From NCBI RefSeq assembly GCF_003387475.1, contig NZ_QUNO01000006.1, positions 1 to 64,000 of the forward strand: a stretch of 64,000 bases of DNA, written 5' to 3'. A model generated the notes under the pieces. The model worked only from the letters and a program-made list of their open reading frames with translations, was not told the DNA's origin and did no database searches. The position numbers were made by a program, and so were the translations under genes. Numbering within the stretch: position 1 is the first letter of the stretch; each line of letters opens with the position of its first letter. Below are positions 1 to 64,000 of this stretch, piece by piece. Source of the DNA: Kutzneria buriramensis (GTDB lineage: Bacteria; Actinomycetota; Actinomycetes; Mycobacteriales; Pseudonocardiaceae).

Positions 1-110
1 GGGTAGTCACTGCCGACGCCGACCGAGCCGACGCGCAGCTGCCGGGTCCGGCGCCGCTCGCTCAACACCGGCGGCGGAGTCGCAGGCATACCAAGCGCGA
101 TCCGGGACAT
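1..110 (-). CDS. ispG: 4-hydroxy-3-methylbut-2-enyl diphosphate synthase, N-terminal fragment
   Basis: Only the first ~36 codons lie in the window; the gene continues past the left edge. The translation contains RRRTRQLRVGSVGVGSDYP, which matches the N-terminal signature of IspG/GcpE (R-TRQ--VG-VGVGSD-P). IspG is the [4Fe-4S] enzyme that converts MEcPP to HMBPP in the MEP pathway. The ATG shares one base with the dxs stop (TGATG), so the two are probably translationally coupled. Third gene of an ispH-dxs-ispG operon. An internal ATG seven codons in is an alternative start. Confidence 0.8.
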   Translation of the reverse strand, partial: MSRIALGMPATPPPVLSERRRTRQLRVGSVGVGSDY

Positions 111-1915
111 CACCGGGTTCCCTCCCGTTCGGTCGGCTGTCGTGCCGCCAAGCCACGCTGCAGCGTCAGCGTGGTGTCGGCGATGGCGGCGGCCGTGAGG
201 CCGTGATCGGCGAGAATGGCCGATCGATCCCCGTGTGACAGAAAGCTGCGGGGCAGTCCGATGCTCCGCACCGGTGTCCACACCTGTGCGTCGGTGCACG
301 CCTGCGCCAGTGCCGCCCCGACGCCTCCCGTTCGCACGCCGTCCTCGACGGAGATCACCAGGCGGTGCCGGGACGCGAGATGGACCAGGGTCGGATTCAC
401 CGGCAGCAGCCAGCGCGGATCGACGACAGTCACCCCGATGTCGTTGTCGCTGAGCGATTCCGCCGCCTGGATCGCGGGGCCGGCGAGCACGCCGGTGGAC
501 ACGAGCAGGACGTCGAGCGGCCGGGACCGGCTGCGGTACAGGATGTCCAGACCGTCCATCCGGTTGAGCGCGGCGATCGCCGGCCCGGCTTTCGCCTTCG
601 GGAAACGCAGCGCGGTGGGGCCGTCCGTCGTGCGCACCGCCTCTCCCAGCAGCGCGGCGAGTTCGACGGTGTCACGCGGCGCCGCGACGCGCATGCCCGG
701 CACCGCCCCCAGCAGGGCGAGGTCCCACATGCCGTGGTGGCTGGCGCCGTCCGGGCCGGTGATCCCCGCGCGGTCCAGGACGAACGTCACCGGCAGCCGG
801 TGCAGCGCCACGTCCATCATGACCTGGTCGACCGCCCGGTTGAGGAACGTGGCGTACAGGCACACCACCGGATGCAGGCCGCCCATGGCCAGCCCCGCCG
901 CGCTGGTCACCGCGTGCTGCTCGGCGATGCCCACGTCGAAGTGGCGGTCCGGAAACCGCTCGGCGAACCGGCCCAGGCCGACCGGGTGCGACATCGCGGC
1001 GGTCAGCGCGACCACCTCGGGGTGCGCCTCGGCGATGTCGACCAGCGCCGCGCCGAACGAGTCGGTCCACGTGGCGGATCCGCCGGCGGGAGGGCGGCCG
1101 GTCGCCGGATCGAACGGACCGACGCCGTGCATGTGGTCGGCCCGATCGTTCTCCGCCGGAACGTAGCCGCGTCCCTTCTCCGTGACGCAGTGGACCACCG
1201 CCGGTCGGTTCCGTGTCGCGGCCTCGCGGCACGCCTGCTCGACGGCGGCGATGTCATGCCCGTCGACCGGCCCCACATAGTCGAGTCCCAGCGTGGTGAA
1301 CAGGTTCGTGCCGTGGTGCCGGCCGTGCCGCAGTGCGGCGAGGTGCTCGGCGACGCCGCCGACGGTGGGGTCGTAGGAGCGCCCGTTGTCGTTGAGGACG
1401 ACGATGACCCGCCCGCCGCCGCCACCCAGATTGTTCATGGCTTCCCAGGCCATGCCGCCGGTCAGCGCGCCGTCGCCGATCACCGAGACCACGCGGCGAT
1501 CCGGTTCACCGCGCAGCCGCAGGGCCTTGTCCAGTCCGTCCGAATAGGACAGTGAGGTGGAGGCGTGGGAGTTCTCCACGTGGTCGTGCGGCGACTCGAC
1601 GCGCATCGGGTAGCCGGACAGGCCACCCGCCGCCCGCAAGGTGTCGAACGCGAACCGCCTGCCGGTGAGTACCTTGTGGACATAGGACTGGTGGCCGGTG
1701 TCGAACACGATGCGGTCGGCCGGCGAGTCGAACACCCGGTGCAGGGCGATGGTCAGCTCGACGACGCCGAGGTTCGGGCCGAGGTGGCCGCCGGTGGCGC
1801 TGACCGTGTCGACGAGGAAGTCTCGGATCTCCGCCGCGAGCGCGGGCAGCTGGTCGGGGTGCAACTCCTTGAGGCGCGCCGGACTCGTGACGCGACTGAG
1901 CAAAGTGGACGTCAT
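110..1915 (-). CDS. dxs: 1-deoxy-D-xylulose-5-phosphate synthase
   Basis: Thiamine-diphosphate enzyme that condenses pyruvate with glyceraldehyde 3-phosphate in the first step of the MEP isoprenoid pathway. The 601-residue product has the family order: an N-terminal TPP domain with [11 protein letters not shown], the ThDP motif GDGALTGGM...NN, a central pyrimidine-binding domain with [24 protein letters not shown] and RFPKAKAG, and a C-terminal transketolase-like domain. Length is slightly below the usual ~620-640. The ATG overlaps the ispH stop by four bases. Because the gene sits in a dedicated ispH-dxs-ispG operon, it may be a second copy serving a terpenoid or carotenoid need; that cannot be tested from this window. 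Confidence 0.95.
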
Positions 1916-2931
1916 GCGGGTTCACCTGCCGCGGTGGGCGAGCCGTCGGCCGGTCGGGGCTCGGCGCCGCGAACCGCCGGCGGCAGGTCGAAGTGAACCG
2001 TCTCGCGGGTGAGCTCGCGCTCCTCCACGGTCACGGGACCGAGCGTGCGCAACACGGTGATCACCTCCGTGACCAGTTCGGGCGGTGCCGAAGCGCCTGC
2101 GGTGAGTCCTATCGTGCGCACGCCTTCGAGCCACTCCGGCCGGATGTCGCTCGCACGGTCGATCAGCTCGGCCGGGGTGCCCTGGCGGCGGGAGAGTTCG
2201 ACGAGGCGGACCGAGTTGGAGGAGTTCGGGGAGCCGACGACCAGGACGAGGTCGGCGTCGTCGAGGATCGCGTCGAGCGCGTGTTGCCGATTCGTGGTGG
2301 CGTAGCAGATGTCCTCCGACGCCGGCTCGTGCAGGAGCGGGAATCTCGCGCGCAGGGCGTCCACCACCTCGGTGGTCTCGTCCACCGCGAGTGTCGTCTG
2401 CGTGAGGTAGGAGATGCGACCGGGATCGGCCGGCGACAGGCGCTGGACGTCGTCGGCCGTCTCGACCAGGACGATGGACTCGGGCGCCTCGCCGAGAGTG
2501 CCCTCGACCTCCTCGTGTCCGGCGTGACCGATGAGCACGATCGTGTCGGCTCGGGCCGCGTAGCGCCGCGCCTTGGCGTGGACCCTGGCGACCAGCGGGC
2601 AGGTGCCGTCGATGACGTCGAGGCCGCGGCGCGCCGCCTCCTGGCGCACGGCAGGGGAGACCCCGTGCGCGGAGAACACCACCGTCGCGCCGGCCGGAAC
2701 TTCGTTCAACTCCTGGACGAAGACGGCGCCTCGTTGCGACAGATCCTCGACGACGGTGGCGTTGTGCACGATCTGCTTGCGGACGTAGACCGGGGCGCCA
2801 CGGGACTCGAGAGTCCGCTCGACGATTTCGATGGCCCGCTCGACGCCGGCGCAGAACGACCGCGGACCGGCCAGGAGGACGTGACGGCGGTCGCCCCCCT
2901 TCGGATGGTTGTCCGCACTCAGCTTTGTCAT
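1912..2931 (-). CDS. ispH: 4-hydroxy-3-methylbut-2-enyl diphosphate reductase
   Basis: Last MEP-pathway enzyme, an iron-sulfur protein that reduces HMBPP to IPP and DMAPP. The 339-residue product keeps the three cluster cysteines: C27 ([10 protein letters not shown]), C111 (DGTCPLV) and C209 ([11 protein letters not shown]). The family motifs [19 protein letters not shown] and TQTTLA are also present. It is first in a tightly overlapped operon with dxs and ispG. The promoter must lie in the 289-bp gap shared with the divergent PTS gene; I see no clear -10/-35 pair there. An Arg/Pro-rich C-terminal tail of ~20 residues extends beyond the conserved domain. Confidence 0.95.
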
Positions 2932-3220
2932 GCGTCCATGGTCACGGCGGGGCGGGGACGGCCCAGCCGCGCGCCGGGCGACGGTCCCGTGCGATCACCT
3001 GGCTGTGCCCTTTCCGGAGGTTCGAAAGTGGTGCGGAAGCGCGGCACTTCCGGCGACGAGGGGGACTCGCGAGGGTTTCCCCCCTGCCGGACCGCCCGAT
3101 GGGTGGGACGACTCGCCGCCAGGCGGTGACACTGCAGCATTTTCGGCAGCGAACACACGTGTCCGCCTGCTTTCGGCGATCGGTGCGGCACGCCGTCGGA
3201 CACCGAGCGAGGGGCGACCA

Positions 3221-4333
3221 ATGACCGCACCACCGGACGTGGCCGACAGAACGGCCGACAGCCGCATCGCCAGGATCCGCGTCGCGGCACAGCGTTTCGG
3301 CGGAAGCCTGGCCGCGATGGTGATGCCGAACATCGGCGCCTTCATCGCGTGGGGGCTGCTCACGGCGCTGTTCGCCCCGAACGGCTGGCTGCCGGATCCC
3401 ACGCTCGCCGCCCTGGTGAAACCGGCGATCACCTATCTGCTGCCGGTGCTGATCGGGGCGAGCGGCGGCCGGCTCGTGCACGGCCACCGAGGCGCGGTCG
3501 TCGGTGCGGTGGCGACGATCGGCCTCGCCGTGGGAACCGCCGTGCCGGTGTTCTTCGGGGCCATGATCGTCGGTCCGCTCGCGGCGTACCTGCTCAGGGC
3601 GTTCGACCGGACGCTCGGTTCCCGGGTCCGGCCCGGGTTCCGGATGCTGGTGGACAACTACAGCTCCGGCGTGCTGGGCGGCGCGATGGCAGTCGCCGGC
3701 ATGGTGGTCGTGGGGCCCGCGGTGCAGGCGGTGACCGTGTGGCTGGGCAACGGTGTGCAGCTGCTGCTGGACCACCACGTGCTGCCGCTGGCCTCGGCCG
3801 TCATCGAGCCGGCCAAGGTGCTGTTCCTCAACAACGCCGTCAATCACGGCGTGCTGGGGCCGATCGGCGCGGCCCAGGCCGCGGCGCACGGCAAGGCCAT
3901 CGAGTTCCTGATGGAGACGAACCCGGGCCCCGGCCTGGGCGTGCTGCTGGCCTGCCTCGTGTTCGGGCCGCGGTCGATGCGGCCGACCGTGCCGGGAGCG
4001 ATCGTGATCCACTTCTTCGGCGGCATCCACGAGATCTACTTCCCGTACGTGCTGGCCCGCCCGCGCCTGCTGCTGGCGGCCATCGCCGGCGGCGCGGTGG
4101 GGATACTGACGTTGGTGATCACGGATGCGGGCACCATCGCCACGCCCTCGCCCGGAAGCATCATCGCGGTGCTCGCGGTCACCCCGAAAGGCGGCTACCT
4201 CGGCGTGCTGGCCGGCGTGACGGTCGCCGCCGCCACGTCGTTCGCCGTGGGATCGGCGCTGCTGGGATTCGGCCGGGCGGAGCGAAACACCGATGACACC
4301 GACCTGCGGGAGTGCCGACGTGCGGACGATTGA
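3221..4333 (+). CDS. PTS mannitol-type EIIC membrane component
   Basis: Membrane permease domain of a phosphotransferase system of the mannitol family; it transports the hexitol while EIIB phosphorylates it. The 370-residue product begins with FGGSLAAMVMPNIGAFIAWG and carries the diagnostic HFFGGIHEIYFPYVLARP near residues 265-285, plus about eight hydrophobic helices. Start chosen at the ATG preceded by GAGGGGCGACCA; the frame is open upstream but lacks similarity. EIIC, EIIB and EIIA, often fused in mannitol permeases, are separate overlapping genes here. The substrate could be another polyol. No mannitol-1-phosphate dehydrogenase is next to it. Confidence 0.88.
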   Translation: MTAPPDVADRTADSRIARIRVAAQRFGGSLAAMVMPNIGAFIAWGLLTALFAPNGWLPDPTLAALVKPAITYLLPVLIGASGGRLVHGHRGAVVGAVATIGLAVGTAVPVFFGAMIVGPLAAYLLRAFDRTLGSRVRPGFRMLVDNYSSGVLGGAMAVAGMVVVGPAVQAVTVWLGNGVQLLLDHHVLPLASAVIEPAKVLFLNNAVNHGVLGPIGAAQAAAHGKAIEFLMETNPGPGLGVLLACLVFGPRSMRPTVPGAIVIHFFGGIHEIYFPYVLARPRLLLAAIAGGAVGILTLVITDAGTIATPSPGSIIAVLAVTPKGGYLGVLAGVTVAAATSFAVGSALLGFGRAERNTDDTDLRECRRADD

Positions 4334-4628
4334 CGGCGCGAAGGTGCGCAAAGTGGTCGTCGCGTGCGACGCGGGCATGGGCAGCAGCGTGCTGGTGGCG
4401 TCGCAATTGTCCGAAACGCTGGCCAGGTACGCGGTTTCTGTCCAGCACGCGTCGATCAACGAGATTCCCGACGACGCGGATGTCGTGGTGTGCCAGGAGG
4501 CCCTGGTCGTACGGACCAGGCGGGCCGTCCCGGACAGGGTGGTGCTCGGATTCCGGCTCTTCCTGGGGGATCCGGCGTTCGCCCGGTTGGCGCGGGCGAT
4601 CAGGGACGGGGTGCTTCTTGCTGGCTGA
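4293..4628 (+). CDS. PTS mannitol-type EIIB component
   Basis: Cytoplasmic phosphocarrier passing phosphate from EIIA to the incoming sugar alcohol. The active cysteine is in KVVVACDAGMGSSVL, the EIIB signature of the mannitol family, followed by the expected alternating alpha/beta pattern (~111 aa). It overlaps the EIIC gene by 41 bp if the ATG is used. A GTG 27 bases later (4320), preceded by GGGAG, is an equally possible start with a shorter overlap. The stop overlaps the next gene, so EIIC-EIIB-EIIA form one coupled operon. Confidence 0.85.
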   Translation: MTPTCGSADVRTIDGAKVRKVVVACDAGMGSSVLVASQLSETLARYAVSVQHASINEIPDDADVVVCQEALVVRTRRAVPDRVVLGFRLFLGDPAFARLARAIRDGVLLAG

Positions 4629-5166
4629 CAACGGCATTCTGACCACCGACACGGTCCGGCTGGGCGTGACCGCGAGGGACAAGGCCGACGCGATCGACCA
4701 GTGCGGCGCGGTGCTGGTCGAGGTGGGGGCCGTCGACCTGCCGTATGTCGCGGCGATGCACGAGCGCGAGCGCACGGTGTCGACCTTCGTGGGCCAGGGC
4801 ACGGCAATTCCGCACGGCAGCGCCGCGGCTCGCCAGCACGTGCGGCGGACGGCCGTCGCCGTGTTGCAGTTCCCCCATGGCGTGGACTGGGACGGCGACC
4901 ACGTGTCGATCTGCGTCGCGATCGCCGCCGACGGCGACGAGCACAGTCACCTGCTGTCCACGCTGGCCACGATGCTGCTGGACGAGCGGCGGATCACCGA
5001 GCTGCGACACGCCCGCGACGCCGCGTCCGTGATCAGCTCGTTCCTGCCCCAGGACGTCAGGTCGGATACGCGCCCGTCAGTATCGCGGTCGCGAGTTCCA
5101 CCCTGGACCGGTAGCCGGTCCGCTGGAACAGCCGACTCAGCCTGCCTTCCACACCTTTCTCGCTGA
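4618..5166 (+). CDS. PTS mannitol/fructose-type EIIA component with an unusual C-terminal tail
   Basis: EIIA takes phosphate from HPr and hands it to EIIB. The first ~145 residues match the mannitol/fructose EIIA fold, with the phosphorylated histidine in QGTAIPHGS. No ATG exists upstream of the conserved start; a TTG preceded by GGGACGGGG fits best and overlaps EIIB by 11 bases. The reading frame continues ~36 codons past the end of the domain (ISSFLPQ), and this tail is encoded antisense to the last 110 bp of the convergent regulator gene. The tail is compositionally unlike the domain and may reflect a lost stop codon. Confidence 0.75.
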   Translation: MLADNGILTTDTVRLGVTARDKADAIDQCGAVLVEVGAVDLPYVAAMHERERTVSTFVGQGTAIPHGSAAARQHVRRTAVAVLQFPHGVDWDGDHVSICVAIAADGDEHSHLLSTLATMLLDERRITELRHARDAASVISSFLPQDVRSDTRPSVSRSRVPPWTGSRSAGTADSACLPHLSR

Positions 5167-7783
5167 TCTGCAGCACCGTGGCCAGCTGTCGGTTGCTGAG
5201 CCCCTCGGTGACCAACGTGGCGAGCAGCCGCTCGCTCTCGGCCACGGTCGCGTTGCGGTCGCCGACGGTGACCTCGAGCGCGCGCATCACGTGGCGCAGT
5301 CGGACGCGCGGCAGCAGCGCGCCCAGTTCGCCGTACAGCTCGTACGCCTCATGGAGCAGTTTCTTGCTCGCCAGTCCCTGGCTGGCGACGTCGACCAAGG
5401 TGCCGGCCATCTCGAAGAGCTGTCCTCTTTCCCGCACCAGTCGCACGACCGCCGCGCCGGCGCTCCGATCGTGGTACGCGATCGCCTGCGCCAGCAGGTG
5501 GTTGCGGCGCGCGCGATCGGTGCCGAGTCGGTCGGCGATCGGGCCGATCTCGTCCGCGCACCGCCGGGCGGCCGCCACGTCGCCACCGGCCAGCTCCCGC
5601 TCGCACAGGTGAAGCCACAACTCGTCGGTGCCGATCACCAACCCCTGCTCGGACGCCGTTGTCAGCCGGTCGACCAACAGCTGCCGCGCGCCGTCGCTCG
5701 CGTCGAGAATCTCGGCGAGTTCGGCTTCGGGCACGCCGAGCAGGTGGGTGAGGATCGGCTGCTCCGCCACCGCCTGGTCGATCATCGTGCGTGCCTGCGT
5801 GAGCCGGCCCCTCGCGGTGAGAATCGTCGCCAGCTCGCGGACCATGGTCGTGTGCGCGGGAACGTAGCCGAGCGTGGAGCCGGTCGCCAGCGGGAGCCGG
5901 GCCAGCTCCAGCGCGTCGTCCCAGCGTCCCGCCAGGCTGGCCTCGATGGCCTGGTCGGCCAGGGGGCGCCGCTCGGTCACGGGCATGTGCGTCGCCAGCA
6001 GCCGCTGGGCCCGGCCCAGTTCGCCGAGAACCATCAGAATCCGGGCCAGTTGGAGCAGCAGCCCGAGCAGGTTGCGCTCCCCGTCGAAGAACTGACCGGC
6101 GGTCGGATTCGCCACCAGCGCGTCGAATTCGGTCACCCGGCCGAGGAACGCGGCGGTGCACGTGCTGGAGAGCATGCCGAACGCGACGACTGTGCCGCTG
6201 CCGGACGACCAGATCCGCCGGGTTGCCGTGAAGGTTTCGTCCGCCTCGCGGAACCGGCCCAGTGCGCACTGCGCGGTGGCCCGGATGAGCACGCGGTGCT
6301 GGTCCGAACCGGGTAGCGACGCCCAGTCGTGCGACGCGATCGCTTCCAGCGCCTCGACGTCGCGGGTGCCCAGCAGCGACACGACGTAGATGATCTCCAG
6401 TTCCAGCACGGCGTCCGACGACAGATGGCCGACCGGGCCGGCGAAGAGGGTTCTGGCGCTGGCCAACGCGCGGTCGAACATCATGTGCAGGCAACTGGTG
6501 GCGGCGTGCAGGAGCAACACCGTGGCCCGTTGGGCGGAATCGGTCACCAGGTCGGCCGCGGCCGCCAGCCAGCGCTCGGCGTGATAGCCGTCGTCGACCA
6601 TGGCCGCGGCGCCCCGTGCCAGCAGCTCCTTGGCCGATCGTTCGGAATCGACCAGTTTGCCCGCGTTCACCAGCTGCTGCGGCAGGTAGCAGGGGTCCGC
6701 GCACGTCGCGTCGCCGGCCCAGAGCGCGGTGACGGCCGACTGGGCGAGCTGGCGTCGTTCGTAGGGGCCGTGGCACGAGGTCAGGCACGTGGCGAGCAGC
6801 GGCACCCGGAAACGCCAGCTCCCCGGCGTCGGGCCGGGTCGCACCACACCGTCGGCCCGCAGCGCGCGGAGCACGTCGACGACCTCGCCCTCGCTGACGC
6901 CCACTGCCGCGGCGATCAGGCCGGGAGCCGCGGCGCCCAGCGGATACAGCACCGCCAGCGCCTTGACCACCGACCAGCCGGGCTGCGCCAGCCACCGCAG
7001 ATGGTCGAACACCGGATGGTCGGCGGGTAGCTCCGGCGGTTGGCTCGGGCTCGCCAGACAGGCGTGCCGTTGCGTCACCCGCAGCGAGCCGGCCCGCTGG
7101 TAGCCCTGCACGGTCGCGAGCACGGCCGCGGGGACTCCTCGGCTGTGCCGGTGCACAGCCGAGGTCAACTCGGGTGTGGGGGTGGCCCGAAGCAGATCGG
7201 TGAGCAGCGCCGCGACCACTGCCCGGCCCAGCGGCCGCAGCCCGACCACCTGCCCGGTACCGGTTTCGCGCATTCGGTCCACAGTGGACCGATCGTCGCC
7301 GGTGGGCGACCTGAACGCGCCGACGAATCTGGTCGACGAGCCGGTCAGCGTGCGGACCAAGGACGTCACGACGGCCACCGAACTGTGGTCGGCCCAGTGG
7401 AGATCGTCCAGGAAGACCACCAGGTTGTCGCGACCGGCCAGCGCAGCCGCCAGGGCCGTGGTCAGCTGGCCGGCCGTGCCTGCCGCGGGATCGGCGCCGT
7501 CGCTGTCACCGCCAGTGGTGGCCAGTTCCGCCGAGAGGCGGGACGCCACCGCGTACGGACGGTGCCGATCGTTCTGCGCCACCCGGAGGCTCAGGGTGGC
7601 CATCCCCTGTTCGGCGACCCGCTCGCGAACCCTGGCGAGCACGGCGGTCCGCCCGATGCCGGTCGGTCCGGTGACCAGGATCATCGGCGGCGCCGTCGGC
7701 GAACGGACGGTCGCCACGATGTGGTCGACGACGTGGTCCCGGCCGAAAAGCGGTCCGGGCTCGGCGACGTTCGTGGGCGTCAC
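5057..7783 (-). CDS. Large LuxR-family AAA/STAND transcriptional regulator
   Basis: A 908-residue LAL-type regulator: N-terminal P-loop ATPase, long helical/TPR-like middle, C-terminal LuxR helix-turn-helix. The Walker A region near residue 40 reads GPTGIGRTAVL, with Arg in place of the usual Lys, which may weaken nucleotide binding. Walker B is VVFLDDLHWAD. The HTH is at about 850-905 (EGLSNRQLATVLQISEKGVEGRLSRLF). It ends convergently over the PTS EIIA gene and is divergent from a second regulator of the same architecture across a 183-bp gap. A role in controlling the PTS operon or its twin is possible but unproven. Confidence 0.88.
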   Translation of the reverse strand: MTPTNVAEPGPLFGRDHVVDHIVATVRSPTAPPMILVTGPTGIGRTAVLARVRERVAEQGMATLSLRVAQNDRHRPYAVASRLSAELATTGGDSDGADPAAGTAGQLTTALAAALAGRDNLVVFLDDLHWADHSSVAVVTSLVRTLTGSSTRFVGAFRSPTGDDRSTVDRMRETGTGQVVGLRPLGRAVVAALLTDLLRATPTPELTSAVHRHSRGVPAAVLATVQGYQRAGSLRVTQRHACLASPSQPPELPADHPVFDHLRWLAQPGWSVVKALAVLYPLGAAAPGLIAAAVGVSEGEVVDVLRALRADGVVRPGPTPGSWRFRVPLLATCLTSCHGPYERRQLAQSAVTALWAGDATCADPCYLPQQLVNAGKLVDSERSAKELLARGAAAMVDDGYHAERWLAAAADLVTDSAQRATVLLLHAATSCLHMMFDRALASARTLFAGPVGHLSSDAVLELEIIYVVSLLGTRDVEALEAIASHDWASLPGSDQHRVLIRATAQCALGRFREADETFTATRRIWSSGSGTVVAFGMLSSTCTAAFLGRVTEFDALVANPTAGQFFDGERNLLGLLLQLARILMVLGELGRAQRLLATHMPVTERRPLADQAIEASLAGRWDDALELARLPLATGSTLGYVPAHTTMVRELATILTARGRLTQARTMIDQAVAEQPILTHLLGVPEAELAEILDASDGARQLLVDRLTTASEQGLVIGTDELWLHLCERELAGGDVAAARRCADEIGPIADRLGTDRARRNHLLAQAIAYHDRSAGAAVVRLVRERGQLFEMAGTLVDVASQGLASKKLLHEAYELYGELGALLPRVRLRHVMRALEVTVGDRNATVAESERLLATLVTEGLSNRQLATVLQISEKGVEGRLSRLFQRTGYRSRVELATAILTGAYPT

Positions 7784-7966
7784 CCCAAATCCTCACGCTC
7801 ACCAGGAGTCATGGACAACCGCGAAACGATAGCAATCGGCCGGCCCGAACGTGGCGGAGCCACGCTTTCTTGCCCGGGATTACCTGTGATTGCTGCGAAG
7901 GCCGACGCGCGTGACTAGTGTTCCGCTTGCGTCACGTTGCACTTCTTGACAACGCTTGGGGGAGCG

Positions 7967-10672
7967 ATGGGGCGACGCCGAACAGCACCCTGCGGTCGAG
8001 ACCAGGAACTGGCCGTGCTGCGGGAGGCCGCGGCCACCGCCGAGCACGGCCGACTGATCGCGATCCGCGGGCACGCCGGCGTGGGCAAGTCCACCCTGCT
8101 GGAGGCGATCGCCCAGGACCTGCCATCGGCCGACATGGTGATCCGAGTGCCGCTCGGCGGCGCCGCGGACGACCGGTTCGGTGTCACCACCGTGCTCGAC
8201 GCGATACGGGATCGTTTCGAGCAGGTGGGCGATCCTCATCTGGTCCGTTCGATCGGCGCGGTGACCCGGCTGATGTCGGTCCGCGACCACACCTCGGAGT
8301 GGTGGACGGCGCGGATGGTCGTCGAACTCGCCGCCCTGTTCGGCGGCATTGCCCAGCACCGTCGCGTGGTGCTGTTGGTCGACGACGCGCACGCCGTTCG
8401 GGAGCCCGCACTGGTGCTCGGTGCGGCACGCCGCCCCGGCTGCCTGGTCGTCGCGGCGTTCCGGGACACCGGAGACCTCGCGCCCGGCGTGGCCGAGCTG
8501 GTCACGTTGGCCGACGACACCGTCGAACTGGGACCGTTGCCCGACTCCTGCGTCGAGTCCCTGGTGTCCCGGATCGCGGCGGCGCCACCGGACGAGTCGC
8601 TGCTCGTCGCCCTGCACGACGCCTTGGGACCGCTGTTCGGCAATCCGGGCACGACGTTGGCCACGGTCGAGGACCTTCAGGAGCGCGGCCTGCTGACCGT
8701 TCTGCACGATCGGCTCTGCCTGCGGAATCCGGGCGAGCCGATCGTGCTGCCCAGCACCCATTGGCTGCCGCGAAGGGTCCGCCGGCTGGCCGGCGAGGAG
8801 CGCGAACTGGTCACCGCCGTGGCTGTGCTCGGCGAGCTCACCGTCGATGACCTGCCGCTGCTCGCGCGGGTGCTCGACGCGGAACTGCCCGACCTGGGGC
8901 GGGCGCTCGATCGGCTGATCCTCGAAGGCGTCCTCTCCGCCGGCCCCGACGGCGACGTTCGCTGCCGCTGTGCCGCGCTGGCCGGCGCGATCGTCGCGGA
9001 CAGCGGTCCCGAAGCGCCGGACCGGCTACACGCCGCGATCGCCGCCGACCTGCTCGACCGGGCGCGTCGGGGCGAACCGATCGAGGCGACCGTCATGGCC
9101 GATCACGTGTCCGGCGCCGGATCGGCGCTCGATGCGGACGACGAGGTCGGCGCCTGGCTCGTGACCCGCGCGGAGGAAGCCGAACGGGACCAGCCCGAAC
9201 GGGCCGTGCGCTGGTATGCGGCGGCGCTGCGACGGCTCGGCCCGGGCCATCCCGAACACGCGCGGGTGCTGCCGGTCCTGCTTCGCCTGGTGGTGCGAAC
9301 CGGGCTGTACGACGTGGTCTACGGGTTGTTCGCCGAACCCGAGATGCTCGGATCGCCCTCGCCGACGGCACGTGCCGACCTGCGATCCGTCGCGGTCATG
9401 GCCATGCTGCACGTCGGGACACCGCTACCGGGGAGGGCCGTGCGGCGCATTCTCGGTGAGCCACTGCCCGACATGATCGACGGGTACGGGGCGTTGCGCC
9501 GCTTGGCCGACAGCCGGTCGGTCGGCATGGTGCTGTCCGCCGCCGACCTCGCGGCGGTGTCCGGCGCGATCGCGGGCGACCGTCGGACGTGTGGGCCGGC
9601 GCTGGGGGAATCGCGGTGCACCGACGACCCGGCGGCGCTGCTCGACGACCTGATCGAGGCAATCTCCGTAGGCGACCTGGCCACGGTGTTCGAGGTGGTG
9701 CTCGGCGAGCGGTACCGGGCGCCGACGACCGGCGTCCTGTCCGCCTATCAACGGGTGGTGCGCGGCTACGCGCGTGGCGACTGGTCCGCCGCGCTGTCGG
9801 CCGCTCGCGAACTACGGCTCACCGGTTCGGCGGACACGCTGGTCCATGGGGCGGGAAGGTTGTTCGCGGCGGAAATCTGTTCCGCGCGTGGCGACGTGCG
9901 AGGCGCTGACGAGTGGCTCACCGGTGTGACGGTGGACGACCGATTGGCGCCCTTGCGCGGCTGGGTGGAGACCGGGTTGACGCATCAGGTCGACGGCCCC
10001 GCCGAGGCCACGAGACGGGCAGTCTTCGCGATGCGGCGCAACCGTCGCATCGACGGACGAATCGGGCTGGAGCGCTTCCTGTTGCGTGCCTTGGAAATCG
10101 CCGCGTGCTCGGGCGAGCGCGCCGCCGCGGTCCAGTTGCTCGGCGAGATCGAGGAGCTGCATCGGCGCGATGCCTCGCACAAGACCATGGAGCTCGTCTT
10201 CCTCGCCCGTGGGGCGGCGAACCACGACGCGCTCTACACACGGGTCGGCGCCGACCTGGCCCGCAGGCGCAAGGATCAGCCCGATCTGCTGCGCGCCTGC
10301 CTGACGGTGGCGAAGTTCGCCGGCGAACCCAGAAGCTGGCTGTACGAGGCGTACGAACTCGCCAAACTGTGCGACTCGCCGTTGCTGCTCGACTGTGTCC
10401 GCTCGGCCAGCCGGGAGCGTGGGGTCGGCGCGCCCCGTGCGCACCGCAGTCGTGATTCTCTTTCCCCGCACGAGCTCCGCATGATCGAGTTGATCAGAGC
10501 GGGGTACACCAATCGGCAGATCGCGGCCGACATCCGGGTGCGGGAGAAGACCGTCGAGAACAGCCTCACCAGACTGTTCGCGAAGACCGGTTGCCGTTCT
10601 CGCGTCGAGTTGGCCGCCGCGAGCCTGGACGGGCGGATACTGGACGCCGCTGTGCCCTCAGCGGGAGCGTGA
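7967..10672 (+). CDS. Large LuxR-family AAA/STAND transcriptional regulator
   Basis: A 901-residue paralogue-like partner of the divergent gene. It has an intact Walker A (GHAGVGKSTLL, ~35-45), Walker B (VVLLVDDAHAV), a long helical middle and a C-terminal LuxR HTH near 835-890 (LSPHELRMIELIRAGYTNRQIAADIRVREKTVENSL). Start taken at the ATG following GGGGGAGCG; an in-frame TTG ten codons upstream is less likely. The last 15 bases overlap the convergent HxlR gene. Target genes are unknown. Confidence 0.88.
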   Translation: MGRRRTAPCGRDQELAVLREAAATAEHGRLIAIRGHAGVGKSTLLEAIAQDLPSADMVIRVPLGGAADDRFGVTTVLDAIRDRFEQVGDPHLVRSIGAVTRLMSVRDHTSEWWTARMVVELAALFGGIAQHRRVVLLVDDAHAVREPALVLGAARRPGCLVVAAFRDTGDLAPGVAELVTLADDTVELGPLPDSCVESLVSRIAAAPPDESLLVALHDALGPLFGNPGTTLATVEDLQERGLLTVLHDRLCLRNPGEPIVLPSTHWLPRRVRRLAGEERELVTAVAVLGELTVDDLPLLARVLDAELPDLGRALDRLILEGVLSAGPDGDVRCRCAALAGAIVADSGPEAPDRLHAAIAADLLDRARRGEPIEATVMADHVSGAGSALDADDEVGAWLVTRAEEAERDQPERAVRWYAAALRRLGPGHPEHARVLPVLLRLVVRTGLYDVVYGLFAEPEMLGSPSPTARADLRSVAVMAMLHVGTPLPGRAVRRILGEPLPDMIDGYGALRRLADSRSVGMVLSAADLAAVSGAIAGDRRTCGPALGESRCTDDPAALLDDLIEAISVGDLATVFEVVLGERYRAPTTGVLSAYQRVVRGYARGDWSAALSAARELRLTGSADTLVHGAGRLFAAEICSARGDVRGADEWLTGVTVDDRLAPLRGWVETGLTHQVDGPAEATRRAVFAMRRNRRIDGRIGLERFLLRALEIAACSGERAAAVQLLGEIEELHRRDASHKTMELVFLARGAANHDALYTRVGADLARRRKDQPDLLRACLTVAKFAGEPRSWLYEAYELAKLCDSPLLLDCVRSASRERGVGAPRAHRSRDSLSPHELRMIELIRAGYTNRQIAADIRVREKTVENSLTRLFAKTGCRSRVELAAASLDGRILDAAVPSAGA

Positions 10673-11080
10673 CGGGGTAGCGGCGCGGACCCGGTTGCGT
10701 TGCTCGTCGTCGTAGCGCTGTCGGGCTTGTTCGACCTCCGCGAGGTTCGGCGTCCACTGGGCCAGCGCGGCGAACAGGGGCGCGAGGCTCTGGCCGAGGT
10801 CGGTGATCTCGTACTCGACGCGGGGCGGCACCTCGGCGTGGTAGGTGCGGACGATCAGTCCGTCGCGCTCGAGTTGCCGCAGTCGTTGGGTGAGCACCTT
10901 GGGGGTGATGGTGGCGATGCGGCGCTCCAGTTCGACGAACCGCATGCGCCCGTGCTGATGCAGCGTCCACAGGATCGGCGTGGTCCACCGGCTGAACACG
11001 AGATCGACCACCGGGGAGACCGGGCAGGCGGCCTCGGGGGCGTCGGTGGCGCCGGGCGCCCAGGGTGTGTCCTCGGCCAC
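10658..11080 (-). CDS. HxlR-family winged-helix regulator
   Basis: A 140-residue DNA-binding protein with the HxlR pattern: CPVSPVVDLVFSRWTTPILWTL, then RMRFVELERRIATITPKVLTQRLRQLERDGLIVR and a wing VPPRVEYEITDLG. HxlR proteins often control the divergently transcribed gene; here that is an NmrA-like NAD(P)-binding protein 100 bp away. A perfect TAGGTACCTA palindrome lies between them. GTG start with GAGAGGGGCGATC upstream. Short convergent overlap with the LuxR gene. Confidence 0.9.
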   Translation of the reverse strand: MAEDTPWAPGATDAPEAACPVSPVVDLVFSRWTTPILWTLHQHGRMRFVELERRIATITPKVLTQRLRQLERDGLIVRTYHAEVPPRVEYEITDLGQSLAPLFAALAQWTPNLAEVEQARQRYDDEQRNRVRAATPSRSR

Positions 11081-11109
11081 GATCGCCCCTCTCGTCCAAT
11101 ACTTTCCTC

Positions 11110-11119
11110 TAGGTACCTA
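11110..11119. promoter_or_regulatory. Candidate HxlR operator (TAGGTACCTA palindrome)
   Basis: A perfect 10-bp palindrome, TAGGTACCTA, centred in the 100-bp gap between the divergent HxlR and NmrA-like genes. HxlR family members are known to bind short palindromes or direct repeats containing GTAC-like cores in such positions. The assignment rests on position and symmetry only. Confidence 0.5.
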
Positions 11120-11137
11120 CTAGCACCATGACAGTAG

Positions 11138-11170
11138 CGTCGTCGACGTCCACAACGGAAGTCGACGACG
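11138..11170. promoter_or_regulatory. Inverted repeat (10-bp arms) just before the NmrA-like gene RBS
   Basis: CGTCGTCGAC and GTCGACGACG form perfect arms around a 13-nt loop, ending immediately before the GGAGGCGGGAA ribosome-binding site. In the mRNA it could fold into a leader hairpin; as DNA it could be a second operator. No T-tract follows, so a terminator is unlikely. Confidence 0.4.
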
Positions 11171-11180
11171 GAGGCGGGAA

Positions 11181-12008
11181 ATGATCGTGGTGACCGGGGC
11201 GACGGGGAATGTCGGGCGGCCGCTGGTGGCGGCGCTCGCGGCAGCCGGCGAGCAGGTGACGGCTGTCTCGCGGCGAATCGACGGGTCGGACGTGCCGGCA
11301 GGCGTCCGCCGTCATCAGGCGGACCTGGCGGACGCTCGCGGCATCGAGCGTGCGCTGGACGGCGCCGAGGCGCTGTTCCTGCTCACTGCCGGGGACTTCG
11401 CCGCGTCCGGCGGTGATCTGGGCGATGTCCTGAAGGTGGCGCGCGCCGCCGGGACGCGGCGGGTGGTTCTGCTGTCCTCGCAGGGTGTGGGCACCGGCCG
11501 GCACCCCGCCGACCATGAGGACGCCGTCGTCGGCTCCGGCCTGGAGTGGACGCTGCTGCGACCGGGCGGCTTCCACTCCAACACTCTGCACTGGGCCGGC
11601 ATGGTCCGCGCCGATCGAACGGTCACGGCGCCGTTCGGGGACGTCGCCCTGCCGACGATCGACCCGCTGGACATCGCCGAGGTCGCCGCCGCGACCCTGC
11701 GGACGGGGGGCCACGCCGGCGGCATCTACACGCTGACCGGTCCCGCGCCGGTCTCACCGCGCCAGCAGGCCGCCGCGATCGCCGAGGCGTTGGGCGAGCC
11801 GGTGCGGTTTGCCGAGCAGACCCGCGCCGAGGCCAAGGCACAGCTGACGACGTTCATGCCGGAATCGGTCGCGGAGCACACCCTCGACATCCTCGGCGCG
11901 CCGACGCCGGCCGAGCAGGAGGTCAGCCCCGACGTCCAGCGCATTCTCGGCCGTTCACCGCGCTCGTACGTCGAGTGGGTGACACGCAACATCGCCGCCT
12001 TCCGGTGA
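11181..12008 (+). CDS. NmrA-like NAD(P)-binding oxidoreductase
   Basis: A 275-residue atypical short-chain dehydrogenase with the N-terminal dinucleotide motif VTGATGNVGRPL and the NmrA/quinone oxidoreductase-2 layout (LLSSQGV, LLRPGGFHSN). Such proteins sense NAD(P) or reduce quinones and electrophiles, and they are frequently repressed by a divergent HxlR regulator, as arranged here. Strong RBS GGAGGCGGGAA. Its stop is three bases from that of the convergent GH59 gene. Confidence 0.85.
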   Translation: MIVVTGATGNVGRPLVAALAAAGEQVTAVSRRIDGSDVPAGVRRHQADLADARGIERALDGAEALFLLTAGDFAASGGDLGDVLKVARAAGTRRVVLLSSQGVGTGRHPADHEDAVVGSGLEWTLLRPGGFHSNTLHWAGMVRADRTVTAPFGDVALPTIDPLDIAEVAAATLRTGGHAGGIYTLTGPAPVSPRQQAAAIAEALGEPVRFAEQTRAEAKAQLTTFMPESVAEHTLDILGAPTPAEQEVSPDVQRILGRSPRSYVEWVTRNIAAFR

Positions 12009-12011
12009 CGA

Positions 12012-13991
12012 CTAGGGGGTGACCGTGAGGTTGTCGAACTGGTCGGTCCGGTATCCCACCACACCGAAACCGATCTGGCCGGTGGCGTAGGAGGAGTCCG
12101 TCACGGTGGCCAGCGCCGTCGACCCGAGCTTCGCGGTGATGGTGCTGCCGCGCAGGTCCAGGCTGAGCCTGTGCCAACTGTTCAAGCCAGGCGCGGTTGT
12201 CGTGCCGCTGGCCAGTGTGGTGAGGGTGCCCGTGGTGTCGTTCTTGGCAAGCAGCCACGAGCCGGAATCGGAGAGGCGAAGTTCGTAACCGGCTTGCTTG
12301 TTCTGAGGCCGTGCTTGCTTGTTGGCGCGGCCGATCAGCTCGACAGTGCCGGCTTGTTGCAGGTTGACGTCGACGGAGACGGTGTAGTTCTGCCACGTGG
12401 TGTCGCCCGCCAGGGCATAGGCGTCGCTGTCACCCTGCCACTCGATCGGCTTCACCGGCGCGACCTGCTGCTCGCACATGCCGGTGCGGCCGTTGCGGCA
12501 GGCCCGGATCTCGAACGAGCCCTGCATGTCGGCGACGTACCTGGCTTCCGCGCCTGGGGCGTAGCCGTCGAAGGTGTCGTTGTACGGCAAGGACATCGCA
12601 CGGTTCTCGGGGCCGGCGGCGGTGCCCTTGCCCTGCCCGCCGACGGTCGACAGCGAGTACACGAAGCCGGGCTTCAGCGTCAGCGAGAACGCGCCGTTGG
12701 ACGGCGACACGTCGGGCAGCGGGACGAAGTAGTCGCTCGCGTTGGCGGAGTCGAGGTTCGTCGCCCGCACGTGCACCGTGCCGGTGGACAGGCCGCCGGC
12801 GACCTTGACGTGGATCGACTGGTCGGCGGTCGCGGACAGCGTTTCGACGATCGTGCTGTAGTCCTTGCCGTTGGGCGAGCGCAGGCTGACGTAGCTGCCG
12901 TTGGCGCGGTCGCCGCCGAGGTAGCCGCTGGCGGAGTCGATGAACTTCCAGCCGGGACTGGTGAACTGGGTGAACTGGGCCATCGCCCAGGTCTCCTTGC
13001 CCAGTCGGTAGGAACCGGACCACGGTGACGGGGCGACGGCCAGGCCCACGGTGGCGAACGGGAGGTTCGGGGTGATCGCGGCGACCAGCGGCCAGTTCAG
13101 GTAGGCGGTCAGCTTCGCGTCGAGGTAGCCACGGGTGATCGAGCGGACCAGGGCGGCGGCCCCGGAGTCCACGTCGAGCGAGCCGTTCTCGCTGGCCCAC
13201 AAGGGCTTTGCGGTGGCAAGGGCGTTGGCGGTCGAGGTGCAGGTGGTGGCCGCGGACTTGTAGCCGCACGGGTAGTGCGAGCCGGCCACGTCGACCGCGG
13301 CGTCGAACGCCGGGTCCGCCACCATGTCATCGGCCACCTTCCAGCCGACGCTGTCGTCACCGACGATCTTGATCTTCCCGTAGCCATCGGCGTCCAGCGT
13401 CGAGCGCAGGCTTTCGTACCACGCCTTGTCGTGGCCCTTCTCGTTGCGGCCGCCCAGGTAGGACACGGCGATCCCGTGCGACTTGGCGCAGCCCAGCCAG
13501 CTCACGAGGTAGTCGACGGAGTCCTTCGTCCAGTAGTTCGTGCCGCCGCCGATCCAGCCCGGCGCGGCCCACGCCAGCCCGTAGAACTGGATGTGCGGGT
13601 TGCGCGCGCGGGCCTGTTCGGCGAGCCAGAACTCGTAGCCGGCCGAGCAGTTCACGGTGCCCTTGACGTGCTCGACGCTGGGCTCGGCGCCGTCGGTGGA
13701 GTTGGCGTCGCCACCGATCTCCAGCTTGAGCAGTTGGACGTTCGCGCCGTAGCCCGGCTTGAACAGGTAGTCCAGGATCTGGCTGCGCTGGGGCTCGGGA
13801 TAGTCGACCAGCAGGCGTGAGTTGCCGCCGCCGCCGCTGATCGCGCCGACCCCGTCGAAGGTCCGGCCGCCCTGCTTGCCGTCGACGGTCACGGACGTGG
13901 TGGTGGCGGCCTGTGCCGCCGGGGATTGGCCGACGGTCACGGCCAGCGCGAGCGTGATCACCAGAGCTGCGGGCAGAACGGCACGGTTCAT
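12012..13991 (-). CDS. Secreted GH59-like galactosidase (galactocerebrosidase family)
   Basis: A 659-residue secreted protein with a signal peptide (MNRAVLPAALVITLALAVTVG...AQAA). After TFDGVGAISGGGGNSRLL, typical of GALC, it has a TIM-barrel catalytic part with candidate acid/base E184 (GGRNEKGH) and nucleophile E268 (WASENGSLD). A beta-sandwich and a C-terminal lectin-like domain follow (GYELRLSDSGSWLL, WHRLSLDLRG). GH59 enzymes remove beta-galactose from galactosylceramide and related glycosides; the bacterial substrate is more likely a plant or fungal galactoside. It is transcribed alone, away from the carotenoid oxygenase gene. Confidence 0.85.
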   Translation of the reverse strand: MNRAVLPAALVITLALAVTVGQSPAAQAATTTSVTVDGKQGGRTFDGVGAISGGGGNSRLLVDYPEPQRSQILDYLFKPGYGANVQLLKLEIGGDANSTDGAEPSVEHVKGTVNCSAGYEFWLAEQARARNPHIQFYGLAWAAPGWIGGGTNYWTKDSVDYLVSWLGCAKSHGIAVSYLGGRNEKGHDKAWYESLRSTLDADGYGKIKIVGDDSVGWKVADDMVADPAFDAAVDVAGSHYPCGYKSAATTCTSTANALATAKPLWASENGSLDVDSGAAALVRSITRGYLDAKLTAYLNWPLVAAITPNLPFATVGLAVAPSPWSGSYRLGKETWAMAQFTQFTSPGWKFIDSASGYLGGDRANGSYVSLRSPNGKDYSTIVETLSATADQSIHVKVAGGLSTGTVHVRATNLDSANASDYFVPLPDVSPSNGAFSLTLKPGFVYSLSTVGGQGKGTAAGPENRAMSLPYNDTFDGYAPGAEARYVADMQGSFEIRACRNGRTGMCEQQVAPVKPIEWQGDSDAYALAGDTTWQNYTVSVDVNLQQAGTVELIGRANKQARPQNKQAGYELRLSDSGSWLLAKNDTTGTLTTLASGTTTAPGLNSWHRLSLDLRGSTITAKLGSTALATVTDSSYATGQIGFGVVGYRTDQFDNLTVTP

Positions 13992-14404
13992 GGGACCCGG
14001 TTATACATCGGAGCTTTGCCGCCCCTCAAGGGTGATGTATCGATCCATGTGGCCGATGGATGCGTGACCGGTAAGCGCATTGTCCTGAGCCGTGGGCCGC
14101 CGACTGGTCATTACTCCGATGTCTAGACCTATTTGGCGGGTTGTGTTGACCGTGCGCGGATCGGCGTCCGTCGCTGCCGGTTCCGTGACCGACAGCCCTC
14201 GGCCTCGACGGCGCGGTCCCGACAGGAGCAGGCACTGCTCAGGCTGCGGTGACGCGGCCGGCGACTCGAGCTCCGGCTCTCCGATCGTGGGGCCGACTGT
14301 GGGATCGTCGAGCGGCTGACGGCACCGCCAAGAACAAGACTGTTTCTTCGTCAAGTTTCCCAGCATCCTGGCGCCTGCCCGATCAGCGACAGGAGAACCG
14401 GCAG
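13992..14404. other. Intergenic region with an inverted repeat, divergent promoters
   Basis: 413 bp between the divergent GH59 and carotenoid oxygenase genes, with no convincing ORF. Just upstream of the GH59 start, ATACATC (14003-14009) and GATGTAT (14034-14040) form a 7-bp inverted repeat. CATCGGAG (14006-14013) recurs as its complement CTCCGATG at 14114-14121. These may be regulator sites for the secreted hydrolase; the evidence is weak. Confidence 0.3.
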
Positions 14405-15751
14405 ATGACTGCGCCCCAACCCGAAGTGCCCTTGCACCTGGCCGGGAGCAACGCACCGGTCACCGACGAGGTGACGATCGAACCGGCCGAGGTGATCGGC
14501 GCCGTTCCCGAGGAGCTCAACGGCCTGTACCTGCGGAACGGCCCCAACCCGCGGACGGGGTGGTCGCCGCACTACTTCGCCGGCGACGGCATGGTCCACG
14601 CGGTCGCGTTGGACGGCGGACGAGCCCGCTGGTACCGCAACCGATACGTGCGGACCCCGTTGTACGAGCACCCCGGGCAGTCGCGCTTCGCCCTGGCCTT
14701 CGATCCGGCGACCGGGAAGGTGGACTATCGGGTCACGACCGCCAACACCCACTTGGTCGCGCATGCGGGTCGGCTACTCGCGCTGGAGGAGGGAGGGTTC
14801 CCGTACGAGATCACACCGGAGCTCGAAACGGTGGGAGCGTTCACCTTCGGTGGCGCGCTGCACACTCCGATGACGGCTCATCCCAAGACGTGTCCGAGGA
14901 CGGGGGAGTTGGTGTTCTTCGGCACTCGGCTGCGTCCGCCGTATCTGACCTACTACCGAGCCTCGCCGACCGGTGAGCTGCTACAGGCACAGGTGGTGGA
15001 GATTCCGCGAGCGACGATGATGCACGACTTCGCCATCACCGAGAACTACGCGGTCTTCATGGATCTCCCGGTTGTCTTCGACGCGGCGGCGGCTGCTGCC
15101 GGGATGCCGTGGCGATGGGACGACGGGCACGGCGCCCGGTTCGGAGTGATGCGCCGCACCGGCGGGCCGGTGCGGTGGTTCGACATCCATCCCTGCTACG
15201 TGTGGCACACCATGAATGCCTCCGAGGACGACGGCACGATCACCGTCACTGGCTGCCGGGTCCCGACGCTGTGGCGAGAGGGGGCCGATGACCTCGGTGG
15301 AGGTCTGCCCCAACTGCACCAGTGGAAGCTGAACCTGGTCACGGGCGCGGTCACCGAGCAGCCGCTGGACGACGCGGCGGTCGAGTATCCGCGGGTCGCC
15401 GACACCGAGGTTGGACAGCCGAACCGCTTCGGGTACGTCGCCAGCTTCTCGCTGGAGGCCGAGCCGGAGCGCTCGCGGATCTACAAGTACGACTTCGCCG
15501 ACGGTGCGTCCCGGCAGGTCCACCAACTGCCCGCCGGTCACACCTGCGGCGAAGCGGTTTTCGTACCACGGCGCGGGTCGGTAGGCGAGGACGACGGATA
15601 CCTGATGACCTTCGCTCACGACCGCTCACGGAACACCAGCTACCTGGCAATCCTGGACGCCGGTGACCTGACCGCCCCACCGATCGCGCAGGTGCATCTT
15701 CCGGTACGCATTCCGTCCGGTTTCCACGGCACGTGGATTTCCGGCCGCTGA
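14405..15751 (+). CDS. Carotenoid cleavage oxygenase family protein
   Basis: A 448-residue non-heme Fe(II) dioxygenase of the retinal pigment epithelial 65 / carotenoid oxygenase family, which cleaves double bonds in carotenoids or stilbenes. The four metal histidines are visible at about H159 (TAHPK), H207 (MMHDFAI), H268 (VWHTMN) and H441 (GFHGTW). The N-terminal LYLRNGPNP is also typical. Start at the ATG preceded by ACAGGAGAACCGGCAG. Single-gene unit. The MEP operon 12 kb away is not close enough to argue a shared pathway. Confidence 0.9.
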   Translation: MTAPQPEVPLHLAGSNAPVTDEVTIEPAEVIGAVPEELNGLYLRNGPNPRTGWSPHYFAGDGMVHAVALDGGRARWYRNRYVRTPLYEHPGQSRFALAFDPATGKVDYRVTTANTHLVAHAGRLLALEEGGFPYEITPELETVGAFTFGGALHTPMTAHPKTCPRTGELVFFGTRLRPPYLTYYRASPTGELLQAQVVEIPRATMMHDFAITENYAVFMDLPVVFDAAAAAAGMPWRWDDGHGARFGVMRRTGGPVRWFDIHPCYVWHTMNASEDDGTITVTGCRVPTLWREGADDLGGGLPQLHQWKLNLVTGAVTEQPLDDAAVEYPRVADTEVGQPNRFGYVASFSLEAEPERSRIYKYDFADGASRQVHQLPAGHTCGEAVFVPRRGSVGEDDGYLMTFAHDRSRNTSYLAILDAGDLTAPPIAQVHLPVRIPSGFHGTWISGR

Positions 15752-16104
15752 TCCGCCACGCACGGCCGAGCAGGCGATGGGGCCGCGGTCGCGGCAACCT
15801 TGATACCGCCGCCAGGCGGCGGTCCGGGAAACATGGCAGCGAAGCAACCCATGACTTCATCGCGGCCGACAGCGTCGGCGGCGATCTACCTGCCGTCGCC
15901 CACTGAGCTGTCTGGTCGGGAGCGCGGATGGCGCGTCCGAGCAATCAGATGAGCGAACAGCGACGCGTGGGAGGCAGTTGCCAACCAGGTCGATCGCCGC
16001 ATCGGACGTCCAGCCTGTCGCGACGCCGCCCAATTCGCGCGCTCGGCGGCGTCTTCATCATTGAGCGAGCCGAACGCGGCCCGGCGGAGGGAAGAAGGGC
16101 GAGG
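15752..16104. other. Intergenic region with a GC-rich perfect palindrome
   Basis: 353 bp between the carotenoid oxygenase and sigma factor genes, without a recognisable gene. ACCGCCGCC-A-GGCGGCGGT (15805-15823) is a perfect palindrome. It could be a terminator stem for the upstream gene, although no T-run follows, or an operator. Confidence 0.4.
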
Positions 16105-17154
16105 ATGTGCATGCCGACGGAGATGGACACGACGGGCCTGATCGCTCGGGCTCGGGCCGGCGACCATACCGCGTTCCGCGACCTGGTCCAGGGCCACTCC
16201 CACGAGTTGCAGGTGCACTGCTACCGCATCCTGGGATCCCTACAGGACGCCGAGGACGCACTCCAGGAGACCCTCGTGTCCGCCTGGCGTAGCCTCGCCG
16301 AGTTCGGCCAGCGGTCATCGCTGCGGACCTGGCTCTACAAGATCGCGACCAATCGGTGCCTGGACATGGTGCGCGCCGGCAGCCGACGCCCCCGTATCGC
16401 CCCGCCGGTGCCCGAGGCCGCCCTGCCCGACCCCACCGGCGCCGGCGACACTCCGCCCTGGTTGGAGCCCTACCCCGACGTCCTGCTCGACCACGTCGTC
16501 GACCAACGCCCCGGACCGGAGACCCGTTACGAGACCACCGAGGCCATCTCCCTGGCCTTCGTCACCGCCCTGCAACTGCTGCCCCCACGCCAACGCGCCG
16601 CGCTCGTCCTGCGCGACGTCCTGGGGTACCACGCCGCCGAAGTCGCCCAGATGCTCGATGCCACCCAGGAATCGGTTCACAGCGCCCTCAAACGCGCCCG
16701 CGCCACCATCGACAGCCACCTGGCCGACTCGAGCGGCACCGGCAGCCGCCGGCCTGCACGCCAACCCGACACCGCCGCCGAGCACCGGCTCGTAGCCCGC
16801 TTCACCGACGCCCTGGAACGCGCCGACCTGGACGCCCTGATCGACCTGCTCGTCACCGACGTGAGGCTCTCCATGCCCCCGGCCATGGTGGAATACCGCG
16901 GCATCGAATCGGCCCGCCGCGTGTTCGCCGCCGTCACCTTCCGCCCCGGACGCAGCTACCGCGTGGTACCCAGCCGAGCCAACGGCCAGCCCGCCTTCGG
17001 CGTGTACCTGGCGGACCCCTACGCCAGCGTCCACCGCGCCTACTGTGTCCTGGTCATCACCACGGCCGGCGACCACATCACCGCCATCACCTGCTTCGGC
17101 ACCAACGTCATGACGCGGTTCGGACTTCCCAGAACCCATCCCGGAACAGAGTGA
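16105..17154 (+). CDS. ECF sigma-70 factor with C-terminal SnoaL-like domain
   Basis: About 349 residues: sigma region 2 (AFRDLVQGHSHELQVHCYRILGSLQDAEDALQ is split by the usual YRILG signature; LRTWLYKIATNRCLD) and region 4 (LPPRQRAALVLRDVLGYHAAEVAQML). A long C-terminal NTF2/SnoaL-like domain follows (ALERADLDALIDLLVTDVRLSMPP, YCVLVITTAGDHITAITCF). This matches the actinobacterial sigma-70 subgroup with a regulatory NTF2 fold and no separate anti-sigma factor. ATG at 16105 or 16111 is possible. The RibD-type reductase gene follows within ~100 bp in the same direction. Confidence 0.88.
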   Translation: MCMPTEMDTTGLIARARAGDHTAFRDLVQGHSHELQVHCYRILGSLQDAEDALQETLVSAWRSLAEFGQRSSLRTWLYKIATNRCLDMVRAGSRRPRIAPPVPEAALPDPTGAGDTPPWLEPYPDVLLDHVVDQRPGPETRYETTEAISLAFVTALQLLPPRQRAALVLRDVLGYHAAEVAQMLDATQESVHSALKRARATIDSHLADSSGTGSRRPARQPDTAAEHRLVARFTDALERADLDALIDLLVTDVRLSMPPAMVEYRGIESARRVFAAVTFRPGRSYRVVPSRANGQPAFGVYLADPYASVHRAYCVLVITTAGDHITAITCFGTNVMTRFGLPRTHPGTE

Positions 17155-17257
17155 TCACCGGCTCGTGCCTTGTTCTCGCTGGATCGGTCTGACCGCCCAT
17201 TCCGCCGCGTCCCCGGCGCCTACCCGAGTGCACGTATCAACCGAGACAGGAGAACCC

Positions 17258-17827
17258 GTGGGCAAGATCGTGATCACCACCAATGCCACCCTCGACGGCG
17301 TGGTCGAAGACCCCGACGGCAAGGAAGGTTTCGACCGCGGCGGCTGGTTCTACCGCTTCGGCGAAGCCGACGTCCCTTCGTGGGACGCCCTCTCGACCCA
17401 GCAGGCCATGGATGCCGAGGCGCTCCTGCTGGGCAGGCGAACCGACACCTGGTTCGGCACCCGAGCGCGCCCCGGCGAATGGGCGGACCGCACCTTGGCC
17501 ATGCCCAAGTTCGTGGTGTCCACCACCAACGACACACCCGCCTGGCACAACTCCACCGTCCTCGACGGCGATGCCGTGGAGCAGATCTCAGAGCTCAAGG
17601 CCAGGCTGGACGGCGAAATCCTCGTCTACGGCAGCTACACCCTCGTCCACACCCTGATCGAACACCACCTGGCCGACGAACTCCGCCTGTGCGTCTTCCC
17701 CGTCGTGGCGGGCTCGGGTCGCCGCCTTTTCGACGACTTCACCGAGGCCCACCCCATGCGTCTGACCGACCTTCGCCGGGTGGGCGACGGGATCATGTTC
17801 TACACCTACGAGTTCGAGAAAGACTAG
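17258..17827 (+). CDS. RibD C-terminal / dihydrofolate reductase-like protein
   Basis: A 189-residue protein of the RibD_C family, NADPH-dependent reductase fold (KIVITTNATLDGVVEDPDG at the N-terminus, EALLLGRRTDTWF, GEILVYGSYTLVHTLIEHHLADELRLCVFPVVAGSGRRLF). The GTG start has an excellent AGGAGA five bases upstream. It is adjacent to the sigma factor gene, an association often seen for this family in actinobacteria; the physiological substrate is unknown. Ends just before a strong stem-loop. Confidence 0.88.
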   Translation: MGKIVITTNATLDGVVEDPDGKEGFDRGGWFYRFGEADVPSWDALSTQQAMDAEALLLGRRTDTWFGTRARPGEWADRTLAMPKFVVSTTNDTPAWHNSTVLDGDAVEQISELKARLDGEILVYGSYTLVHTLIEHHLADELRLCVFPVVAGSGRRLFDDFTEAHPMRLTDLRRVGDGIMFYTYEFEKD

Positions 17828-17835
17828 ATCGAGAA

Positions 17836-17867
17836 CGCTGCCCCTGCCATCCAGCGCAGGGGCAGCG
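17836..17867. terminator. Stem-loop terminator, 12-bp arms
   Basis: CGCTGCCCCTGC and GCAGGGGCAGCG form a perfect 12-bp stem with an 8-nt loop, nine bases after the RibD-like stop. It lies between convergent genes, so it can end transcription from both sides. No T-tract, as is common in high-GC actinobacteria. Confidence 0.75.
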
Positions 17868-17985
17868 CAGCTCTCCCGCGGTGGCGGGACCAGAGCATGA
17901 CCCTTCCGTCCAGACCGCCGTCGGTCAGCGGCCGGGTGAACAGCGATCCGCGTCAGCCTCCACGCACACCATCGGAGCCCTCAGG

Positions 17986-19008
17986 TCATCCGTGTCGCAA
18001 ACACAGGGATCCCCATTGGAATCCCGCGCCGATGGCGGACATGACGTACGTGTCGCCACGCCGCACCCGGCGCTGGCTGAAGGACTGGTGCAGCGCGGTG
18101 AACACACCGGCCGACCCGGTGTTGCCGAGCCGGTCGACGGTGATCGGCGCCCGGTGCCCGGGGACACCGAGCTTGTCCATCGTGGCGGTGATGATGTTGA
18201 GATTCGCCTGGTGGACGAAGAAGTGGGTGATCTCGCCGACCGGCAGCCCGGCCCGGTCGACCGCGTTGAGGATGCTTTCGGGCAGGCGCCTGGTGGCGGT
18301 GTCCCACACGGCCCGGCCGTCCATCTGCAGAAAGTGCTGCCTGTCCGTGACGGTCCGAGCTGTGGCGGGGAGCCGGGAACCGCCGGCCGGGATCTGCACG
18401 CCGTAGGACAGTTCCGAACCGAAGTCCCAGCCGAGCAGGCCTGCGCCGGGGGTCGACGACCTGGTCAGCACGACCGCCGCCGCGGCGTCACCGAAGAACA
18501 CCCGCGTGGTGCGCTCCTGAGGATCCGTCACCCGTGACGCACAGTCCGCGGCGATGACCAGGACCACCTCCGCCGCGGCGGTCTGCAACAGGTGCGCGCC
18601 GAACAGCATCGCCTGCACGCCGTTGGCGCACGCGGCCTGAGTGATGTCGAAGGTGAGCGCCCGGTGCGCGCCCAGTGCGTCCTTGACGATCAACGCGGTG
18701 GAGGGCAGCGGTTGGTCGTTGGTGTAGGTCGCGACGATGATCACGTCGACGTCCCGGGCGGTCAGCCCGGCCGCGGTCAGCGCGGATCGCGCCGCGGAGC
18801 CGCACATGTCCGAGGTGGCCTGGTCCGGCGCGAGCCAGCGGCGCTCGCGGATGCCCGTCCTGCTGACGATCCACTCGTCCGAGGTGTCCACCGTCTCGGC
18901 GAGCTGGTGGTTGGTCACGACGGCTTCGGGCAGGTGCAGCCCGGTGCCGGCGACGGTGACGGGCACGGACAGGCCCGAGCCGGCCGGGCGGTCGGTCAGC
19001 ATGGTCAT
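17986..19008 (-). CDS. 3-oxoacyl-ACP synthase III (KAS III/FabH-like)
   Basis: A 340-residue thiolase-fold condensing enzyme. The catalytic triad C127 (QAACANG), H266 (FFVHQANLN) and N296 (RLGNTGSAG) has exactly FabH spacing. DTSDEWIVSRTGIRERR and the C-terminal GAGFQWGSLCLRHG are also FabH-like. It condenses an acyl-CoA with malonyl-ACP or acts as an acyltransferase of the DpsC/CerJ type. No ACP, malonyltransferase or ketoreductase is next to it. It overlaps the upstream GNAT-ThiF fusion gene by four bases (ATGA), so the two very likely work together. Confidence 0.9.
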   Translation of the reverse strand: MTMLTDRPAGSGLSVPVTVAGTGLHLPEAVVTNHQLAETVDTSDEWIVSRTGIRERRWLAPDQATSDMCGSAARSALTAAGLTARDVDVIIVATYTNDQPLPSTALIVKDALGAHRALTFDITQAACANGVQAMLFGAHLLQTAAAEVVLVIAADCASRVTDPQERTTRVFFGDAAAAVVLTRSSTPGAGLLGWDFGSELSYGVQIPAGGSRLPATARTVTDRQHFLQMDGRAVWDTATRRLPESILNAVDRAGLPVGEITHFFVHQANLNIITATMDKLGVPGHRAPITVDRLGNTGSAGVFTALHQSFSQRRVRRGDTYVMSAIGAGFQWGSLCLRHG

Positions 19009-20870
19009 CGGGTGCTCCCTGCCACGGTGTTGCGTTCCGGCCCGAGTTGCAGTTCCAGGTCGGTGTAGAAACGGCCGGACCCGCAGGGCAGGCCGAGCAG
19101 GATGCGGCGGGCCGCCTCGCCGGTCAGCGCGCCGCCCAGGGCGACGCCCGATGCCAGCTGCGGCCAGCTGCTCAGGGTGTGGCCGATCTGCTCGAAGGAC
19201 GCCGCGAGTTCCGGGCTGATCCGGTCAGCGTCGACCATGGCCAGGATCAGATCGACCTTGTCCTGACGGCTCAGGTCCACCATGTCCACGGACTTGACGT
19301 CGCCGAGCAGCCCGTGGAGCAGGGGCCGGTCGGGTTCGTGGTCGAACCGCTCGATGTCGAGCATGCCTCGGTCGTTGCAGTCCATCACGACCGGGACGCC
19401 CAGGTCCCGCGCGTGCTCCCTGGCCGCGATCTTCACCCACGGCGTGTCGCACTCCTCGACCAGCAGGTCGATCGGCCCGTTGCCGCCGCGGAAGAACTCG
19501 TCGATGTTGTGTTCGGTCAGCCCGTCCCGGTAGATCTCGATGTCCAGGTACGGATCGATCTCGAACATCTGGCGGGCGGAGATCACCGCCTTGTTCACGC
19601 CCAGGTGGTGCACGCCCGCCCGCAGCCGGTTGAGGTTGGACAGGCTGAACTCGTCGAAGTCGGCGAGCTTGTACGCGCCGCCGATGCCCTCCAGCGCGAA
19701 GGTGACGGCGGCGCTGTTGCCGACCGACAGTCCGATGATCCCGATCCTGTTGCCCAGCAGACGGCGCTGCTCGGGACGCTCGATCTTGCCGCGGTTGCGG
19801 TCGGTGCGGACCAGGCGGAACTCCTCGCGGGGCAGCACGTGCACGAGCCGCCGCGACCACGGGTACCAGGCCCAGGCGCCGTACTCCCACGCGTCGAGCC
19901 CGGCCAGTTGCTCGTCCTTCTTGCGTTGGATCGCGATCGGGTCGACACAGGCCGGTTCACGGCTGCGGACCAGCTCGGTGAGCTGTTCGTCGATCGTGTC
20001 ATGGACTTCCCGCACGTCGCCGGAGGCCAGCAGTGCGGTCAGCGCGTCGACATGGGATGCCCGGCAGGGCTCGAACAGCACCGGCTGCCACACGCCGCGG
20101 TCGCAGTCCGCGTCGGCGAGGCCCACCGGGGCCGCGCGGCCCGACGACAACCTGGACGCCGGCGGCTTCCGACCGGCGGCCGCGACGGCGGGAAACTCCG
20201 CACGAAGCTGGTCGACGAGTTCGGCGTACTGGCCCGCGCCGTCCGCGACACGGTGGAACATCACCACCACGTCCTCGGTGTACTGCTCGACGTACGCGCG
20301 GGTGCCCGGCATGCTCCGGAAGCCGAACCGTTCATGGAAGTGGTCCTGGCCGTCCTTGGTGCCCGAGGTGCCGATCATCGCCTTCGCGCCGAGGTGGTGT
20401 GCCGCCGCGATCGCCATCGCGTTCAGGTACAGGCCCAGCCCCAGTTTGCGAGCGCGGTGCTCGACGACCAGCCTGCTGTGCTCGAACGTGTCCCTTGCCG
20501 CGACGCCCTCGGACCGCAGCAGCGCCTCGTAGCGCGCTGCCCCCAGGTAGGCGCGGGACTGGAAGAGGTCGCCGGTCGCCGGCGTGGACAGCCTGATGTA
20601 GCCCAGCGGCGGCCCGTCCGGCTCCCGCTGGGCGATGAAGTGCCAGGCGCCGAAGTCCAGGTTCTGGTCGTCGCCACGCGCGAAAGCCGGTCGGCGGCCG
20701 CGGTCGAAAAGGATTCGCGCCCTGAGTTCGCGTATCGAGTCGAGCAGGGCCGGATCGCCGTCGCGCGGCGCGAGACAGGCCGTGACGTGCCATTGCGGCG
20801 TTCCGGCTGGTTGCTGTCCGATCGGCGGTGGCATCGATTCCCCGGTGCCACGGTGGTTCTTGTCGGTCAC
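19005..20870 (-). CDS. GNAT-ThiF/E1-like fusion protein (Rv1355c-type)
   Basis: A 621-residue two-part protein. Residues ~20-205 are a GNAT/autoinducer-synthase-like acyltransferase fold (FEHSRLVVEHRARKLGLGLY, FHERFGFRSMPGTRAY). Residues ~280-620 are a ThiF/MoeB/E1-type adenylating domain with a Rossmann motif (RIGIIGLSVGNSAAVTFALEGIGG), a DFDEFSLSNLNR loop and MDCNDRGMLDIERFD. ThiF domains adenylate carboxylates such as sulfur-carrier or ubiquitin-like C-termini. Start set at GTG after AAAAGGCGATCC; an upstream ATG lacks an RBS. The gene precedes and overlaps the KAS III gene. No ubiquitin-like carrier is encoded nearby. The biochemical role is unknown. Confidence 0.75.
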   Translation of the reverse strand: MTDKNHRGTGESMPPPIGQQPAGTPQWHVTACLAPRDGDPALLDSIRELRARILFDRGRRPAFARGDDQNLDFGAWHFIAQREPDGPPLGYIRLSTPATGDLFQSRAYLGAARYEALLRSEGVAARDTFEHSRLVVEHRARKLGLGLYLNAMAIAAAHHLGAKAMIGTSGTKDGQDHFHERFGFRSMPGTRAYVEQYTEDVVVMFHRVADGAGQYAELVDQLRAEFPAVAAAGRKPPASRLSSGRAAPVGLADADCDRGVWQPVLFEPCRASHVDALTALLASGDVREVHDTIDEQLTELVRSREPACVDPIAIQRKKDEQLAGLDAWEYGAWAWYPWSRRLVHVLPREEFRLVRTDRNRGKIERPEQRRLLGNRIGIIGLSVGNSAAVTFALEGIGGAYKLADFDEFSLSNLNRLRAGVHHLGVNKAVISARQMFEIDPYLDIEIYRDGLTEHNIDEFFRGGNGPIDLLVEECDTPWVKIAAREHARDLGVPVVMDCNDRGMLDIERFDHEPDRPLLHGLLGDVKSVDMVDLSRQDKVDLILAMVDADRISPELAASFEQIGHTLSSWPQLASGVALGGALTGEAARRILLGLPCGSGRFYTDLELQLGPERNTVAGSTR

Positions 20871-21408
20871 GGATCGCCTTTTCTGATGATGCGATCGCTC
20901 GTCGGAAGGCGTCAAAGGGCGACGCGAGGCGACCGGTCGAGCGGCAGGAGTTTCCGATGGGCTGTTGACAACGCAGCCCGAATCGGGTCGATCGGAACGG
21001 TATCAGCAGTTGAACGGTGCAACCCCGGAAAAGGCGGCTGGAGGTTGATCTTTCACTCGCACCGGGCAGGGCGGCCCGCCGATGCCCGTGGTGATCAACT
21101 CTTGGTGGCGTCTACGCCGGTCGACGGCGATGATGATCACCGTAGTGGGCACTCTGTCGACTGTGACGCACGCCCTTCGGTCACTGCCCGTCATGACGAT
21201 AGTCTTCGTAGGCGGACATGACGGACGAAGCGCGGTGTACGACGGTGGTGCGGGATTGCGGGATCACCCAATGATCCGATGACCGTCGGCGGTGCTGCGA
21301 CCGTCGGATCGTCTGAATTTCCCATGCGATTAGCGGTTTGTGTGGCTCGCTGTTCGCTATGCTGGAATTCTCTGCCAACAATCCGATCCGCATTCTCGAT
21401 CGGAACAG
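20871..21408. other. Intergenic region, no gene recognised
   Basis: 538 bp between two same-strand genes. It must hold the promoter of the GNAT-ThiF/KAS III unit. A TTGACA occurs at about 20964 but has no matching -10 at a suitable distance on either strand. Short repeats (GACCGTCGG twice near 21281-21305) are present without a clear function. Confidence 0.4.
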
Positions 21409-22740
21409 CTACTTCTCCGTCAGTGAGGCGGCCTGAGTTATCAGCGCCTCGTGAATCTGCTGTAGATGTGACGGTTGCGCGGCGAGTGCGGGTGGGATGG
21501 TCGTTGCCTTGGGGGCGACGACGCCGGTCATCGGGTCGTCCGTTCGGGGCGTTGTCAGCGTGAATGCGCCGGAGACATCTGGCGCTGCGGCATCTCGTCG
21601 GGTGAGTGCGGGCAGTGACCACCGGTGTTCGATGGTCGCGAGGATGCTGGTGTGGTCGAGCGGAACGGATCCCGGCGCGCGGAACACCGTGCCCGCCTCG
21701 ATCAGCGGGCTCACCAGGACGGTGGGTACCCGTGGTCCGAAGCGGGTGAAGTCGAAGCCGAACTCGCCGGGGGAGGAGTCCGGCGGTGTCGCGCCCCACG
21801 GCGGCGGCACGTGGTCGTAGCAGCCGCCGTGCTCGTCGTACGTGATGATCAGCAGCGTGGAGTTCCACGCCGGCCCGCTCCGCACGGCGCGGTAGACGTC
21901 GAGGATCAGCTGCTCGCCCAGCGCCACGTCGTAGTTCGGATGCTGGCTGTTGCCGGTCGAGCTCCAGCTCGGTTCCAGGAACGCGTACGCCGGCAGCTTG
22001 CCGGCCGCCGCGTCGGCGTGGAAGTCCTTGAGCAGCCCGGAGTTCGCCTTCGGGGCCTTGATGGTGTCCGGGAAGTCCATCTTGGTCAGTGGTGCGCTGG
22101 TGTCGCCGTAGATGCGCCAGCTGACGCCGTGCCTGCCGAGCAGGCCGAAGATGCTCGGCACGCTGAACGCCTTGGTCTTGTCGTCGAGGTGGCCCTGGCT
22201 GGTGCCGGCGCAGGCGAATGCCCGGTTGGGCATCGTCATCGTCGGCGCGGAGCAGTACCAGTGGTCGCACACCGCGAATCCCCGCGCCAGGCCACTGAGC
22301 ACCGGCAGCGTCGTCGGCGTGTGGCAGGCCATGATCATGTCCTCGGTGGTGCCCGGGACCACGTACCAGCCCTTGGTCTTGTTGTCGTTGATCGCCGTCG
22401 CGTAGTCCGTGACGAACCCGGTCATCGTCGCCACCGCGCCCGCCGCCGGCGCCGACTGCGAGCCGTAGAGCTGGTTGTTGGTCGCCGCGTACCCTTCGCC
22501 CGGATCGGCTCCGGGTAACAGGTACGCGTTCGGCGTCGTCGGCGTGATCTGCCGTACCGGCACCGCGACCCCGTTGCCGCCGGGGCAGCTCTCGCGCCCG
22601 GTGAGCCCGTCGAACGGGTGGCCGAGCGGCGAGGTGTTGCCGTTGTCGTGGTAGAGGTAGCCCAGCATGTGGTCGAACGACCGGTTCTCGAGCATCAACA
22701 CCACGATGTGGTCGATCGCGTTCAGCCCTGAGGTGCTCAT
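21409..22740 (-). CDS. Phosphoesterase family protein (phospholipase C/acid phosphatase-like)
   Basis: A 443-residue protein of the PF04185 phosphoesterase family, alkaline phosphatase superfamily, which includes bacterial phospholipases C. Motifs: HIVVLMLENRSFDHMLGYL (metal/nucleophile region), SAPTMTMPNRAFACAGTSQG, ITYDEHGGCYDHVPPP, RVPTVLVSPLI and LDHTSILATIE. No signal peptide precedes the catalytic start, unlike typical secreted PLCs, so it is either cytoplasmic or uses an unrecognised route. RBS weak (GGGGGTCCG). Monocistronic. Confidence 0.88.
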   Translation of the reverse strand: MSTSGLNAIDHIVVLMLENRSFDHMLGYLYHDNGNTSPLGHPFDGLTGRESCPGGNGVAVPVRQITPTTPNAYLLPGADPGEGYAATNNQLYGSQSAPAAGAVATMTGFVTDYATAINDNKTKGWYVVPGTTEDMIMACHTPTTLPVLSGLARGFAVCDHWYCSAPTMTMPNRAFACAGTSQGHLDDKTKAFSVPSIFGLLGRHGVSWRIYGDTSAPLTKMDFPDTIKAPKANSGLLKDFHADAAAGKLPAYAFLEPSWSSTGNSQHPNYDVALGEQLILDVYRAVRSGPAWNSTLLIITYDEHGGCYDHVPPPWGATPPDSSPGEFGFDFTRFGPRVPTVLVSPLIEAGTVFRAPGSVPLDHTSILATIEHRWSLPALTRRDAAAPDVSGAFTLTTPRTDDPMTGVVAPKATTIPPALAAQPSHLQQIHEALITQAASLTEK

Positions 22741-22781
22741 CGGACCCCCGTCGGCGGCGACACGGTTCGGCTCCACCCTCC

Positions 22782-23290
22782 CGCTGCGACATCCATGGCG
22801 GCAAGGCCGCTGACTCGTACGGCCGCACGGGTACTTCCGGCGAACCGGACGTTCCTTCGGGCGTCGGCCAGCCGTTCCTGTGGCCGACGGTCTTGGACGC
22901 GTCGATCTACCAGTGGGGATTGTGGGTGCGACGCATTTTCCCGCCGTCACGCACGATCCCGCCGAGGTGCTCGACCCCACGTTCTACACCCGGCAGGGCC
23001 CGCCACGTCCCCGGAGATGAACGCCCTCATCGGGCGCTGCGGCGGTGACGGAATCGTGGTGTCCCCGCACGACTGCGTGCGGCGGTGCCCCGAGATCCGC
23101 GCCCGCCTCGCCGGCTACCCGCGCGGGCTGTTCGCCGATTTCCGGACCCAGCGCGAGTGGTCGCTGGTGATGGCGATGACCGGCGTCCTCAACGCCGCAC
23201 GGCGCGGACGTGGTCGTGCACGGCTCCGGGTGGTACTCGGCCGCCGACTTCAAGCCGCTTCACCATCGGGGCCTGGCCGCCGGTTCCCGG
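22782..23290 (+). pseudogene. Frameshifted remnant of an unidentified gene
   Basis: A coding-like signal (high G/C at third positions) runs through this stretch but jumps frame about three times: DASIYQWGLW, then VGATHFPAVTHDPAEVLDPTFYTRQG, then MNALIGRCGGDGIVVSPHDC...LFADFRTQREWSLVMAMTGVLNAA, then DVVVHGSGWYSAADF. No single frame spans it and there is no good start. I do not recognise the family. Either a decayed gene or a stretch with sequence errors. Confidence 0.45.
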
Positions 23291-23935
23291 GATCGGTCCC
23301 TCCGTGGCGCCCACGACCGCGGCGACGTCCACGTCGGGCGTGACCGCCGCAGGTCGGCCGGAGCACCGTCAGGAGCTCCTGGTTGCCGTGGATGATCGTG
23401 TTCCTGGCCTGCTCTGTGTCGAACCCGACGTAGGCGTTCGCGAGCATGTCCACCGGACCGAGGACGTTCAGCGCGAACCCGATCTTGTCGGCGTCGGCCA
23501 GGGTGGCGAAGGCCGGGATGTCCTGATCGGCGAGGTTCAGACGGGCGTCGGTGGTCCTGGCGTAGTCCTGCCGCTGGTCCACCGTGCTGCCCGTGAGGTT
23601 CTCGAACTGCTTGACCGCGGTGTTGGCGCACGAGGTCACCATCGCCGCCTGGATGCGTCCGCCTCGGCGAGGATGTGGGTCTCCGAGGCCTTGGCCGTGG
23701 CCTGCAGCTGGCTGATCGGGCTGGGATCCTGGTTGATCTTGAGGAACTTGTTGACCAGGTCGTTGCCCTTGTTCAGGTAACCGCAAACGGTGACGTAGTC
23801 GCCGATGCCGGCGGCGCCGGCCGGCGCCGCCACGGCGGTGGAGACGGCCGAGGACAGCATGATCGCCGCCAGGACGGCACCCAGGTGCCTACTGGAACGC
23901 GGTCGTCCCGGCGGTCTTTCCGGATGTCGCGGCAA
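23250..23935 (-). pseudogene. Frameshifted secreted hypothetical protein
   Basis: From a likely TTG start after AAAAGGGAGC, the frame encodes a signal peptide (LGAVLAAIMLSSAVSTAVAA..AGAAG) and a helical segment to SETHILAEADA. The coding signal then continues in another frame as IQAAMVTSCANTAVKQFENLTG...GNQELLTVLRP, possibly shifting again near the end. One frameshift at about 23645 would restore a secreted protein of ~190 residues. Cysteines in both halves (VCGYLN, TSCANT) suggest one disulfide-bonded original. Function unknown; decay or sequencing error. Confidence 0.5.
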
Positions 23936-24027
23936 GACGCACGCTCCCTTTTCCCTTACCAGCAACGGATCGGCGGCGCGGCCCCAAGCGCGACTGGCGA
24001 GGGGCCGCCCGGACAGGTCCGCTCCCG

Positions 24028-24546
24028 TCAGATCAGCCAGCGCTGGTTGGCATCGGCGCCGTTGCACGTACGGACGGACAAGGCGACGCTCACGCCGGAC
24101 AGGCAGAGGTTGTGGTCACGGCCGCCCACCAGGGTCCGCAGCTGGGCCGCGTTCGGCGGCCTGGTGAAGGAGTTCCACTCGGCATTGCTGACCGCGCCCC
24201 CGCCCTGGAGGTCGCATTCGTCCAGCGTCACGGGTGTTCCGTTGCCCGGGTCGTCGAGGACGAACGCGCAGAGCCCGCTGCCCTGGTTCTGGAGCCTGAT
24301 CAGGTTCGTGCCCTGCGGCGCGGACACCTGCCAGTCCAGGAAGTGGCCCGGGTCGGCCGTCCCGCAGTCCTCCTGGATGATCGGCGCGCCGAAGCTGTCG
24401 CTCTGCGGCGCGAAGCACAAGCCGGTGCCGACGTTGGGCATGTGGTGGAACTGGCCGCTGGCCGCCGCGGTGCCCGCGGCCGGGCCGAGGCTCGCCAACG
24501 CGAGTGCCGCTCCCAGACACGCGAGCGTTTTTGCCATTCTGAGCAC
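24028..24546 (-). CDS. Secreted ricin-type lectin-like protein
   Basis: A 172-residue secreted protein: a signal peptide (MAKTLACLGAALALASLGPAAG) followed by a beta-trefoil-like sequence with GTGLCFAPQSD, GSGLCAFVLDDPGNGTPVTLDECD, HNLCLSG and a terminal NGADANQRWLI, the Q-x-W pattern of ricin B/carbohydrate-binding modules. Paired cysteines suggest extracellular disulfides. GTG start with GGAAGGCGG upstream; an ATG three codons later is an alternative. It probably binds carbohydrate; no catalytic domain is attached. Confidence 0.7.
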   Translation of the reverse strand: MLRMAKTLACLGAALALASLGPAAGTAAASGQFHHMPNVGTGLCFAPQSDSFGAPIIQEDCGTADPGHFLDWQVSAPQGTNLIRLQNQGSGLCAFVLDDPGNGTPVTLDECDLQGGGAVSNAEWNSFTRPPNAAQLRTLVGGRDHNLCLSGVSVALSVRTCNGADANQRWLI

Positions 24547-24713
24547 TTTTCCGCCTTCCCAGTGGTGACTGCGGCCCTACGCGGTGATCGCCGGGGCCCT
24601 GCCGTCGACTGTCGCGGGCCGGTGCCCCGGGCGGTCGAAACCCGGATGAATCCGGACGGCGGGGCCGGTATCGTGCACTGGCCGGGAAACGCCGGCGTAG
24701 GGGGAGGCACGCC

Positions 24714-27383
24714 GTGCGGTCGTCATGGCATTCGGTCGACGCGTCCGCGGCGCCGCCCGATCCCGGGTCGGCCGAGAAGCTCGACGACCTGGTCGAGCGG
24801 CTGCGGTCGCTGAAGGTCTGGGCGGGCGACCCGTCCTACGAGTGGATAACCGGACGGGTGAACTCGGCCTGGAGCGCGGCCGGACGGCTGTCCGGGGAGC
24901 TGGCCGGCAAGAGCACCGTGGCCGACTGTTTCCGGCTGGGCCGACGCCGGGTGAACGTCGACCTGGTCGTGGCGATCGTGCAGACCCTGCATCCCAACGC
25001 CGGCTATGTGGCCCAGTGGCGGCAGAAACTCCGTGTCCTCACCGGAGAGATCCGGGCGGCGGCGCAGGTGCGGGTCCAGGACGCCCTCCCGCGGGAGCTG
25101 CCCGGTTTCACCGGCCGGGCCGCCGAGCTGGGCCGGTTGTGGGCGGCGTTGCAGCACACGGCCGTCACGGGCGGTGCCGTGGTGGTCTCCGCGATCGCCG
25201 GCGCCGGCAAGACACAGCTCGCCGTACGGGCCGGACACCTGCTCGTCCGGGACGGGCTGGTCGACCGGGTGCTGTTCGTCGACCTGCGCGGGTTCCACCC
25301 GAGCCCGGCTCAGCCGGCGGCCGATCCGTCCGCTGTCCTGGACGGATTCCTTCAGCTGCTGGGCTTGTCCGGCCAACAGATCCCTCACGATCTGCCCGCC
25401 CGCAGCGCGGCCTACCGGGCCCGACTGGCCGGCACGCAAACCCTGGTGGTGCTGGACAACGCCGCCGACGCCGATCAGATCCTGCCGCTGCTGCCCCGGA
25501 CGCCGGGCTGCCCGGCGCTGATCACCAGCCGACGTGCTCTTGCCGAGCTGGATGCCGCCACCCACCTGGCAGTGGACGTCTTCGCGCCCGAGGAATCCAC
25601 GGTTTTCCTCACGCGGGCCACGATAGGCGTCCCCGCCGGCAGCGACCCCCGGGCCGTCGACCGGATCGCCCGGCGCTGCGGTCACCTGCCCCTAGCGCTC
25701 GGACTGGTCGCCGGACACATCCGAGGTACGCCTGGCTGGACTCTCACCGACCACGCCGACCGGCTCGACGAACGCCACCGCCAGCGGCGCCTGGACACCG
25801 GCGTCGAGCTGGCGTTCGATCTGTCCTACCAGGACCTACCCGCCCACGGGCAACGTTTGCTGCGGCTCACGGCGCTGCATCCGGGCCAGGACCTTGATGA
25901 CCACGCAGCTGCGGCCGTCACCGGCAGCGATCTGCCCACCACCCAGGCAGTCCTGAGCCACCTGTGTCGAGACCACCTGCTGCAGGAAGACACCCCTGGC
26001 CGGTACACCATGCACGACCTGGTCCGCACCTACGCCACCGGCCGGGCCGACGACGAGGACCCGCCACGCGAGCGCCATGCCGCGCTGACCCGGCTGTTCG
26101 ACTACTACCTGGCCACCGCCGCCACGGCCATGGACACCATTTACCCGGCCGAGGCACACCGCCGACCCCGGATTCCCGCACCGGCCACGCCCGCACCGGA
26201 TCTGAGCGAGCCGGGCCCCGCCCGCGCCTGGCTGGACACCGAACGTCCCACCCTCGTCGCGGTCGCCGCACACACCGCCACCCAGGGCTGGCCCGCGCAC
26301 ACAACCCGACTGTCGGCCACCCTGTTCCCCTACCTGGCCACTCAGTTCCTCACCGACTCCCTGGCCGTGCACGGCCACGCCCTGCACGCCGCCTCCCGCG
26401 CCGGCGACCCGACCGGGCAGGCCCGCGCACTGACCAGCCTCGGCTTCGCGCAGGGATTGCTCAGCAGGTACGGGCTGGCCGCCGAACACCTCCAGCAGTC
26501 GCTGCGCCTGTTCCGGCAGGCCGGCGACCCGACCGACCAGGCCCGCACCCTGGCCAGCCTCGGCGCCGTCGAGGAGCGGCTCGGCCGCTACCAGTCGGCC
26601 ACCGAGCACCTCCGGCAGGCCCTGACGCTTCACCGGAACGTCCGCGACCGCACCGGCAAAGCGTTCGCACTCAACTGTCTCGGCGTGGTCGAGGCGTGCC
26701 TGGGCCGGTACCGTGCGGCCGCCGACAGCCACGAGCAGGCCCTGGCCCTGTGCAGGGAGGAAGGCGACCACACCGGTGAAGCCGGTGCGCTGCGCGGCCT
26801 CGGCATTGTCGAGGTTCGGCTGGGCCGGTACCAGCCGGCCGGCGACCACCTGCAGCAGGCCCTGGTCCTGTACCGGCGATTCGGCTCCCGCCTCGGCGAA
26901 GCCAGGACGTTGGACTGCCTCGGCATCTTGCACACCCGCCTCGGGCAGCCTGCCCAGGCGACCGAGCACCACCTGCGGGCTTTGGCCGTCTTCGGCGTGA
27001 CCGGCGACCGGGACGGGGAAGCATGGGCGCTCAACGGCCTGGGCGAAGCCGCGCACGCCGCCGGCCGTCATGCCGACGCAACTTCCCACCACACCACTGC
27101 CCACGTCATCGCCGCCGATACCGGCGACCGTGACCAGCAGGCCCGCGCCCACGCCGGCCTCGGCCACGCCCACCGCGCCCTCGGTAACCCCGCAAAGGCC
27201 CGGCATCACTACCAGCACGCCCTGGCCTTATACGTGGCTCTCGGGACTCCCGCGGCCGACGAGGTCCGCATTCACCTCGCCACCATCGACAACAACCTCT
27301 CCGCACGGCGTGGCCAGACGACGGTCGACTTCGAAGAGAGCCCTTCGTGTGAAGGAACCGGTGATTGCGGCGTGGTCACGTAG
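24714..27383 (+). CDS. STAND ATPase with C-terminal tetratricopeptide repeats
   Basis: An 889-residue signal-transduction ATPase. A short N-terminal helical region (~1-120) is followed by an NB-ARC-like ATPase with Walker A AIAGAGKTQL (~158-168), LVVLDNAAD and LITSRR, a winged region ending TMHDLVRTYA, and about eight TPR units from ~570 to 880 (repeated LGRY...A..HL.QAL). It lacks the SARP DNA-binding domain that often precedes such NB-ARC-TPR modules, so it is either a regulator with an atypical N-terminus or a conflict-type sensor. GTG start with GGGGGAGGCACGCC upstream. Confidence 0.85.
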   Translation: MRSSWHSVDASAAPPDPGSAEKLDDLVERLRSLKVWAGDPSYEWITGRVNSAWSAAGRLSGELAGKSTVADCFRLGRRRVNVDLVVAIVQTLHPNAGYVAQWRQKLRVLTGEIRAAAQVRVQDALPRELPGFTGRAAELGRLWAALQHTAVTGGAVVVSAIAGAGKTQLAVRAGHLLVRDGLVDRVLFVDLRGFHPSPAQPAADPSAVLDGFLQLLGLSGQQIPHDLPARSAAYRARLAGTQTLVVLDNAADADQILPLLPRTPGCPALITSRRALAELDAATHLAVDVFAPEESTVFLTRATIGVPAGSDPRAVDRIARRCGHLPLALGLVAGHIRGTPGWTLTDHADRLDERHRQRRLDTGVELAFDLSYQDLPAHGQRLLRLTALHPGQDLDDHAAAAVTGSDLPTTQAVLSHLCRDHLLQEDTPGRYTMHDLVRTYATGRADDEDPPRERHAALTRLFDYYLATAATAMDTIYPAEAHRRPRIPAPATPAPDLSEPGPARAWLDTERPTLVAVAAHTATQGWPAHTTRLSATLFPYLATQFLTDSLAVHGHALHAASRAGDPTGQARALTSLGFAQGLLSRYGLAAEHLQQSLRLFRQAGDPTDQARTLASLGAVEERLGRYQSATEHLRQALTLHRNVRDRTGKAFALNCLGVVEACLGRYRAAADSHEQALALCREEGDHTGEAGALRGLGIVEVRLGRYQPAGDHLQQALVLYRRFGSRLGEARTLDCLGILHTRLGQPAQATEHHLRALAVFGVTGDRDGEAWALNGLGEAAHAAGRHADATSHHTTAHVIAADTGDRDQQARAHAGLGHAHRALGNPAKARHHYQHALALYVALGTPAADEVRIHLATIDNNLSARRGQTTVDFEESPSCEGTGDCGVVT

Positions 27384-28567
27384 GCCACCGGGAGCGCGCT
27401 CGGCCACTACACCCGCGGATCTCTCCTGCGCCACCTCGTGAGGGTGTCGCCGCCAACGTACATCTGCGCGTGCGTATCGGGGCGGCTGGTGCGGTTGGTC
27501 GCGCAACACGCGGCTACTGCCTCGGCGATCCCCGGCCGGAACACCGGAGCGTGTGCGCGCCCGGATCGGGTTTCGATCCAGGCTGGAACAGCTCGTCGGC
27601 ATGAGCAAGCATTGCGGTGCACGCTAACTACACGCCGTTTCCAGGGTGTAGGCGTACGGGAGAAAGCCGTCCGACGGCGACGTCGTGGCGCCCCGGAGTA
27701 TCCGGACGAACGACTGCGAGACAGGCTGACGGACTCCAGGACCGGTGTCGTTCTTGTCGACGGGGCCTTGACCGACCGGCTCGTACGGCTGGCGCCACCC
27801 GCCACGGAGTACCAGACCGAGCGCGACAAGGGCCGGTTCGGAACACCATGAGGTCATCCAGCCCATGGACCGGATGACCCCACTCCACGATTGTCGGGAC
27901 GTTCTCAGCTGAACTCTGGTGGAATGCCGGCAATCTGCCGGTCGGCGTGCACTTCCTCGGCCGCTACGGAGCCGAGGCCACCCTGTTCCAGCTCGCCGGC
28001 CAACTGGAACGCGCCAGGCGCTGGCCACACCGCCGCCCACCGACACACGCGGTCGGCGTGGGGGTCAGGCCGGACACCGGCACGAGGATGCCGAGCCGCT
28101 AGCGGAGGACCGCAGGGGCGGCGGCGACAGGGCGGCGGATATTCCCTGATCGTCCCGAGTGGACGCATCGATGCCGTGCTGAACGTCCTGAGCGAACAGG
28201 TCGTGCCACGACGACCCCGCCGTGGTCCTCCTCGCGGGCGTGCTCGGCAAGGCAGCCGGGGGAGTCCGGCAGGTGATCATCGTCTCTCGGGATGATGTTT
28301 CCACCGGTCCCGAACGGCGTGTCGGCAACGCGACACGGAACCGGCGTTGAACAACCGTCGAATCCGAACCCACGCGACCGTGTCCGTGACCGGTGGTAGG
28401 TGACATAGCCGCCATTTGGGACCTTCTCATTCACAGTTCCGTTGACGTTCTGTCAATTTCGCTCGGTTTCGCCGGCTTCGGAACCTGTTTACGGTGCATT
28501 CCGATCACGCCGGGATCCGGTGTGGTTTCCCTGTCGGAGCGACATCGTCACCACGAGGAGTCCTCGA
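27384..28567. other. Long region without an intact gene
   Basis: About 1.2 kb between the STAND ATPase and the HNH-like gene. Apart from the amidase remnant described separately, frames are short, start poorly and have mixed third-position composition. A short coding-like run (DDPAVVLLAGVLGKAAGGVRQV) appears near 28205-28270 on the plus strand and may be more debris. Confidence 0.4.
27896..28102 (+). pseudogene. Amidase C-terminal remnant
   Basis: An open stretch ending at TAG encodes NLPVGVHFLGRYGAEATLFQ followed by LAGQLERARRWPHRRPP, which closely resembles the C-terminus of amidase-signature enzymes (LP-GV-F-GR-G-E-LF-LA-QLE-A-PW). The catalytic Ser-Ser-Lys part is absent upstream, so this is a gene fragment, not a functional amidase. 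It indicates past deletion or recombination here. Confidence 0.65.
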
Positions 28568-29119
28568 ATGTCCCGACCTTCCCTGCGCGGCGGATCGGCG
28601 CTCATTGTGTTGATCAGCATGAGCGCGGCGGCCCTTGTCGCCGCGACGCCCGCCGGAGCCTCGCCGTCGGTCGCGCATGCGGCGGCCGCGTCCTGCTCCA
28701 CGTCGTACCTGCCGCTGCCGGACTCGTCCTGTACCCCCGGAGCCACCAACCCCGACGTCAGCCAGGACACGATCGACCAGACGATCTGCGTGTCGGGCTG
28801 GACCGGCACGGTCCGGCCGCCCGCGTCCTACACCAATGCCCTGAAGGTGCAGCAGATCGGCGAGTACGGCTACGACGACACGAGCACCGCCGACTACGAG
28901 GAGGACCACCTCATCCCGCTGGAGCTCGGGGGCGCGCCGCGTGACCCGAACAACCTCTGGCCCGAGCCGCGCTACGGCGACCAGACCTCCGCCAACAAGG
29001 ATTCCGTGGAGAACGCGCTGAAGAAGGCCGTGTGCGACGGCCAGGTCAACCTCGTCGACGCGCAGAACGCGATCGCGACGGATTGGACGACCGCCGAATC
29101 CGTGGTGGGCATCGGCTGA
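28568..29119 (+). CDS. Secreted HNH-like protein
   Basis: A 183-residue secreted protein with a signal peptide (SALIVLISMSAAALVAATPAGA) and a compact C-terminal domain carrying YEEDHLIPLELGGAPRDPNNLWPEP. The D-H-x-I-P-L-E-x-G-G...N-N-L-W pattern is that of HNH nuclease domains. Several cysteines (SCSTSY, SSCTP, TICVSGW, KAVCDG) fit an extracellular protein. Start after GAGGAGTCCTCGA. It may be an exported nuclease or a degenerate HNH fold; no immunity protein is recognised beside it. A strong terminator follows. Confidence 0.75.
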   Translation: MSRPSLRGGSALIVLISMSAAALVAATPAGASPSVAHAAAASCSTSYLPLPDSSCTPGATNPDVSQDTIDQTICVSGWTGTVRPPASYTNALKVQQIGEYGYDDTSTADYEEDHLIPLELGGAPRDPNNLWPEPRYGDQTSANKDSVENALKKAVCDGQVNLVDAQNAIATDWTTAESVVGIG

Positions 29120-29151
29120 CCATCGCGTCCCGAACATCGGACCTCGACCAC

Positions 29152-29189
29152 ACGCCCGTGCCGCCCGTATGACGAGGCGGCACGGGCGT
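29152..29189. terminator. Strong stem-loop terminator, 14-bp arms
   Basis: ACGCCCGTGCCGCC and GGCGGCACGGGCGT pair perfectly around a 10-nt loop, followed by a T-rich TGTTCGATTCT. It lies 32 bases after the HNH-like gene stop. Confidence 0.85.
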
Positions 29190-29580
29190 TGTTCGATTCT
29201 CCACTGTGGACCGTAGCTGAACGGTACGCACTGATGCCGCAGGCACCAGGTCGCCCGGCGCCCCCGCGGACAAGTGCGGGACGCCGTCGGTCCGGGCGAT
29301 CCCACAGATCGCAGTGACCCGGCCGTTCCGGAACCGCGGCCACGTGCCGGCGAGGCTGTCGGGCGAGCCGGTACGAAACGCGTCCTGGTGTATGAGTTCG
29401 TATTCAGGCACGGGAATCGTGGCTGCCCTCCCTCCGGGACCGGATCTTGTCGGATCCGGCCACATCAGACTCGTGATTCATGCTCGACCACCACGCTGTG
29501 GACACCCGTCCTCGAAACGGTCTAGATTTGTCCCGGGCGACGTATGCGGGGCGTCAGTGCGATCCGGGGGGATTGGGGCG
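29190..29580. other. Intergenic region, no gene recognised
   Basis: About 390 bp between the terminator and the truncated SARP-like ORF. Short frames only, without codon bias. It presumably contains the promoter for the SARP-like ORF and the MFS gene. Confidence 0.4.
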
Positions 29581-30117
29581 ATGCGTTTCGGGATTCTCGG
29601 GCCGTTGCTGGCCCGGGTGGGCGGTCGCGACGTGCGGTTCGACGGTCCGCGCCAGGCCGAGATGCTGGCCGCTCTGCTGATCGAGGCCAACCAGATCGTC
29701 CTGATTCCGCGGCTGGTGGCCGTGATGTGGGACCGTGAGGGGCCCGCCACGGCCGCCCGGCAGGTTCAGGAAGCGGTGTCGGGTGTCCGTGGAATCCTGG
29801 CCGGCCACGGCGCGCCACCGCCACCGTTCGAACATTTCGTAAAGCCTATGATCGTGTGGTCGTCGCGCTTGCCGCCCAGCCCGCTGCCTCGATCATGTCG
29901 AGGCTGTCCTGGACCGACATGCGACCACGGAGTCTGCGCAAGGACGTGCGGCGGCAGGCCGAACCTGATCCTCGTCGTGCGGGCCGACCAGGAAGGGCAT
30001 CGCCTGGCCGCTCAACGGTCGGCGCGCCGAATCCCTCGCTGCTGCCGCTCGCTCGCCGAGGCACGCGAATACGCAGACACCTCGTGGGCGGCCGTCTCCA
30101 AGGGTACGCGCGCGTGA
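29581..30117 (+). pseudogene. Truncated SARP-like regulator ORF
   Basis: The first ~80 codons (MRFGILGPLLARVGGRDVRF, then PRQAEMLAALLIEANQIV, LVAVMWDREGPATAARQVQ) match the winged-helix start of SARP/AfsR regulators. The similarity stops, and the rest is Arg/Pro/Cys-rich sequence unlike the bacterial transcriptional activation domain. The frame ends in a GTGA overlap with the MFS gene start, which suggests translational coupling survives. Most likely a regulator that lost its C-terminal part; a short functional DNA-binding protein cannot be excluded. Confidence 0.5.
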
Positions 30118-31412
30118 CGACGGGCCCACGCCGTGTCGCGGGCACGGCCCTGACCGCTGGAGAGCCTGCCGTCCGCTTGCTGGCTCCACTGCGGGAACGA
30201 CGCTTCGCGCTGTACCTCATCGGCCAGATGCTCTCCCAGGTTGGCGACGGCATCTATCTCGTCACACTGCCATTCGTCATGCTCAACCAGGGCGGTGGCC
30301 CCGCGAACCTCGGCGTGGTGCTGGCCTGCTACGGAGCGGCCAGGCTGGCCTTCTTCCCGGTCGGCGGAACGCTTGTCGACCGCCTGGGCGCCCGGCCGGT
30401 GATGCTTGCCGCGGACGCGCTCCGCGCCCTCGTCGTGCTCGGTTTCGTCGTGCTCGCCGCCGAAGGCCGCATCCCCCTGTGGGCCATGATCGCGGTCGCG
30501 GTCCCGTTCGGCATCCTCGGCGGGATATTCATGCCGGCCTCGTTCGCCGTATTGCCGCAAATCGTACGTCCCGAGTCGCTCGCTCCGGGCAACTCCCTGA
30601 TCCAGATCATGCAGAGCACGTCGAGGATCGTCGGGCCCGGGCTAGGCGGAGCGCTCGTCGGGTCGCTGAACAGCGGTGTGGGGCTGCTGATCGACGCGTT
30701 CACCTTCCTGGTGTCCAGCCTGACCCTGATGGCGATCCGCCCGTCGAGGCCGGCGGTCGAGACAGCCGACGAAACGGCGGCGCGGCACGCCGACGGCGGC
30801 GTCCAGGACGGCGACCAACTGCGGACCTGGCGATCGGTGCTGCGGTATGCCGCCAGCTCTCCCCTGGTGAGGATGAACCTGCTGACCACGCTCGTGTTCA
30901 ACCTCGCCGCTGTCGGCTTGATCGACGTCGCGCTGCCGAGCTTCGCCCAGGGTCCGCTGGGCCGTGGAGCCCTCGGATTCGGGGTCATGATGACCGGCCT
31001 CGGCGCCGGCTCGGTCATCGGGGCACTGCTGGGCCCGGCACTCCTTCGCCTGCGCCGTCGCGGGCTGATCGCGCTCTGCCTCGGCATCGCCGAGGGACTT
31101 GCCCTGATGGGTATCCCGGTGGGCTCCTCGCTGGTGGTGGCAACCGCGGCGCTGTTCACCGCCGCGTCCTTGCAAGCCGTGGTGAACGTCTTCTACATGA
31201 CGATGCTCCAGAAGTCGGTGCCTGCCCGAGCGCTGGGTAGGGTCATGAGCCTGCTGGTCACCTGTGCCGGTCTCGCCTACCCCGCCTCCGCGTTACTCAC
31301 CGGGTCCGTCCTGGGCACGGTCGACCCGGAGGTCGTGATCATCGTCGCCGGACTGGGCGTGTCGGCGGCCTTCTCGGTCGGATTCCTCAGCAGGCCGTAC
31401 CGGAACCTCTAG
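30114..31412 (+). CDS. MFS transporter (EntS/MFS_3-like exporter)
   Basis: A 432-residue membrane protein with ~12 hydrophobic segments, beginning with RRFALYLIGQMLSQVGDGIYLVTLPFVMLNQGG and the loop-2-like GGTLVDRLGARPVM. It resembles multidrug and siderophore exporters of the MFS_3 group. The GTG start overlaps the preceding ORF stop (GTGA) and has AAGGG eight bases upstream. It converges on an XRE regulator gene. Substrate unknown. Confidence 0.85.
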   Translation: MTTGPRRVAGTALTAGEPAVRLLAPLRERRFALYLIGQMLSQVGDGIYLVTLPFVMLNQGGGPANLGVVLACYGAARLAFFPVGGTLVDRLGARPVMLAADALRALVVLGFVVLAAEGRIPLWAMIAVAVPFGILGGIFMPASFAVLPQIVRPESLAPGNSLIQIMQSTSRIVGPGLGGALVGSLNSGVGLLIDAFTFLVSSLTLMAIRPSRPAVETADETAARHADGGVQDGDQLRTWRSVLRYAASSPLVRMNLLTTLVFNLAAVGLIDVALPSFAQGPLGRGALGFGVMMTGLGAGSVIGALLGPALLRLRRRGLIALCLGIAEGLALMGIPVGSSLVVATAALFTAASLQAVVNVFYMTMLQKSVPARALGRVMSLLVTCAGLAYPASALLTGSVLGTVDPEVVIIVAGLGVSAAFSVGFLSRPYRNL

Positions 31413-31459
31413 GTCACCAGAACACGCCGCCGCCCGCGAGCTGCGGCGCGCACGAACGA

Positions 31460-32341
31460 TCAACGAAGCGCCGAGACCTCGGCGAGATTCTCGGCACTGT
31501 GGAATTTGTCGAGCGCCCACAGTGTGGTGAGCCGCTGTCTGGTAGGCGTGTCGGGGATCGCGTGAAGCGAGTGGAGGCGCTGGCGGGAGCGCGGATCGAC
31601 GGTCAGAGCGTGGTCGAAGTCGAGGCGGCCGACCCGGTCGTCCTGCATGCTCACGATCAGCGAGGTGGAGTTGGAAACCTCGTGTTCGTGCCACATCCGG
31701 GAGAATTCCGCGCTGGCCGCGTGCAGGTCGGTGACGAGCGCGACCGTCGTCGCGTCGTAGCCACGCTCCGCCACGACCACCCGCAGACCGGCGACGTAGG
31801 CGCGGCCGATGGCCTCCTGCTGGTCCGGCGAGTTCAGCATGGACCGCCGCCCGTGATGCGAGACGAACCACCACCAGAACAGGTTCCCCTCCCAGCCCGG
31901 CATGTTCGTGGCCGGACCGAACAGCATGGTGTGCAACTCGTTCTGGGCCAGGATCGTCGCGAGATCGTCGGCGACGAACGCCGGCGACGCGGCGGCCTCC
32001 ACCGCCTCCATGACCGACAGCAGACTGGTGTCGACGGCGCCGTCCGGTGCCGCCGCTACGGGTTCGGCGTGTCCGGCCAGCAGGTACAGGTAGGCGCGTT
32101 CGTTCGCGTCCAGCTGCAGCGCGCGCGCCAGCCCGGCGACGATGGCGGCCGAGGGCTGCGGGCCACGCCCCTGCTCCAGCCGTTCGTAGTAGGTCGTGGA
32201 CATGTTCGCCAGGCGCGCCACCTCGTCGCGGCGCAGCCCCGGCGTCCGTCGCCGCTGGCCGATCCGCAACCCCACCACCTGCGGTGACAACGCGTCGCGT
32301 CGCCGACGCAGGAAATCGGCCAACGCATCCCGCATGGCCAT
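31460..32341 (-). CDS. XRE-family regulator with MmyB-like ligand-binding domain
   Basis: About 293 residues: an N-terminal helix-turn-helix (LRRRRDALSPQVVGL, RTPGLRRDEVARLANMSTTYYERLEQGR) and a C-terminal MmyB-like sensor domain (NELHTMLFGP, WWWFVSH, VALVTDLHAASAEFSRMW). These regulators frequently control a neighbouring oxidoreductase or transporter; the convergent MFS gene is the nearest candidate. ATG at 32341 chosen because GGGAGA lies nine bases upstream; ATG at 32359 would add six residues. Confidence 0.88.
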   Translation of the reverse strand: MAMRDALADFLRRRRDALSPQVVGLRIGQRRRTPGLRRDEVARLANMSTTYYERLEQGRGPQPSAAIVAGLARALQLDANERAYLYLLAGHAEPVAAAPDGAVDTSLLSVMEAVEAAASPAFVADDLATILAQNELHTMLFGPATNMPGWEGNLFWWWFVSHHGRRSMLNSPDQQEAIGRAYVAGLRVVVAERGYDATTVALVTDLHAASAEFSRMWHEHEVSNSTSLIVSMQDDRVGRLDFDHALTVDPRSRQRLHSLHAIPDTPTRQRLTTLWALDKFHSAENLAEVSALR

Positions 32342-33576
32342 CTCGCTGTTCTCCCGCATCGGCTACACCACCTCGCCGCGGCGACCGGAGGCCGCCCGTG
32401 CTGAGCTCTGCTCGGACACGTGCTTGCCGCGGCGACGCGACAGCCTGCGGTGGTCGCAGCAGCGGGCGACTGCCTCGACTTCCCCGCCGCCGCCGGTCTC
32501 TTCGGCGCCGAACGGTGACATGCGACTGCTACACATCTTATCCCCAGTGGTGGTTGCCGGTGTGCCAAGCAGCACCTGACCCGGTCCGACTTCTCCGGCA
32601 GCCCGGACGAGGTCGAGAGCCGGCCGTCAGGTGACGCGTTCGTCCCGGCGTGTCAGATCAGGAACGCGGTGTCGACGAGCGCGAAGGGTGTCCCGAGGCA
32701 GATCACCGCCCCTCGTTCGAGCGCCGACGCGCCTGTCCGGGCCACCTCCGCGGTGCGCCACGCGTCGTCCCCGAGACGGTCGTCAGGCGGGTCATCAGCC
32801 GGCGCAGCGCTCGCGCGAGGGTTCCTCGTGAACCACTCCGCCGGAAAAACGCCACAACGGGCGTAGTGGACATGATGGACATGCGTTTCCCCAGCTTTCG
32901 ACGCATTCCAGCGCGCATCGCGGCGACTCGGCACGAGATTCGTCTCGCGCGCGACACGGCCCCGGGTGAGTGCCAATGAGTGCGACCGGGCCGTCGCAAA
33001 CGCGGGCGCCATCCTCGAGTGGAAGTCTGACAAAAACTCGAGAACCGGACAGGTTTGCGTGCGGTGCTTGACAGACTGGCTGTCGCGACACCTTCGTCAT
33101 GTCACACGGAGGCGCACCTCACAGTTCGTCGACTGATAGGTCCGGCTGAATGTCGGCCCCGTTTCCCTGTTGGAGTACCGCGTTGGGCGGAATGGTTCAG
33201 TATCCAGTCAGGCAATCGGGGGTCCACCTTGGGCTGTTGGACGGGTCATCTCGAGGCTAGCAGCGATGACGCCGCCTGTCATTATCGGTCGTGACGGGCC
33301 GATTACTCGGGGACAACCCGACCGGTCCGGCTGGAAAGCAGCGAGATTGGCGTGATACGCGCGGATCGTGCCGGTGTGTTGTCCGAACGTGCAGGTATTC
33401 GCGGACAGACGTGCTATCGGTGTATCCAGCGGCGACATCATCTGATCTATGACGCCCTTGGTTCGTCGAAGTGGAACGGGAGCTCATCCACGTATTGACA
33501 GTACGTGGCTCGGTCCGCCGGCCGACCGTAGCGTTTCGGGTGGAACACAGGTAACACTGAAGAAGCGAACGGAAGT
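32342..33576. other. Long non-coding region at the left edge of the gene cluster
   Basis: About 1.2 kb, visibly less GC-rich than its surroundings from ~32.9 kb on. No frame combines a start, RBS and codon bias. The minus frame ending at 32653 has a coding-like last 60 codons (WRTAEVARTGASALERGAV..) but I recognise no family. It marks the boundary between the housekeeping-type genes and the biosynthetic cluster and should contain the promoter of the plus-strand arm. Confidence 0.4.
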
Positions 33577-33753
33577 ATGAAGTCTGCTCCTCCGGTTCGG
33601 CGTCCCGGAAACCGAATCGAAGTGCGGGACAAAAACCCCGCGATAGCAGCGGTAGACCTAGTTGGGGAGTTCTTACGGAAGAGGGGGGTGCCGGTGCACG
33701 CGCGCCAGGACCTCTTCTCGACCGTCACCCAGGGGAAGGTGCACGGCCGATGA
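33577..33753 (+). CDS. Small ORF (up to 58 aa) coupled to the methyltransferase; contains a TTA codon
   Basis: A small frame ending in an ATGA overlap with the methyltransferase start. From the ATG it encodes MKSAPPVRRPGNRIEVRDKN followed by a helical part (AIAAVDLVGEFLRKRG) and a tail VPVHARQDLFSTVTQGKVHG. Codon 33 is TTA, the rare leucine codon read by bldA tRNA in actinomycetes. Third-position GC is poor in the first half and high in the last ~20 codons, so a shorter version from GTG at 33622 or 33688 is possible. It could be a leader peptide controlling the operon, a small peptide substrate, or chance. No family recognised. Confidence 0.35.
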   Translation: MKSAPPVRRPGNRIEVRDKNPAIAAVDLVGEFLRKRGVPVHARQDLFSTVTQGKVHGR

Positions 33754-34529
33754 CGATGGACGCGGAGTTCTACTCCCGAGTGGCCGAGCGGTTCGGCGGC
33801 TACTTCAGCGACGCGCGGAGCACCGACGTTTTTGTCGACGGCCGCCCGGACGCCGTCTTCGATGAAATGGTGGTCGAACTCGGTGCGCCGCAGGCCCGAT
33901 TGCTGGATGTCGGCTGCGCCGATGGGCGTAGTTTGTTGCGCACCGCTCATGCATACGGCGACGTGACCGGCGTGGACCTGTCGTCCGCGATGCTGGAATG
34001 CGCGGCGCGCTATCGAGCGGAGGCGGGCCTGTCCCACGTCACGTTCGAACTGCGCGACGCCGCCCGCACCGGGCTGCCCGATGGACACGTCGACGTGGTC
34101 ACCTCCCGCCGCGGGCCACTGATCGCCGACGAGTTCGAGCGAGTGCTCCGACCCGGTGGGGCCCTGGTGTACATGGGGATCGGCGAGCAGGACGCGCGGG
34201 AACTGAAGGAGACGTTCGGCCGCGGCCAGGACTTCGGCAGCTGGCACGGCGAGCCGTTGGCGGACGGGATCGCGCGGGAACTGACCGACGCGGGGCTCGT
34301 GGTGACGGTCAACCGGGCGTTCCGGTTCGAGGAGTTCTACCACTCGGCGCGCGATCTGGACGTCTTCCTGCACCAGGTGCCGATTCTCGACGGCTACGAC
34401 TCCGCGGCGGACAAGGAGCCGTTCGACCGCTATGTCGCGGAGGCGGCCGTCGATCAGGGGATTCGGCTGGGTCGGCACTGGTTCGTCGTGCAGGCGCGGA
34501 AGCCGGTCGTCGAGACGTCGCACTCCTAG
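33750..34529 (+). CDS. Class I SAM-dependent methyltransferase
   Basis: A 259-residue Rossmann methyltransferase: motif I LLDVGCADGRSLL, then VTGVDLSSAMLECA, FELRDAARTGLPDG and VLRPGGALVYMG. It heads the plus-strand biosynthetic operon and ends 13 bp before queE, so it probably methylates an intermediate or the final product. The acceptor (N, O or C) cannot be read from the sequence. ATG preceded by GGGGAAGGTGCACGGCCG; a second ATG two codons later is possible. Confidence 0.85.
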   Translation: MTMDAEFYSRVAERFGGYFSDARSTDVFVDGRPDAVFDEMVVELGAPQARLLDVGCADGRSLLRTAHAYGDVTGVDLSSAMLECAARYRAEAGLSHVTFELRDAARTGLPDGHVDVVTSRRGPLIADEFERVLRPGGALVYMGIGEQDARELKETFGRGQDFGSWHGEPLADGIARELTDAGLVVTVNRAFRFEEFYHSARDLDVFLHQVPILDGYDSAADKEPFDRYVAEAAVDQGIRLGRHWFVVQARKPVVETSHS

Positions 34530-34542
34530 GAAACGGTGCGCC

Positions 34543-35250
34543 ATGGATCTCGTAGTGAACGAAATCTTCGGCCCGACGGTCCAGGGCGAGGGTCGGTCCC
34601 TGGGACGCAGGTGCGCGTTCCTGCGACTCGGCGGGTGCAACCTGTCGTGCTCGTGGTGTGACACGCCCTATACGTGGGACTGGACCGGGGCCGGCGACAG
34701 CGGCGTCGCCCACGATCCGCGCAAGGAGCTGCACCGCCGCTCGGTGGAGGACGTCCTCGCGGAACTGGTGGAATTCGACACCGACCTGATCGTGATTTCC
34801 GGCGGCGAGCCCCTCGGGCAGCAGGAGCGGCTGATTCCGCTGGTGACGGCGCTGGTGGGGCGCGGCAAGGAAATCGAGATCGAGACCAACGGGACGCACG
34901 CCGCGCACCCCGAACTCGTCGCCGCCGGTGTCCGGTTCAACGTCTCGCCGAAACTGTCGCACTCGGGCGACACCCGCAAGCGCCGGATCGTGCCGGCCGC
35001 TCTCACCAGCCTGTCCGCGGTGTCGGGCAGCACGTTCAAGTTCGTCTGCCGGAACACCCGCGATCTCGACGAGGTGGCCGAGCTGGTGTCCGAATTCGGC
35101 CTGCGTTCGGTGTGGATCATGCCGATCGGGCGCACCGCCGACGATGTCACCAAGCACATGACCGAACTGGCCGACGCGGTGGTCGAGCGTGGCTGGAATC
35201 TGACGACCAGGCTGCACACGTTGTTGTGGGACGACAAACGCGCCGTGTGA
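34543..35250 (+). CDS. queE: 7-carboxy-7-deazaguanine synthase (radical SAM)
   Basis: A 235-residue radical SAM enzyme that converts 6-carboxytetrahydropterin to 7-carboxy-7-deazaguanine (CDG). Cluster cysteines C32, C36 and C39 form the CX3CX2C motif (CNLSCSWCDT). The N-terminal VNEIFGPTVQGEGRSLGR, ISGGEPL, IETNGT and FNVSPKLSHSG are QueE signatures. It is clustered with queD, folE and queC, which together make the preQ0 set. In actinobacterial gene clusters this set supplies pyrrolopyrimidine (deazapurine) metabolites such as toyocamycin. Start at ATG after TAGGAAACGG. Confidence 0.93.
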   Translation: MDLVVNEIFGPTVQGEGRSLGRRCAFLRLGGCNLSCSWCDTPYTWDWTGAGDSGVAHDPRKELHRRSVEDVLAELVEFDTDLIVISGGEPLGQQERLIPLVTALVGRGKEIEIETNGTHAAHPELVAAGVRFNVSPKLSHSGDTRKRRIVPAALTSLSAVSGSTFKFVCRNTRDLDEVAELVSEFGLRSVWIMPIGRTADDVTKHMTELADAVVERGWNLTTRLHTLLWDDKRAV

Positions 35251-35288
35251 GCGACGGCTCACGCGACCGAGAGGGGAAACGCGGCACG

Positions 35289-35651
35289 ATGACGTTTCGA
35301 ATCACGAAGAAATTCGAGTTCTCGGCCAGTCACCAGCTCGCCGGACTGGCCCCCGAACACCAATGCGCCCGAATGCACGGGCACAACTACGTGATCGAGC
35401 TGGAGCTCGGCGCCGAGGACGCGGCGCTGTCGCCGGTCGGCTTCGTCCGGGACTACGGAGAACTGTCGACGATCAAGGCCTGGATCGACAAACAGCTCGA
35501 CCACCGGCATCTGAACGACGTGATGGACAACAACCCGACGGCCGAGAACATGGCGGCCTGGGTCTACCGGACCTGGTCGATGGAGTTTCCCGAGCTGACC
35601 TGTGTGCGCGTTTCCGAAACTCCCAAGACCTGGGCCGAGTACCGGCCGTGA
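35289..35651 (+). CDS. queD: 6-carboxytetrahydropterin synthase
   Basis: A 120-residue PTPS-family enzyme converting dihydroneopterin triphosphate to 6-carboxytetrahydropterin, the QueE substrate. Zn ligands: SASHQL and H30/H32 in CARMHGHNY. C26 is the catalytic cysteine. DHRHLND and PTAENMAAW complete the family pattern. A GAGGGGAA sequence precedes the ATG. Lies between queE and folE in one operon. Confidence 0.93.
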   Translation: MTFRITKKFEFSASHQLAGLAPEHQCARMHGHNYVIELELGAEDAALSPVGFVRDYGELSTIKAWIDKQLDHRHLNDVMDNNPTAENMAAWVYRTWSMEFPELTCVRVSETPKTWAEYRP

Positions 35652-35689
35652 CGGCAGTGCCCGGCGCAGCCCCGACGAAAGGTGACCGC

Positions 35690-36280
35690 ATGTCGGTGAC
35701 GGACTTGGACCTCGACGGCGACCCAGCGGTGTCGAGGACCGCGGAGGACCCGTTGGTCGACCTCGCCCGCCAGCTGTTGAAGGAGATCGGCGAGGACCCG
35801 AATCGCGACGGACTGCGCGACACGCCCGCGCGGTTCGCCCGCTGGTGGCGAGAGTTCATCAACTACGACACCGGTTCGCTGGGCACGCTGTTCGAGTCCG
35901 TCGGCACGAGTCAGCTGGTGGTCGTCTCCGACATCCAGGTGTGGTCGCTGTGCGAGCACCACCTCCTGCCGTTCAACTGCTCCATCACGATCGCCTACCG
36001 CCCGACGGGCCAACTGCTCGGCCTCTCCAAATTCGCGCGGGTGGCCCATCAGTACGCGCACAAGCTTCAGGTCCAGGAGCGCCTCGTGGACCAGATCGCG
36101 CTCGAGATCAGCACGCTGAGCGGCGCCTCGGACGTCGCGGTCATCGCGAAGGGCGAGCACCTCTGCATGACGATGCGCGGCATCAAGGCCGCCGCGCAGA
36201 TGACGTCGACCGCGTACCGAGGAGCGTTCGGCACCGACTCCGGGCTCCGCGGCGAGCTGTTCGACCTGCTCCGGGCGTGA
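35690..36280 (+). CDS. folE: GTP cyclohydrolase I
   Basis: A 196-residue GTP cyclohydrolase IA making dihydroneopterin triphosphate from GTP, the entry point to folate and deazaguanine pathways. Zn-binding C88 and H91 (LCEHHLLPF) and C159 (EHLCMTMRGI) have standard spacing. GLRDTPARFARWWREF and GLSKFARVAHQYA are typical. Its place within queE-queD-folE-queC implies a dedicated copy feeding the deazaguanine branch. RBS GAAAGGTGACCGC. Confidence 0.95.
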   Translation: MSVTDLDLDGDPAVSRTAEDPLVDLARQLLKEIGEDPNRDGLRDTPARFARWWREFINYDTGSLGTLFESVGTSQLVVVSDIQVWSLCEHHLLPFNCSITIAYRPTGQLLGLSKFARVAHQYAHKLQVQERLVDQIALEISTLSGASDVAVIAKGEHLCMTMRGIKAAAQMTSTAYRGAFGTDSGLRGELFDLLRA

Positions 36281-36331
36281 CGTGCCAGCCGGGGCCGAAT
36301 GCGATGGCCCGGTCGATAGGAATGGACAACG

Positions 36332-37312
36332 ATGAACACCAACAACTCCACGACGCCGGCGGAAGCGGTGCGGCTGCTTCCCGAGCTGGACGCGGACCGG
36401 CTGGTGGCCGACCTCATGACCGCGCGCGGCCACCTGTGGGATGAGCAGAGCTCATTCGTGAACGGGAGGGTGTCGCGGTGGGCCGAACAGGACTGGCGCT
36501 GCCTCCCGGTGCGCAGCCCCGGCGGCGACAAGGCCCGCACCGACCCGGGCGGCCCGGGCAGCGCGGAGTTCGCCGACACCGAGTGGCTGGACCACATGCC
36601 TTACGTTCGTGAGGTCCTGCGCTCGATTCCCGGGACCCTCTACGCGGTCCGCTTCATGGATCTCGGGCCCGACACCATCGGATACCCCCACACCGATCCG
36701 AAGTTCGCCCCGGACTGGGGCATGGCCCGGCTGCACATCCCGGTCATCACCCACGAGAAGGCCTCGCTGGACCTCGACGGCGTGATTCACCGGTGGCAGC
36801 CCGGGGAGTTCTGGTTCGGCGACTTCAGCCGCAAGCACCAGATCCAGAACCTCGGTCCCGAACACCGGGTGCACCTCGTGGTGGACGTGCTCGTCACACC
36901 GGAACTGGCGCAGCTGTTCCCGGCCGACTGGGCCGACTACTTCGCCGGCCCCGAGGTGCTCTACAACCGCCCGGCGGTGGCCGTGACCGACGACGAGCGG
37001 CGCGCCGCGCGGTGTTCCTTCGACGCGCCGGCGCACCTGCTGGAGATCGAGGTGTTCGGGTCGCTGACCGGCGAGCAGCCGCAGGCCACCTTCACCGTGG
37101 TCGACACCGGCACGGGGCTCGCCGTGCGATCTCCCGAGGACCACCTCTTCCCGCTGACAGCCCTCGGCGGACACGAGTACCGCCTGGTCGGGTGGAGCGA
37201 GGAGCGGACCATCGCCCTGCGGCTGGACGGTGCGCGGCCCGAAGCCGAGGTGACCTACCGCAAGGGCCGCCGGTCGTCGCGGCTGTCCGTCCCGGCCACG
37301 CCGGCGGCGTGA
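36332..37312 (+). CDS. Aspartyl/asparaginyl beta-hydroxylase-type 2OG oxygenase
   Basis: A 326-residue protein whose middle (~95-200) matches the aspartyl/asparaginyl beta-hydroxylase family (PF05118), Fe(II)/2-oxoglutarate enzymes. It has YAVRFMDLGPDTIGYPHTDP (putative H-x-D), ARLHIPVITH, WQPGEFWFGDFSRKHQIQN and HRVHLVVDVL. A C-terminal ~100-residue beta-rich extension is of unknown role. Members in NRPS clusters hydroxylate Asp, Asn or other amino acids, free or carrier-bound. Located between folE and queC, so action on a deazaguanine-linked substrate is also conceivable. Confidence 0.8.
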   Translation: MNTNNSTTPAEAVRLLPELDADRLVADLMTARGHLWDEQSSFVNGRVSRWAEQDWRCLPVRSPGGDKARTDPGGPGSAEFADTEWLDHMPYVREVLRSIPGTLYAVRFMDLGPDTIGYPHTDPKFAPDWGMARLHIPVITHEKASLDLDGVIHRWQPGEFWFGDFSRKHQIQNLGPEHRVHLVVDVLVTPELAQLFPADWADYFAGPEVLYNRPAVAVTDDERRAARCSFDAPAHLLEIEVFGSLTGEQPQATFTVVDTGTGLAVRSPEDHLFPLTALGGHEYRLVGWSEERTIALRLDGARPEAEVTYRKGRRSSRLSVPATPAA

Positions 37313-37361
37313 CGCAACCTCCTGGTCCTCCGTCCCCCATCTGCCTGCGGGAAGGCGACGC

Positions 37362-38051
37362 ATGCCGAAAACTGTCGCAATCGTGTCCGGCGGTCTGGAC
37401 TCGGTCACCATGGCCTACCACCTCCAGGCGCAAGGACACACGCTCCACCTGCTGTCCGTGAACTACGGCCAGCGCCACCTCGTCGAGCACGAGTTCGCCG
37501 AGAAGACGGCCCGTACGCTCGGGGTGCCGCACGACGTCGTCGACCTCAGCACCGTCGGCAAGTTCCTGAGCGGTTCCTCACTCACCGATGCGACCGTCGA
37601 CGTGCCGGATCACCAGGACGGGTCGTCCGGCACGAGCCCGAACGTCGTGCCCAACCGCAATGCCCTGCTGTTGTCCGTCGCCTTCGCGGTGGCCGTCGCC
37701 GAGACGGCGGAGGCGGTGGCCGTCGGCGTCGTCGACGACCTGAACGCCGCGCCGGACAGCAATGCCGCGTTCATCGATTCCTTCATCGCCATGGAGCGGA
37801 TCGCCACCCGCGGCTACGCCCATCCCGACCTGGCCCTGATCGCGCCGCTGGTCAGGCTGCGCAAGAGCGAGGTCGTGTCGCTGGGCGAGGAACTCGGCGT
37901 CCCGTGGGCCGAGACCTGGAGCTGTTTCCGCGGCGACGCCCTGCAGTGCGGGCGGTGCGCCGCCTGCCGGGAGCGGCAGGCGGCGTTCCGGGACGCCGGC
38001 GTGACCGACCCGACGACCTACCAGACGAGCGACTCGAAGGAGCTGGCATGA
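37362..38051 (+). CDS. queC: QueC-family ATP-dependent enzyme (7-cyano-7-deazaguanine synthase-like), divergent
   Basis: A 229-residue PP-loop enzyme. QueC converts 7-carboxy-7-deazaguanine with ammonia and ATP to preQ0 (nitrile). The pyrophosphatase loop SGGLDS (9-14), VVPNRNALLLSVAFA and four zinc cysteines C188, C196, C199 and C202 (SCFRGDALQCGRCAACRER) are intact. However, the family motif GV-A-D---YPDCRPEF is replaced at residues 122-137 by GVVDDLNAAPDSNAAF, losing the conserved D-C-R. The substrate or the amine coupled may therefore differ. RBS GGGAAGG. Stop overlaps the next gene (ATGA). Confidence 0.85.
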   Translation: MPKTVAIVSGGLDSVTMAYHLQAQGHTLHLLSVNYGQRHLVEHEFAEKTARTLGVPHDVVDLSTVGKFLSGSSLTDATVDVPDHQDGSSGTSPNVVPNRNALLLSVAFAVAVAETAEAVAVGVVDDLNAAPDSNAAFIDSFIAMERIATRGYAHPDLALIAPLVRLRKSEVVSLGEELGVPWAETWSCFRGDALQCGRCAACRERQAAFRDAGVTDPTTYQTSDSKELA

Positions 38052-39070
38052 CCGACCGCTTTCCCGTGCTCGACCTCCGGGACGCCGACGGTTCGGCCGA
38101 GGCCCGGGCGGAGTTCCTGGACCGGTTGCGCACGGCCATCCACGAGATCGGTTTCTTCCAGCTCGTCGGCCACGGCATCGAGGACGCCGACGACATGCTG
38201 GAGCTGGCCCGCCGGTTCTTCGCGCTGCCCGAGGCCGACCGGCTCGCGCTGAACATCCTGGACTCGCCGCTGTTCCGCGGCTATTCCGAACTCGGTCGCG
38301 AACACACCAAGGGCATTCCCGACCAGCGCCAGCAGCTGGACATCGGGCCGGAGCAGCCGGCGCGGACCGCCGCGCCCGGCGAGCCCGCCTACCGGTGCCT
38401 GATCGGCCCGAACGAGTGGCCCGCGGCGATGCCGGAGCTGCGCCCGGCCATCGAGTCGTGGATCACCCGGCTGACCGACCTGTCGCACCGGCTGCTGCGG
38501 CTGATGCTCGAGTCGCTCGACGCCCCCGCCGGGTTCCTCGACGACGTGGTCGACCCGGACCCGCAGATCCACCTGAAGCTCCTGCACTACCCGGGCCCCG
38601 CGCAGCCGCTCCCGGACGCGGACGCCGGCCAGGGGACCGGCATCCACAACGACCTCGGGCTGCTCACCCTGCTCGTGCAGGACGACAACGGCGGCCTCCA
38701 GGTCGCGGTGGAGGACGACCAGTTCGCCGACGTGCCGGTGGTCCCCGGGGCGTTCGTGGTCAACCTGGGGGAACTGCTGGAGGTGGCCACGCGGGGCTAT
38801 GTGCGCGCCACCCTGCACCGGGTGGTCCGGCCCGCCCCGGGCGTCGACCGCTACTCGATCCCGTTCTTCTTCAACCCCCGGCTGGACGCCACCATGCAGC
38901 CGCTGCCCAGCCCGTACGTCGCGGGCGCCGACGGGGCCACCGACGACGCCGACAACCCGCTGTTCGCCCTCTACGGCGACAACGTCATGAAGGGGCTGAT
39001 CCGCTCCTTCCCCGACATCGTCGCCCGCCACCACCCCGCCCTGGCCGCCGGCGCCGCGTCCAGGGGCTGA
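38048..39070 (+). CDS. Isopenicillin N synthase-like 2OG/Fe(II) oxygenase
   Basis: A 340-residue non-heme iron oxygenase of the IPNS/2OG family: N-terminal FPVLDLRDADG and AIHEIGFFQLVGHGIE, then facial-triad H200 and D202 (GIHNDLGLLTLL) and H257 (ATLHRVV), plus the co-substrate arginine motif DRYSIPFFFNP. These enzymes hydroxylate, desaturate or cyclise small molecules. It is translationally coupled to queC through ATGA, which suggests a linked step. The frame is open further upstream inside queC, but homology and RBS support the ATG. Confidence 0.88.
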   Translation: MTDRFPVLDLRDADGSAEARAEFLDRLRTAIHEIGFFQLVGHGIEDADDMLELARRFFALPEADRLALNILDSPLFRGYSELGREHTKGIPDQRQQLDIGPEQPARTAAPGEPAYRCLIGPNEWPAAMPELRPAIESWITRLTDLSHRLLRLMLESLDAPAGFLDDVVDPDPQIHLKLLHYPGPAQPLPDADAGQGTGIHNDLGLLTLLVQDDNGGLQVAVEDDQFADVPVVPGAFVVNLGELLEVATRGYVRATLHRVVRPAPGVDRYSIPFFFNPRLDATMQPLPSPYVAGADGATDDADNPLFALYGDNVMKGLIRSFPDIVARHHPALAAGAASRG

Positions 39071-39090
39071 CCCGAGGCAGAGCAGATCTC

Positions 39091-40914
39091 ATGAGAGTCA
39101 ACCTTCTCGGGCCGCTCCAGGCCTTCGGCGACGACCCCCGCGTCGACCTGGCGCCGGCCGCCCAGAAAGTGCGTCAGACACTGGCGTTGCTCGTGCTCAG
39201 GGCGGGCCAGGTGGTGCGGTTCGAACACCTCATGGACGAGCTGTGGGACGGCGACTCGCCGGCCAGCGCGCTCACCGCGATGCAGACCTACGTGTACCAG
39301 CTCAGGAAGCGGTTCTCGCTGGGGAATCCGAGGAGCGGCGGCGCGGTGCGGCCGGCGGGGCCGCAGCTGGTCACGGTGGACAGCGGATACCAGCTGTCGC
39401 TGCCGGCCGAGCACGTGGACGGCCTACGGTGCGAGCCGCTGCTTGCGCGGGCCCGGGCGGAGTTCGGTGACGGGGACTTCGCCCGGGCCCGCGACACGGC
39501 CGCCGAGGCGCTGCGGTTGTGGCGGGACGACGCCCTGGTGGACGTCCGGAAGGGACCCGTGCTGACCGCGGAGGCGGCTCGTCTGAAGGAGCTGCGGGCC
39601 GGTGCGCAGCACCTGCGTATCGAATCCGACCTCCATCTCGGCCGGCACCACGAGGTGCTCGACGAACTCGCGTCGATGGCCGGGCGGGAGCCGACGGACG
39701 AACGGGCCCAGGGCAACCTGATGACGGCTCTCTACCGCATGGATCGGCGGGCGGAGGCGCTCCAGGTCTACCGGCGGGCCCGCGAGCGGATCGCCTCCGA
39801 GCTGGGGCTCGATCCGTCGCCCCAACTCCAGGCCCTGCACACGGCCGTGCTCACGTCGGACGAGGCGCTGCTGCGTCCCGCCGGGCGACTCACGGCCGTG
39901 AGGGCGGCGACCAGGGCGCCCCGCCACCTGCCCGCGCCGCGTGAGCGTCTGGTCGGACGCGCCGACCAGCTCGCGCGCCTCACCGCGGCGCTGGCCGGCC
40001 GGTCGCGGGCGGATCGGCCGGTCGCGGTCGTGGGCGGCGGCCCTGGCACCGGCAAAAGCGAGCTGTGCTTGCACGCCGCGCACCAGGTCAGCGGTCACTA
40101 CCCGGACGGGCGGCTCTACGCGCGGCTGCGTGACGGCGCCGGCCAGCGGGTGCCGTCCGCCGAGATCCTCCGCTCGTTCCTGCGTGGACTCGGCGCGACC
40201 GAGGAGCAGCTGCGCCTGGGCACGACCGATCTGAGCCTGCTGTTCCGCACCTGGACCGCAGACCAGCGCGTCCTGGTGGTACTCGACGACGTGTGCGACG
40301 CCCGGGACCTGACACCGCTGCTGCCGTCGGGCGCCGGCTGCGGCGTGATCATCGGCAGCCGGCGGCGGCTGTTCGTGTCCTCCTCGGCGGTCCATGTCGA
40401 ATTGGGCGGGCTGTCCTTCGAGGACTGCCTGCGCCTGTTGGCATCCTCGGTGCCGACACATCGGATCACCATGAATCCGGACGGGCTGCAACGGCTGGTC
40501 CGGTTGTGCTGGGGGCTGCCCGGCGCGCTCTTCGCGGTCGCCTCGCAGCTGCGTCGCCGTCCACATTGGACTGCTCGGCAGGCCACCGCCTGGGTTCTCG
40601 CGTCCGACAGCGATCCGCTGGGCGTGCGGGCCGGCTTCGACCGGACGCTGGCGACGCTGCCCGCCGAGTCGCGGCCCCTGGCGTACGCGTTGCTGTCTCC
40701 CGGAGCTGCCGACCGGCTCACGCCGGCGCTGGTCGCGGCGGCCCTGCGAATCGGCGACCAGCAGGCCGAGGACCTGTTGGAGGAGCTGGCGGAGAGCTAC
40801 TTGGTGCGCGCGCAGCAGCCGTGCGTGGACGGCCGGTTCTCCTACGAATGGGAGCCGGGCGTGCGCTCGTTCGCGGCGCGGCCGGACAGCCCGCCGGTCA
40901 TGCGCTCCGCCTGA
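39091..40914 (+). CDS. AfsR/SARP-family pathway-specific regulator with NB-ARC domain
   Basis: A 607-residue activator. An N-terminal OmpR-type winged helix (1-~100; MRVNLLGPLQAFGDDPRVDL) is followed by a bacterial transcriptional activation domain (~110-255, ending YRRARERIASELGLDPSPQL). The NB-ARC ATPase has Walker A GGGPGTGKSE (~315-324) and VLVVLDDV. SARPs bind tandem heptads 11 bp apart overlapping -35 regions; two such sites are seen in this cluster (44328 and 56228). It lies inside the plus-strand operon, so it may be autoregulated. No TPR part follows the ATPase. Confidence 0.9.
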   Translation: MRVNLLGPLQAFGDDPRVDLAPAAQKVRQTLALLVLRAGQVVRFEHLMDELWDGDSPASALTAMQTYVYQLRKRFSLGNPRSGGAVRPAGPQLVTVDSGYQLSLPAEHVDGLRCEPLLARARAEFGDGDFARARDTAAEALRLWRDDALVDVRKGPVLTAEAARLKELRAGAQHLRIESDLHLGRHHEVLDELASMAGREPTDERAQGNLMTALYRMDRRAEALQVYRRARERIASELGLDPSPQLQALHTAVLTSDEALLRPAGRLTAVRAATRAPRHLPAPRERLVGRADQLARLTAALAGRSRADRPVAVVGGGPGTGKSELCLHAAHQVSGHYPDGRLYARLRDGAGQRVPSAEILRSFLRGLGATEEQLRLGTTDLSLLFRTWTADQRVLVVLDDVCDARDLTPLLPSGAGCGVIIGSRRRLFVSSSAVHVELGGLSFEDCLRLLASSVPTHRITMNPDGLQRLVRLCWGLPGALFAVASQLRRRPHWTARQATAWVLASDSDPLGVRAGFDRTLATLPAESRPLAYALLSPGAADRLTPALVAAALRIGDQQAEDLLEELAESYLVRAQQPCVDGRFSYEWEPGVRSFAARPDSPPVMRSA

Positions 40915-40982
40915 CGGTGACAGTGCCGCAACGACGTAGCGAATCGAGGTCGAATGCATTGCCCGATCCAGGGAGAACTGTG

Positions 40983-42251
40983 ATGCTGCAGCGCCCGAAA
41001 CTCGTCCTCGTGGGTTTGTTGTCCGTGTTCCCGTGGGTGTTCGAGGCCGCCGAGCGGGCCGGCGTCGATCTGATCCTGGTTCCCCGGGGAGACGACAAAC
41101 GAGAGCGCGCCGAGCAGGCGAAGGCAGTGGTCGAGCTGCTGCCGCTGGACATCGAGGGGGACCCGGACGGCGCGTTGGCCGCGCTGATCGAGCGCTATCG
41201 GCGGGAACCCTTCGACGGCATCATGGCGGGCAACGAGAAGGTCATCCCGTTCGTGGCGCGCGCCGCCCGGGAGTTCGGCCTCGCCGGGTTGACCGAACCG
41301 ACGGCGGAGGTGGTGCGCGACAAGCGCGTCATGCGCCAACGGCTGCTGGAGGCCGGTCTGGGCGTGCCCGGCTTCGTGGTCATCAAGGATCCCGCCAACT
41401 GGGCCGACGCGCTGACCCTGCGGTTCCCGGTGGTGGTCAAACCGGCGGACGGCCACTCCAGCTTCGGGGTGATCCGCGCGGATGACCGGGACAGCCTCGA
41501 AGAGGTCGTGGCCCGCACCTGGAAGCTCGTCGAAGCCCACCTCGGCGCCCCGGACGGGACGGCCTCGGACGCCGCCGTGCTGGTCGAGGAGTACCTGGAC
41601 GGGCCGGAGATCTCCGCCGAATCCCTGGTGCACCAGGGGCAGGTGCGGGTCTGCGCCGTCAGCTGGAAGGGCGAGCTGACGGGGCCCTACTTCGAGGAGA
41701 GCACACTGCGGGCCCCGGCCCAGCTGCCGGCCGAGATCCTCGCCGCGATCGAGGCGGAGGTGATCGGCGCGCACCGCGCCTTCGGTGTCACGCAAGGCTC
41801 GATGCACACCGAGCTCCGACTGGTCGGCGGGGTGCGGCCGGTGCTGCTGGAGATGGCCGCGCGCCTGGGCGGCGGGGGCAACATGCACCATCTCGTCCAC
41901 GTCGGCAGCGGCATCGACCTGGCCGCCGAGGCGTTGCGCGTCCACCTCGGCCAGGAGCCGGTCTGCTGGCGGGAGGAGCCGGTTCCGACCGGCCATGCGG
42001 CGGTCTATCTGGTGCCGATCGGCGGCGGCGGGCGGGTCAAGCGGATCCACGGCCTGGACGAGGTGCGTGCCGACCCGAGGGTGGACTACGTGGTGCAGAC
42101 CGCGGGCCCCGGCTCGGTGCTGCGGGCCTATCCGGACTGGTCCGGAAATCCGGCCGTCGTGCTGTCCCATCACGACTCGGACGCGGAAGCGGCGGCCTAC
42201 CTCGACCACCTCGCCCGGACCCTGCGCGTCGAGTACGAGGCCCAGGACTGA
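40983..42251 (+). CDS. ATP-grasp ligase (L-amino acid ligase-like)
   Basis: A 422-residue ATP-grasp enzyme: KPADGHSSFGVIRA (ATP-binding glycine-rich region), LVEEYLDGPEISAESLVH and the metal/ATP site MHTELRLV...PVLLEMAARLGGGG. This resembles BacD/DdaF-type carboxylate-amine ligases, which join amino acids via acyl phosphates. In dapdiamide biosynthesis an ATP-grasp enzyme works together with a diaminopropionate pathway, and the same combination occurs here. It could couple an amino acid, or a 7-deazaguanine carboxylate, to the peptide. ATG with GGGAGA six bases upstream. Confidence 0.85.
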   Translation: MLQRPKLVLVGLLSVFPWVFEAAERAGVDLILVPRGDDKRERAEQAKAVVELLPLDIEGDPDGALAALIERYRREPFDGIMAGNEKVIPFVARAAREFGLAGLTEPTAEVVRDKRVMRQRLLEAGLGVPGFVVIKDPANWADALTLRFPVVVKPADGHSSFGVIRADDRDSLEEVVARTWKLVEAHLGAPDGTASDAAVLVEEYLDGPEISAESLVHQGQVRVCAVSWKGELTGPYFEESTLRAPAQLPAEILAAIEAEVIGAHRAFGVTQGSMHTELRLVGGVRPVLLEMAARLGGGGNMHHLVHVGSGIDLAAEALRVHLGQEPVCWREEPVPTGHAAVYLVPIGGGGRVKRIHGLDEVRADPRVDYVVQTAGPGSVLRAYPDWSGNPAVVLSHHDSDAEAAAYLDHLARTLRVEYEAQD

Positions 42252-42292
42252 GCACACACGAACCGGGGACACCCGTGCAAAGGGGAAACACC

Positions 42293-43033
42293 ATGACCGA
42301 CAGCACCATCACCACGCCGACCACCAGCCGGCGTGACGGCGTGCCCACCTTCTCCGGCCAGGTACGCCGCGACGGCTTCGTCATCATGCGCCGGCACGAG
42401 CTGGCCGGGCTGGTCGGGAGCGCCGACCTGGAGGAACTCCGCGGCGCGTTCGAGAACCTGCCGGTCGATACCCAGGTCGACGGCGTCGACGTCTACCGCG
42501 AGCGCCGCTACGGCCGGCTGCGGGTCGACGTCGACGGCGAGGCCGTCGGCTTCGAGGTCCTGCCCAACGCCGTCTTCCGTCAGGACTCCATCCCGCTGTG
42601 GAAGGGCAAGGACCGGGTCTTCGAGCCGGTCGCCGAGGAGGTCCTGCTCAGCCCCGGCCTGCGCGCCCTGGTCAGCTTCGACGCCCGGATGGCCACCGCG
42701 ATCAACGGCAACACCTCGTGGCGGGTCGGGATTCACCTGGTCCGGGTCGTCGCGCGCGCCGGCAGCGACGGCCTGCCCACCCCCGAGGGCCGCCACCGCG
42801 ACGGCCACACCTGTGTGGGCCTGCACCTGATGCGCCGCGAAGGCGTCACCGGAGGCGTGTCCACCGTGCACCCCAACGACGGCAGCCCCGCGGTGCGGAC
42901 CACTCTGCTGGAGCCGCTCGACTCGATGTTCTTCGACGACAACATGATCACCCACGAGGTCTCGCCGGCGGTTGCCGAGGGATCATCGGGTGTGCGGGAC
43001 ATGCTCCAGGTCGACTTCAACCCGATGGCCTGA
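42293..43033 (+). CDS. 2OG-Fe dioxygenase of the isoleucine hydroxylase type (PF10014-like)
   Basis: A 246-residue protein resembling the family that includes Bacillus L-isoleucine 4-hydroxylase. Conserved points are FVIMRRHELAGL, YGRLRVD, GIHLVRVVA, H168-R-D170 in EGRHRDGHTCVGLHLM as the H-x-D, and H221 in MITHEVSP. These enzymes hydroxylate free aliphatic amino acids, so it likely prepares a hydroxylated NRPS substrate. It is last in the plus-strand operon and followed by a very strong terminator. RBS AGGGGA. The third distinct 2OG oxygenase family in the cluster. Confidence 0.8.
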   Translation: MTDSTITTPTTSRRDGVPTFSGQVRRDGFVIMRRHELAGLVGSADLEELRGAFENLPVDTQVDGVDVYRERRYGRLRVDVDGEAVGFEVLPNAVFRQDSIPLWKGKDRVFEPVAEEVLLSPGLRALVSFDARMATAINGNTSWRVGIHLVRVVARAGSDGLPTPEGRHRDGHTCVGLHLMRREGVTGGVSTVHPNDGSPAVRTTLLEPLDSMFFDDNMITHEVSPAVAEGSSGVRDMLQVDFNPMA

Positions 43034-43060
43034 GCACTCGGCGTGGTGGCAGCCACGAAC

Positions 43061-43100
43061 CCGGGCCGGCTCCCGTGGAATTTCACGGGAGCCGGCCCGG
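43061..43100. terminator. Strong bidirectional stem-loop, 17-bp arms
   Basis: CCGGGCCGGCTCCCGTG and CACGGGAGCCGGCCCGG pair perfectly around the 6-nt loop GAATTT. It sits between the stops of two convergent genes and can end both transcripts. Confidence 0.9.
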
Positions 43101-43106
43101 TCGGCG

Positions 43107-44255
43107 TCAGCAGTGTGGCGACCAGAGCTCGTGGTCCAGGGCCTCTGCGACGGCAGGGGAGGAGTCGCGGAGGCTGGTGAGCAAGGCGCGGTTGTGCTCG
43201 CGGATCTCCTGGTCGTACCCGGTCAGTGGGCTGTCCTCGGACAGGTCCAGCAGCCACAGCGGCCTGAGTTTCGCGCCGCGCAGTGCCTTTGCGTCCGCGG
43301 TGTCGATGCCCCCGTGGATCCAGCGCACTCCCGGGAGCCGCGCCGCCATGTAGTAGGTGATGTTGAAGTACTCGGCGGCCGAGATGAGCCGCTCGTAGTC
43401 GAGGCCCAGCCCCCGCAGGTACACGGTGTCGCCGCAGCGGTAGTACAGGCAGAAGCCGACGGGCGGCTCGCCGTGGCGGGAGCACAGCACGACCTCGGCG
43501 TTCGGACCGGCGATCTCGCCCTGCTGGCGGAAGGACTCGGCCATCGGGGCCTCGTCGACGACCCGGCCGAAGCGCTGCAGCGTGCGGGCCAGCAGCCGGG
43601 CGACCTCGGCCCAGCATTCGGTGAGCGTCCGGTGCTCCAGCTCGTAACCGGCGTTCTCGAACTTCCTCATCTCGCTGCGGATCCGGCGGACCCGATGGCC
43701 CGACAGCGATTCCAGCCAGGCGGGGAAGCCGCCGGGCGGGATCTCGATCCAGGCGTCGGTGTTCAGCGCGACCGGGGTGGTCCGCACGCCCGCCGCGCGC
43801 AGCGTCCCCACGTCCTCGGTGGTCAGGTACATCGCCACGCGGGCGATCTTCGATTCCTCGTGCAGGGGGGAGCGCAGCGCGCGGACCGCGTCGAGCACGG
43901 CGGCGGCGGCCTCGGTCCGGTCGGTTCCCTTGGCGGTCAACAGGTGCGCCAGGTAGCCGCGGCGCTGGCCGATGAGCAGGCCGCCCGGTTCAGGCGCCGG
44001 CAGGCCGCGCGCGGCGAGCAGGTCGTGCCACCGCAGGCCGGGTGTGGGCTCGTCGGTCACCGCCGCCACCGGGACGGCGGCCCGGCCGCCGGCCGCGGTC
44101 TTCACGTGCAGTCCGCCGGAGACCGACCCGGGGTCGACTGCGCACACCCGCAGCCACAGCGCCGACGAGTAGAACCGGCCGTCGGCGAGACTGTCCCACT
44201 CGGTGTCCTCGAGACCGCCGATGGCGTCAGCGAAAGTGTCTGTCGTGGCGATCAT
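43107..44255 (-). CDS. GNAT/FemAB-like acyltransferase
   Basis: A 382-residue protein with an N-terminal region (FYSSALWLRVCAVDPGSVSG) and C-terminal GNAT-like repeats (SGHRVRRIRSEMRKFENAGYEL, VVLCSRHGEPPVGFCLYYRCGDTVYLRGLGLDY, HGGIDTADAKALRGAKLRP). This pattern is that of the peptidoglycan-biosynthesis/FemAB-related GNAT family (PF04339-like). Such enzymes transfer aminoacyl or other acyl groups, some using aminoacyl-tRNA. In this cluster it may add an amino acid or acyl cap. Start at the ATG preceded by GGAGGCGCG; a preceding in-frame ATG is too close to its own RBS. Confidence 0.7.
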   Translation of the reverse strand: MIATTDTFADAIGGLEDTEWDSLADGRFYSSALWLRVCAVDPGSVSGGLHVKTAAGGRAAVPVAAVTDEPTPGLRWHDLLAARGLPAPEPGGLLIGQRRGYLAHLLTAKGTDRTEAAAAVLDAVRALRSPLHEESKIARVAMYLTTEDVGTLRAAGVRTTPVALNTDAWIEIPPGGFPAWLESLSGHRVRRIRSEMRKFENAGYELEHRTLTECWAEVARLLARTLQRFGRVVDEAPMAESFRQQGEIAGPNAEVVLCSRHGEPPVGFCLYYRCGDTVYLRGLGLDYERLISAAEYFNITYYMAARLPGVRWIHGGIDTADAKALRGAKLRPLWLLDLSEDSPLTGYDQEIREHNRALLTSLRDSSPAVAEALDHELWSPHC

Positions 44256-44327
44256 CGCGCCTCCCATGGTGAAAGCATTCCAGTCGTAACACAGATTTCC
44301 GGTGCACGGCGGACCGTCGGACGGGAA

Positions 44328-44346
44328 TTGAGTCGCGGTTGAGTCG
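44328..44346 (+). promoter_or_regulatory. Candidate SARP box (tandem TTGAGTCG, 11-bp period)
   Basis: TTGAGTCG-CGG-TTGAGTCG: two identical octamers with starts 11 bp apart, the spacing of SARP heptad repeats. The second copy would serve as a -35-like element, and 17 bases downstream is GAACAGT. It lies 74 bp before the circularly permuted ATP-grasp gene. The same composite motif occurs upstream of sbnA (56228-56246, minus strand). Confidence 0.7.
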
Positions 44347-44419
44347 TGCCGGGGACCGGGGTGGAACAGTGGCCTCGCGGGCCGACGGCCGGCCATCATC
44401 GAGCAGGAGCGGAGACCGC

Positions 44420-45808
44420 ATGTCGGCGGATCGGGTAGCGGCTCAGTACAACGAGGAGTTCCGCACGCCGGGCAGCGACCTGCCCACGGTCGCCCGGCAC
44501 GTCAAGGACTTCCCGACGCTCACGCCGTGGCGCGGCGGTTATCTGGAACGGCCGCTCTTCGTCGCCGAGCGCGAGATCCGCGAGTTCGCCGACGACCTGC
44601 GGCGCCTCGTGGACATCCTCTGTTCGTTGCCGGACCGGATGTTCGGCGGCGATCTGGAGGCATTCCGGTCGCAGCTCGGCATCAACGACAGCCACTGGGC
44701 GGTGATGCGGCAGTTCGGCGTCGACGTGGCGCCGCCCCCGTTCGGCCGGGCCGACCTGTACCACGACGGCACCTCCTTCAAGCTCCTGGAGACCAATCTG
44801 GGGAGCGAGGCCGGCGGCTGGGCGCTGGCGAGCGAGATCTCCCGGGCGACGATGGAGGTCGCCGGCTTCGCCGACTTCGCGCGCCGCAACCGGCTCGGCT
44901 ATGTGCATCCCATTCGCGCCGTGGCCGAAGCGCTGCGCCGCTTCGGCGCCCCGGTGGCGTCCGGGCGCGACCCGGTCGTGGCCATGCTGGAATGGCGCGG
45001 CGGTCTGAAGGACTACGGGGAGCTCGCACTCAACTTCCAGTCCGCTCTGCGCTCGGCGGGCCTGGACATCCTGGTGGCCGAGATCGGCGACGTGCACGAA
45101 CGCGGCGGCGCGCTCCACCTCGGGGACACGAAGATCGACGTGGTCTTTCGCACCTTCGTGCCCGACCAGATCGCCGAGGAACCCGACGGCTGGGACCTGG
45201 CCGCGCCACTGCTGCGCGCGTACCGGGCGGGTGGCACGCTGCTGTGGACCCCGTTCTCCAGCAACATGTTCGCCAACAAGGCCGGCATGGCGCTGCTGTC
45301 GGACCCGGCGCGGCGGCGTGGCTTCGACGAGGACGAGTGCCGGCTTATCGACCGGATCCTGCCGTGGACCCGGCTGCTCGACGCCGATGTGCTGGCGACC
45401 GACACCGATCTCGTCGACGAATGCCTTGCGCGGCGCGAGGAGTTGGTCCTCAAGGTCAATGCGCGCGGCGGCGGAGTCGGCGTCGTGGTGGGCTGGGAGA
45501 CGGACGACGCCACCTGGCGGCGGGCCCTGGAGAACACCGCCGCTGAGGGATGTGTCGTGCAGCAGCGAGTGAAGCCCAGGCCTGAGCTCGTGATAGACCC
45601 GGTGACCGGGAAAACCGAGGAATGGCATGCGGCGTACGGCTTGTTCTACACCCCGGAGGGGTGGGCGGGAGGCTACGCCAAGGTGGTGCCGGCCGACACG
45701 GGCGGCGTCATCTCCGTCGCCGCGCACGCCAAAGCCTGCAGTGCGGCCGTCTTCCACCAGAGCGACCTGCCGGTGTGGGGCGAAGTGCCGGCCGTCCGTA
45801 CGAACTGA
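44420..45808 (+). CDS. Circularly permuted ATP-grasp-like protein
   Basis: A 462-residue protein with features of circularly permuted ATP-grasp/glutathionylspermidine-synthetase-like ligases: ADLYHDGTSFKLLETNLGSEAGGWALASEISR, then LLWTPFSSNMFANKAGMALLSD, LVLKVNARGGGVGVVVGWE and CVVQQRVKPRPELVI. These enzymes activate carboxylates with ATP to form amide bonds. It is the second ATP-dependent ligase in the cluster and probably forms a bond outside the NRPS line. ATG after AGGAGCGGAGACCGC. A candidate SARP box precedes it, and it is co-transcribed with the exporter 12 bp downstream. Exact substrate unknown. Confidence 0.6.
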   Translation: MSADRVAAQYNEEFRTPGSDLPTVARHVKDFPTLTPWRGGYLERPLFVAEREIREFADDLRRLVDILCSLPDRMFGGDLEAFRSQLGINDSHWAVMRQFGVDVAPPPFGRADLYHDGTSFKLLETNLGSEAGGWALASEISRATMEVAGFADFARRNRLGYVHPIRAVAEALRRFGAPVASGRDPVVAMLEWRGGLKDYGELALNFQSALRSAGLDILVAEIGDVHERGGALHLGDTKIDVVFRTFVPDQIAEEPDGWDLAAPLLRAYRAGGTLLWTPFSSNMFANKAGMALLSDPARRRGFDEDECRLIDRILPWTRLLDADVLATDTDLVDECLARREELVLKVNARGGGVGVVVGWETDDATWRRALENTAAEGCVVQQRVKPRPELVIDPVTGKTEEWHAAYGLFYTPEGWAGGYAKVVPADTGGVISVAAHAKACSAAVFHQSDLPVWGEVPAVRTN

Positions 45809-45820
45809 CGAGAAGTCGTG

Positions 45821-47083
45821 ATGCCGCAGCATGCCCCCGCGCCGTCCGCGTGGCGGCGGATCCAGACGGCGTGGGGCCTGCCGGGCCTCGCGGGCAAGGG
45901 CCGGTTCGTCGCGGCCAATCTGATCGACAGCCTGGGCAACGGGCTGGTGATGGCGGTGACCGTCGTCTTCTTCGTGCGGACGACGTCGCTGCCGCTGGTC
46001 GCCGTAGGCGCCGCGCTGACCGTCGGCCAGCTGCTCGCCCTGCCCGTGCCGCCGTTCATCGGACCGCTGCTGGACAGGTACGGTCCGCGCGTCGTGGTGG
46101 CGGTGGGCAACTGGATCTCGGTGGTCGGATTCCTCGGTTTCCTGTTCTCGCAAGCGGTCTGGCAGATCGTGCTGTGGCAGTCCGTGGTGCAGCTGGGGTC
46201 CACCGCCTTCTGGATGGGCAGCAGTCCGCTCACCATGCTGGTCGCCCGGGGCGCCGAGCGCGCCCGCTGGTTCGGCTTCGTCCGGGCCCTGCGCAATGTC
46301 GGCGTCGGTTTCGGCGGCGCCGCGTCGGCGGTGGCCCTGAGCATCGGAACCGTCGCGGGGTTGCAGGCGGTCATGGTGGTCAACGTGGTCACCTTCGCCG
46401 TCGCCGGCTGGCTCGTGATGACGTTCCGGGGCGCCGACGCCGGCGAGGCGGCCGCAACCACCCGACCGGCCTCGGGCGGTTATCGCACCGTGCTGACGGA
46501 CACCCGGTATCTGCGGCTGGTCGCGACGAGTGTCTGCTTTGCCTTCGCCCCAACGGTGATCAGGGTGCTGCTCGCCGTCTACGCCGCGGACGACCTCGGT
46601 GTCGGCTCGTGGATCGTCGGCGTGCTCGTCGTGCTGAACACGGGCATGGTCGTGGTGTTCCAGACACTCGCCAGCCGGTGGATCGAGGCCCATCGGCCGG
46701 CCACCGTGCTGGTGCTGGCCCTGCTGGTCAACGCGGCGGCGTTTGCCGTCCTCGGTGCACTGCTCGTGCTGCCCGGCTGGGGGGCGATCGCCGGGCTGCT
46801 GACCGCGATGGTGCTCTACACCGTGGCCGAGATCCTCAGCTCGCCGCCGACCAGCGAACTCAGCGTGGTACTGGCGCCCGAGCACCTGCGGGGCCGCTAC
46901 CTCGGCGTCTACCAGATGTCCTGGTCGGTGGGCAGTGCCGTGTCACCGGCGCTGCTCACGGCGCTGTTGGCGGCCGGCCCGGCGCTGCCCTGGGTGTTCC
47001 TCGCCGCGATCAACGTGTTGTCCGTGCCGCTGGTGCTCGGGCTCGACCGTCCTGCCGCGTCCACGAGCGAGAGCGTCGGCTGA
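45821..47083 (+). CDS. MFS transporter, probable product exporter
   Basis: A 420-residue membrane protein with ~10-12 hydrophobic segments (NLIDSLGNGLVMAVTVVFFV, PFIGPLLDRYGPRVVVAVGN, the MFS loop-2 pattern). It is co-directional with the ATP-grasp-like gene and stops five bases from the convergent beta-lactamase-fold gene. Its place inside the cluster suggests export of, or self-protection against, the product. ATG at 45821 or the adjacent GTG at 45818. Confidence 0.85.
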   Translation: MPQHAPAPSAWRRIQTAWGLPGLAGKGRFVAANLIDSLGNGLVMAVTVVFFVRTTSLPLVAVGAALTVGQLLALPVPPFIGPLLDRYGPRVVVAVGNWISVVGFLGFLFSQAVWQIVLWQSVVQLGSTAFWMGSSPLTMLVARGAERARWFGFVRALRNVGVGFGGAASAVALSIGTVAGLQAVMVVNVVTFAVAGWLVMTFRGADAGEAAATTRPASGGYRTVLTDTRYLRLVATSVCFAFAPTVIRVLLAVYAADDLGVGSWIVGVLVVLNTGMVVVFQTLASRWIEAHRPATVLVLALLVNAAAFAVLGALLVLPGWGAIAGLLTAMVLYTVAEILSSPPTSELSVVLAPEHLRGRYLGVYQMSWSVGSAVSPALLTALLAAGPALPWVFLAAINVLSVPLVLGLDRPAASTSESVG

Positions 47084-47088
47084 GCCGG

Positions 47089-48336
47089 TCAGTCCACCAA
47101 CGCCTGGTGGACGAGTTGGCGGAACTGCGTACGGATCGGATACGCGCTGGAGGGCACCAGCTGGGTGAAGAACAACGCCGTCACCTGCTCGACGGGGTCG
47201 ACCCAGAACACGGTGCTGGCCACCCCGCCCCACGCGTATGCGCCGACGCTGGCGGCGGTGCGAAACGCCACCGGGTCGAGCACCACCGAGAGCCCCAGGC
47301 CGAAGCCGATGCCGCGGTAGGGCATCTCGCCGAATGCGGGGCGTCCGAACTCCGTCAGGTCGACGCCGCCCGGCAGGTGGTTGCGCACCATGTAGGACAC
47401 AGTGCGGGGACCGAGGATTCGCGCGCCGTCGAGCTCACCGCCGCGGGCAAGCATCTGCACGAAGCGGTGATAGTCGCCGGCGGTGCCGACCAGGCCGCCA
47501 CCACCCGAGAGCGCGGTGGGCGGCGTGAGCCCCGCGCGCCCCATCGCGTCGTGCTGCACCCGGCGTCCCGACATCGGGTCGATGGCGTAGACGCGGGCCA
47601 GCAGCTCGGGATCGTCGGCGACAAAACCGGTGGCGCGCATGCCCAGCGGCCCGAAGACCTCCTCGTCGAAGAACCGGTCGAGCGGACGGCCCGACACGAT
47701 CTCCACGATCCGGCCGAGCACGTCGGTGGCGTGCCCGTAGTTCCATTCCGCGCCGGGCTGGTGCATCAGCGGCAAGGACGCCCACACGTCGACGCAGCCG
47801 GCGAGGTCGAGGCCCGGCGGCCCGGTGTACTCGAAACCGGCGCGGCGGTAGAGCTCGTCGACCGGGTGCGCGTGGTGGAAACCGTAGGTCAGCCCGGCGG
47901 TGTGGGTGAGCAGGTGCCAGACCCGGATCGGCTCGGCCTGGGGGACCACTACCGGGTCGGTGGCCGATCCCTCGGCGAACACCCTGGTGTCGGCAAACGC
48001 CGGGATCCACCGGCTGATCGGATCGGTGAGCTCCAGCTCGCCGCGCTCCCACAGGATCATCGCCGCGACCGAGGTGACCGGCTTGGTCATGGACATCAGC
48101 CGCCACCGGGTGTCGGACGTGACCGGAAGCCCCGCGGCCTCGTCGCGCTGCCCGTACGTCGTCGAGTGCACGACGCGCCCGCGTCGGGCCACGACGGCGT
48201 GCCAGCCGGCCAGCCGCCCGTCGTCGACGTAGCGGGCGAAGTGGCGGTCGATCCGGGCCAGCCGGTCGGCGTCCATGCCAACCTCGGCGGGATCGACCTC
48301 GACGGTGGCCATCGGCCCGGCCTGGGTGGTGGTCAT
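47089..48336 (-). CDS. Beta-lactamase-fold serine hydrolase/acyltransferase (EstB/LovD-like)
   Basis: A 415-residue protein of the class C beta-lactamase superfamily. S82-M-T-K85 is the SxxK motif, Y200 in WNYGHAT is the second general base, and LLTHTAGLTYGF and AYAWGGVASTVFWVDP are typical of EstB/LovD-like enzymes. These hydrolyse esters or transfer acyl groups; related PBP-type enzymes release NRPS peptides lacking a cis thioesterase. The start overlaps the NRPS stop (ATGA) and the NRPS ends in a bare PCP, so a role in off-loading, trimming a prodrug or resistance is plausible. No signal peptide. Confidence 0.8.
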   Translation of the reverse strand: MTTTQAGPMATVEVDPAEVGMDADRLARIDRHFARYVDDGRLAGWHAVVARRGRVVHSTTYGQRDEAAGLPVTSDTRWRLMSMTKPVTSVAAMILWERGELELTDPISRWIPAFADTRVFAEGSATDPVVVPQAEPIRVWHLLTHTAGLTYGFHHAHPVDELYRRAGFEYTGPPGLDLAGCVDVWASLPLMHQPGAEWNYGHATDVLGRIVEIVSGRPLDRFFDEEVFGPLGMRATGFVADDPELLARVYAIDPMSGRRVQHDAMGRAGLTPPTALSGGGGLVGTAGDYHRFVQMLARGGELDGARILGPRTVSYMVRNHLPGGVDLTEFGRPAFGEMPYRGIGFGLGLSVVLDPVAFRTAASVGAYAWGGVASTVFWVDPVEQVTALFFTQLVPSSAYPIRTQFRQLVHQALVD

Positions 48337-51300
48337 CGCTGTGCCTCCAGGGCCTCGGCGAGGCCCGCGACGGTGGGGTTCCGGAACAGCAGGACCGGCG
48401 GGACCCGCCGCCCCAGCCGCTCGCCGAGCCGGCCCGCGACCGTGGTGATGGTCAGCGACGTGCCGCCGACGGCGAAGAAGTCGTCCTCCGGTGCGAAGTC
48501 GTCCTCGACGCCCAGGCACTCCCGCCACACCTCGGCGACGAGGAGCTCGTGCTTGGTGACGGCCGGGCGGGTGGCGGGGGCCGGGGTGGCCGCCGGGCGG
48601 GGATCGGGCAGGGCGTCCCGGTCGACCTTGCCGTTCGGGGTGAGGGGGATTTCGTCGATGACGGTGTAGCTCTGCGGCAGCATGTACGGCGGCAGCTGTT
48701 CCGCCAGGTGGGCGCGCAGCGCCACCGGATCCGGGTCGGGGCGCTCGGGGATCAGGTACGCCGCCAGCTGGTCCACCCCGGTGCGGGTGCGGCGCACGGC
48801 CACCACGCAGTCGACGACGTCGGGGTGGCGCTGCAGCGCGGACTCGATCTCGCCGAGCTCGATGCGGAAGCCGCGCACCTTGACCTGGTGGTCGTTGCGG
48901 CCGAGGAAAACCAGGTTTCCGTCGGGCAGTAGCCGGACCACGTCGCCCGTGGCGTACATCCGGGCGCCGGGCTCGGCGGCGTACGGGTCGGGCAGGTACG
49001 CCGCGGCCGTGCGGGCCGGCTTGCCGAGATAGCCGCGGCCGACCGCGTCGCCGCCGACATACAGCTCGCCGCGACAGCCCGGGGGGACCGGCCGCAGCCG
49101 CGGGTCCAGCACGTAGAGGCGCGCGTTGTCGGTCGACTGGCCGAACGGAACGCTCGGGAGGTGGCCGTGCCGGTCGAGCAGCTCCTCGGTGATCGGGCAG
49201 AACGCCGAGGTGACGGTCGCCTCGGTCGGCCCGTACTCGTTGAAGACCTGGCATCCCGGTGCGGTGGCGGACAGGATGCGGCGGGCCACCTCGTGCGGCA
49301 CGGCCTCGGCGCCGGTGAACACCAGTCGCACGGAGGCGAGTCGCGCGGCGGGATCCGTGTCGGACTCCAGCAGGATCCGCATCTGCGAGGGCGTCGCGTT
49401 GAGCGTGGTGATGCCGCGCTCGGCGACCTCGCGCAGGAACTCCTCGGGGTCGTAGGCGGCGGTGGGGCCGGCCAGGTGCAGCTCGGCGCCGGACGTCAGG
49501 CACTGGAAGATCTCCCAGACCGAGTTGTCGAACGCCACCGAGTGGTTGAGCAGGGCCCGGTCCTGCCCGGCGAGCCGGCACAGCCGCTGGTTCCACGCCA
49601 GGAACCCGGTGATGTTGGCGTGGGTGATCGCGACGCCCTTGGGGTTGCCGGTCGAGCCGGACGTGTAGATCACGTAGGCGAGGTGGTGCGGCTGGGCCTG
49701 CTCGGCCGGTCCGGGCTCAGTCCCGGGTTCCTGGTCCACCGCCACGACCCGAACACCGTCGCCGAACAGGGCCGAGACGGGGTGCGCCGGGTCCGCGACG
49801 ACCAGCCGCACGCCGGAGTCGGCCAGCAGGTAGCGCAGCCGGTCCGCCGGATAGCCGGGGTCGAGCGGGACGTAGGCGCCGCCCGCCTTCAGCACGCCCA
49901 ACAGGGCGATCACGAGCTCCACCGAGCGTTCCAGGCAGACACCGACCAGGCTTTCCGGGCGCACGCCGCCGGCCCGCAGCACCTGGGCCAGGGCCGAGGC
50001 CCGTGCGTCGGTCTCGGCGAACGTCAGCGACCGGCCGTCACCCACCACACAGATCGCGTCCGGGGTGGTCCGCACCTGGTGATCCCACAGCCGAACCAGC
50101 GTCGTCGGCTCCGCCCGGTCTCCGCCGGACAGCGCGCGCAGTTCATCGGCCGAGACGATCTCAAGCTCGGACAGTCGGGCGGTGACGTCGGAGACCATCT
50201 GGTCGATCACCCGGACGAAGTGCTGGCCGAGGCCTCGGACGAAGTCCGCGTCGAAAAGATCGGTGGCGTACTCGACGGAGACACTGAGGTCACCGGCGGC
50301 GTGGTCCGTCACGTCGACGGCGAGGTCGAAGCGTGCGGTGCCGAGCCGTCCCTCCAGCTCCTTGCGGTCGTACAGCTCGGTGACGCGACCGGCGCTCGGC
50401 TCCTCGTGCAGGGCCAACAGCACCTGGAAGAGCGGGTTGCGGCTCAGGTCGCGCTCCAGGCTCAGCTCCGCCACCAGCCGCTCGAAGGGCAGGTCCTGGT
50501 GTGCGTAGGCCTGCCGCGCGACGTCGTGCACCCGCCCCAGCAGTTCGCGCCAGGTCGGGTCGCCGGACAGGTCCGTTCGCAGGACGACGGTGTTCACGAA
50601 GTAGCCGACGACGTCGTCCAGCTCGGGGCGCGGCCGGCCGCCGGTCAGGGTGCCGACGGCGACGTCGCTCTCGTCGGCGTATCGGCCCAGCAGCACCTGC
50701 AACGGGGCCAGCAGCCCCATGAACAGGGTGATCCCCTCGTTCCGGCACATCGCGCGCAGCCGCTGCGCCAGGTCGGCGGGGATGCGCAGCAGCTCGCGAC
50801 GGCCGCGGTGGCTCGCGACGGCCGGCCGGGGCCGGCTGGTCGGCAGCTCCAGGGTGGGCACGCCGGACAGGCGGTAACACCAGTGGTCGAGCAGCCGCTC
50901 CAGCTCGGCGCCGGTGAGCCGCTCGCGCTGCCAGGCCGCGTAGTCGGCGTACGTCACGGACAGCGCGGCTAGGCGGGGGCGGCGGCCGGCGGCGAGCGCC
51001 GTGTAAAGCTCACCCAGTTCCCGCACCATGATGTCCACCGACGCGCCATCGCAGGCGATGTGATGAATCGTCAGCACCGTGATGTCACGGCTCGGGGTGG
51101 ACAGCACGTCCGCGCGTAGCAACGGTGTCTGGTCGAGGGCGAAAGGGGCGCGGACCCGTTCGGTGAGTAGCGCGTCCAGGTCCTCCTCGGCGACCTCGAT
51201 GCGGCGCAGCGGCACCGGTCCCGGCTCGCGCAGTTCGGGACGGCCCCGGCCACCGACGAGGGCCGTGCGCAGCGCCGGATGCCGCCGCACCAGCGCGGAC

Positions 51301-53207
51301 AGGCAGTCCTGCAGCAGCGCCAGATCGACGCGGCCGCCGGGAAAGCCCAGGGCGACCGGCAGGTGGTAGGCGGGCACCGAGTCGTTCAGCTGCTCGAAGA
51401 ACCAGATTCGCTCCTGGCCGAAGGAGAGTTCGGCGGTCGCGGCTGCGGGGATCGGCTCGTCGTCCGCGGGCGCAACGCCGTCCAGGGCGGCGGCGAGCGT
51501 CGCGGGTGTCGGATGGGCGAAGACAGACTGGGCGTCGACCGGCAGGCCCAGCTCCGCCCGCAGCCGGGCGACGGCCCGTACGGCGGTGAGGGACTGGCCG
51601 CCCAGACCGAAGAAATCGTCGTACGGGGACACGTCGTCGAGCCCGAGCACCTCGGCCCACACCCGGCGCACCGCCGTGGTGTGTGGCGGCAGGGAGGCGT
51701 CGTCCGCCGCCGGTCCGGTCGCGCGGACCGGACCGTACGGGATCCGTTGCACGGCAACGCGATCGGCCTTGCCGGCGGGAGTGCGGGGCAGGGCGTCGAG
51801 CACCGCGTAACCCTGGGCCACCATGTGGGCGGGCAGCCGCTGCGCCAGGTGGTCGCGAACCTGGCGCGGCAGATCCTCGGCCGCGTTCTGCGCCACGAGG
51901 TACGCCACCAACTGGTCGCCGCCGGCCGCCTCGCGGTCGACGACCACCACCGCGTCCGTGACGAGGGGGTGGCTGCGCAGACAGGCCTCGATCTCGCCGA
52001 GCTCGATGCGGAAGCCACGCACCTTGACCTGGAGGTCGTTGCGCCCCAACACCTCCAGGCTGCCGTCGGCGGACCACCGGGCGAGATCACCGGTCCGGTA
52101 CAGACGCCCCGAGCCGTCGCCGAACGGGTCGGGCACGAACCGGTCGGCGGTCAGCGCGGGGCGGTTGAGGTAGCCGCGCGCCAGGCCCGCGCCGCCGATC
52201 CACAGCTCGCCGGTGACTCCTGGGCTGGCTTCCCGGCCGTCCTCGTCGACAACGTGCAGCCGGGTGTTGGACAGGGCCGTGCCCACCGTGACCCGGTCGG
52301 ACACGGTGTCGACACGGGCGGCGGTGGCCCACACCGTCGCCTCCGTCGGCCCGTACAGGTTCCACAGGGTGCCGCCAGTGGCGAGCAGGTCGCGGGCCAG
52401 CCGCGGATCGAGCGGCTCGCCACCCGACAGCAGCGTCCGTCCCTGCCCGTCCGTCCACCCGGACGCCAGCAGCATCCGCCACGTGGTCGGGGTCGCCTGG
52501 ACGACGCTGACGTCCGCCTCGGCGATGGTGGCGGCCAGCAACTCGGGGTCGGTGTTGGCGGCGCGCGGGGCCATCACCACCGTCGCTCCCCGGATCAACG
52601 GCAGGAACAGCTCCAGGATCGAGATGTCGAACGACAGTGGGGTCAGCGCCAGCACCCGGTCGCCAGCCGTCAAGCCCGGGCGCTCGGCAACGCTGCGCAG
52701 AAACGACGCCAGCGCCGCATGGTCGACGGCCACCCCCTTGGGCAGGCCGGTCGAACCGGACGTGTAGATGACGTACGCCAGGTGGTGTGGATGAACCACC
52801 GGGGTCACCGGCGCGGCCGGTTCCACCGGGAGGTCCTCGACCAGCAGCACGTCCGCTACGACGGCCTGCGCGCGGTGCTCCGCGTCGCACAGCCACAGCC
52901 CGGCCGCCGAGTCGGTGGTCATGTGCCGCAGCCGGTCGGCCGGGTAGCTCGGGTCGAGGGGCAGGTAGGCGGCGCCGGACTTCAGGATGCCGAGCAGTGC
53001 CACGACCATCTCGACGGAGCGGCCGAGGCAGACGCCGACCAGGTCCTCCGGCCCGACGCCGCGAGCCTGGAGCTCGGCGGCGAGCGCCATGGCCCGGCGG
53101 TCCACGTCGGCGTAGGTGGCACGGCGTTCACCCGCGACGACGGCGATCGCGTCGGGTGTCGCGGCTGCCTGCTGTTCCCACAGTGCGACGAGGGTGGTCG
53201 GCGTCAT
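48333..53207 (-). CDS. Non-ribosomal peptide synthetase, A-PCP-C-A-PCP
   Basis: 1624 residues. A1 (~1-495, A3 motif YTSGSTGLPKG at ~146), PCP1 (FFGLGGQSL, Ser539), C (~590-1020, HHIACDG at ~715), A2 (~1045-1530, YTSGSTGNPKG near 1179), PCP2 (FFAVGGTSL, Ser1584). It starts directly with A and has no terminal TE. The missing upstream C is probably the stand-alone C protein encoded 3 kb upstream. Selectivity residues read by eye: A1 D-I-L-T-L-G-L-V-W (resembles glycine-type codes), A2 D-N-W-S-F-G-E-V-T (not assigned). RBS AGAAAGGA. Coupled to the downstream hydrolase gene. Confidence 0.95.
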   Translation of the reverse strand: MTPTTLVALWEQQAAATPDAIAVVAGERRATYADVDRRAMALAAELQARGVGPEDLVGVCLGRSVEMVVALLGILKSGAAYLPLDPSYPADRLRHMTTDSAAGLWLCDAEHRAQAVVADVLLVEDLPVEPAAPVTPVVHPHHLAYVIYTSGSTGLPKGVAVDHAALASFLRSVAERPGLTAGDRVLALTPLSFDISILELFLPLIRGATVVMAPRAANTDPELLAATIAEADVSVVQATPTTWRMLLASGWTDGQGRTLLSGGEPLDPRLARDLLATGGTLWNLYGPTEATVWATAARVDTVSDRVTVGTALSNTRLHVVDEDGREASPGVTGELWIGGAGLARGYLNRPALTADRFVPDPFGDGSGRLYRTGDLARWSADGSLEVLGRNDLQVKVRGFRIELGEIEACLRSHPLVTDAVVVVDREAAGGDQLVAYLVAQNAAEDLPRQVRDHLAQRLPAHMVAQGYAVLDALPRTPAGKADRVAVQRIPYGPVRATGPAADDASLPPHTTAVRRVWAEVLGLDDVSPYDDFFGLGGQSLTAVRAVARLRAELGLPVDAQSVFAHPTPATLAAALDGVAPADDEPIPAAATAELSFGQERIWFFEQLNDSVPAYHLPVALGFPGGRVDLALLQDCLSALVRRHPALRTALVGGRGRPELREPGPVPLRRIEVAEEDLDALLTERVRAPFALDQTPLLRADVLSTPSRDITVLTIHHIACDGASVDIMVRELGELYTALAAGRRPRLAALSVTYADYAAWQRERLTGAELERLLDHWCYRLSGVPTLELPTSRPRPAVASHRGRRELLRIPADLAQRLRAMCRNEGITLFMGLLAPLQVLLGRYADESDVAVGTLTGGRPRPELDDVVGYFVNTVVLRTDLSGDPTWRELLGRVHDVARQAYAHQDLPFERLVAELSLERDLSRNPLFQVLLALHEEPSAGRVTELYDRKELEGRLGTARFDLAVDVTDHAAGDLSVSVEYATDLFDADFVRGLGQHFVRVIDQMVSDVTARLSELEIVSADELRALSGGDRAEPTTLVRLWDHQVRTTPDAICVVGDGRSLTFAETDARASALAQVLRAGGVRPESLVGVCLERSVELVIALLGVLKAGGAYVPLDPGYPADRLRYLLADSGVRLVVADPAHPVSALFGDGVRVVAVDQEPGTEPGPAEQAQPHHLAYVIYTSGSTGNPKGVAITHANITGFLAWNQRLCRLAGQDRALLNHSVAFDNSVWEIFQCLTSGAELHLAGPTAAYDPEEFLREVAERGITTLNATPSQMRILLESDTDPAARLASVRLVFTGAEAVPHEVARRILSATAPGCQVFNEYGPTEATVTSAFCPITEELLDRHGHLPSVPFGQSTDNARLYVLDPRLRPVPPGCRGELYVGGDAVGRGYLGKPARTAAAYLPDPYAAEPGARMYATGDVVRLLPDGNLVFLGRNDHQVKVRGFRIELGEIESALQRHPDVVDCVVAVRRTRTGVDQLAAYLIPERPDPDPVALRAHLAEQLPPYMLPQSYTVIDEIPLTPNGKVDRDALPDPRPAATPAPATRPAVTKHELLVAEVWRECLGVEDDFAPEDDFFAVGGTSLTITTVAGRLGERLGRRVPPVLLFRNPTVAGLAEALEAQR

Positions 53208-53219
53208 GACGATCCTTTC

Positions 53220-53957
53220 TCAGCCCCGGGCGGGGAAAGCGCGTGTGATCATCTCCGCCAGGTGTCGTTCCGCGCCGCGCACGTACAGATGGGGGGCGTC
53301 TGGAACCAGGTGCAGTTCGAAGGCGGCCGAGGTGTGCCCGCGCCAGTCGGCGAGTTCCGTGCTGTCGACGGTGTGATCGTCCGAGCCGGCCAGCACGGTC
53401 AGGGGACAGGGCAGGGGCGGCTCGGGCCGATACGTGTACGTCTCGCACAGGGTCAGGTCCGCCCGCAGCAGCGGCAGCAGCAGCTCCTGCAGCTCCTCGT
53501 CCACGCCGGCGAATTCGGCCGTGGCCAGCAGCTTGTCGTCTGGAAGTGTGTGCCGGGGGTCTCGGTCCGGCAGGTGCGGTGCGCGCATGCCCGACAGGAA
53601 CAGGCGGTCGGGCAGTCGGGTGCCGAGCGCCCGTAGCCACCGGGTCGTTTCGAAGGCGATCAGGGAACCCATGCTGTGCCCGAAGAAGGCGTACGGCAGG
53701 TCCGTGTGCTCCGCGATGAGCGGCGCGAGCGCGGCCACCGCCTCGCTCATCGACGTCAGCGCCGGTTCGGCGAACCTGTTCTCCCGGCCGGGCAACTGGA
53801 CCGCACAGACCTCGACGGTGTCCGGCAGACACGTCGCCAGCTGGTAGGCGGAGGCGCCGGCTCCGGCGTGCGGGAAGACGAACAGGCGTCGCTGCGCGGT
53901 GCGTTCACGGCTGCCGAGTCCGCGCAGCCAAGCCGCCGCGACGTCAGCGGCCGTCAT
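53220..53957 (-). CDS. Type II thioesterase
   Basis: A 245-residue alpha/beta hydrolase with nucleophile S95 (FFGHSMGSL), N-terminal RRLFVFPHAGAGASAY and LPGRENR, and a catalytic histidine region PDAPHLYV. Type II TEs clear misprimed carrier proteins, and some act as release enzymes. The ATG overlaps the mbtH-type stop (ATGA) and the gene lies 12 bp before the NRPS. With no cis TE in the NRPS, this enzyme or the beta-lactamase-fold protein must be considered for product release. Confidence 0.92.
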   Translation of the reverse strand: MTAADVAAAWLRGLGSRERTAQRRLFVFPHAGAGASAYQLATCLPDTVEVCAVQLPGRENRFAEPALTSMSEAVAALAPLIAEHTDLPYAFFGHSMGSLIAFETTRWLRALGTRLPDRLFLSGMRAPHLPDRDPRHTLPDDKLLATAEFAGVDEELQELLLPLLRADLTLCETYTYRPEPPLPCPLTVLAGSDDHTVDSTELADWRGHTSAAFELHLVPDAPHLYVRGAERHLAEMITRAFPARG

Positions 53958-54151
53958 CGTGACGCTCGTACGGAACGCGGGGTCATGTCGGTCCACACCT
54001 GCTCGATGTGGTCCAGGCACTCCTGCCGGCTGCCGTGGGCGGCGGTGGCGGTCCACCCGGCAGGCAGGGCACGGTCGGCGAACCAGATCGAGTACTGCTC
54101 CTCGTGGTTCACCACGACCACGTACCGGTCCTCGGCGTGCGCGGTGCTCAC
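53954..54151 (-). CDS. MbtH-like protein
   Basis: A 65-residue MbtH-family chaperone that binds and activates NRPS adenylation domains. Diagnostic residues: NHEEQYSIWFA, LPAGW, CLDHIEQVWTDMTPRSVR. GTG start overlapping the sbnB stop (GTGA), stop overlapping the thioesterase start (ATGA): a tightly coupled sbnA-sbnB-mbtH-TE-NRPS unit. Confidence 0.95.
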   Translation of the reverse strand: MSTAHAEDRYVVVVNHEEQYSIWFADRALPAGWTATAAHGSRQECLDHIEQVWTDMTPRSVRASR

Positions 54152-55167
54152 GCGTCGATCCCGGTGAAGAAGTCGTTCTCGCGGCGGCCCCGGCCCGCGG
54201 CGACGACGCGGTCGTGCACCCACTTGCCGACGGCGAGGTCGAGCACGCCGAGTCCGAACGGCGAGAAGACCGCCGGGCGTCCGGGGTCCCGGGCCAACCG
54301 TCCGCGTAGCAGGTCGCCGAGGGTGCCGTCGATGAAGTCGCGGTTGCCGGTGCGCTGTTCGGTCAGGTGCAACGAGGTCTGCTCGCGTACGGCGTGGTCC
54401 ACGTCGTCGGTGACGTTCTGGGCGGCGAGGATCAGCTCGGGGGCGAGGTCGCGCAGGGACAGGTGCAGGACGACCGGGTTGTGCGCCAGTAGCGACGGGT
54501 CGTGCAGATGCGGTTCGCCGGCCACCGTGGTCAGCACCACGAGGTCGCAGTCGGTGAACGCCTTGTCCACCGTGTCGGCGATGACGATCTCGGCCTCGGT
54601 GTGCTCGGCCATGACGGCGCCGAAGCGGCGTGCCGCCGCCGGGTCGAGGTCGAAGAGCCGGAAGCCGTCGATCTCCCAGCCGAGATCACGCAGGAACCGC
54701 CACACGTGCTGGGCGATCAGACCCGTGCCCACGATGCCGACTCGGCGGGCACGGCGCGCGCCGACCAACGTCTGCGCGCCGAGCACCGCCGAGGCGGCGG
54801 TCCGCGTCGCCGAGATGATGGAGGATTCCATGCAGGCGAACGGGTAGCCGGTCGCGCAGTCGTTGAGGATCAGCGTGGCCGAGGCGCGGGGGAGCCCGTG
54901 CCCGGTGTTCTCCGGAAAGCTGGCGATCCACTTGTTGCCGGCGACCTCGAACTCGCCGCCCAGATAGGCGGGCAGCGAGATGATGCGCGACCGGCTCCGG
55001 TGCGGGAAGCGCAGGAACGAGCTGTGCGGGTTCGAGCTCTGCCCGGCGTCGTGCACGAGGTAGGCGGCGCGGACCACCTCCACGAGCTCGGGACGGTGAC
55101 GGTCCGTCTCGGCGGCGATGTCGCCCGCGCCGATCACGGTCATGGGCGGTGGGGCCAGCGTGGACAC
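54148..55167 (-). CDS. sbnB: ACEGA dehydrogenase, ornithine cyclodeaminase-like (SbnB type)
   Basis: A 339-residue ornithine cyclodeaminase/mu-crystallin-fold protein with a Rossmann motif (RVGIVGTGLIAQHVWRFL), GNKWIASFPEN and LILNDCATGYPFACMESSIISATRTAA. SbnB oxidatively cleaves N-(1-amino-1-carboxyl-2-ethyl)-glutamate to L-2,3-diaminopropionate and 2-oxoglutarate. The adjacent SbnA homologue makes this the preferred reading over ornithine cyclodeaminase. GTG start with GAAGGAGA seven bases upstream. Supplies Dap for the NRPS. Confidence 0.88.
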   Translation of the reverse strand: MSTLAPPPMTVIGAGDIAAETDRHRPELVEVVRAAYLVHDAGQSSNPHSSFLRFPHRSRSRIISLPAYLGGEFEVAGNKWIASFPENTGHGLPRASATLILNDCATGYPFACMESSIISATRTAASAVLGAQTLVGARRARRVGIVGTGLIAQHVWRFLRDLGWEIDGFRLFDLDPAAARRFGAVMAEHTEAEIVIADTVDKAFTDCDLVVLTTVAGEPHLHDPSLLAHNPVVLHLSLRDLAPELILAAQNVTDDVDHAVREQTSLHLTEQRTGNRDFIDGTLGDLLRGRLARDPGRPAVFSPFGLGVLDLAVGKWVHDRVVAAGRGRRENDFFTGIDA

Positions 55168-55180
55168 GGCTGAGTCTCCT

Positions 55181-56197
55181 TCAGTTGACGGCCAGGGCTT
55201 CGACGTCGGCGGGCTGTGCCGCTTCCGCGCGCAGCCGCTGGACCCACGCGGGGTCGTAGACGGTCTGGGCGTAGGCATGGCCGCGGTCGGCCGCGATGAA
55301 GGCGACCCGGGGGCGGTGCGCGCCGGGACGGTGGCGGGCGAAGTAGTCCTGGACGGCGGCGTAGGTGCTGCCGGTCGAACCGCCCGCGTACAGGCCGAAC
55401 CTGGCGGCCAGGTCGGCGCAGGCCTCGACGGCTCGCGTCTCGGAGACGATCTCGACGTGGTCGATCAGCGCCTGGTCGCACAGCGGCGGCACGATGCTGG
55501 AGCCGATGCCGGGGATCCGCCGCTTCTTCGGCGGGCCGCCGAAGATCACCGATCCTTCGGTGTCCACCGCGACGACCACGCAGCGCGGGTACGTCTCCTT
55601 GATCCGGTGGGAGAGCCCGGCGATCGTGCCACCCGTGCCCACGCCGACGAACAGGTAGTCGATCGGCCCGGCCTGCGCGATCAACTCACCACCGGTGAAG
55701 CGGTAGTGCGCGTCGCGGGCATCCGGATTGGCGTACTGGTTGGGCCAGTACGCCGAGTCGAGTTCGACCAGCAGTTCCCGCACCCGGGCCAGACGTGTCT
55801 TGAGATAGCCGCCCGTCGAGTCGCGGATGGACACCTTCTCCACCCGGTCGCACAGCAGCCGGAGCTGCGTCTCGGTGGCCTCGTTGCAGTTCGGGTCTAT
55901 GACCGGCACGAACGAGATGCCGAGCAGCCGGCAGTAGAAGGCCAGGGCCAGCGCGAAATTGCCGGACGACGACTCGACCACCGTCGTGTCGCGCGCTATC
56001 TCGCCGCGCCCGATCGCCTGCTCCAGGATCCACAGCGCCGAGCGGTCCTTGCTGCTTCCGGCGGGATTGCAGAACTCCAGCTTGGCGACGAGGTCGCACT
56101 GCTCGTCCGCCAGCGGAATCAGGGGGGTTCCCATGAGGCCCCTGCGGATCTGCTTCGTCCGTTCGATCAGGAATTGATCAGCGGGCCTGGGCACCAT
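55181..56197 (-). CDS. sbnA: ACEGA synthase, cysteine synthase-like PLP enzyme (SbnA type)
   Basis: A 338-residue fold-type II PLP enzyme: Lys50 (NPAGSSKDRSA) as the Schiff base, ESSSGNFALALA, VGTGGTIAGLSHRIKE and a C-terminal YAGGSTGSTYAAV. SbnA homologues condense O-phosphoserine with glutamate; with SbnB this yields L-2,3-diaminopropionate. The neighbour decides against an ordinary cysteine synthase. A SARP-box-like tandem repeat lies 31-49 bp upstream of the ATG, and no clear RBS is present, so the transcript may be nearly leaderless. First gene of the sbnA-sbnB-mbtH-TE-NRPS segment. Confidence 0.9.
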   Translation of the reverse strand: MVPRPADQFLIERTKQIRRGLMGTPLIPLADEQCDLVAKLEFCNPAGSSKDRSALWILEQAIGRGEIARDTTVVESSSGNFALALAFYCRLLGISFVPVIDPNCNEATETQLRLLCDRVEKVSIRDSTGGYLKTRLARVRELLVELDSAYWPNQYANPDARDAHYRFTGGELIAQAGPIDYLFVGVGTGGTIAGLSHRIKETYPRCVVVAVDTEGSVIFGGPPKKRRIPGIGSSIVPPLCDQALIDHVEIVSETRAVEACADLAARFGLYAGGSTGSTYAAVQDYFARHRPGAHRPRVAFIAADRGHAYAQTVYDPAWVQRLRAEAAQPADVEALAVN

Positions 56198-56227
56198 GAT
56201 CCGAGTCTGGCACGGGGCCGGTCGAGG

Positions 56228-56246
56228 CGGCTCAACCGCGACTCAA
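56228..56246 (-). promoter_or_regulatory. Candidate SARP box upstream of sbnA
   Basis: On the minus strand: TTGAGTCG-CGG-TTGAGCCG, starts 11 bp apart. It differs by one base from the 19-bp site upstream of the ATP-grasp-like gene at 44.4 kb. It overlaps the stop codon of the stand-alone C-domain gene. After the second repeat, 17 bases lead to CCAGACT, mirroring the other site. This implies an internal promoter for the sbnA-to-NRPS segment under SARP control. Confidence 0.7.
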
Positions 56247-57707
56247 GCGCGCCGGCTCTGCCGCCAACTCGTTGAGGGCGCGGACATAGCCGGCGAGCAC
56301 CGCGTCCGCGGACGCCGGATCCCACCGGTCCGCGGAGTACTCCAGCCACGCCTGGTAGCCCTCCGCCGGGTCGGCGCACGGCACGATGCCGAAGACCAGT
56401 TCCACCCGGGCCGCGGCGGCGGCCACGTCGCGCACCGTGCTGACCAGATCCGGGAAGTCGAGCGCGGCCGGCTGGAAGTTCTGGAACGCGATCCCGTAGG
56501 AAAGACCAGCGGGCACGTCGGTCCGACCGGACTCGCGCAGCGCCCGCAGCACCTCGGTCATCGGCACCGGATTGTCCAGCACGGTCCGGATCTCGACGGT
56601 GGTGCGGTCCACCAACTCGCCGAAGCTCTCCCGTCCGTCCACAGTCACCGCCAGGCCGACGCCCAGACGCGTGCAGCTGACCAGGCTTTCGAACTCGGCG
56701 CGTTCCCGGTTGGCGTAGGACACGCTGAGGACGACGGTGCCACCGGCTGTGCCGGTCAAGTAGGCGCCCAGCGTGGCGGCGGCCACCGCGAACGGCGTGG
56801 TGTCACGCCGGCGGGCGAAGGCTTCCACTGCGGCGCGAGTCGTTGCCGGCACAGTCAATCGTGCGGTGCCGCCGTCGCCGCTCGGCCGTTCCGGTCGCGG
56901 CCGGTCGGCCCGCACCACCAACCCGAACGGCACCTGCGCGAACCGGGCGCGCCAGAACTCGATCGCGCGGGCCTCACGGACCGGGTCCCGATGTTGCTCC
57001 AGCCACCGGGCGTAGCCGGTGGCCTGCGCGCCCGGCGGCTTCAGCCTGGACGGACCGCCGGTGGCTGCGGCGCGGTACAACTCGGCCAGCTCGGTGAGCA
57101 CCACGTTCAAGGCCCAGCCGTCGACGCTGATGTGGTGCAACACCAGCATCAGTGCCCACTCCTGGTCGGCCAGCCGCAGCAACCGGCACACCGGCTCGGT
57201 GCTGACCGCCAGGTCGAACGGGGTGTCCGCGAGGCTCCGGCAGATCTGCTCGTCTCGGTCGGAGGGCTCCGGGAGGTCACGCAGGTCGTCGACGGAGAGC
57301 GGGCATGGCTTGGGCGGCAACACTTGTTGCCGGTATCGACCGTCCGAATCGGACACGAACCGGCAGCGCAGGCTCTCGTGCCGCGCGGTCAGCTCGGCGA
57401 GCGCGGTGCCGAGTGCGGTGACGTCCAGCTTGCCGCGCAGCCCGATCCGGGTCGGCACGTTCCACACCTGCGGCCGGCCGGCCTGTGCGACCGCCGCCAA
57501 CATGGCTTCCTGCTGCGCCGAGGCCGGCGCCTCGTCGACCACGCCGCTCAGCCGGGCCAGCAGCGCGGGCTTGTGCGCGCGCAGTTCGTCGAGCAGGCGT
57601 GGAGTGAGGACCCCGGCCGGCGCGTCGTAGCGCAGCACATCGCCGGCGGCGGTGAGCCGGACGTCGTCCTCCGCCAGCCGCGCCAGCAGCAGGTCCAGCC
57701 CGGTCAC
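56232..57707 (-). CDS. Stand-alone NRPS condensation domain with TubC-type docking domain
   Basis: A 491-residue protein. The first ~60 residues (GLDLLLARLAEDDVRLTAAG, then LRYDAPAGVLTPRLLDELRAHK) match the TubC N-terminal docking domain, which binds the C-terminal tail of an upstream NRPS or PKS partner. The rest is a condensation domain with the active motif HHISVDG at ~191-197. The NRPS encoded downstream starts with a bare A domain, so this protein likely supplies its missing C function in trans. GTG start overlapping the stop of the PKS-NRPS gene (GTGA). Confidence 0.9.
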   Translation of the reverse strand: MTGLDLLLARLAEDDVRLTAAGDVLRYDAPAGVLTPRLLDELRAHKPALLARLSGVVDEAPASAQQEAMLAAVAQAGRPQVWNVPTRIGLRGKLDVTALGTALAELTARHESLRCRFVSDSDGRYRQQVLPPKPCPLSVDDLRDLPEPSDRDEQICRSLADTPFDLAVSTEPVCRLLRLADQEWALMLVLHHISVDGWALNVVLTELAELYRAAATGGPSRLKPPGAQATGYARWLEQHRDPVREARAIEFWRARFAQVPFGLVVRADRPRPERPSGDGGTARLTVPATTRAAVEAFARRRDTTPFAVAAATLGAYLTGTAGGTVVLSVSYANRERAEFESLVSCTRLGVGLAVTVDGRESFGELVDRTTVEIRTVLDNPVPMTEVLRALRESGRTDVPAGLSYGIAFQNFQPAALDFPDLVSTVRDVAAAAARVELVFGIVPCADPAEGYQAWLEYSADRWDPASADAVLAGYVRALNELAAEPARLSRG

Positions 57708-60700
57708 AGCTCGCCCCGGACCCGGCCCGACAGCCGCGCCACCATGCCGGCGACCGTGGGGGCGTCGAAGAACTCGCCGAGCGGGTAGTCGGTGTCGAAC
57801 CGGGTGCGGATCCGGTTGAGGAGCGTGATGGCGTTGACCGAGTGACCACCCAGGTCGAAGAACCGGGTGTCGTCGGCGAACTCCCGGTTGCCCAGCACGG
57901 CGGCCCACTCCGCCCGCACCGCGCTCCTGGTGTCGAGGTCGGCGGGCGCGTGGTGGTCCCATTTTCCGTTGCCGTTCAACGGGAATTCCCGCACCACCCG
58001 CCAGTGCAGCGGCACCATCGGGCGGGGCAGCACCTCGGCGAGCTGCGCCCGCCAGCGTGCGGACTGCTCGGCCAGCGGCTCGTCGCTGCGGATGTAGCAG
58101 ATCAGCTCGCCGTCGGCGGCGACCACCCGAGCGTCCGGGATGCCGGGCAGCTTGCGGACCGCCGCCGTCACCTCGGCCGGTTCCACCCGGAAGCCCCGGA
58201 TCTTCACCTGGTCGTCCACGCGGCCGGCGAAGTCCAGCTCCCCGTCCGGACGCAACCGGGCCAGGTCGCCGGTTCGATACCAGCGGCGGTCCTCCGCGTC
58301 CGTGCTGAACCGGGCCGCCGTCAGCACCGGGTCGGCGTGATACCCGCGCGCCACCTGGGGACCGCTGACGTGCAGTTCCCCAACCGCTCCCGGCGGCAGC
58401 ACCCGGCCCGACGCGTCCCGGATCTCCAGGCGCATGCCGGGATTGGCCGTGCCGATGGAAGGCATGCCCGACCCGTCCGGCGTCACCGGCCCCCAGGAGC
58501 AGAACACGCAGCACTCGGTGGGGCCGTAGATGTTGTACACGGTGAACGGGACGTCCGGGCGCGGGCGCGTGGTGAGGCGCTCCCCGCCGGTGCACAGCAC
58601 CCGGAGCGCCGCGTCGGCCGGCCACGGCTCGCGCAGCACGGCTTCGGCGATCACGGTGGGCAGGAACGCGACCGTGATGCGAGTCCGGACGAACCAGGCG
58701 ACCAGTTCGGCGGGATCGAGCCGCGTGTCCTCCGGCACCACGTGCAGTTCCGCGCCGGTCTGCAGCGCCGGCCACACCTCGACCAGGCTGGCGTCGAAAC
58801 CGGTGCTGCTGTACCAGGACAGCCGGTCCTGTGCGGTGATTCCCAGCCGGTCCCGGTACACCTTCAGCACAGCCGCGACGTTGCCGTGTTCGACGGCCAC
58901 GCCCTTGGGTCGCCCGGTCGACCCTGAGGTGTAGAGCAGGCACAGCAGGTCCACCGGCTTTGCGTTGATCGCCAGGCGGGTGTCGGCTCGGCCGCCGGGG
59001 TGAACGCGGGGCAGGCCGAGATCGGGCTGGAAGTCCGGCGCACACACGATGGCGGCTGGGGCGGCGTCGGCGAGCATCGCCGCGCATCGGGGCCACGGCT
59101 GTCCGATGTCCAGCGGCAGATAGGCGGCGCCGGTGGCCAGCGTGCCGAGCATCGCGGCGAGAAAGTCCGCGCCTCGGGGCAGCGCCAGCGCCACCACGTC
59201 GCCCGGGCCGACCCGCAGTGCGGCCAGCCGGTCGGCGATCGCCGCGGCGGCGGAGGAAAGCTGCGCGCCCGGAACGCGGGCGTCCGCCGCGACCACAGTG
59301 GTGCGCAATACTTCCGGCAGGGCCAGGTCGAGAACGGCGTCGTCCGAGGCCGGATCCTCGTCGACGACACCGGTGCGCAGCTCGCCGATCCGGGTGGTGG
59401 AGGTCGCGTCGGCCATACCCGCCAACACCAGTTCCAGCTGGGCCAGATAGCCGCGTGCGGTGGACTCGGCGTACAGGTCGCTGTCGTAACGCAGCCGCAG
59501 CCGCAGCCCGGAATCGGTGCGAACGGCCATCAGGGACAGTTCCAGCGGCGCGGACTCGGTGCCAGCGGTCACCGGTTCCGCCCGCAGGCCGGGCAGGTCG
59601 ATGCCGGCCAGCGGCTCGTCGTCCAGGTCGACCGACACCGGGATGAGCGGCCGGGCAGCGCCGGGATCGGGGTTGACCGAGGACAGCAGCGTGTCCAGGT
59701 CGACGTGACTGCGCCGACTGGCCTGGAGGACCAGGTCGCGGGTGGCGCGCACGGCCGACCGTAGCGACAGGTCGTCGGTCAGCCGTGCGCGCAGCGGCAA
59801 CAATGCGGCGAAGAAGCCGATGGTGTTCCTTGCCGCCGTGGGCCGGGCGTTGAAGGTGGCGCCGAGCAGGAACTCGTCCTGGCCGCTGAACCGGCGCAGC
59901 ACGATCCGCCAGGCGGTGTGCAAGGTCGCCAGCAAGGTGACGCCCTGCTCGCCGCTCCACCGTCGCAGCGTCTCGGTGCGCTCGGCGCTGAGCACCGTGC
60001 CGACCGAGCCGCCCCGGCCGGCGACGGTGCGGGTGCGTGGCCGGTCGGTCGGCAGGTCGAGCACCGGCGGCTCGGCGCCGAGGTGCGCGCGCCACCAGTC
60101 CAGGTCGGCCGGTTCCGGCATGGCGGCGGGCAGGTCGAGGGTAGATCCTGGCGGGCCGGCCCAGCGCGGCGGCCGTGCCTCGGCGGCGGCGCGGTAGTGC
60201 TCGGTGAGGTCGGCGGCCAGCACACCGGCGGAGTGGCCGTCGGTGATGATGTGGTGGCTGTTCAGGATCAACACGTGGTCGTCGGCCGCCAGACGCAGCA
60301 GGCGCGGGGTGAACAACGGCCCCTCGGCCAGGTCGCGGTGGCGGTGGCTCTCCGCCCGGATCGCCGCGGCGATGTCAGCGTCCGGATCACCGGTGCCGAG
60401 CTCGACGGTGAGCGGTACCTCGAGTTGGTCGAGCACGACCTGGTGGAGGGTGTCGTCCGCGGGCCGGAAGACCGTACGCAAACCCGGATGCCGCTCGACC
60501 AGTCCGCGCAGGGCGGTGCGCAGCACGGACTCGTCAAGTCGACCGTGCAGCCGGACGGCCTGGATCTCGTTGTAGGCGTTGGGCCGGATCAATTGGCAGG
60601 CCAACCAGATCCGGCGTTGCGCCGGTGTCGCCGGCGCTTCCGTCCTGGCGGGCGCGGCGTCGTGGAAGCGGCGGCGCAGGCGATCGAGAGCGATCAGGCC

Positions 60701-63700
60701 GGTCGACACCTTCTCGGCGGGCAGGCCGAAGTCGACCAGCGCGGCGATCTCGGTGACGCCGGCGTCCCGCAGCGCGTCGACCGTGGCCGCGCAGCTTTCC
60801 GGCGTGCCGATCAGCGCCCGCCGGTCGCAGTACCGGTCGTAGGCGCGGCGGAACAGCCGTTCCAGGTCCTCCTCGCTCGCCGCCGCCAACTCTGCGGGAC
60901 CGGGGCCGGCCGCGCTGGCCGCCGAGCGCATCAGCAGGGATGACCGCAGGTAGCGGATCATCGGTTCGGCGGCGTCCGCCCGGGCCGTCGCGTGGTCGTC
61001 GGTGACGTAGGTGTGCAACAGCACGGTGACCCGGCCGGCGTCCGGGTCGAGGCCCGCGTCCGCCCTGGCCCGCCGGTACACCCCGATGTTCTCGGCGAGC
61101 TGCTCGACGGTCTGGCTCATCAGGTTGGTCACGACGCCGAGGTCGAGCCGGCCGGCCTGCGCGTAGGACTCCGGACGTCCCGATGTGGCCAGGAACATCG
61201 GGGGCTGGTCCTGGACCGGCCGCGGGTACACCCGGACGTCGACCGGCTGCCCGTCGCCGGACCGGCGGGACACCGCCTCGCCCCGCCAGAGCCGCCGTAC
61301 CTCGTCGAGGCCGTCGAAGGCGATGTCCCGGCGCCGGTCGAACCGCTCCGGGTGCAGCGCGAAGTCCTCGGCGTGCCAGCCGGTGCCGAAACCGAGACCG
61401 ACGCGGCCGGCGGAGAGGTTGTCCACCACGGACCACTCCTCGGCGACCCGGATCGGGTCGTGCAGCGGCAGCACCACGGACCCGGCGTTGAGCCGGACCC
61501 GGCTGGTGTGCCGGGCCAGCGCGGCGGCCAGCACCGAGGGGTTCGGGAACAGGCCGCCGAAGGAGTGGAAGTGCCGCTCCGGCAGCCACACCGCGTGGAA
61601 GTCGTGCTCGTCGGCGAACCGGGCGGTGTCGAAGATCAGGTCGTAGTGGCGTTGCTGGTCGCCTTCGGCCGAGTCGCCGAAGAAGTAGACGCTGAAATCC
61701 GGCGCCGGTCGCGGCCTCACGACCGGCGCCGGCCGTGAGGCCGGGCGCGGGTCCGGGAAGTAGCCGGCGCGGCGCAACTCGCCCAGCGAGTCCTGCACGG
61801 CGTCCACGATGTGGTCGATGTCGGCGTCGGTGTGCGCGGTGGACAGGTAGCAGCTGCGCCATTCCCAGACGTAGACGCCACGCAGCAGCAGGTGGTGGTA
61901 GAGCAGCTCCAGGTCGGCGCGGTGGGTGAACCGGAACATCGAGCCGAACCAGTCCATCCGCAGCGGGAACGCCTCGTCGGCGAAGAACGTGTTCAGGCGC
62001 TCGCCCAGCCGCGCGGTGCGGGCGTTCACCGACTCCTGCACTTCCGGCCCCTGGTCGCGCAGGTGGGTCAGCACGGCGCGAGCCGCGGCCATCGACACCG
62101 GGTGCTGGATGTAGGTGCCGCCGTAGAACACGGTGTCCCGGGTGGGACGGGAATCGTCGCCGTAACGCCAGAATCCGCCGTCCACACCGTCCAGGATGTC
62201 GGCCCGGCCGGCAATCGCGCCGATCGGGAAGCCGCTGCCCAGCGCCTTGCCGTAGGTGGCGAGGTCGGCGGTCACGCCGTAGTGGTGCTGGGCGCCGCGC
62301 TGGTGCGGGCGCAGGCCGGTCAGCATCTCGTCGAAGATCAACACGATGCCGTGGCGCCGGGTCAGCTCACGCAGCGCGCGGACGAACTCGACCGGACGCA
62401 GCGCGGGATTGCGGCACTGCACGGGTTCCACCAGCACGGCGGCGATCTGCCCGGCCTGGGCCGCGATGACGTCGAGGCTTTCCGCGCTGCCGTACTCCAG
62501 CACGATCACCTCGGCGACCGCGCTGTCCGGGATGCCGGCCGAGGCCGGCACGGTGCGCAGCTGGCCGCCGGGGCGGCCGAGCAGCGAGTCGATGTGGCCG
62601 TGGTAGGCGCCGCGGAAGGTGACGATCCTGGTGCGGCCGGTCGCGGCTCGGGCCAGCCGGATCGCGGCCGAGTTGGCCTCGGTGCCGGAGTTGGCGAAGG
62701 CGACCCGCTCGGCGCCGGTCAGTTCGGCCAGCAGCTGCGCGGCCTCGCCGGTGTCGGCACTGCGCGGCCCGAGGCGCAGCCCGTGCGCCAGGTGCTCGCG
62801 CACCGCCTCGGTGACGAACTCGGGCTCGTGGCCGAACAGCAGCGCGCCGAACCCCATCGTGATGTCGACATAGCTGTTGCCGTCGACGTCCTCCAGCCGG
62901 GAGCCCCGCGCCGCGCGGCTGACGATCGGGTAGAGCATTTCCTTGGTGGCGCTGCGGAATCCGACCACGGCGCGACTGTCTGCGAGCACGCCGCGATACC
63001 GCGCTGCCTGCTCCTTGGAGCCCTTCGTGCGTTCGGTCAGCCGCCGGACCAGTTCGTCGGCATGCGCCCGCTGCCGGTCGCCGGCCGCCGCGACCATTCC
63101 CGAGTCGACGGGGACGCTGACCCTCGGGCCGTCCACCAGCGGCGCGGGCGGTTCCACCGGTTCCATCGGCTCGACCGGCACCGGCTCATCGTGCCGGGCC
63201 TGGATCGGCTCGGGTTCGACCGGTTCGGGTCGGGGTGGTTCGGTTGCGGTGCGGCGGGTGCCGATGAGCTCGGCGACCATGTTCGGGTTGGGGGCGGCAT
63301 CGAGCAGCTCCGCCATGTCGATCTCGACGCCGTACTCGCCCTCCAGCGCGACCATGATGCCGACCAGCTGCAGCGAGTCGGCGCCGAGGTCCACAAAGGA
63401 TCGATCCGGGTCGATCTCGCCGGGCTCGTAGCCGAGATGACGCGCCGTCAGCTCGATCACCCGGGTCACCGTTTCCGCCGCCACGCTTCCTCCCTTGTGC
63501 TGCTGATCGGGCCGCTCGCCGCCCAGCGGCGGTCCCACCCAGTGCCTGGTGGGCCGGAACGGGTAGTGCGGCAACGAGATCCGGCCGCCGCCGCTACCGG
63601 CCAGCTCGGCCGCCCAGTCGATGTCCGCGCCCAGGCAGTAGGACCGGGCCAGTTCGCCGTCCGGCCCCGAACCGATGCCCCGGTCGGGCGAGGCCGAGTC

Positions 63701-64000
63701 CGGGCCGGCGTTCGGGCGGTCCAGGGCGTCGGCGAGTTCGGCCGGTGTGCGGCCCAGCGCGACCAGGCGGTGGGTGAAGTGCCGTCGGCCCAGCGCCGCG
63801 GTGGTGAGCAGGTCCGTCGGGCTGGTGTCGGGATGGCGGCGCAGGTGATCGCGGTAGGCGGCGGCCAGGTCGGCCAGGGCCTGCGGATCGCGTGCCGACA
63901 AAGGCAACACGCCCGGCACCGGCCGGCGATGCCGGGCCGGGGCGGCCGGTGGCGCCTCCAGGATCACGTGTGCGTTGGTGCCGCCCATGCCGACCGAGTG
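57704..64000 (-). CDS. Hybrid PKS-NRPS: (KS)-ACP-aminotransferase-LLM-C-A-PCP, N-terminus beyond window
   Basis: Partial; the gene continues past the right edge. Visible order, counted from the methionine at 63988: KS C-terminal end (GMGGTNAHVILEAP), KS-AT linker passing straight to a post-AT linker (LPHYPFRPTRHW) with no AT domain, then ACP (GADSL, Ser205). A class III aminotransferase follows (~320-745, PLP Lys581 in TYGKALGSGFP), then a luciferase-like monooxygenase (~758-1105), C (HHIITDG at ~1245), A (YTSGSTGRPKG at ~1685) and PCP (GGHSV, Ser2050). The layout recalls MycA/ItuA of mycosubtilin/iturin, where a trans-acting AT and an internal aminotransferase give a beta-amino acyl unit; the LLM would add a hydroxyl. 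A-domain residues read D-A-V-T-C-G-I-V-F, not assigned. Confidence 0.93.
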   Translation of the reverse strand, partial: HSVGMGGTNAHVILEAPPAAPARHRRPVPGVLPLSARDPQALADLAAAYRDHLRRHPDTSPTDLLTTAALGRRHFTHRLVALGRTPAELADALDRPNAGPDSASPDRGIGSGPDGELARSYCLGADIDWAAELAGSGGGRISLPHYPFRPTRHWVGPPLGGERPDQQHKGGSVAAETVTRVIELTARHLGYEPGEIDPDRSFVDLGADSLQLVGIMVALEGEYGVEIDMAELLDAAPNPNMVAELIGTRRTATEPPRPEPVEPEPIQARHDEPVPVEPMEPVEPPAPLVDGPRVSVPVDSGMVAAAGDRQRAHADELVRRLTERTKGSKEQAARYRGVLADSRAVVGFRSATKEMLYPIVSRAARGSRLEDVDGNSYVDITMGFGALLFGHEPEFVTEAVREHLAHGLRLGPRSADTGEAAQLLAELTGAERVAFANSGTEANSAAIRLARAATGRTRIVTFRGAYHGHIDSLLGRPGGQLRTVPASAGIPDSAVAEVIVLEYGSAESLDVIAAQAGQIAAVLVEPVQCRNPALRPVEFVRALRELTRRHGIVLIFDEMLTGLRPHQRGAQHHYGVTADLATYGKALGSGFPIGAIAGRADILDGVDGGFWRYGDDSRPTRDTVFYGGTYIQHPVSMAAARAVLTHLRDQGPEVQESVNARTARLGERLNTFFADEAFPLRMDWFGSMFRFTHRADLELLYHHLLLRGVYVWEWRSCYLSTAHTDADIDHIVDAVQDSLGELRRAGYFPDPRPASRPAPVVRPRPAPDFSVYFFGDSAEGDQQRHYDLIFDTARFADEHDFHAVWLPERHFHSFGGLFPNPSVLAAALARHTSRVRLNAGSVVLPLHDPIRVAEEWSVVDNLSAGRVGLGFGTGWHAEDFALHPERFDRRRDIAFDGLDEVRRLWRGEAVSRRSGDGQPVDVRVYPRPVQDQPPMFLATSGRPESYAQAGRLDLGVVTNLMSQTVEQLAENIGVYRRARADAGLDPDAGRVTVLLHTYVTDDHATARADAAEPMIRYLRSSLLMRSAASAAGPGPAELAAASEEDLERLFRRAYDRYCDRRALIGTPESCAATVDALRDAGVTEIAALVDFGLPAEKVSTGLIALDRLRRRFHDAAPARTEAPATPAQRRIWLACQLIRPNAYNEIQAVRLHGRLDESVLRTALRGLVERHPGLRTVFRPADDTLHQVVLDQLEVPLTVELGTGDPDADIAAAIRAESHRHRDLAEGPLFTPRLLRLAADDHVLILNSHHIITDGHSAGVLAADLTEHYRAAAEARPPRWAGPPGSTLDLPAAMPEPADLDWWRAHLGAEPPVLDLPTDRPRTRTVAGRGGSVGTVLSAERTETLRRWSGEQGVTLLATLHTAWRIVLRRFSGQDEFLLGATFNARPTAARNTIGFFAALLPLRARLTDDLSLRSAVRATRDLVLQASRRSHVDLDTLLSSVNPDPGAARPLIPVSVDLDDEPLAGIDLPGLRAEPVTAGTESAPLELSLMAVRTDSGLRLRLRYDSDLYAESTARGYLAQLELVLAGMADATSTTRIGELRTGVVDEDPASDDAVLDLALPEVLRTTVVAADARVPGAQLSSAAAAIADRLAALRVGPGDVVALALPRGADFLAAMLGTLATGAAYLPLDIGQPWPRCAAMLADAAPAAIVCAPDFQPDLGLPRVHPGGRADTRLAINAKPVDLLCLLYTSGSTGRPKGVAVEHGNVAAVLKVYRDRLGITAQDRLSWYSSTGFDASLVEVWPALQTGAELHVVPEDTRLDPAELVAWFVRTRITVAFLPTVIAEAVLREPWPADAALRVLCTGGERLTTRPRPDVPFTVYNIYGPTECCVFCSWGPVTPDGSGMPSIGTANPGMRLEIRDASGRVLPPGAVGELHVSGPQVARGYHADPVLTAARFSTDAEDRRWYRTGDLARLRPDGELDFAGRVDDQVKIRGFRVEPAEVTAAVRKLPGIPDARVVAADGELICYIRSDEPLAEQSARWRAQLAEVLPRPMVPLHWRVVREFPLNGNGKWDHHAPADLDTRSAVRAEWAAVLGNREFADDTRFFDLGGHSVNAITLLNRIRTRFDTDYPLGEFFDAPTVAGMVARLSGRVRGEL

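Follow-up and report, generated by a model that had tools for sequence, protein, structure and literature searches.

The window, that is, the whole 64,000-nucleotide stretch of Kutzneria buriramensis DNA analysed here, contains a biosynthetic locus that continues past its end and that, judged by gene content, consists of two units, a core at 33.75–56.2 kb and a three-gene cassette at 56.2–66.4 kb (Table 1). The core comprises folE, queD, queE and queC-like genes, a methyltransferase, 2OG oxygenases, a SARP, an ATP-grasp ligase, FemX-like and GSP-synthetase-like ligases, SbnA and SbnB, a thioesterase (TE) and an NRPS. The cassette is made of an MFS gene, a KS-ACP-AMT-LLM-C-A-PCP gene and a free TubC_N-C gene. 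Every element listed for this locus in the original prediction was found with Pfam or NCBIfam profiles; the free TubC_N condensation gene, the FemX-like ligase, the TE and the transporters were absent from that list.

Table 1. Features of the locus, with contig positions and the basis of each assignment
Feature	Position	Strand	Basis
Class I SAM methyltransferase	33750..34529	+	Pfam PF13649/PF08241; 71-82% in relatives
queE-like radical SAM, 7-carboxy-7-deazaguanine synthase	34543..35250	+	TIGR03365; CxxxCxxC present
queD, 6-carboxytetrahydropterin synthase	35244..35651	+	TIGR03367; CxxxHGH present
folE, GTP cyclohydrolase I	35690..36280	+	PF01227 2.2e-52, 177.5 bits
AspH/cis-proline-hydroxylase-like 2OG oxygenase	36332..37312	+	PF05118
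QueC-family enzyme, altered pocket (APDS for YPDC, CF for CY)	37362..38051	+	PF06508, TIGR00364
2OG oxygenase, IPNS/ethylene-forming type	38048..39070	+	PF14226 + PF03171; 9ovh 3.2e-57
SARP-type regulator (BTAD, NB-ARC)	39091..40914	+	PF03704 2e-39; in 10/10 cores
ATP-grasp / L-amino acid ligase (LAL)	40983..42251	+	PF13535, PF18130, PF18603
Third 2OG oxygenase, IDO type	42275..43033	+	PF10014 1.9e-49
FemX-like ligase fold (fem)	43107..44399	-	PF09924 1.8e-4, under cut-off
Putative SARP box, divergent fem/gsp promoter	44328..44346	+	Exact motif match
GSP-synthetase-like ATP-grasp ligase (gsp)	44420..45808	+	PF03738 2.6e-4, under cut-off
Predicted MFS exporter of core	45818..47083	+	PF07690
NRPS A-PCP-C-A-PCP	48333..53207	-	Domain profiles and A codes
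Stand-alone thioesterase (TE)	53220..54056	-	PF00975 8.8e-35
sbnB, Dap biosynthesis	54148..55167	-	TIGR03944 408 bits vs cut-off 327
sbnA, Dap biosynthesis	55181..56197	-	TIGR03945 373 bits vs cut-off 350
Putative SARP box of sbnA operon	56228..56246	-	Overlaps stop codon of cassette's last gene
Free C gene carrying a TubC_N docking domain, final gene of cassette	56232..57707	-	PF00668 1e-40, PF18563 1.9e-11
KS-ACP-AMT-LLM-C-A-PCP megasynthase	57704..64000 within window, start 65260 outside	-	Domain profiles
Cassette MFS gene	65196-66446, beyond window		Contig sequence past window

The core recurs in nine other genomes at 69–93% protein identity: one designated G106, seven Streptomyces genomes that came out of a single scan over a collection of 84,980 species, and S. 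angustmyceticus, where it is carried by a plasmid of 616 kb. The S. filipinensis core includes diox (84%), and in S. olivochromogenes fem (84%) and gsp (83%) are located on a third contig. In each of the ten genomes the que genes belong to this same cluster, and tRNA-guanine transglycosylase (TGT) is missing from the Kutzneria genome (no matches to PF01702; control, 14/14); both observations bear out the earlier view that these genes are part of the biosynthetic cluster.

Pfam and NCBIfam profiles recognise folE, queD, queE and queC together in the core. QueE (86-89% in relatives) scores 97 bits with TIGR03365, under the equivalog cut-off of 206, QueD scores 84.9 bits with TIGR03367 against a cut-off of 89.25, and the 229-residue QueC scores 178.1 bits with PF06508 and 152.0 bits with TIGR00364, just over the equivalog cut-off of 150.3. 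This is the only strong QueC of the Kutzneria genome. The methyltransferase gene adjoins queE and opens the que operon in 10/10 cores; for the three methyltransferase relatives of 32–37% in the family, no que genes were seen within the 3.5-kb stretches examined. All ten core QueC proteins retain the SGGxDS P-loop, VPxRN and the zinc cysteines. At the YPDC position, however, they have APDS (nine) or APDA (one), and at the CY position of the zinc region CF (seven) or CM (three), whereas the other actinobacterial QueCs compared have YPDC in 10/13 and CY in 12/13 cases. The positions of Tyr131 and Tyr189 are thereby both changed in every core, the latter to Phe, still aromatic, in 7/10.

The three 2OG oxygenases of the core belong to different Pfam families (PF05118, PF14226/PF03171 and PF10014). 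The closest solved chain to the AspH-like enzyme is L-proline cis-4-hydroxylase (6.6e-6). Outside the cores, homologues of the AspH-like enzyme were found in a dapdiamide-type setting, together with sbnA, sbnB, AsnB, an ATP-grasp gene and a DdaG-like ligase, at 4 of 13 loci. The place of the IDO-type oxygenase is taken in G106, S. kronopolitis, NBC_00568 and S. angustmyceticus by a WelO5-like protein, and the two are not alignable to each other. The ATP-grasp ligase matches the DdaF model NF041595 weakly (22.1 bits of 840) and is 32% identical to the ATP-grasp protein of L067. For fem, whose true start is probably near 44255, a model of moderate quality (pLDDT 59) gives Foldseek matches to FemX, A-PGS and Sbb17/Sba18. 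The GSP_synth match of gsp is weak (20.7 bits, cut-off 29.3) and its AlphaFold model has a pLDDT of 36; a sequence search of PDB with fem and gsp gave no matches. Neither a DdaG-like fumarate-Dap ligase nor an AsnB-like DdaH was matched by tblastn at 1e-10 in the window stretch and the stretches of the relatives, a search over the ten cores that excluded contig C9 of S. olivochromogenes.

In the NRPS, the specificity codes, read by eye against GrsA positions, are DILQLGLVW for A1 in 9/9 sequences compared and DNWNFGEVT for A2 in 8/9. We take DILQLGLIWK to be a Gly code, which would make A1 Gly-like. The closest PDB chain for both domains is linear gramicidin synthase A, A1 matching best its second A domain and A2 its first; the second activates Gly, so that the match agrees, as weak evidence, with the Gly-like code of A1.

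In the cassette, the megasynthase scores 457.6 bits with TIGR04020, above cut-off, and the Cys/His/His motifs of KS, Ser of ACP and Lys of AMT, placed by eye, are present in the Kutzneria protein and in four relatives. The cassette has neither an AT domain nor a loading ligase. Four other genomes carry it without the core, no que or sbn gene being seen in the 40 kb examined, and their free C gene is 47-54% identical to that of Kutzneria. The cassette does not adjoin any of the nine other cores, those of S. rhizoryzae and of S. angustmyceticus plasmid p1 included, an aspect missing from the original prediction, and in S. olivochromogenes the core and a cassette relative are on separate contigs. 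A single ancestral hybrid pathway is ruled out by the nine cores. No docking partner for the free C gene was found on the NRPS; because this gene accompanies the cassette also in genomes that lack the core NRPS, it did not originate as a link between them.

The shared motif TTGAGYCGCGRTTGAGYCG has three exact matches in the 12-Mb genome, at contig positions 44328, 56246 and 66734, and all are in this locus, before gsp, sbnA and the cassette, respectively, so that chance occurrence is ruled out. The regulatory motifs predicted to join the arms are therefore real, with the third copy lying beyond the window. Looser matches mean nothing, since with up to two mismatches the genome has six, against three for a reversed control pattern. 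SARP-type boxes are heptamer direct repeats with 11-bp spacing ahead of target operons, and on this ground we take the motif to be a putative SARP box. The copy before the cassette is embedded in the degenerate remains of a duplicated sbnA promoter, a 174-bp sbnA relic with 135/174 identical positions (24/25 in the box and 111/149 in the rest, P about 0.006), and the last gene of the cassette is placed head-to-tail on the sbnA promoter itself. The relic is 77.6% identical to the Kutzneria sbnA and 77.6-79.8% to the sbnA of relatives; being about equally far from both, it does not reflect a fresh duplication, and it may be the scar of a rearrangement. The four other cassette genomes have no such box before the cassette. 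Since S. kronopolitis has a similar box-bearing sbnA relic, between its ATP-grasp and WelO5-like genes, the presence of a box ahead of the cassette could be accidental.

The PKS/NRPS arm, which had been predicted as an intrinsic part of the pathway, is not one, because nine related cores lack it alongside and four genomes have it without the core. We read the hybrid as a capture that is specific to this strain and probably co-regulated, and not as the general form of the cluster, as the cassette is absent beside the nine cores, shares the SARP box of the core in Kutzneria, and has that box on a duplicate of the sbnA promoter.

We consider it moderately probable that the locus is controlled by the SARP in two layers, the core joining 7-carboxy-7-deazaguanine (CDG), L-2,3-diaminopropionate (Dap) and a dipeptide by amide bonds, and the cassette having been captured under the same SARP. 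FolE, QueD and QueE would make CDG, SbnA and SbnB would make Dap, and the two-residue NRPS would make a Gly-like-X dipeptide; these would be amide-linked by the altered-pocket QueC, the ATP-grasp, the FemX-like and the GSP-synthetase-like ligases, decorated by the 2OG oxygenases and the methyltransferase, and exported by the MFS pump. The cassette would probably add an α-hydroxy-β-amino acyl-amino acid piece, and its place behind a second copy of the sbnA promoter means that in the Kutzneria strain it should respond to the same SARP. The favoured product would be a CDG-amide peptide built on dapdiamide-like Dap chemistry, and the amide-linked pyrrolopyrimidine of the original prediction is a reasonable guess; we infer the linkages and the ligase for each bond, the A-domain substrates, binding by the SARP, and the union of the two arms in a single molecule. 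No deazaguanine–Dap peptide was found in the literature searched.

It is also possible, if not what we would expect, that the locus holds two neighbouring but independent pathways, the core making a deazaguanine-Dap compound and the cassette its own small α-hydroxy-β-amino acyl dipeptide, with regulation alone shared. The separate occurrence of core and cassette, in the nine genomes, the four genomes and on the S. olivochromogenes contigs, argues for this, while the exact box before the cassette and the head-to-tail junction between the final cassette gene and the sbnA promoter argue against it. Within the core, the que genes could follow the ordinary route to the nitrile preQ0, as in toyocamycin and huimycin, with O-methylation by the methyltransferase and attachment of the base by no new QueC chemistry. 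The QueC score, just over the equivalog cut-off, and the retained motifs fit such a route, and a methyltransferase gene is found among the que genes of the huimycin cluster in the available part of PMC7439116. However, the alanine mutants Y131A and Y189A of E. coli QueC are inactive according to the accessible portion of PMC13329287, where Y189A is the only replacement reported at position 189, and both positions are changed in all ten cores; moreover, the Pfam scans of core genes revealed no glycosyltransferase, phosphoribosyltransferase or other sugar-attaching gene. We therefore regard the nitrile route as rather doubtful, and, with two tyrosines missing that are essential in E. coli QueC, the pathway may not stop at free preQ0: of the predicted full preQ0 set, the genes are there and the preQ0 function is questionable.

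Less probable by far is that the deazaguanine is a mere precursor whose opening or rearrangement leaves no pyrrolopyrimidine in the end product; several oxygenases have no assigned substrate, but no ring-opening hydrolase was recognised among the core genes scanned, and nothing positive speaks in favour. Service of the que genes in tRNA queuosine, with their location here due to chance, had been named as a possible refutation. It could draw on the genome's only strong QueC being in this cluster, but without TGT in the genome queuosine is not the purpose of these genes, which also keep their place in all ten genomes; we reject this explanation as extremely improbable.

To return to the amide-joining core, we tentatively suggest, while thinking it unlikely in its entirety, that its QueC-family enzyme activates CDG and couples it to a small-molecule amine, that of Dap or of the glycine in the NRPS dipeptide, and does not make preQ0. 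Such a reaction would mirror, on small molecules, the deazaguanylation that Cap9 performs on protein, and would give a class of 7-deazaguanine peptides that the literature searched does not show, capped in the Kutzneria strain by the captured α-hydroxy-β-amino acyl cassette via the duplicated SARP promoter. If true, the cluster would define a class of natural products in which a modified guanine base is amide-joined to a Dap peptide, and the QueC scaffold would gain a small-molecule ligase role besides those in tRNA and DNA bases and phage defence. The idea lends itself to direct testing, as the cluster is present in ten genomes, in one case plasmid-borne, and only one small protein, the QueC-family enzyme, is in question. 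The promoter relic would also illustrate concretely how a cluster can bring a preassembled cassette under its own control.

Several known systems resemble parts of this locus. As in the toyocamycin and huimycin clusters, to the extent covered by the available text of PMC7439116, folE, queD, queE and queC occur together; the core differs in having no visible sugar-attaching gene, in adding Dap, NRPS and amide ligases, and in its altered QueC pocket. Cap9 of type IV CBASS, in the accessible parts of PMC13279940 and PMC13329287, carries out deazaguanylation at a protein N-terminal Gly, and the cluster likewise has a QueC-family enzyme, a CDG supply and a candidate glycine acceptor, given the Gly-like code of NRPS module 1. 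Cap9 retains YxDC, whereas the cluster QueC has neither that Tyr nor that Cys, there is no CD-NTase among the genes scanned, and conjugation by the cluster enzyme is putative. The moderate fem model resembles in fold the FemX and Sbb17-type aminoacyl-tRNA-dependent ligases, although identity is about 10-15%, and tRNA dependence and substrate of fem are putative. Dapdiamide pathway chemistry, used here for comparison, is approached by SbnA/SbnB-type Dap synthesis (both proteins above NCBIfam cut-offs), a 2OG oxygenase, an ATP-grasp ligase and an MFS protein, and also by the AspH-like enzyme, some of whose homologues are encoded near a DdaG-like ligase and AsnB. In the cores (S. olivochromogenes contig C9 excluded) no DdaG-like or AsnB-like gene was found; what they have in place of these is a two-module NRPS, a FemX-like ligase and the que genes. 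Microginin/puwainaphycin- and bestatin-like pathways yield α-hydroxy-β-amino acyl units. The cassette differs from them in lacking an AT domain and a loading ligase and in the free TubC_N-C gene that follows, but its KS-ACP-AMT-LLM order fits a β-amino-α-hydroxy acyl unit condensed to one amino acid.

Contig C6, of which the window is the initial 64 kb, is 605 kb long and belongs to a genome of 12.0 Mb. Gene calling by codon-position GC, together with Pfam and NCBIfam scans, found each of the genes named in the original prediction of a hybrid deazaguanine, diaminopropionate (Dap) and PKS-NRPS locus. The locus consists of a conserved core, running from the methyltransferase (MT) gene to sbnA, and a cassette made of MFS, PKS-NRPS and free condensation-domain (free C) genes. 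The free C gene, absent from the gene list of the prediction and from the first gene calling, sits between the PKS-NRPS gene and sbnA, with a 4-base overlap at the PKS stop. From 69 kb onward, the genes scanned encode proteins of carbohydrate uptake, glycosidases, a PfkB-type kinase, a DeoR-type regulator and one protein without Pfam match.

Coordinates of the genes discussed in the text (contig C6 unless stated otherwise)
Gene	Position	Strand	Description
AspH-like oxygenase	36332–37312		PF05118, core
IDO-type oxygenase	42275–43033		PF10014, slot after ATP-grasp
Free C gene	56232–57707	minus	491 aa; TubC_N docking domain and condensation domain
PKS-NRPS	to 65260		extends past the window
MFS	start 66446		ahead of PKS-NRPS
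PhyH-family oxygenase	18577–19431 of L083 (NRRL S-337)		between gsp and fem

The core recurs as a unit. The AspH-like queries (from the window and from G106, a relative) matched 83 stretches of genome_contigs, 20 of which encode a relative; the que operon, MT, regulator and ATP-grasp genes adjoin it in seven, all from Streptomyces, and since the search patterns were exact heptapeptides, this number is to be read as at least seven. The G106 core came from a family search, in which a GSP-like relative was found at 1e-20 in 45 of 390 genomes (own included), and that of Streptomyces angustmyceticus from a plasmid search, bringing the total to ten, window included. The last resides on a 616-kb circular plasmid (p1), so the core can be carried by a non-chromosomal replicon. 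NRPS identity is 84–90% across the eight genomes searched whole. All 16 core genes, exchangeable oxygenase left out, are present in G106, S. kronopolitis, NRRL S-337, NBC_00568, S. filipinensis, S. rhizoryzae and S. angustmyceticus. The S. iranensis core is split over two contig pieces and its sbnA breaks off at residue 204 of 338; that of S. olivochromogenes is spread over three, sbnA being represented by its end alone and the search for mfs1 covering the first two. An 8.9-kb contig of the latter carries the 3' part of sbnA at both ends in opposite orientation, suggesting two sbnA copies in this genome. A second SARP gene lies upstream of MT in the nine relatives; in the window strain, contig positions 30–70 kb yielded none.

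The que genes might have served tRNA queuosine and lain here by chance; the core QueC is the only strong QueC encoded in the genome. TGT (PF01702) had no match there (control, 14/14), and the linkage of the que genes is conserved across the cores; for these reasons queuosine as their purpose is excluded, as far as sequence can say.

The slot after ATP-grasp is occupied by the IDO-type oxygenase in five cores (window, S-337, S. filipinensis, S. rhizoryzae, S. olivochromogenes) and by a WelO5-like protein in four (G106, S. kronopolitis, NBC_00568, S. angustmyceticus); neither was found in S. iranensis. The WelO5-like protein scores 28.1 bits against PF22814 (cut-off 27), and its HxD...H...R motif, read by eye, marks it as putatively hydroxylase-like. 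An additional partial match to it lies on a different contig of S. olivochromogenes. Some cores hold a further 2OG enzyme, the PhyH-family oxygenase of NRRL S-337; S. rhizoryzae has a gene alike in size and place between gsp and fem.

The cassette also occurs without the core. Its AMT-LLM region matches 37 of 386 family genomes at 1e-120 (own included), and we compared the four best other genomes, G186, G220, G174 and G358 (75–76%). The order MFS, PKS-NRPS, free C is kept in the first three; G358 has the PKS in two frames, then free C, and no MFS relative was found there. The 40 kb taken around each cassette yielded no que or sbn genes; the eight neighbours scanned encode two helicases (UvrD, SNF2), a kinase, a phosphatase, an AraC-type regulator, a radical SAM protein, a polyprenyl synthetase and one protein with a collagen-like match only. 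Cassettes may nevertheless have partners in three of these genomes, because two ATP-grasp-like genes lie 3–10 kb downstream in G220, possibly a second way of combining cassette with ligases, and NRPS-like matches occur at the edge of the stretch in G186 and G358. Whole-genome searches of eight other core carriers gave a cassette relative above 60% in S. olivochromogenes alone (67–69%), on a different contig from its core and without the putative SARP box; for S. angustmyceticus the search covered a 40.7-kb stretch. An M18 aminopeptidase gene lies near the S. olivochromogenes relative; a resistance role for it would be in keeping with a bestatin-like inhibitor of aminopeptidases.

The regulatory motif predicted to be shared by the arms of the locus is real: the genome has just three perfect matches to its 19-base core, one each before gsp, sbnA and the cassette. 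An 11-bp-spaced direct repeat is present in all eight aligned sbnA promoters (window included). The cassette's box lies within a 174-bp duplicate of the sbnA promoter and initial codons, in which a truncated SbnA runs into a stop, and no comparable box precedes the cassette in G186, G220, G174 or G358; the cassette would thus have ended up downstream of a spare sbnA promoter. The box is identical at 24/25 positions, against 111/149 in the rest of the copy (P 0.006 by a simple binomial applied post hoc), so that it seems to have been retained while the rest decayed, and because of this decay the capture would not be fresh. In S. kronopolitis a similar sbnA relic, placed between the ATP-grasp and WelO5-like genes, also contains an exact box. 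Such relics can be read as scars of a rearrangement hot spot at sbnA ends, or as spare sbnA promoters repeatedly put to use.

We propose that the core would join 7-carboxy-7-deazaguanine (CDG), Dap and a Gly-like–X dipeptide by amide ligases, the product then being oxidised, methylated and exported. The NRPS module 1 code, DILQLGLVW in 9/9 sequences compared, we take to be Gly-like; module 2 has DNWNFGEVT in 8/9. In the window strain the cassette, with catalytic motifs intact and a domain order presumably suited to attaching a beta-amino-alpha-hydroxy acyl unit to a single amino acid, would contribute a further alpha-hydroxy-beta-amino acyl–amino acid piece. The free C gene might bridge to the NRPS, whose first module has no C domain ahead; we infer this role only tentatively, because free C accompanies the cassette also where this NRPS is missing from the genome. 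The open-access literature on deazaguanine/Dap/NRPS, bestatin, microginin and QueC, a scope mostly outside subscription papers, gave no deazaguanine–Dap or deazaguanine–NRPS product; a description could exist elsewhere.

Four of the 13 non-core AspH loci, from two Streptomyces, Kitasatospora mediocidica and Rhodococcus (L067, L068, L070, L071), are of dapdiamide type, with sbnA, sbnB, AsnB-like, ATP-grasp and DdaG-like neighbours; the association is absent from the other nine. Given these neighbours, Dap or an N-acyl-Dap is the probable substrate of the AspH-like oxygenase. The L067 protein scores 343.6 bits (E 1.4e-102) against NCBIfam DdaG (fumarate–Dap ligase), short of its equivalog cut-off of 700, and its counterparts in the remaining three loci match it at 60–82%; K. 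mediocidica also encodes a FemX-like relative. No DdaG or AsnB relatives were found in the cores, where QueC-type CDG activation could take the place of DdaG. The FemX-like model is of moderate confidence (pLDDT 59), its best PDB matches being A-PGS, FemX and the aminoacyl-tRNA-dependent peptide synthases Sbb17/Sba18; the Pfam match of the GSP-like protein is below threshold. Loci in Actinokineospora and Saccharothrix (L074, L075, L077) with SARP, EFE-type oxygenase, MFS, ATP-grasp and AspH-like genes form another uncharacterised cluster type, L074 adding a ThyX-like protein and a second ATP-grasp.

All ten core QueCs retain the P-loop, VPxRN and zinc cysteines; YPDC is replaced by APDS (nine) or APDA (one), and the zinc-region Cys-Tyr by CF (seven) or CM (three). 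Among 13 other QueC-family proteins from 11 other genomes (class search, match in 12 of 394, own included), YPDC is kept in 10 and CY in 12. The exceptions, from other actinobacteria, are further altered QueCs with SPDC (L121, also deviating at CY), YPDT (L128) and LPDA (L129). According to PMC13329287, the E. coli QueC mutants Y131A and Y189A no longer support queuosine formation, and Y131F is partly active. Phe at 189 in seven cores may be harmless, the reported mutant being Y189A, and Tyr-to-Ala at 131 is the stronger point. The QueC relative Cap9, according to PMC13279940, couples CDG to an N-terminal glycine. The altered pocket, the Gly-like code and the likeness to Cap9 are the basis of a tentative prediction, less likely than not, that the core QueC would couple CDG to a small-molecule amine. 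Cap9 itself retains YxDC, whereas the core pocket is changed, and for this reason the change may instead signify another substrate, e.g. methylated CDG.
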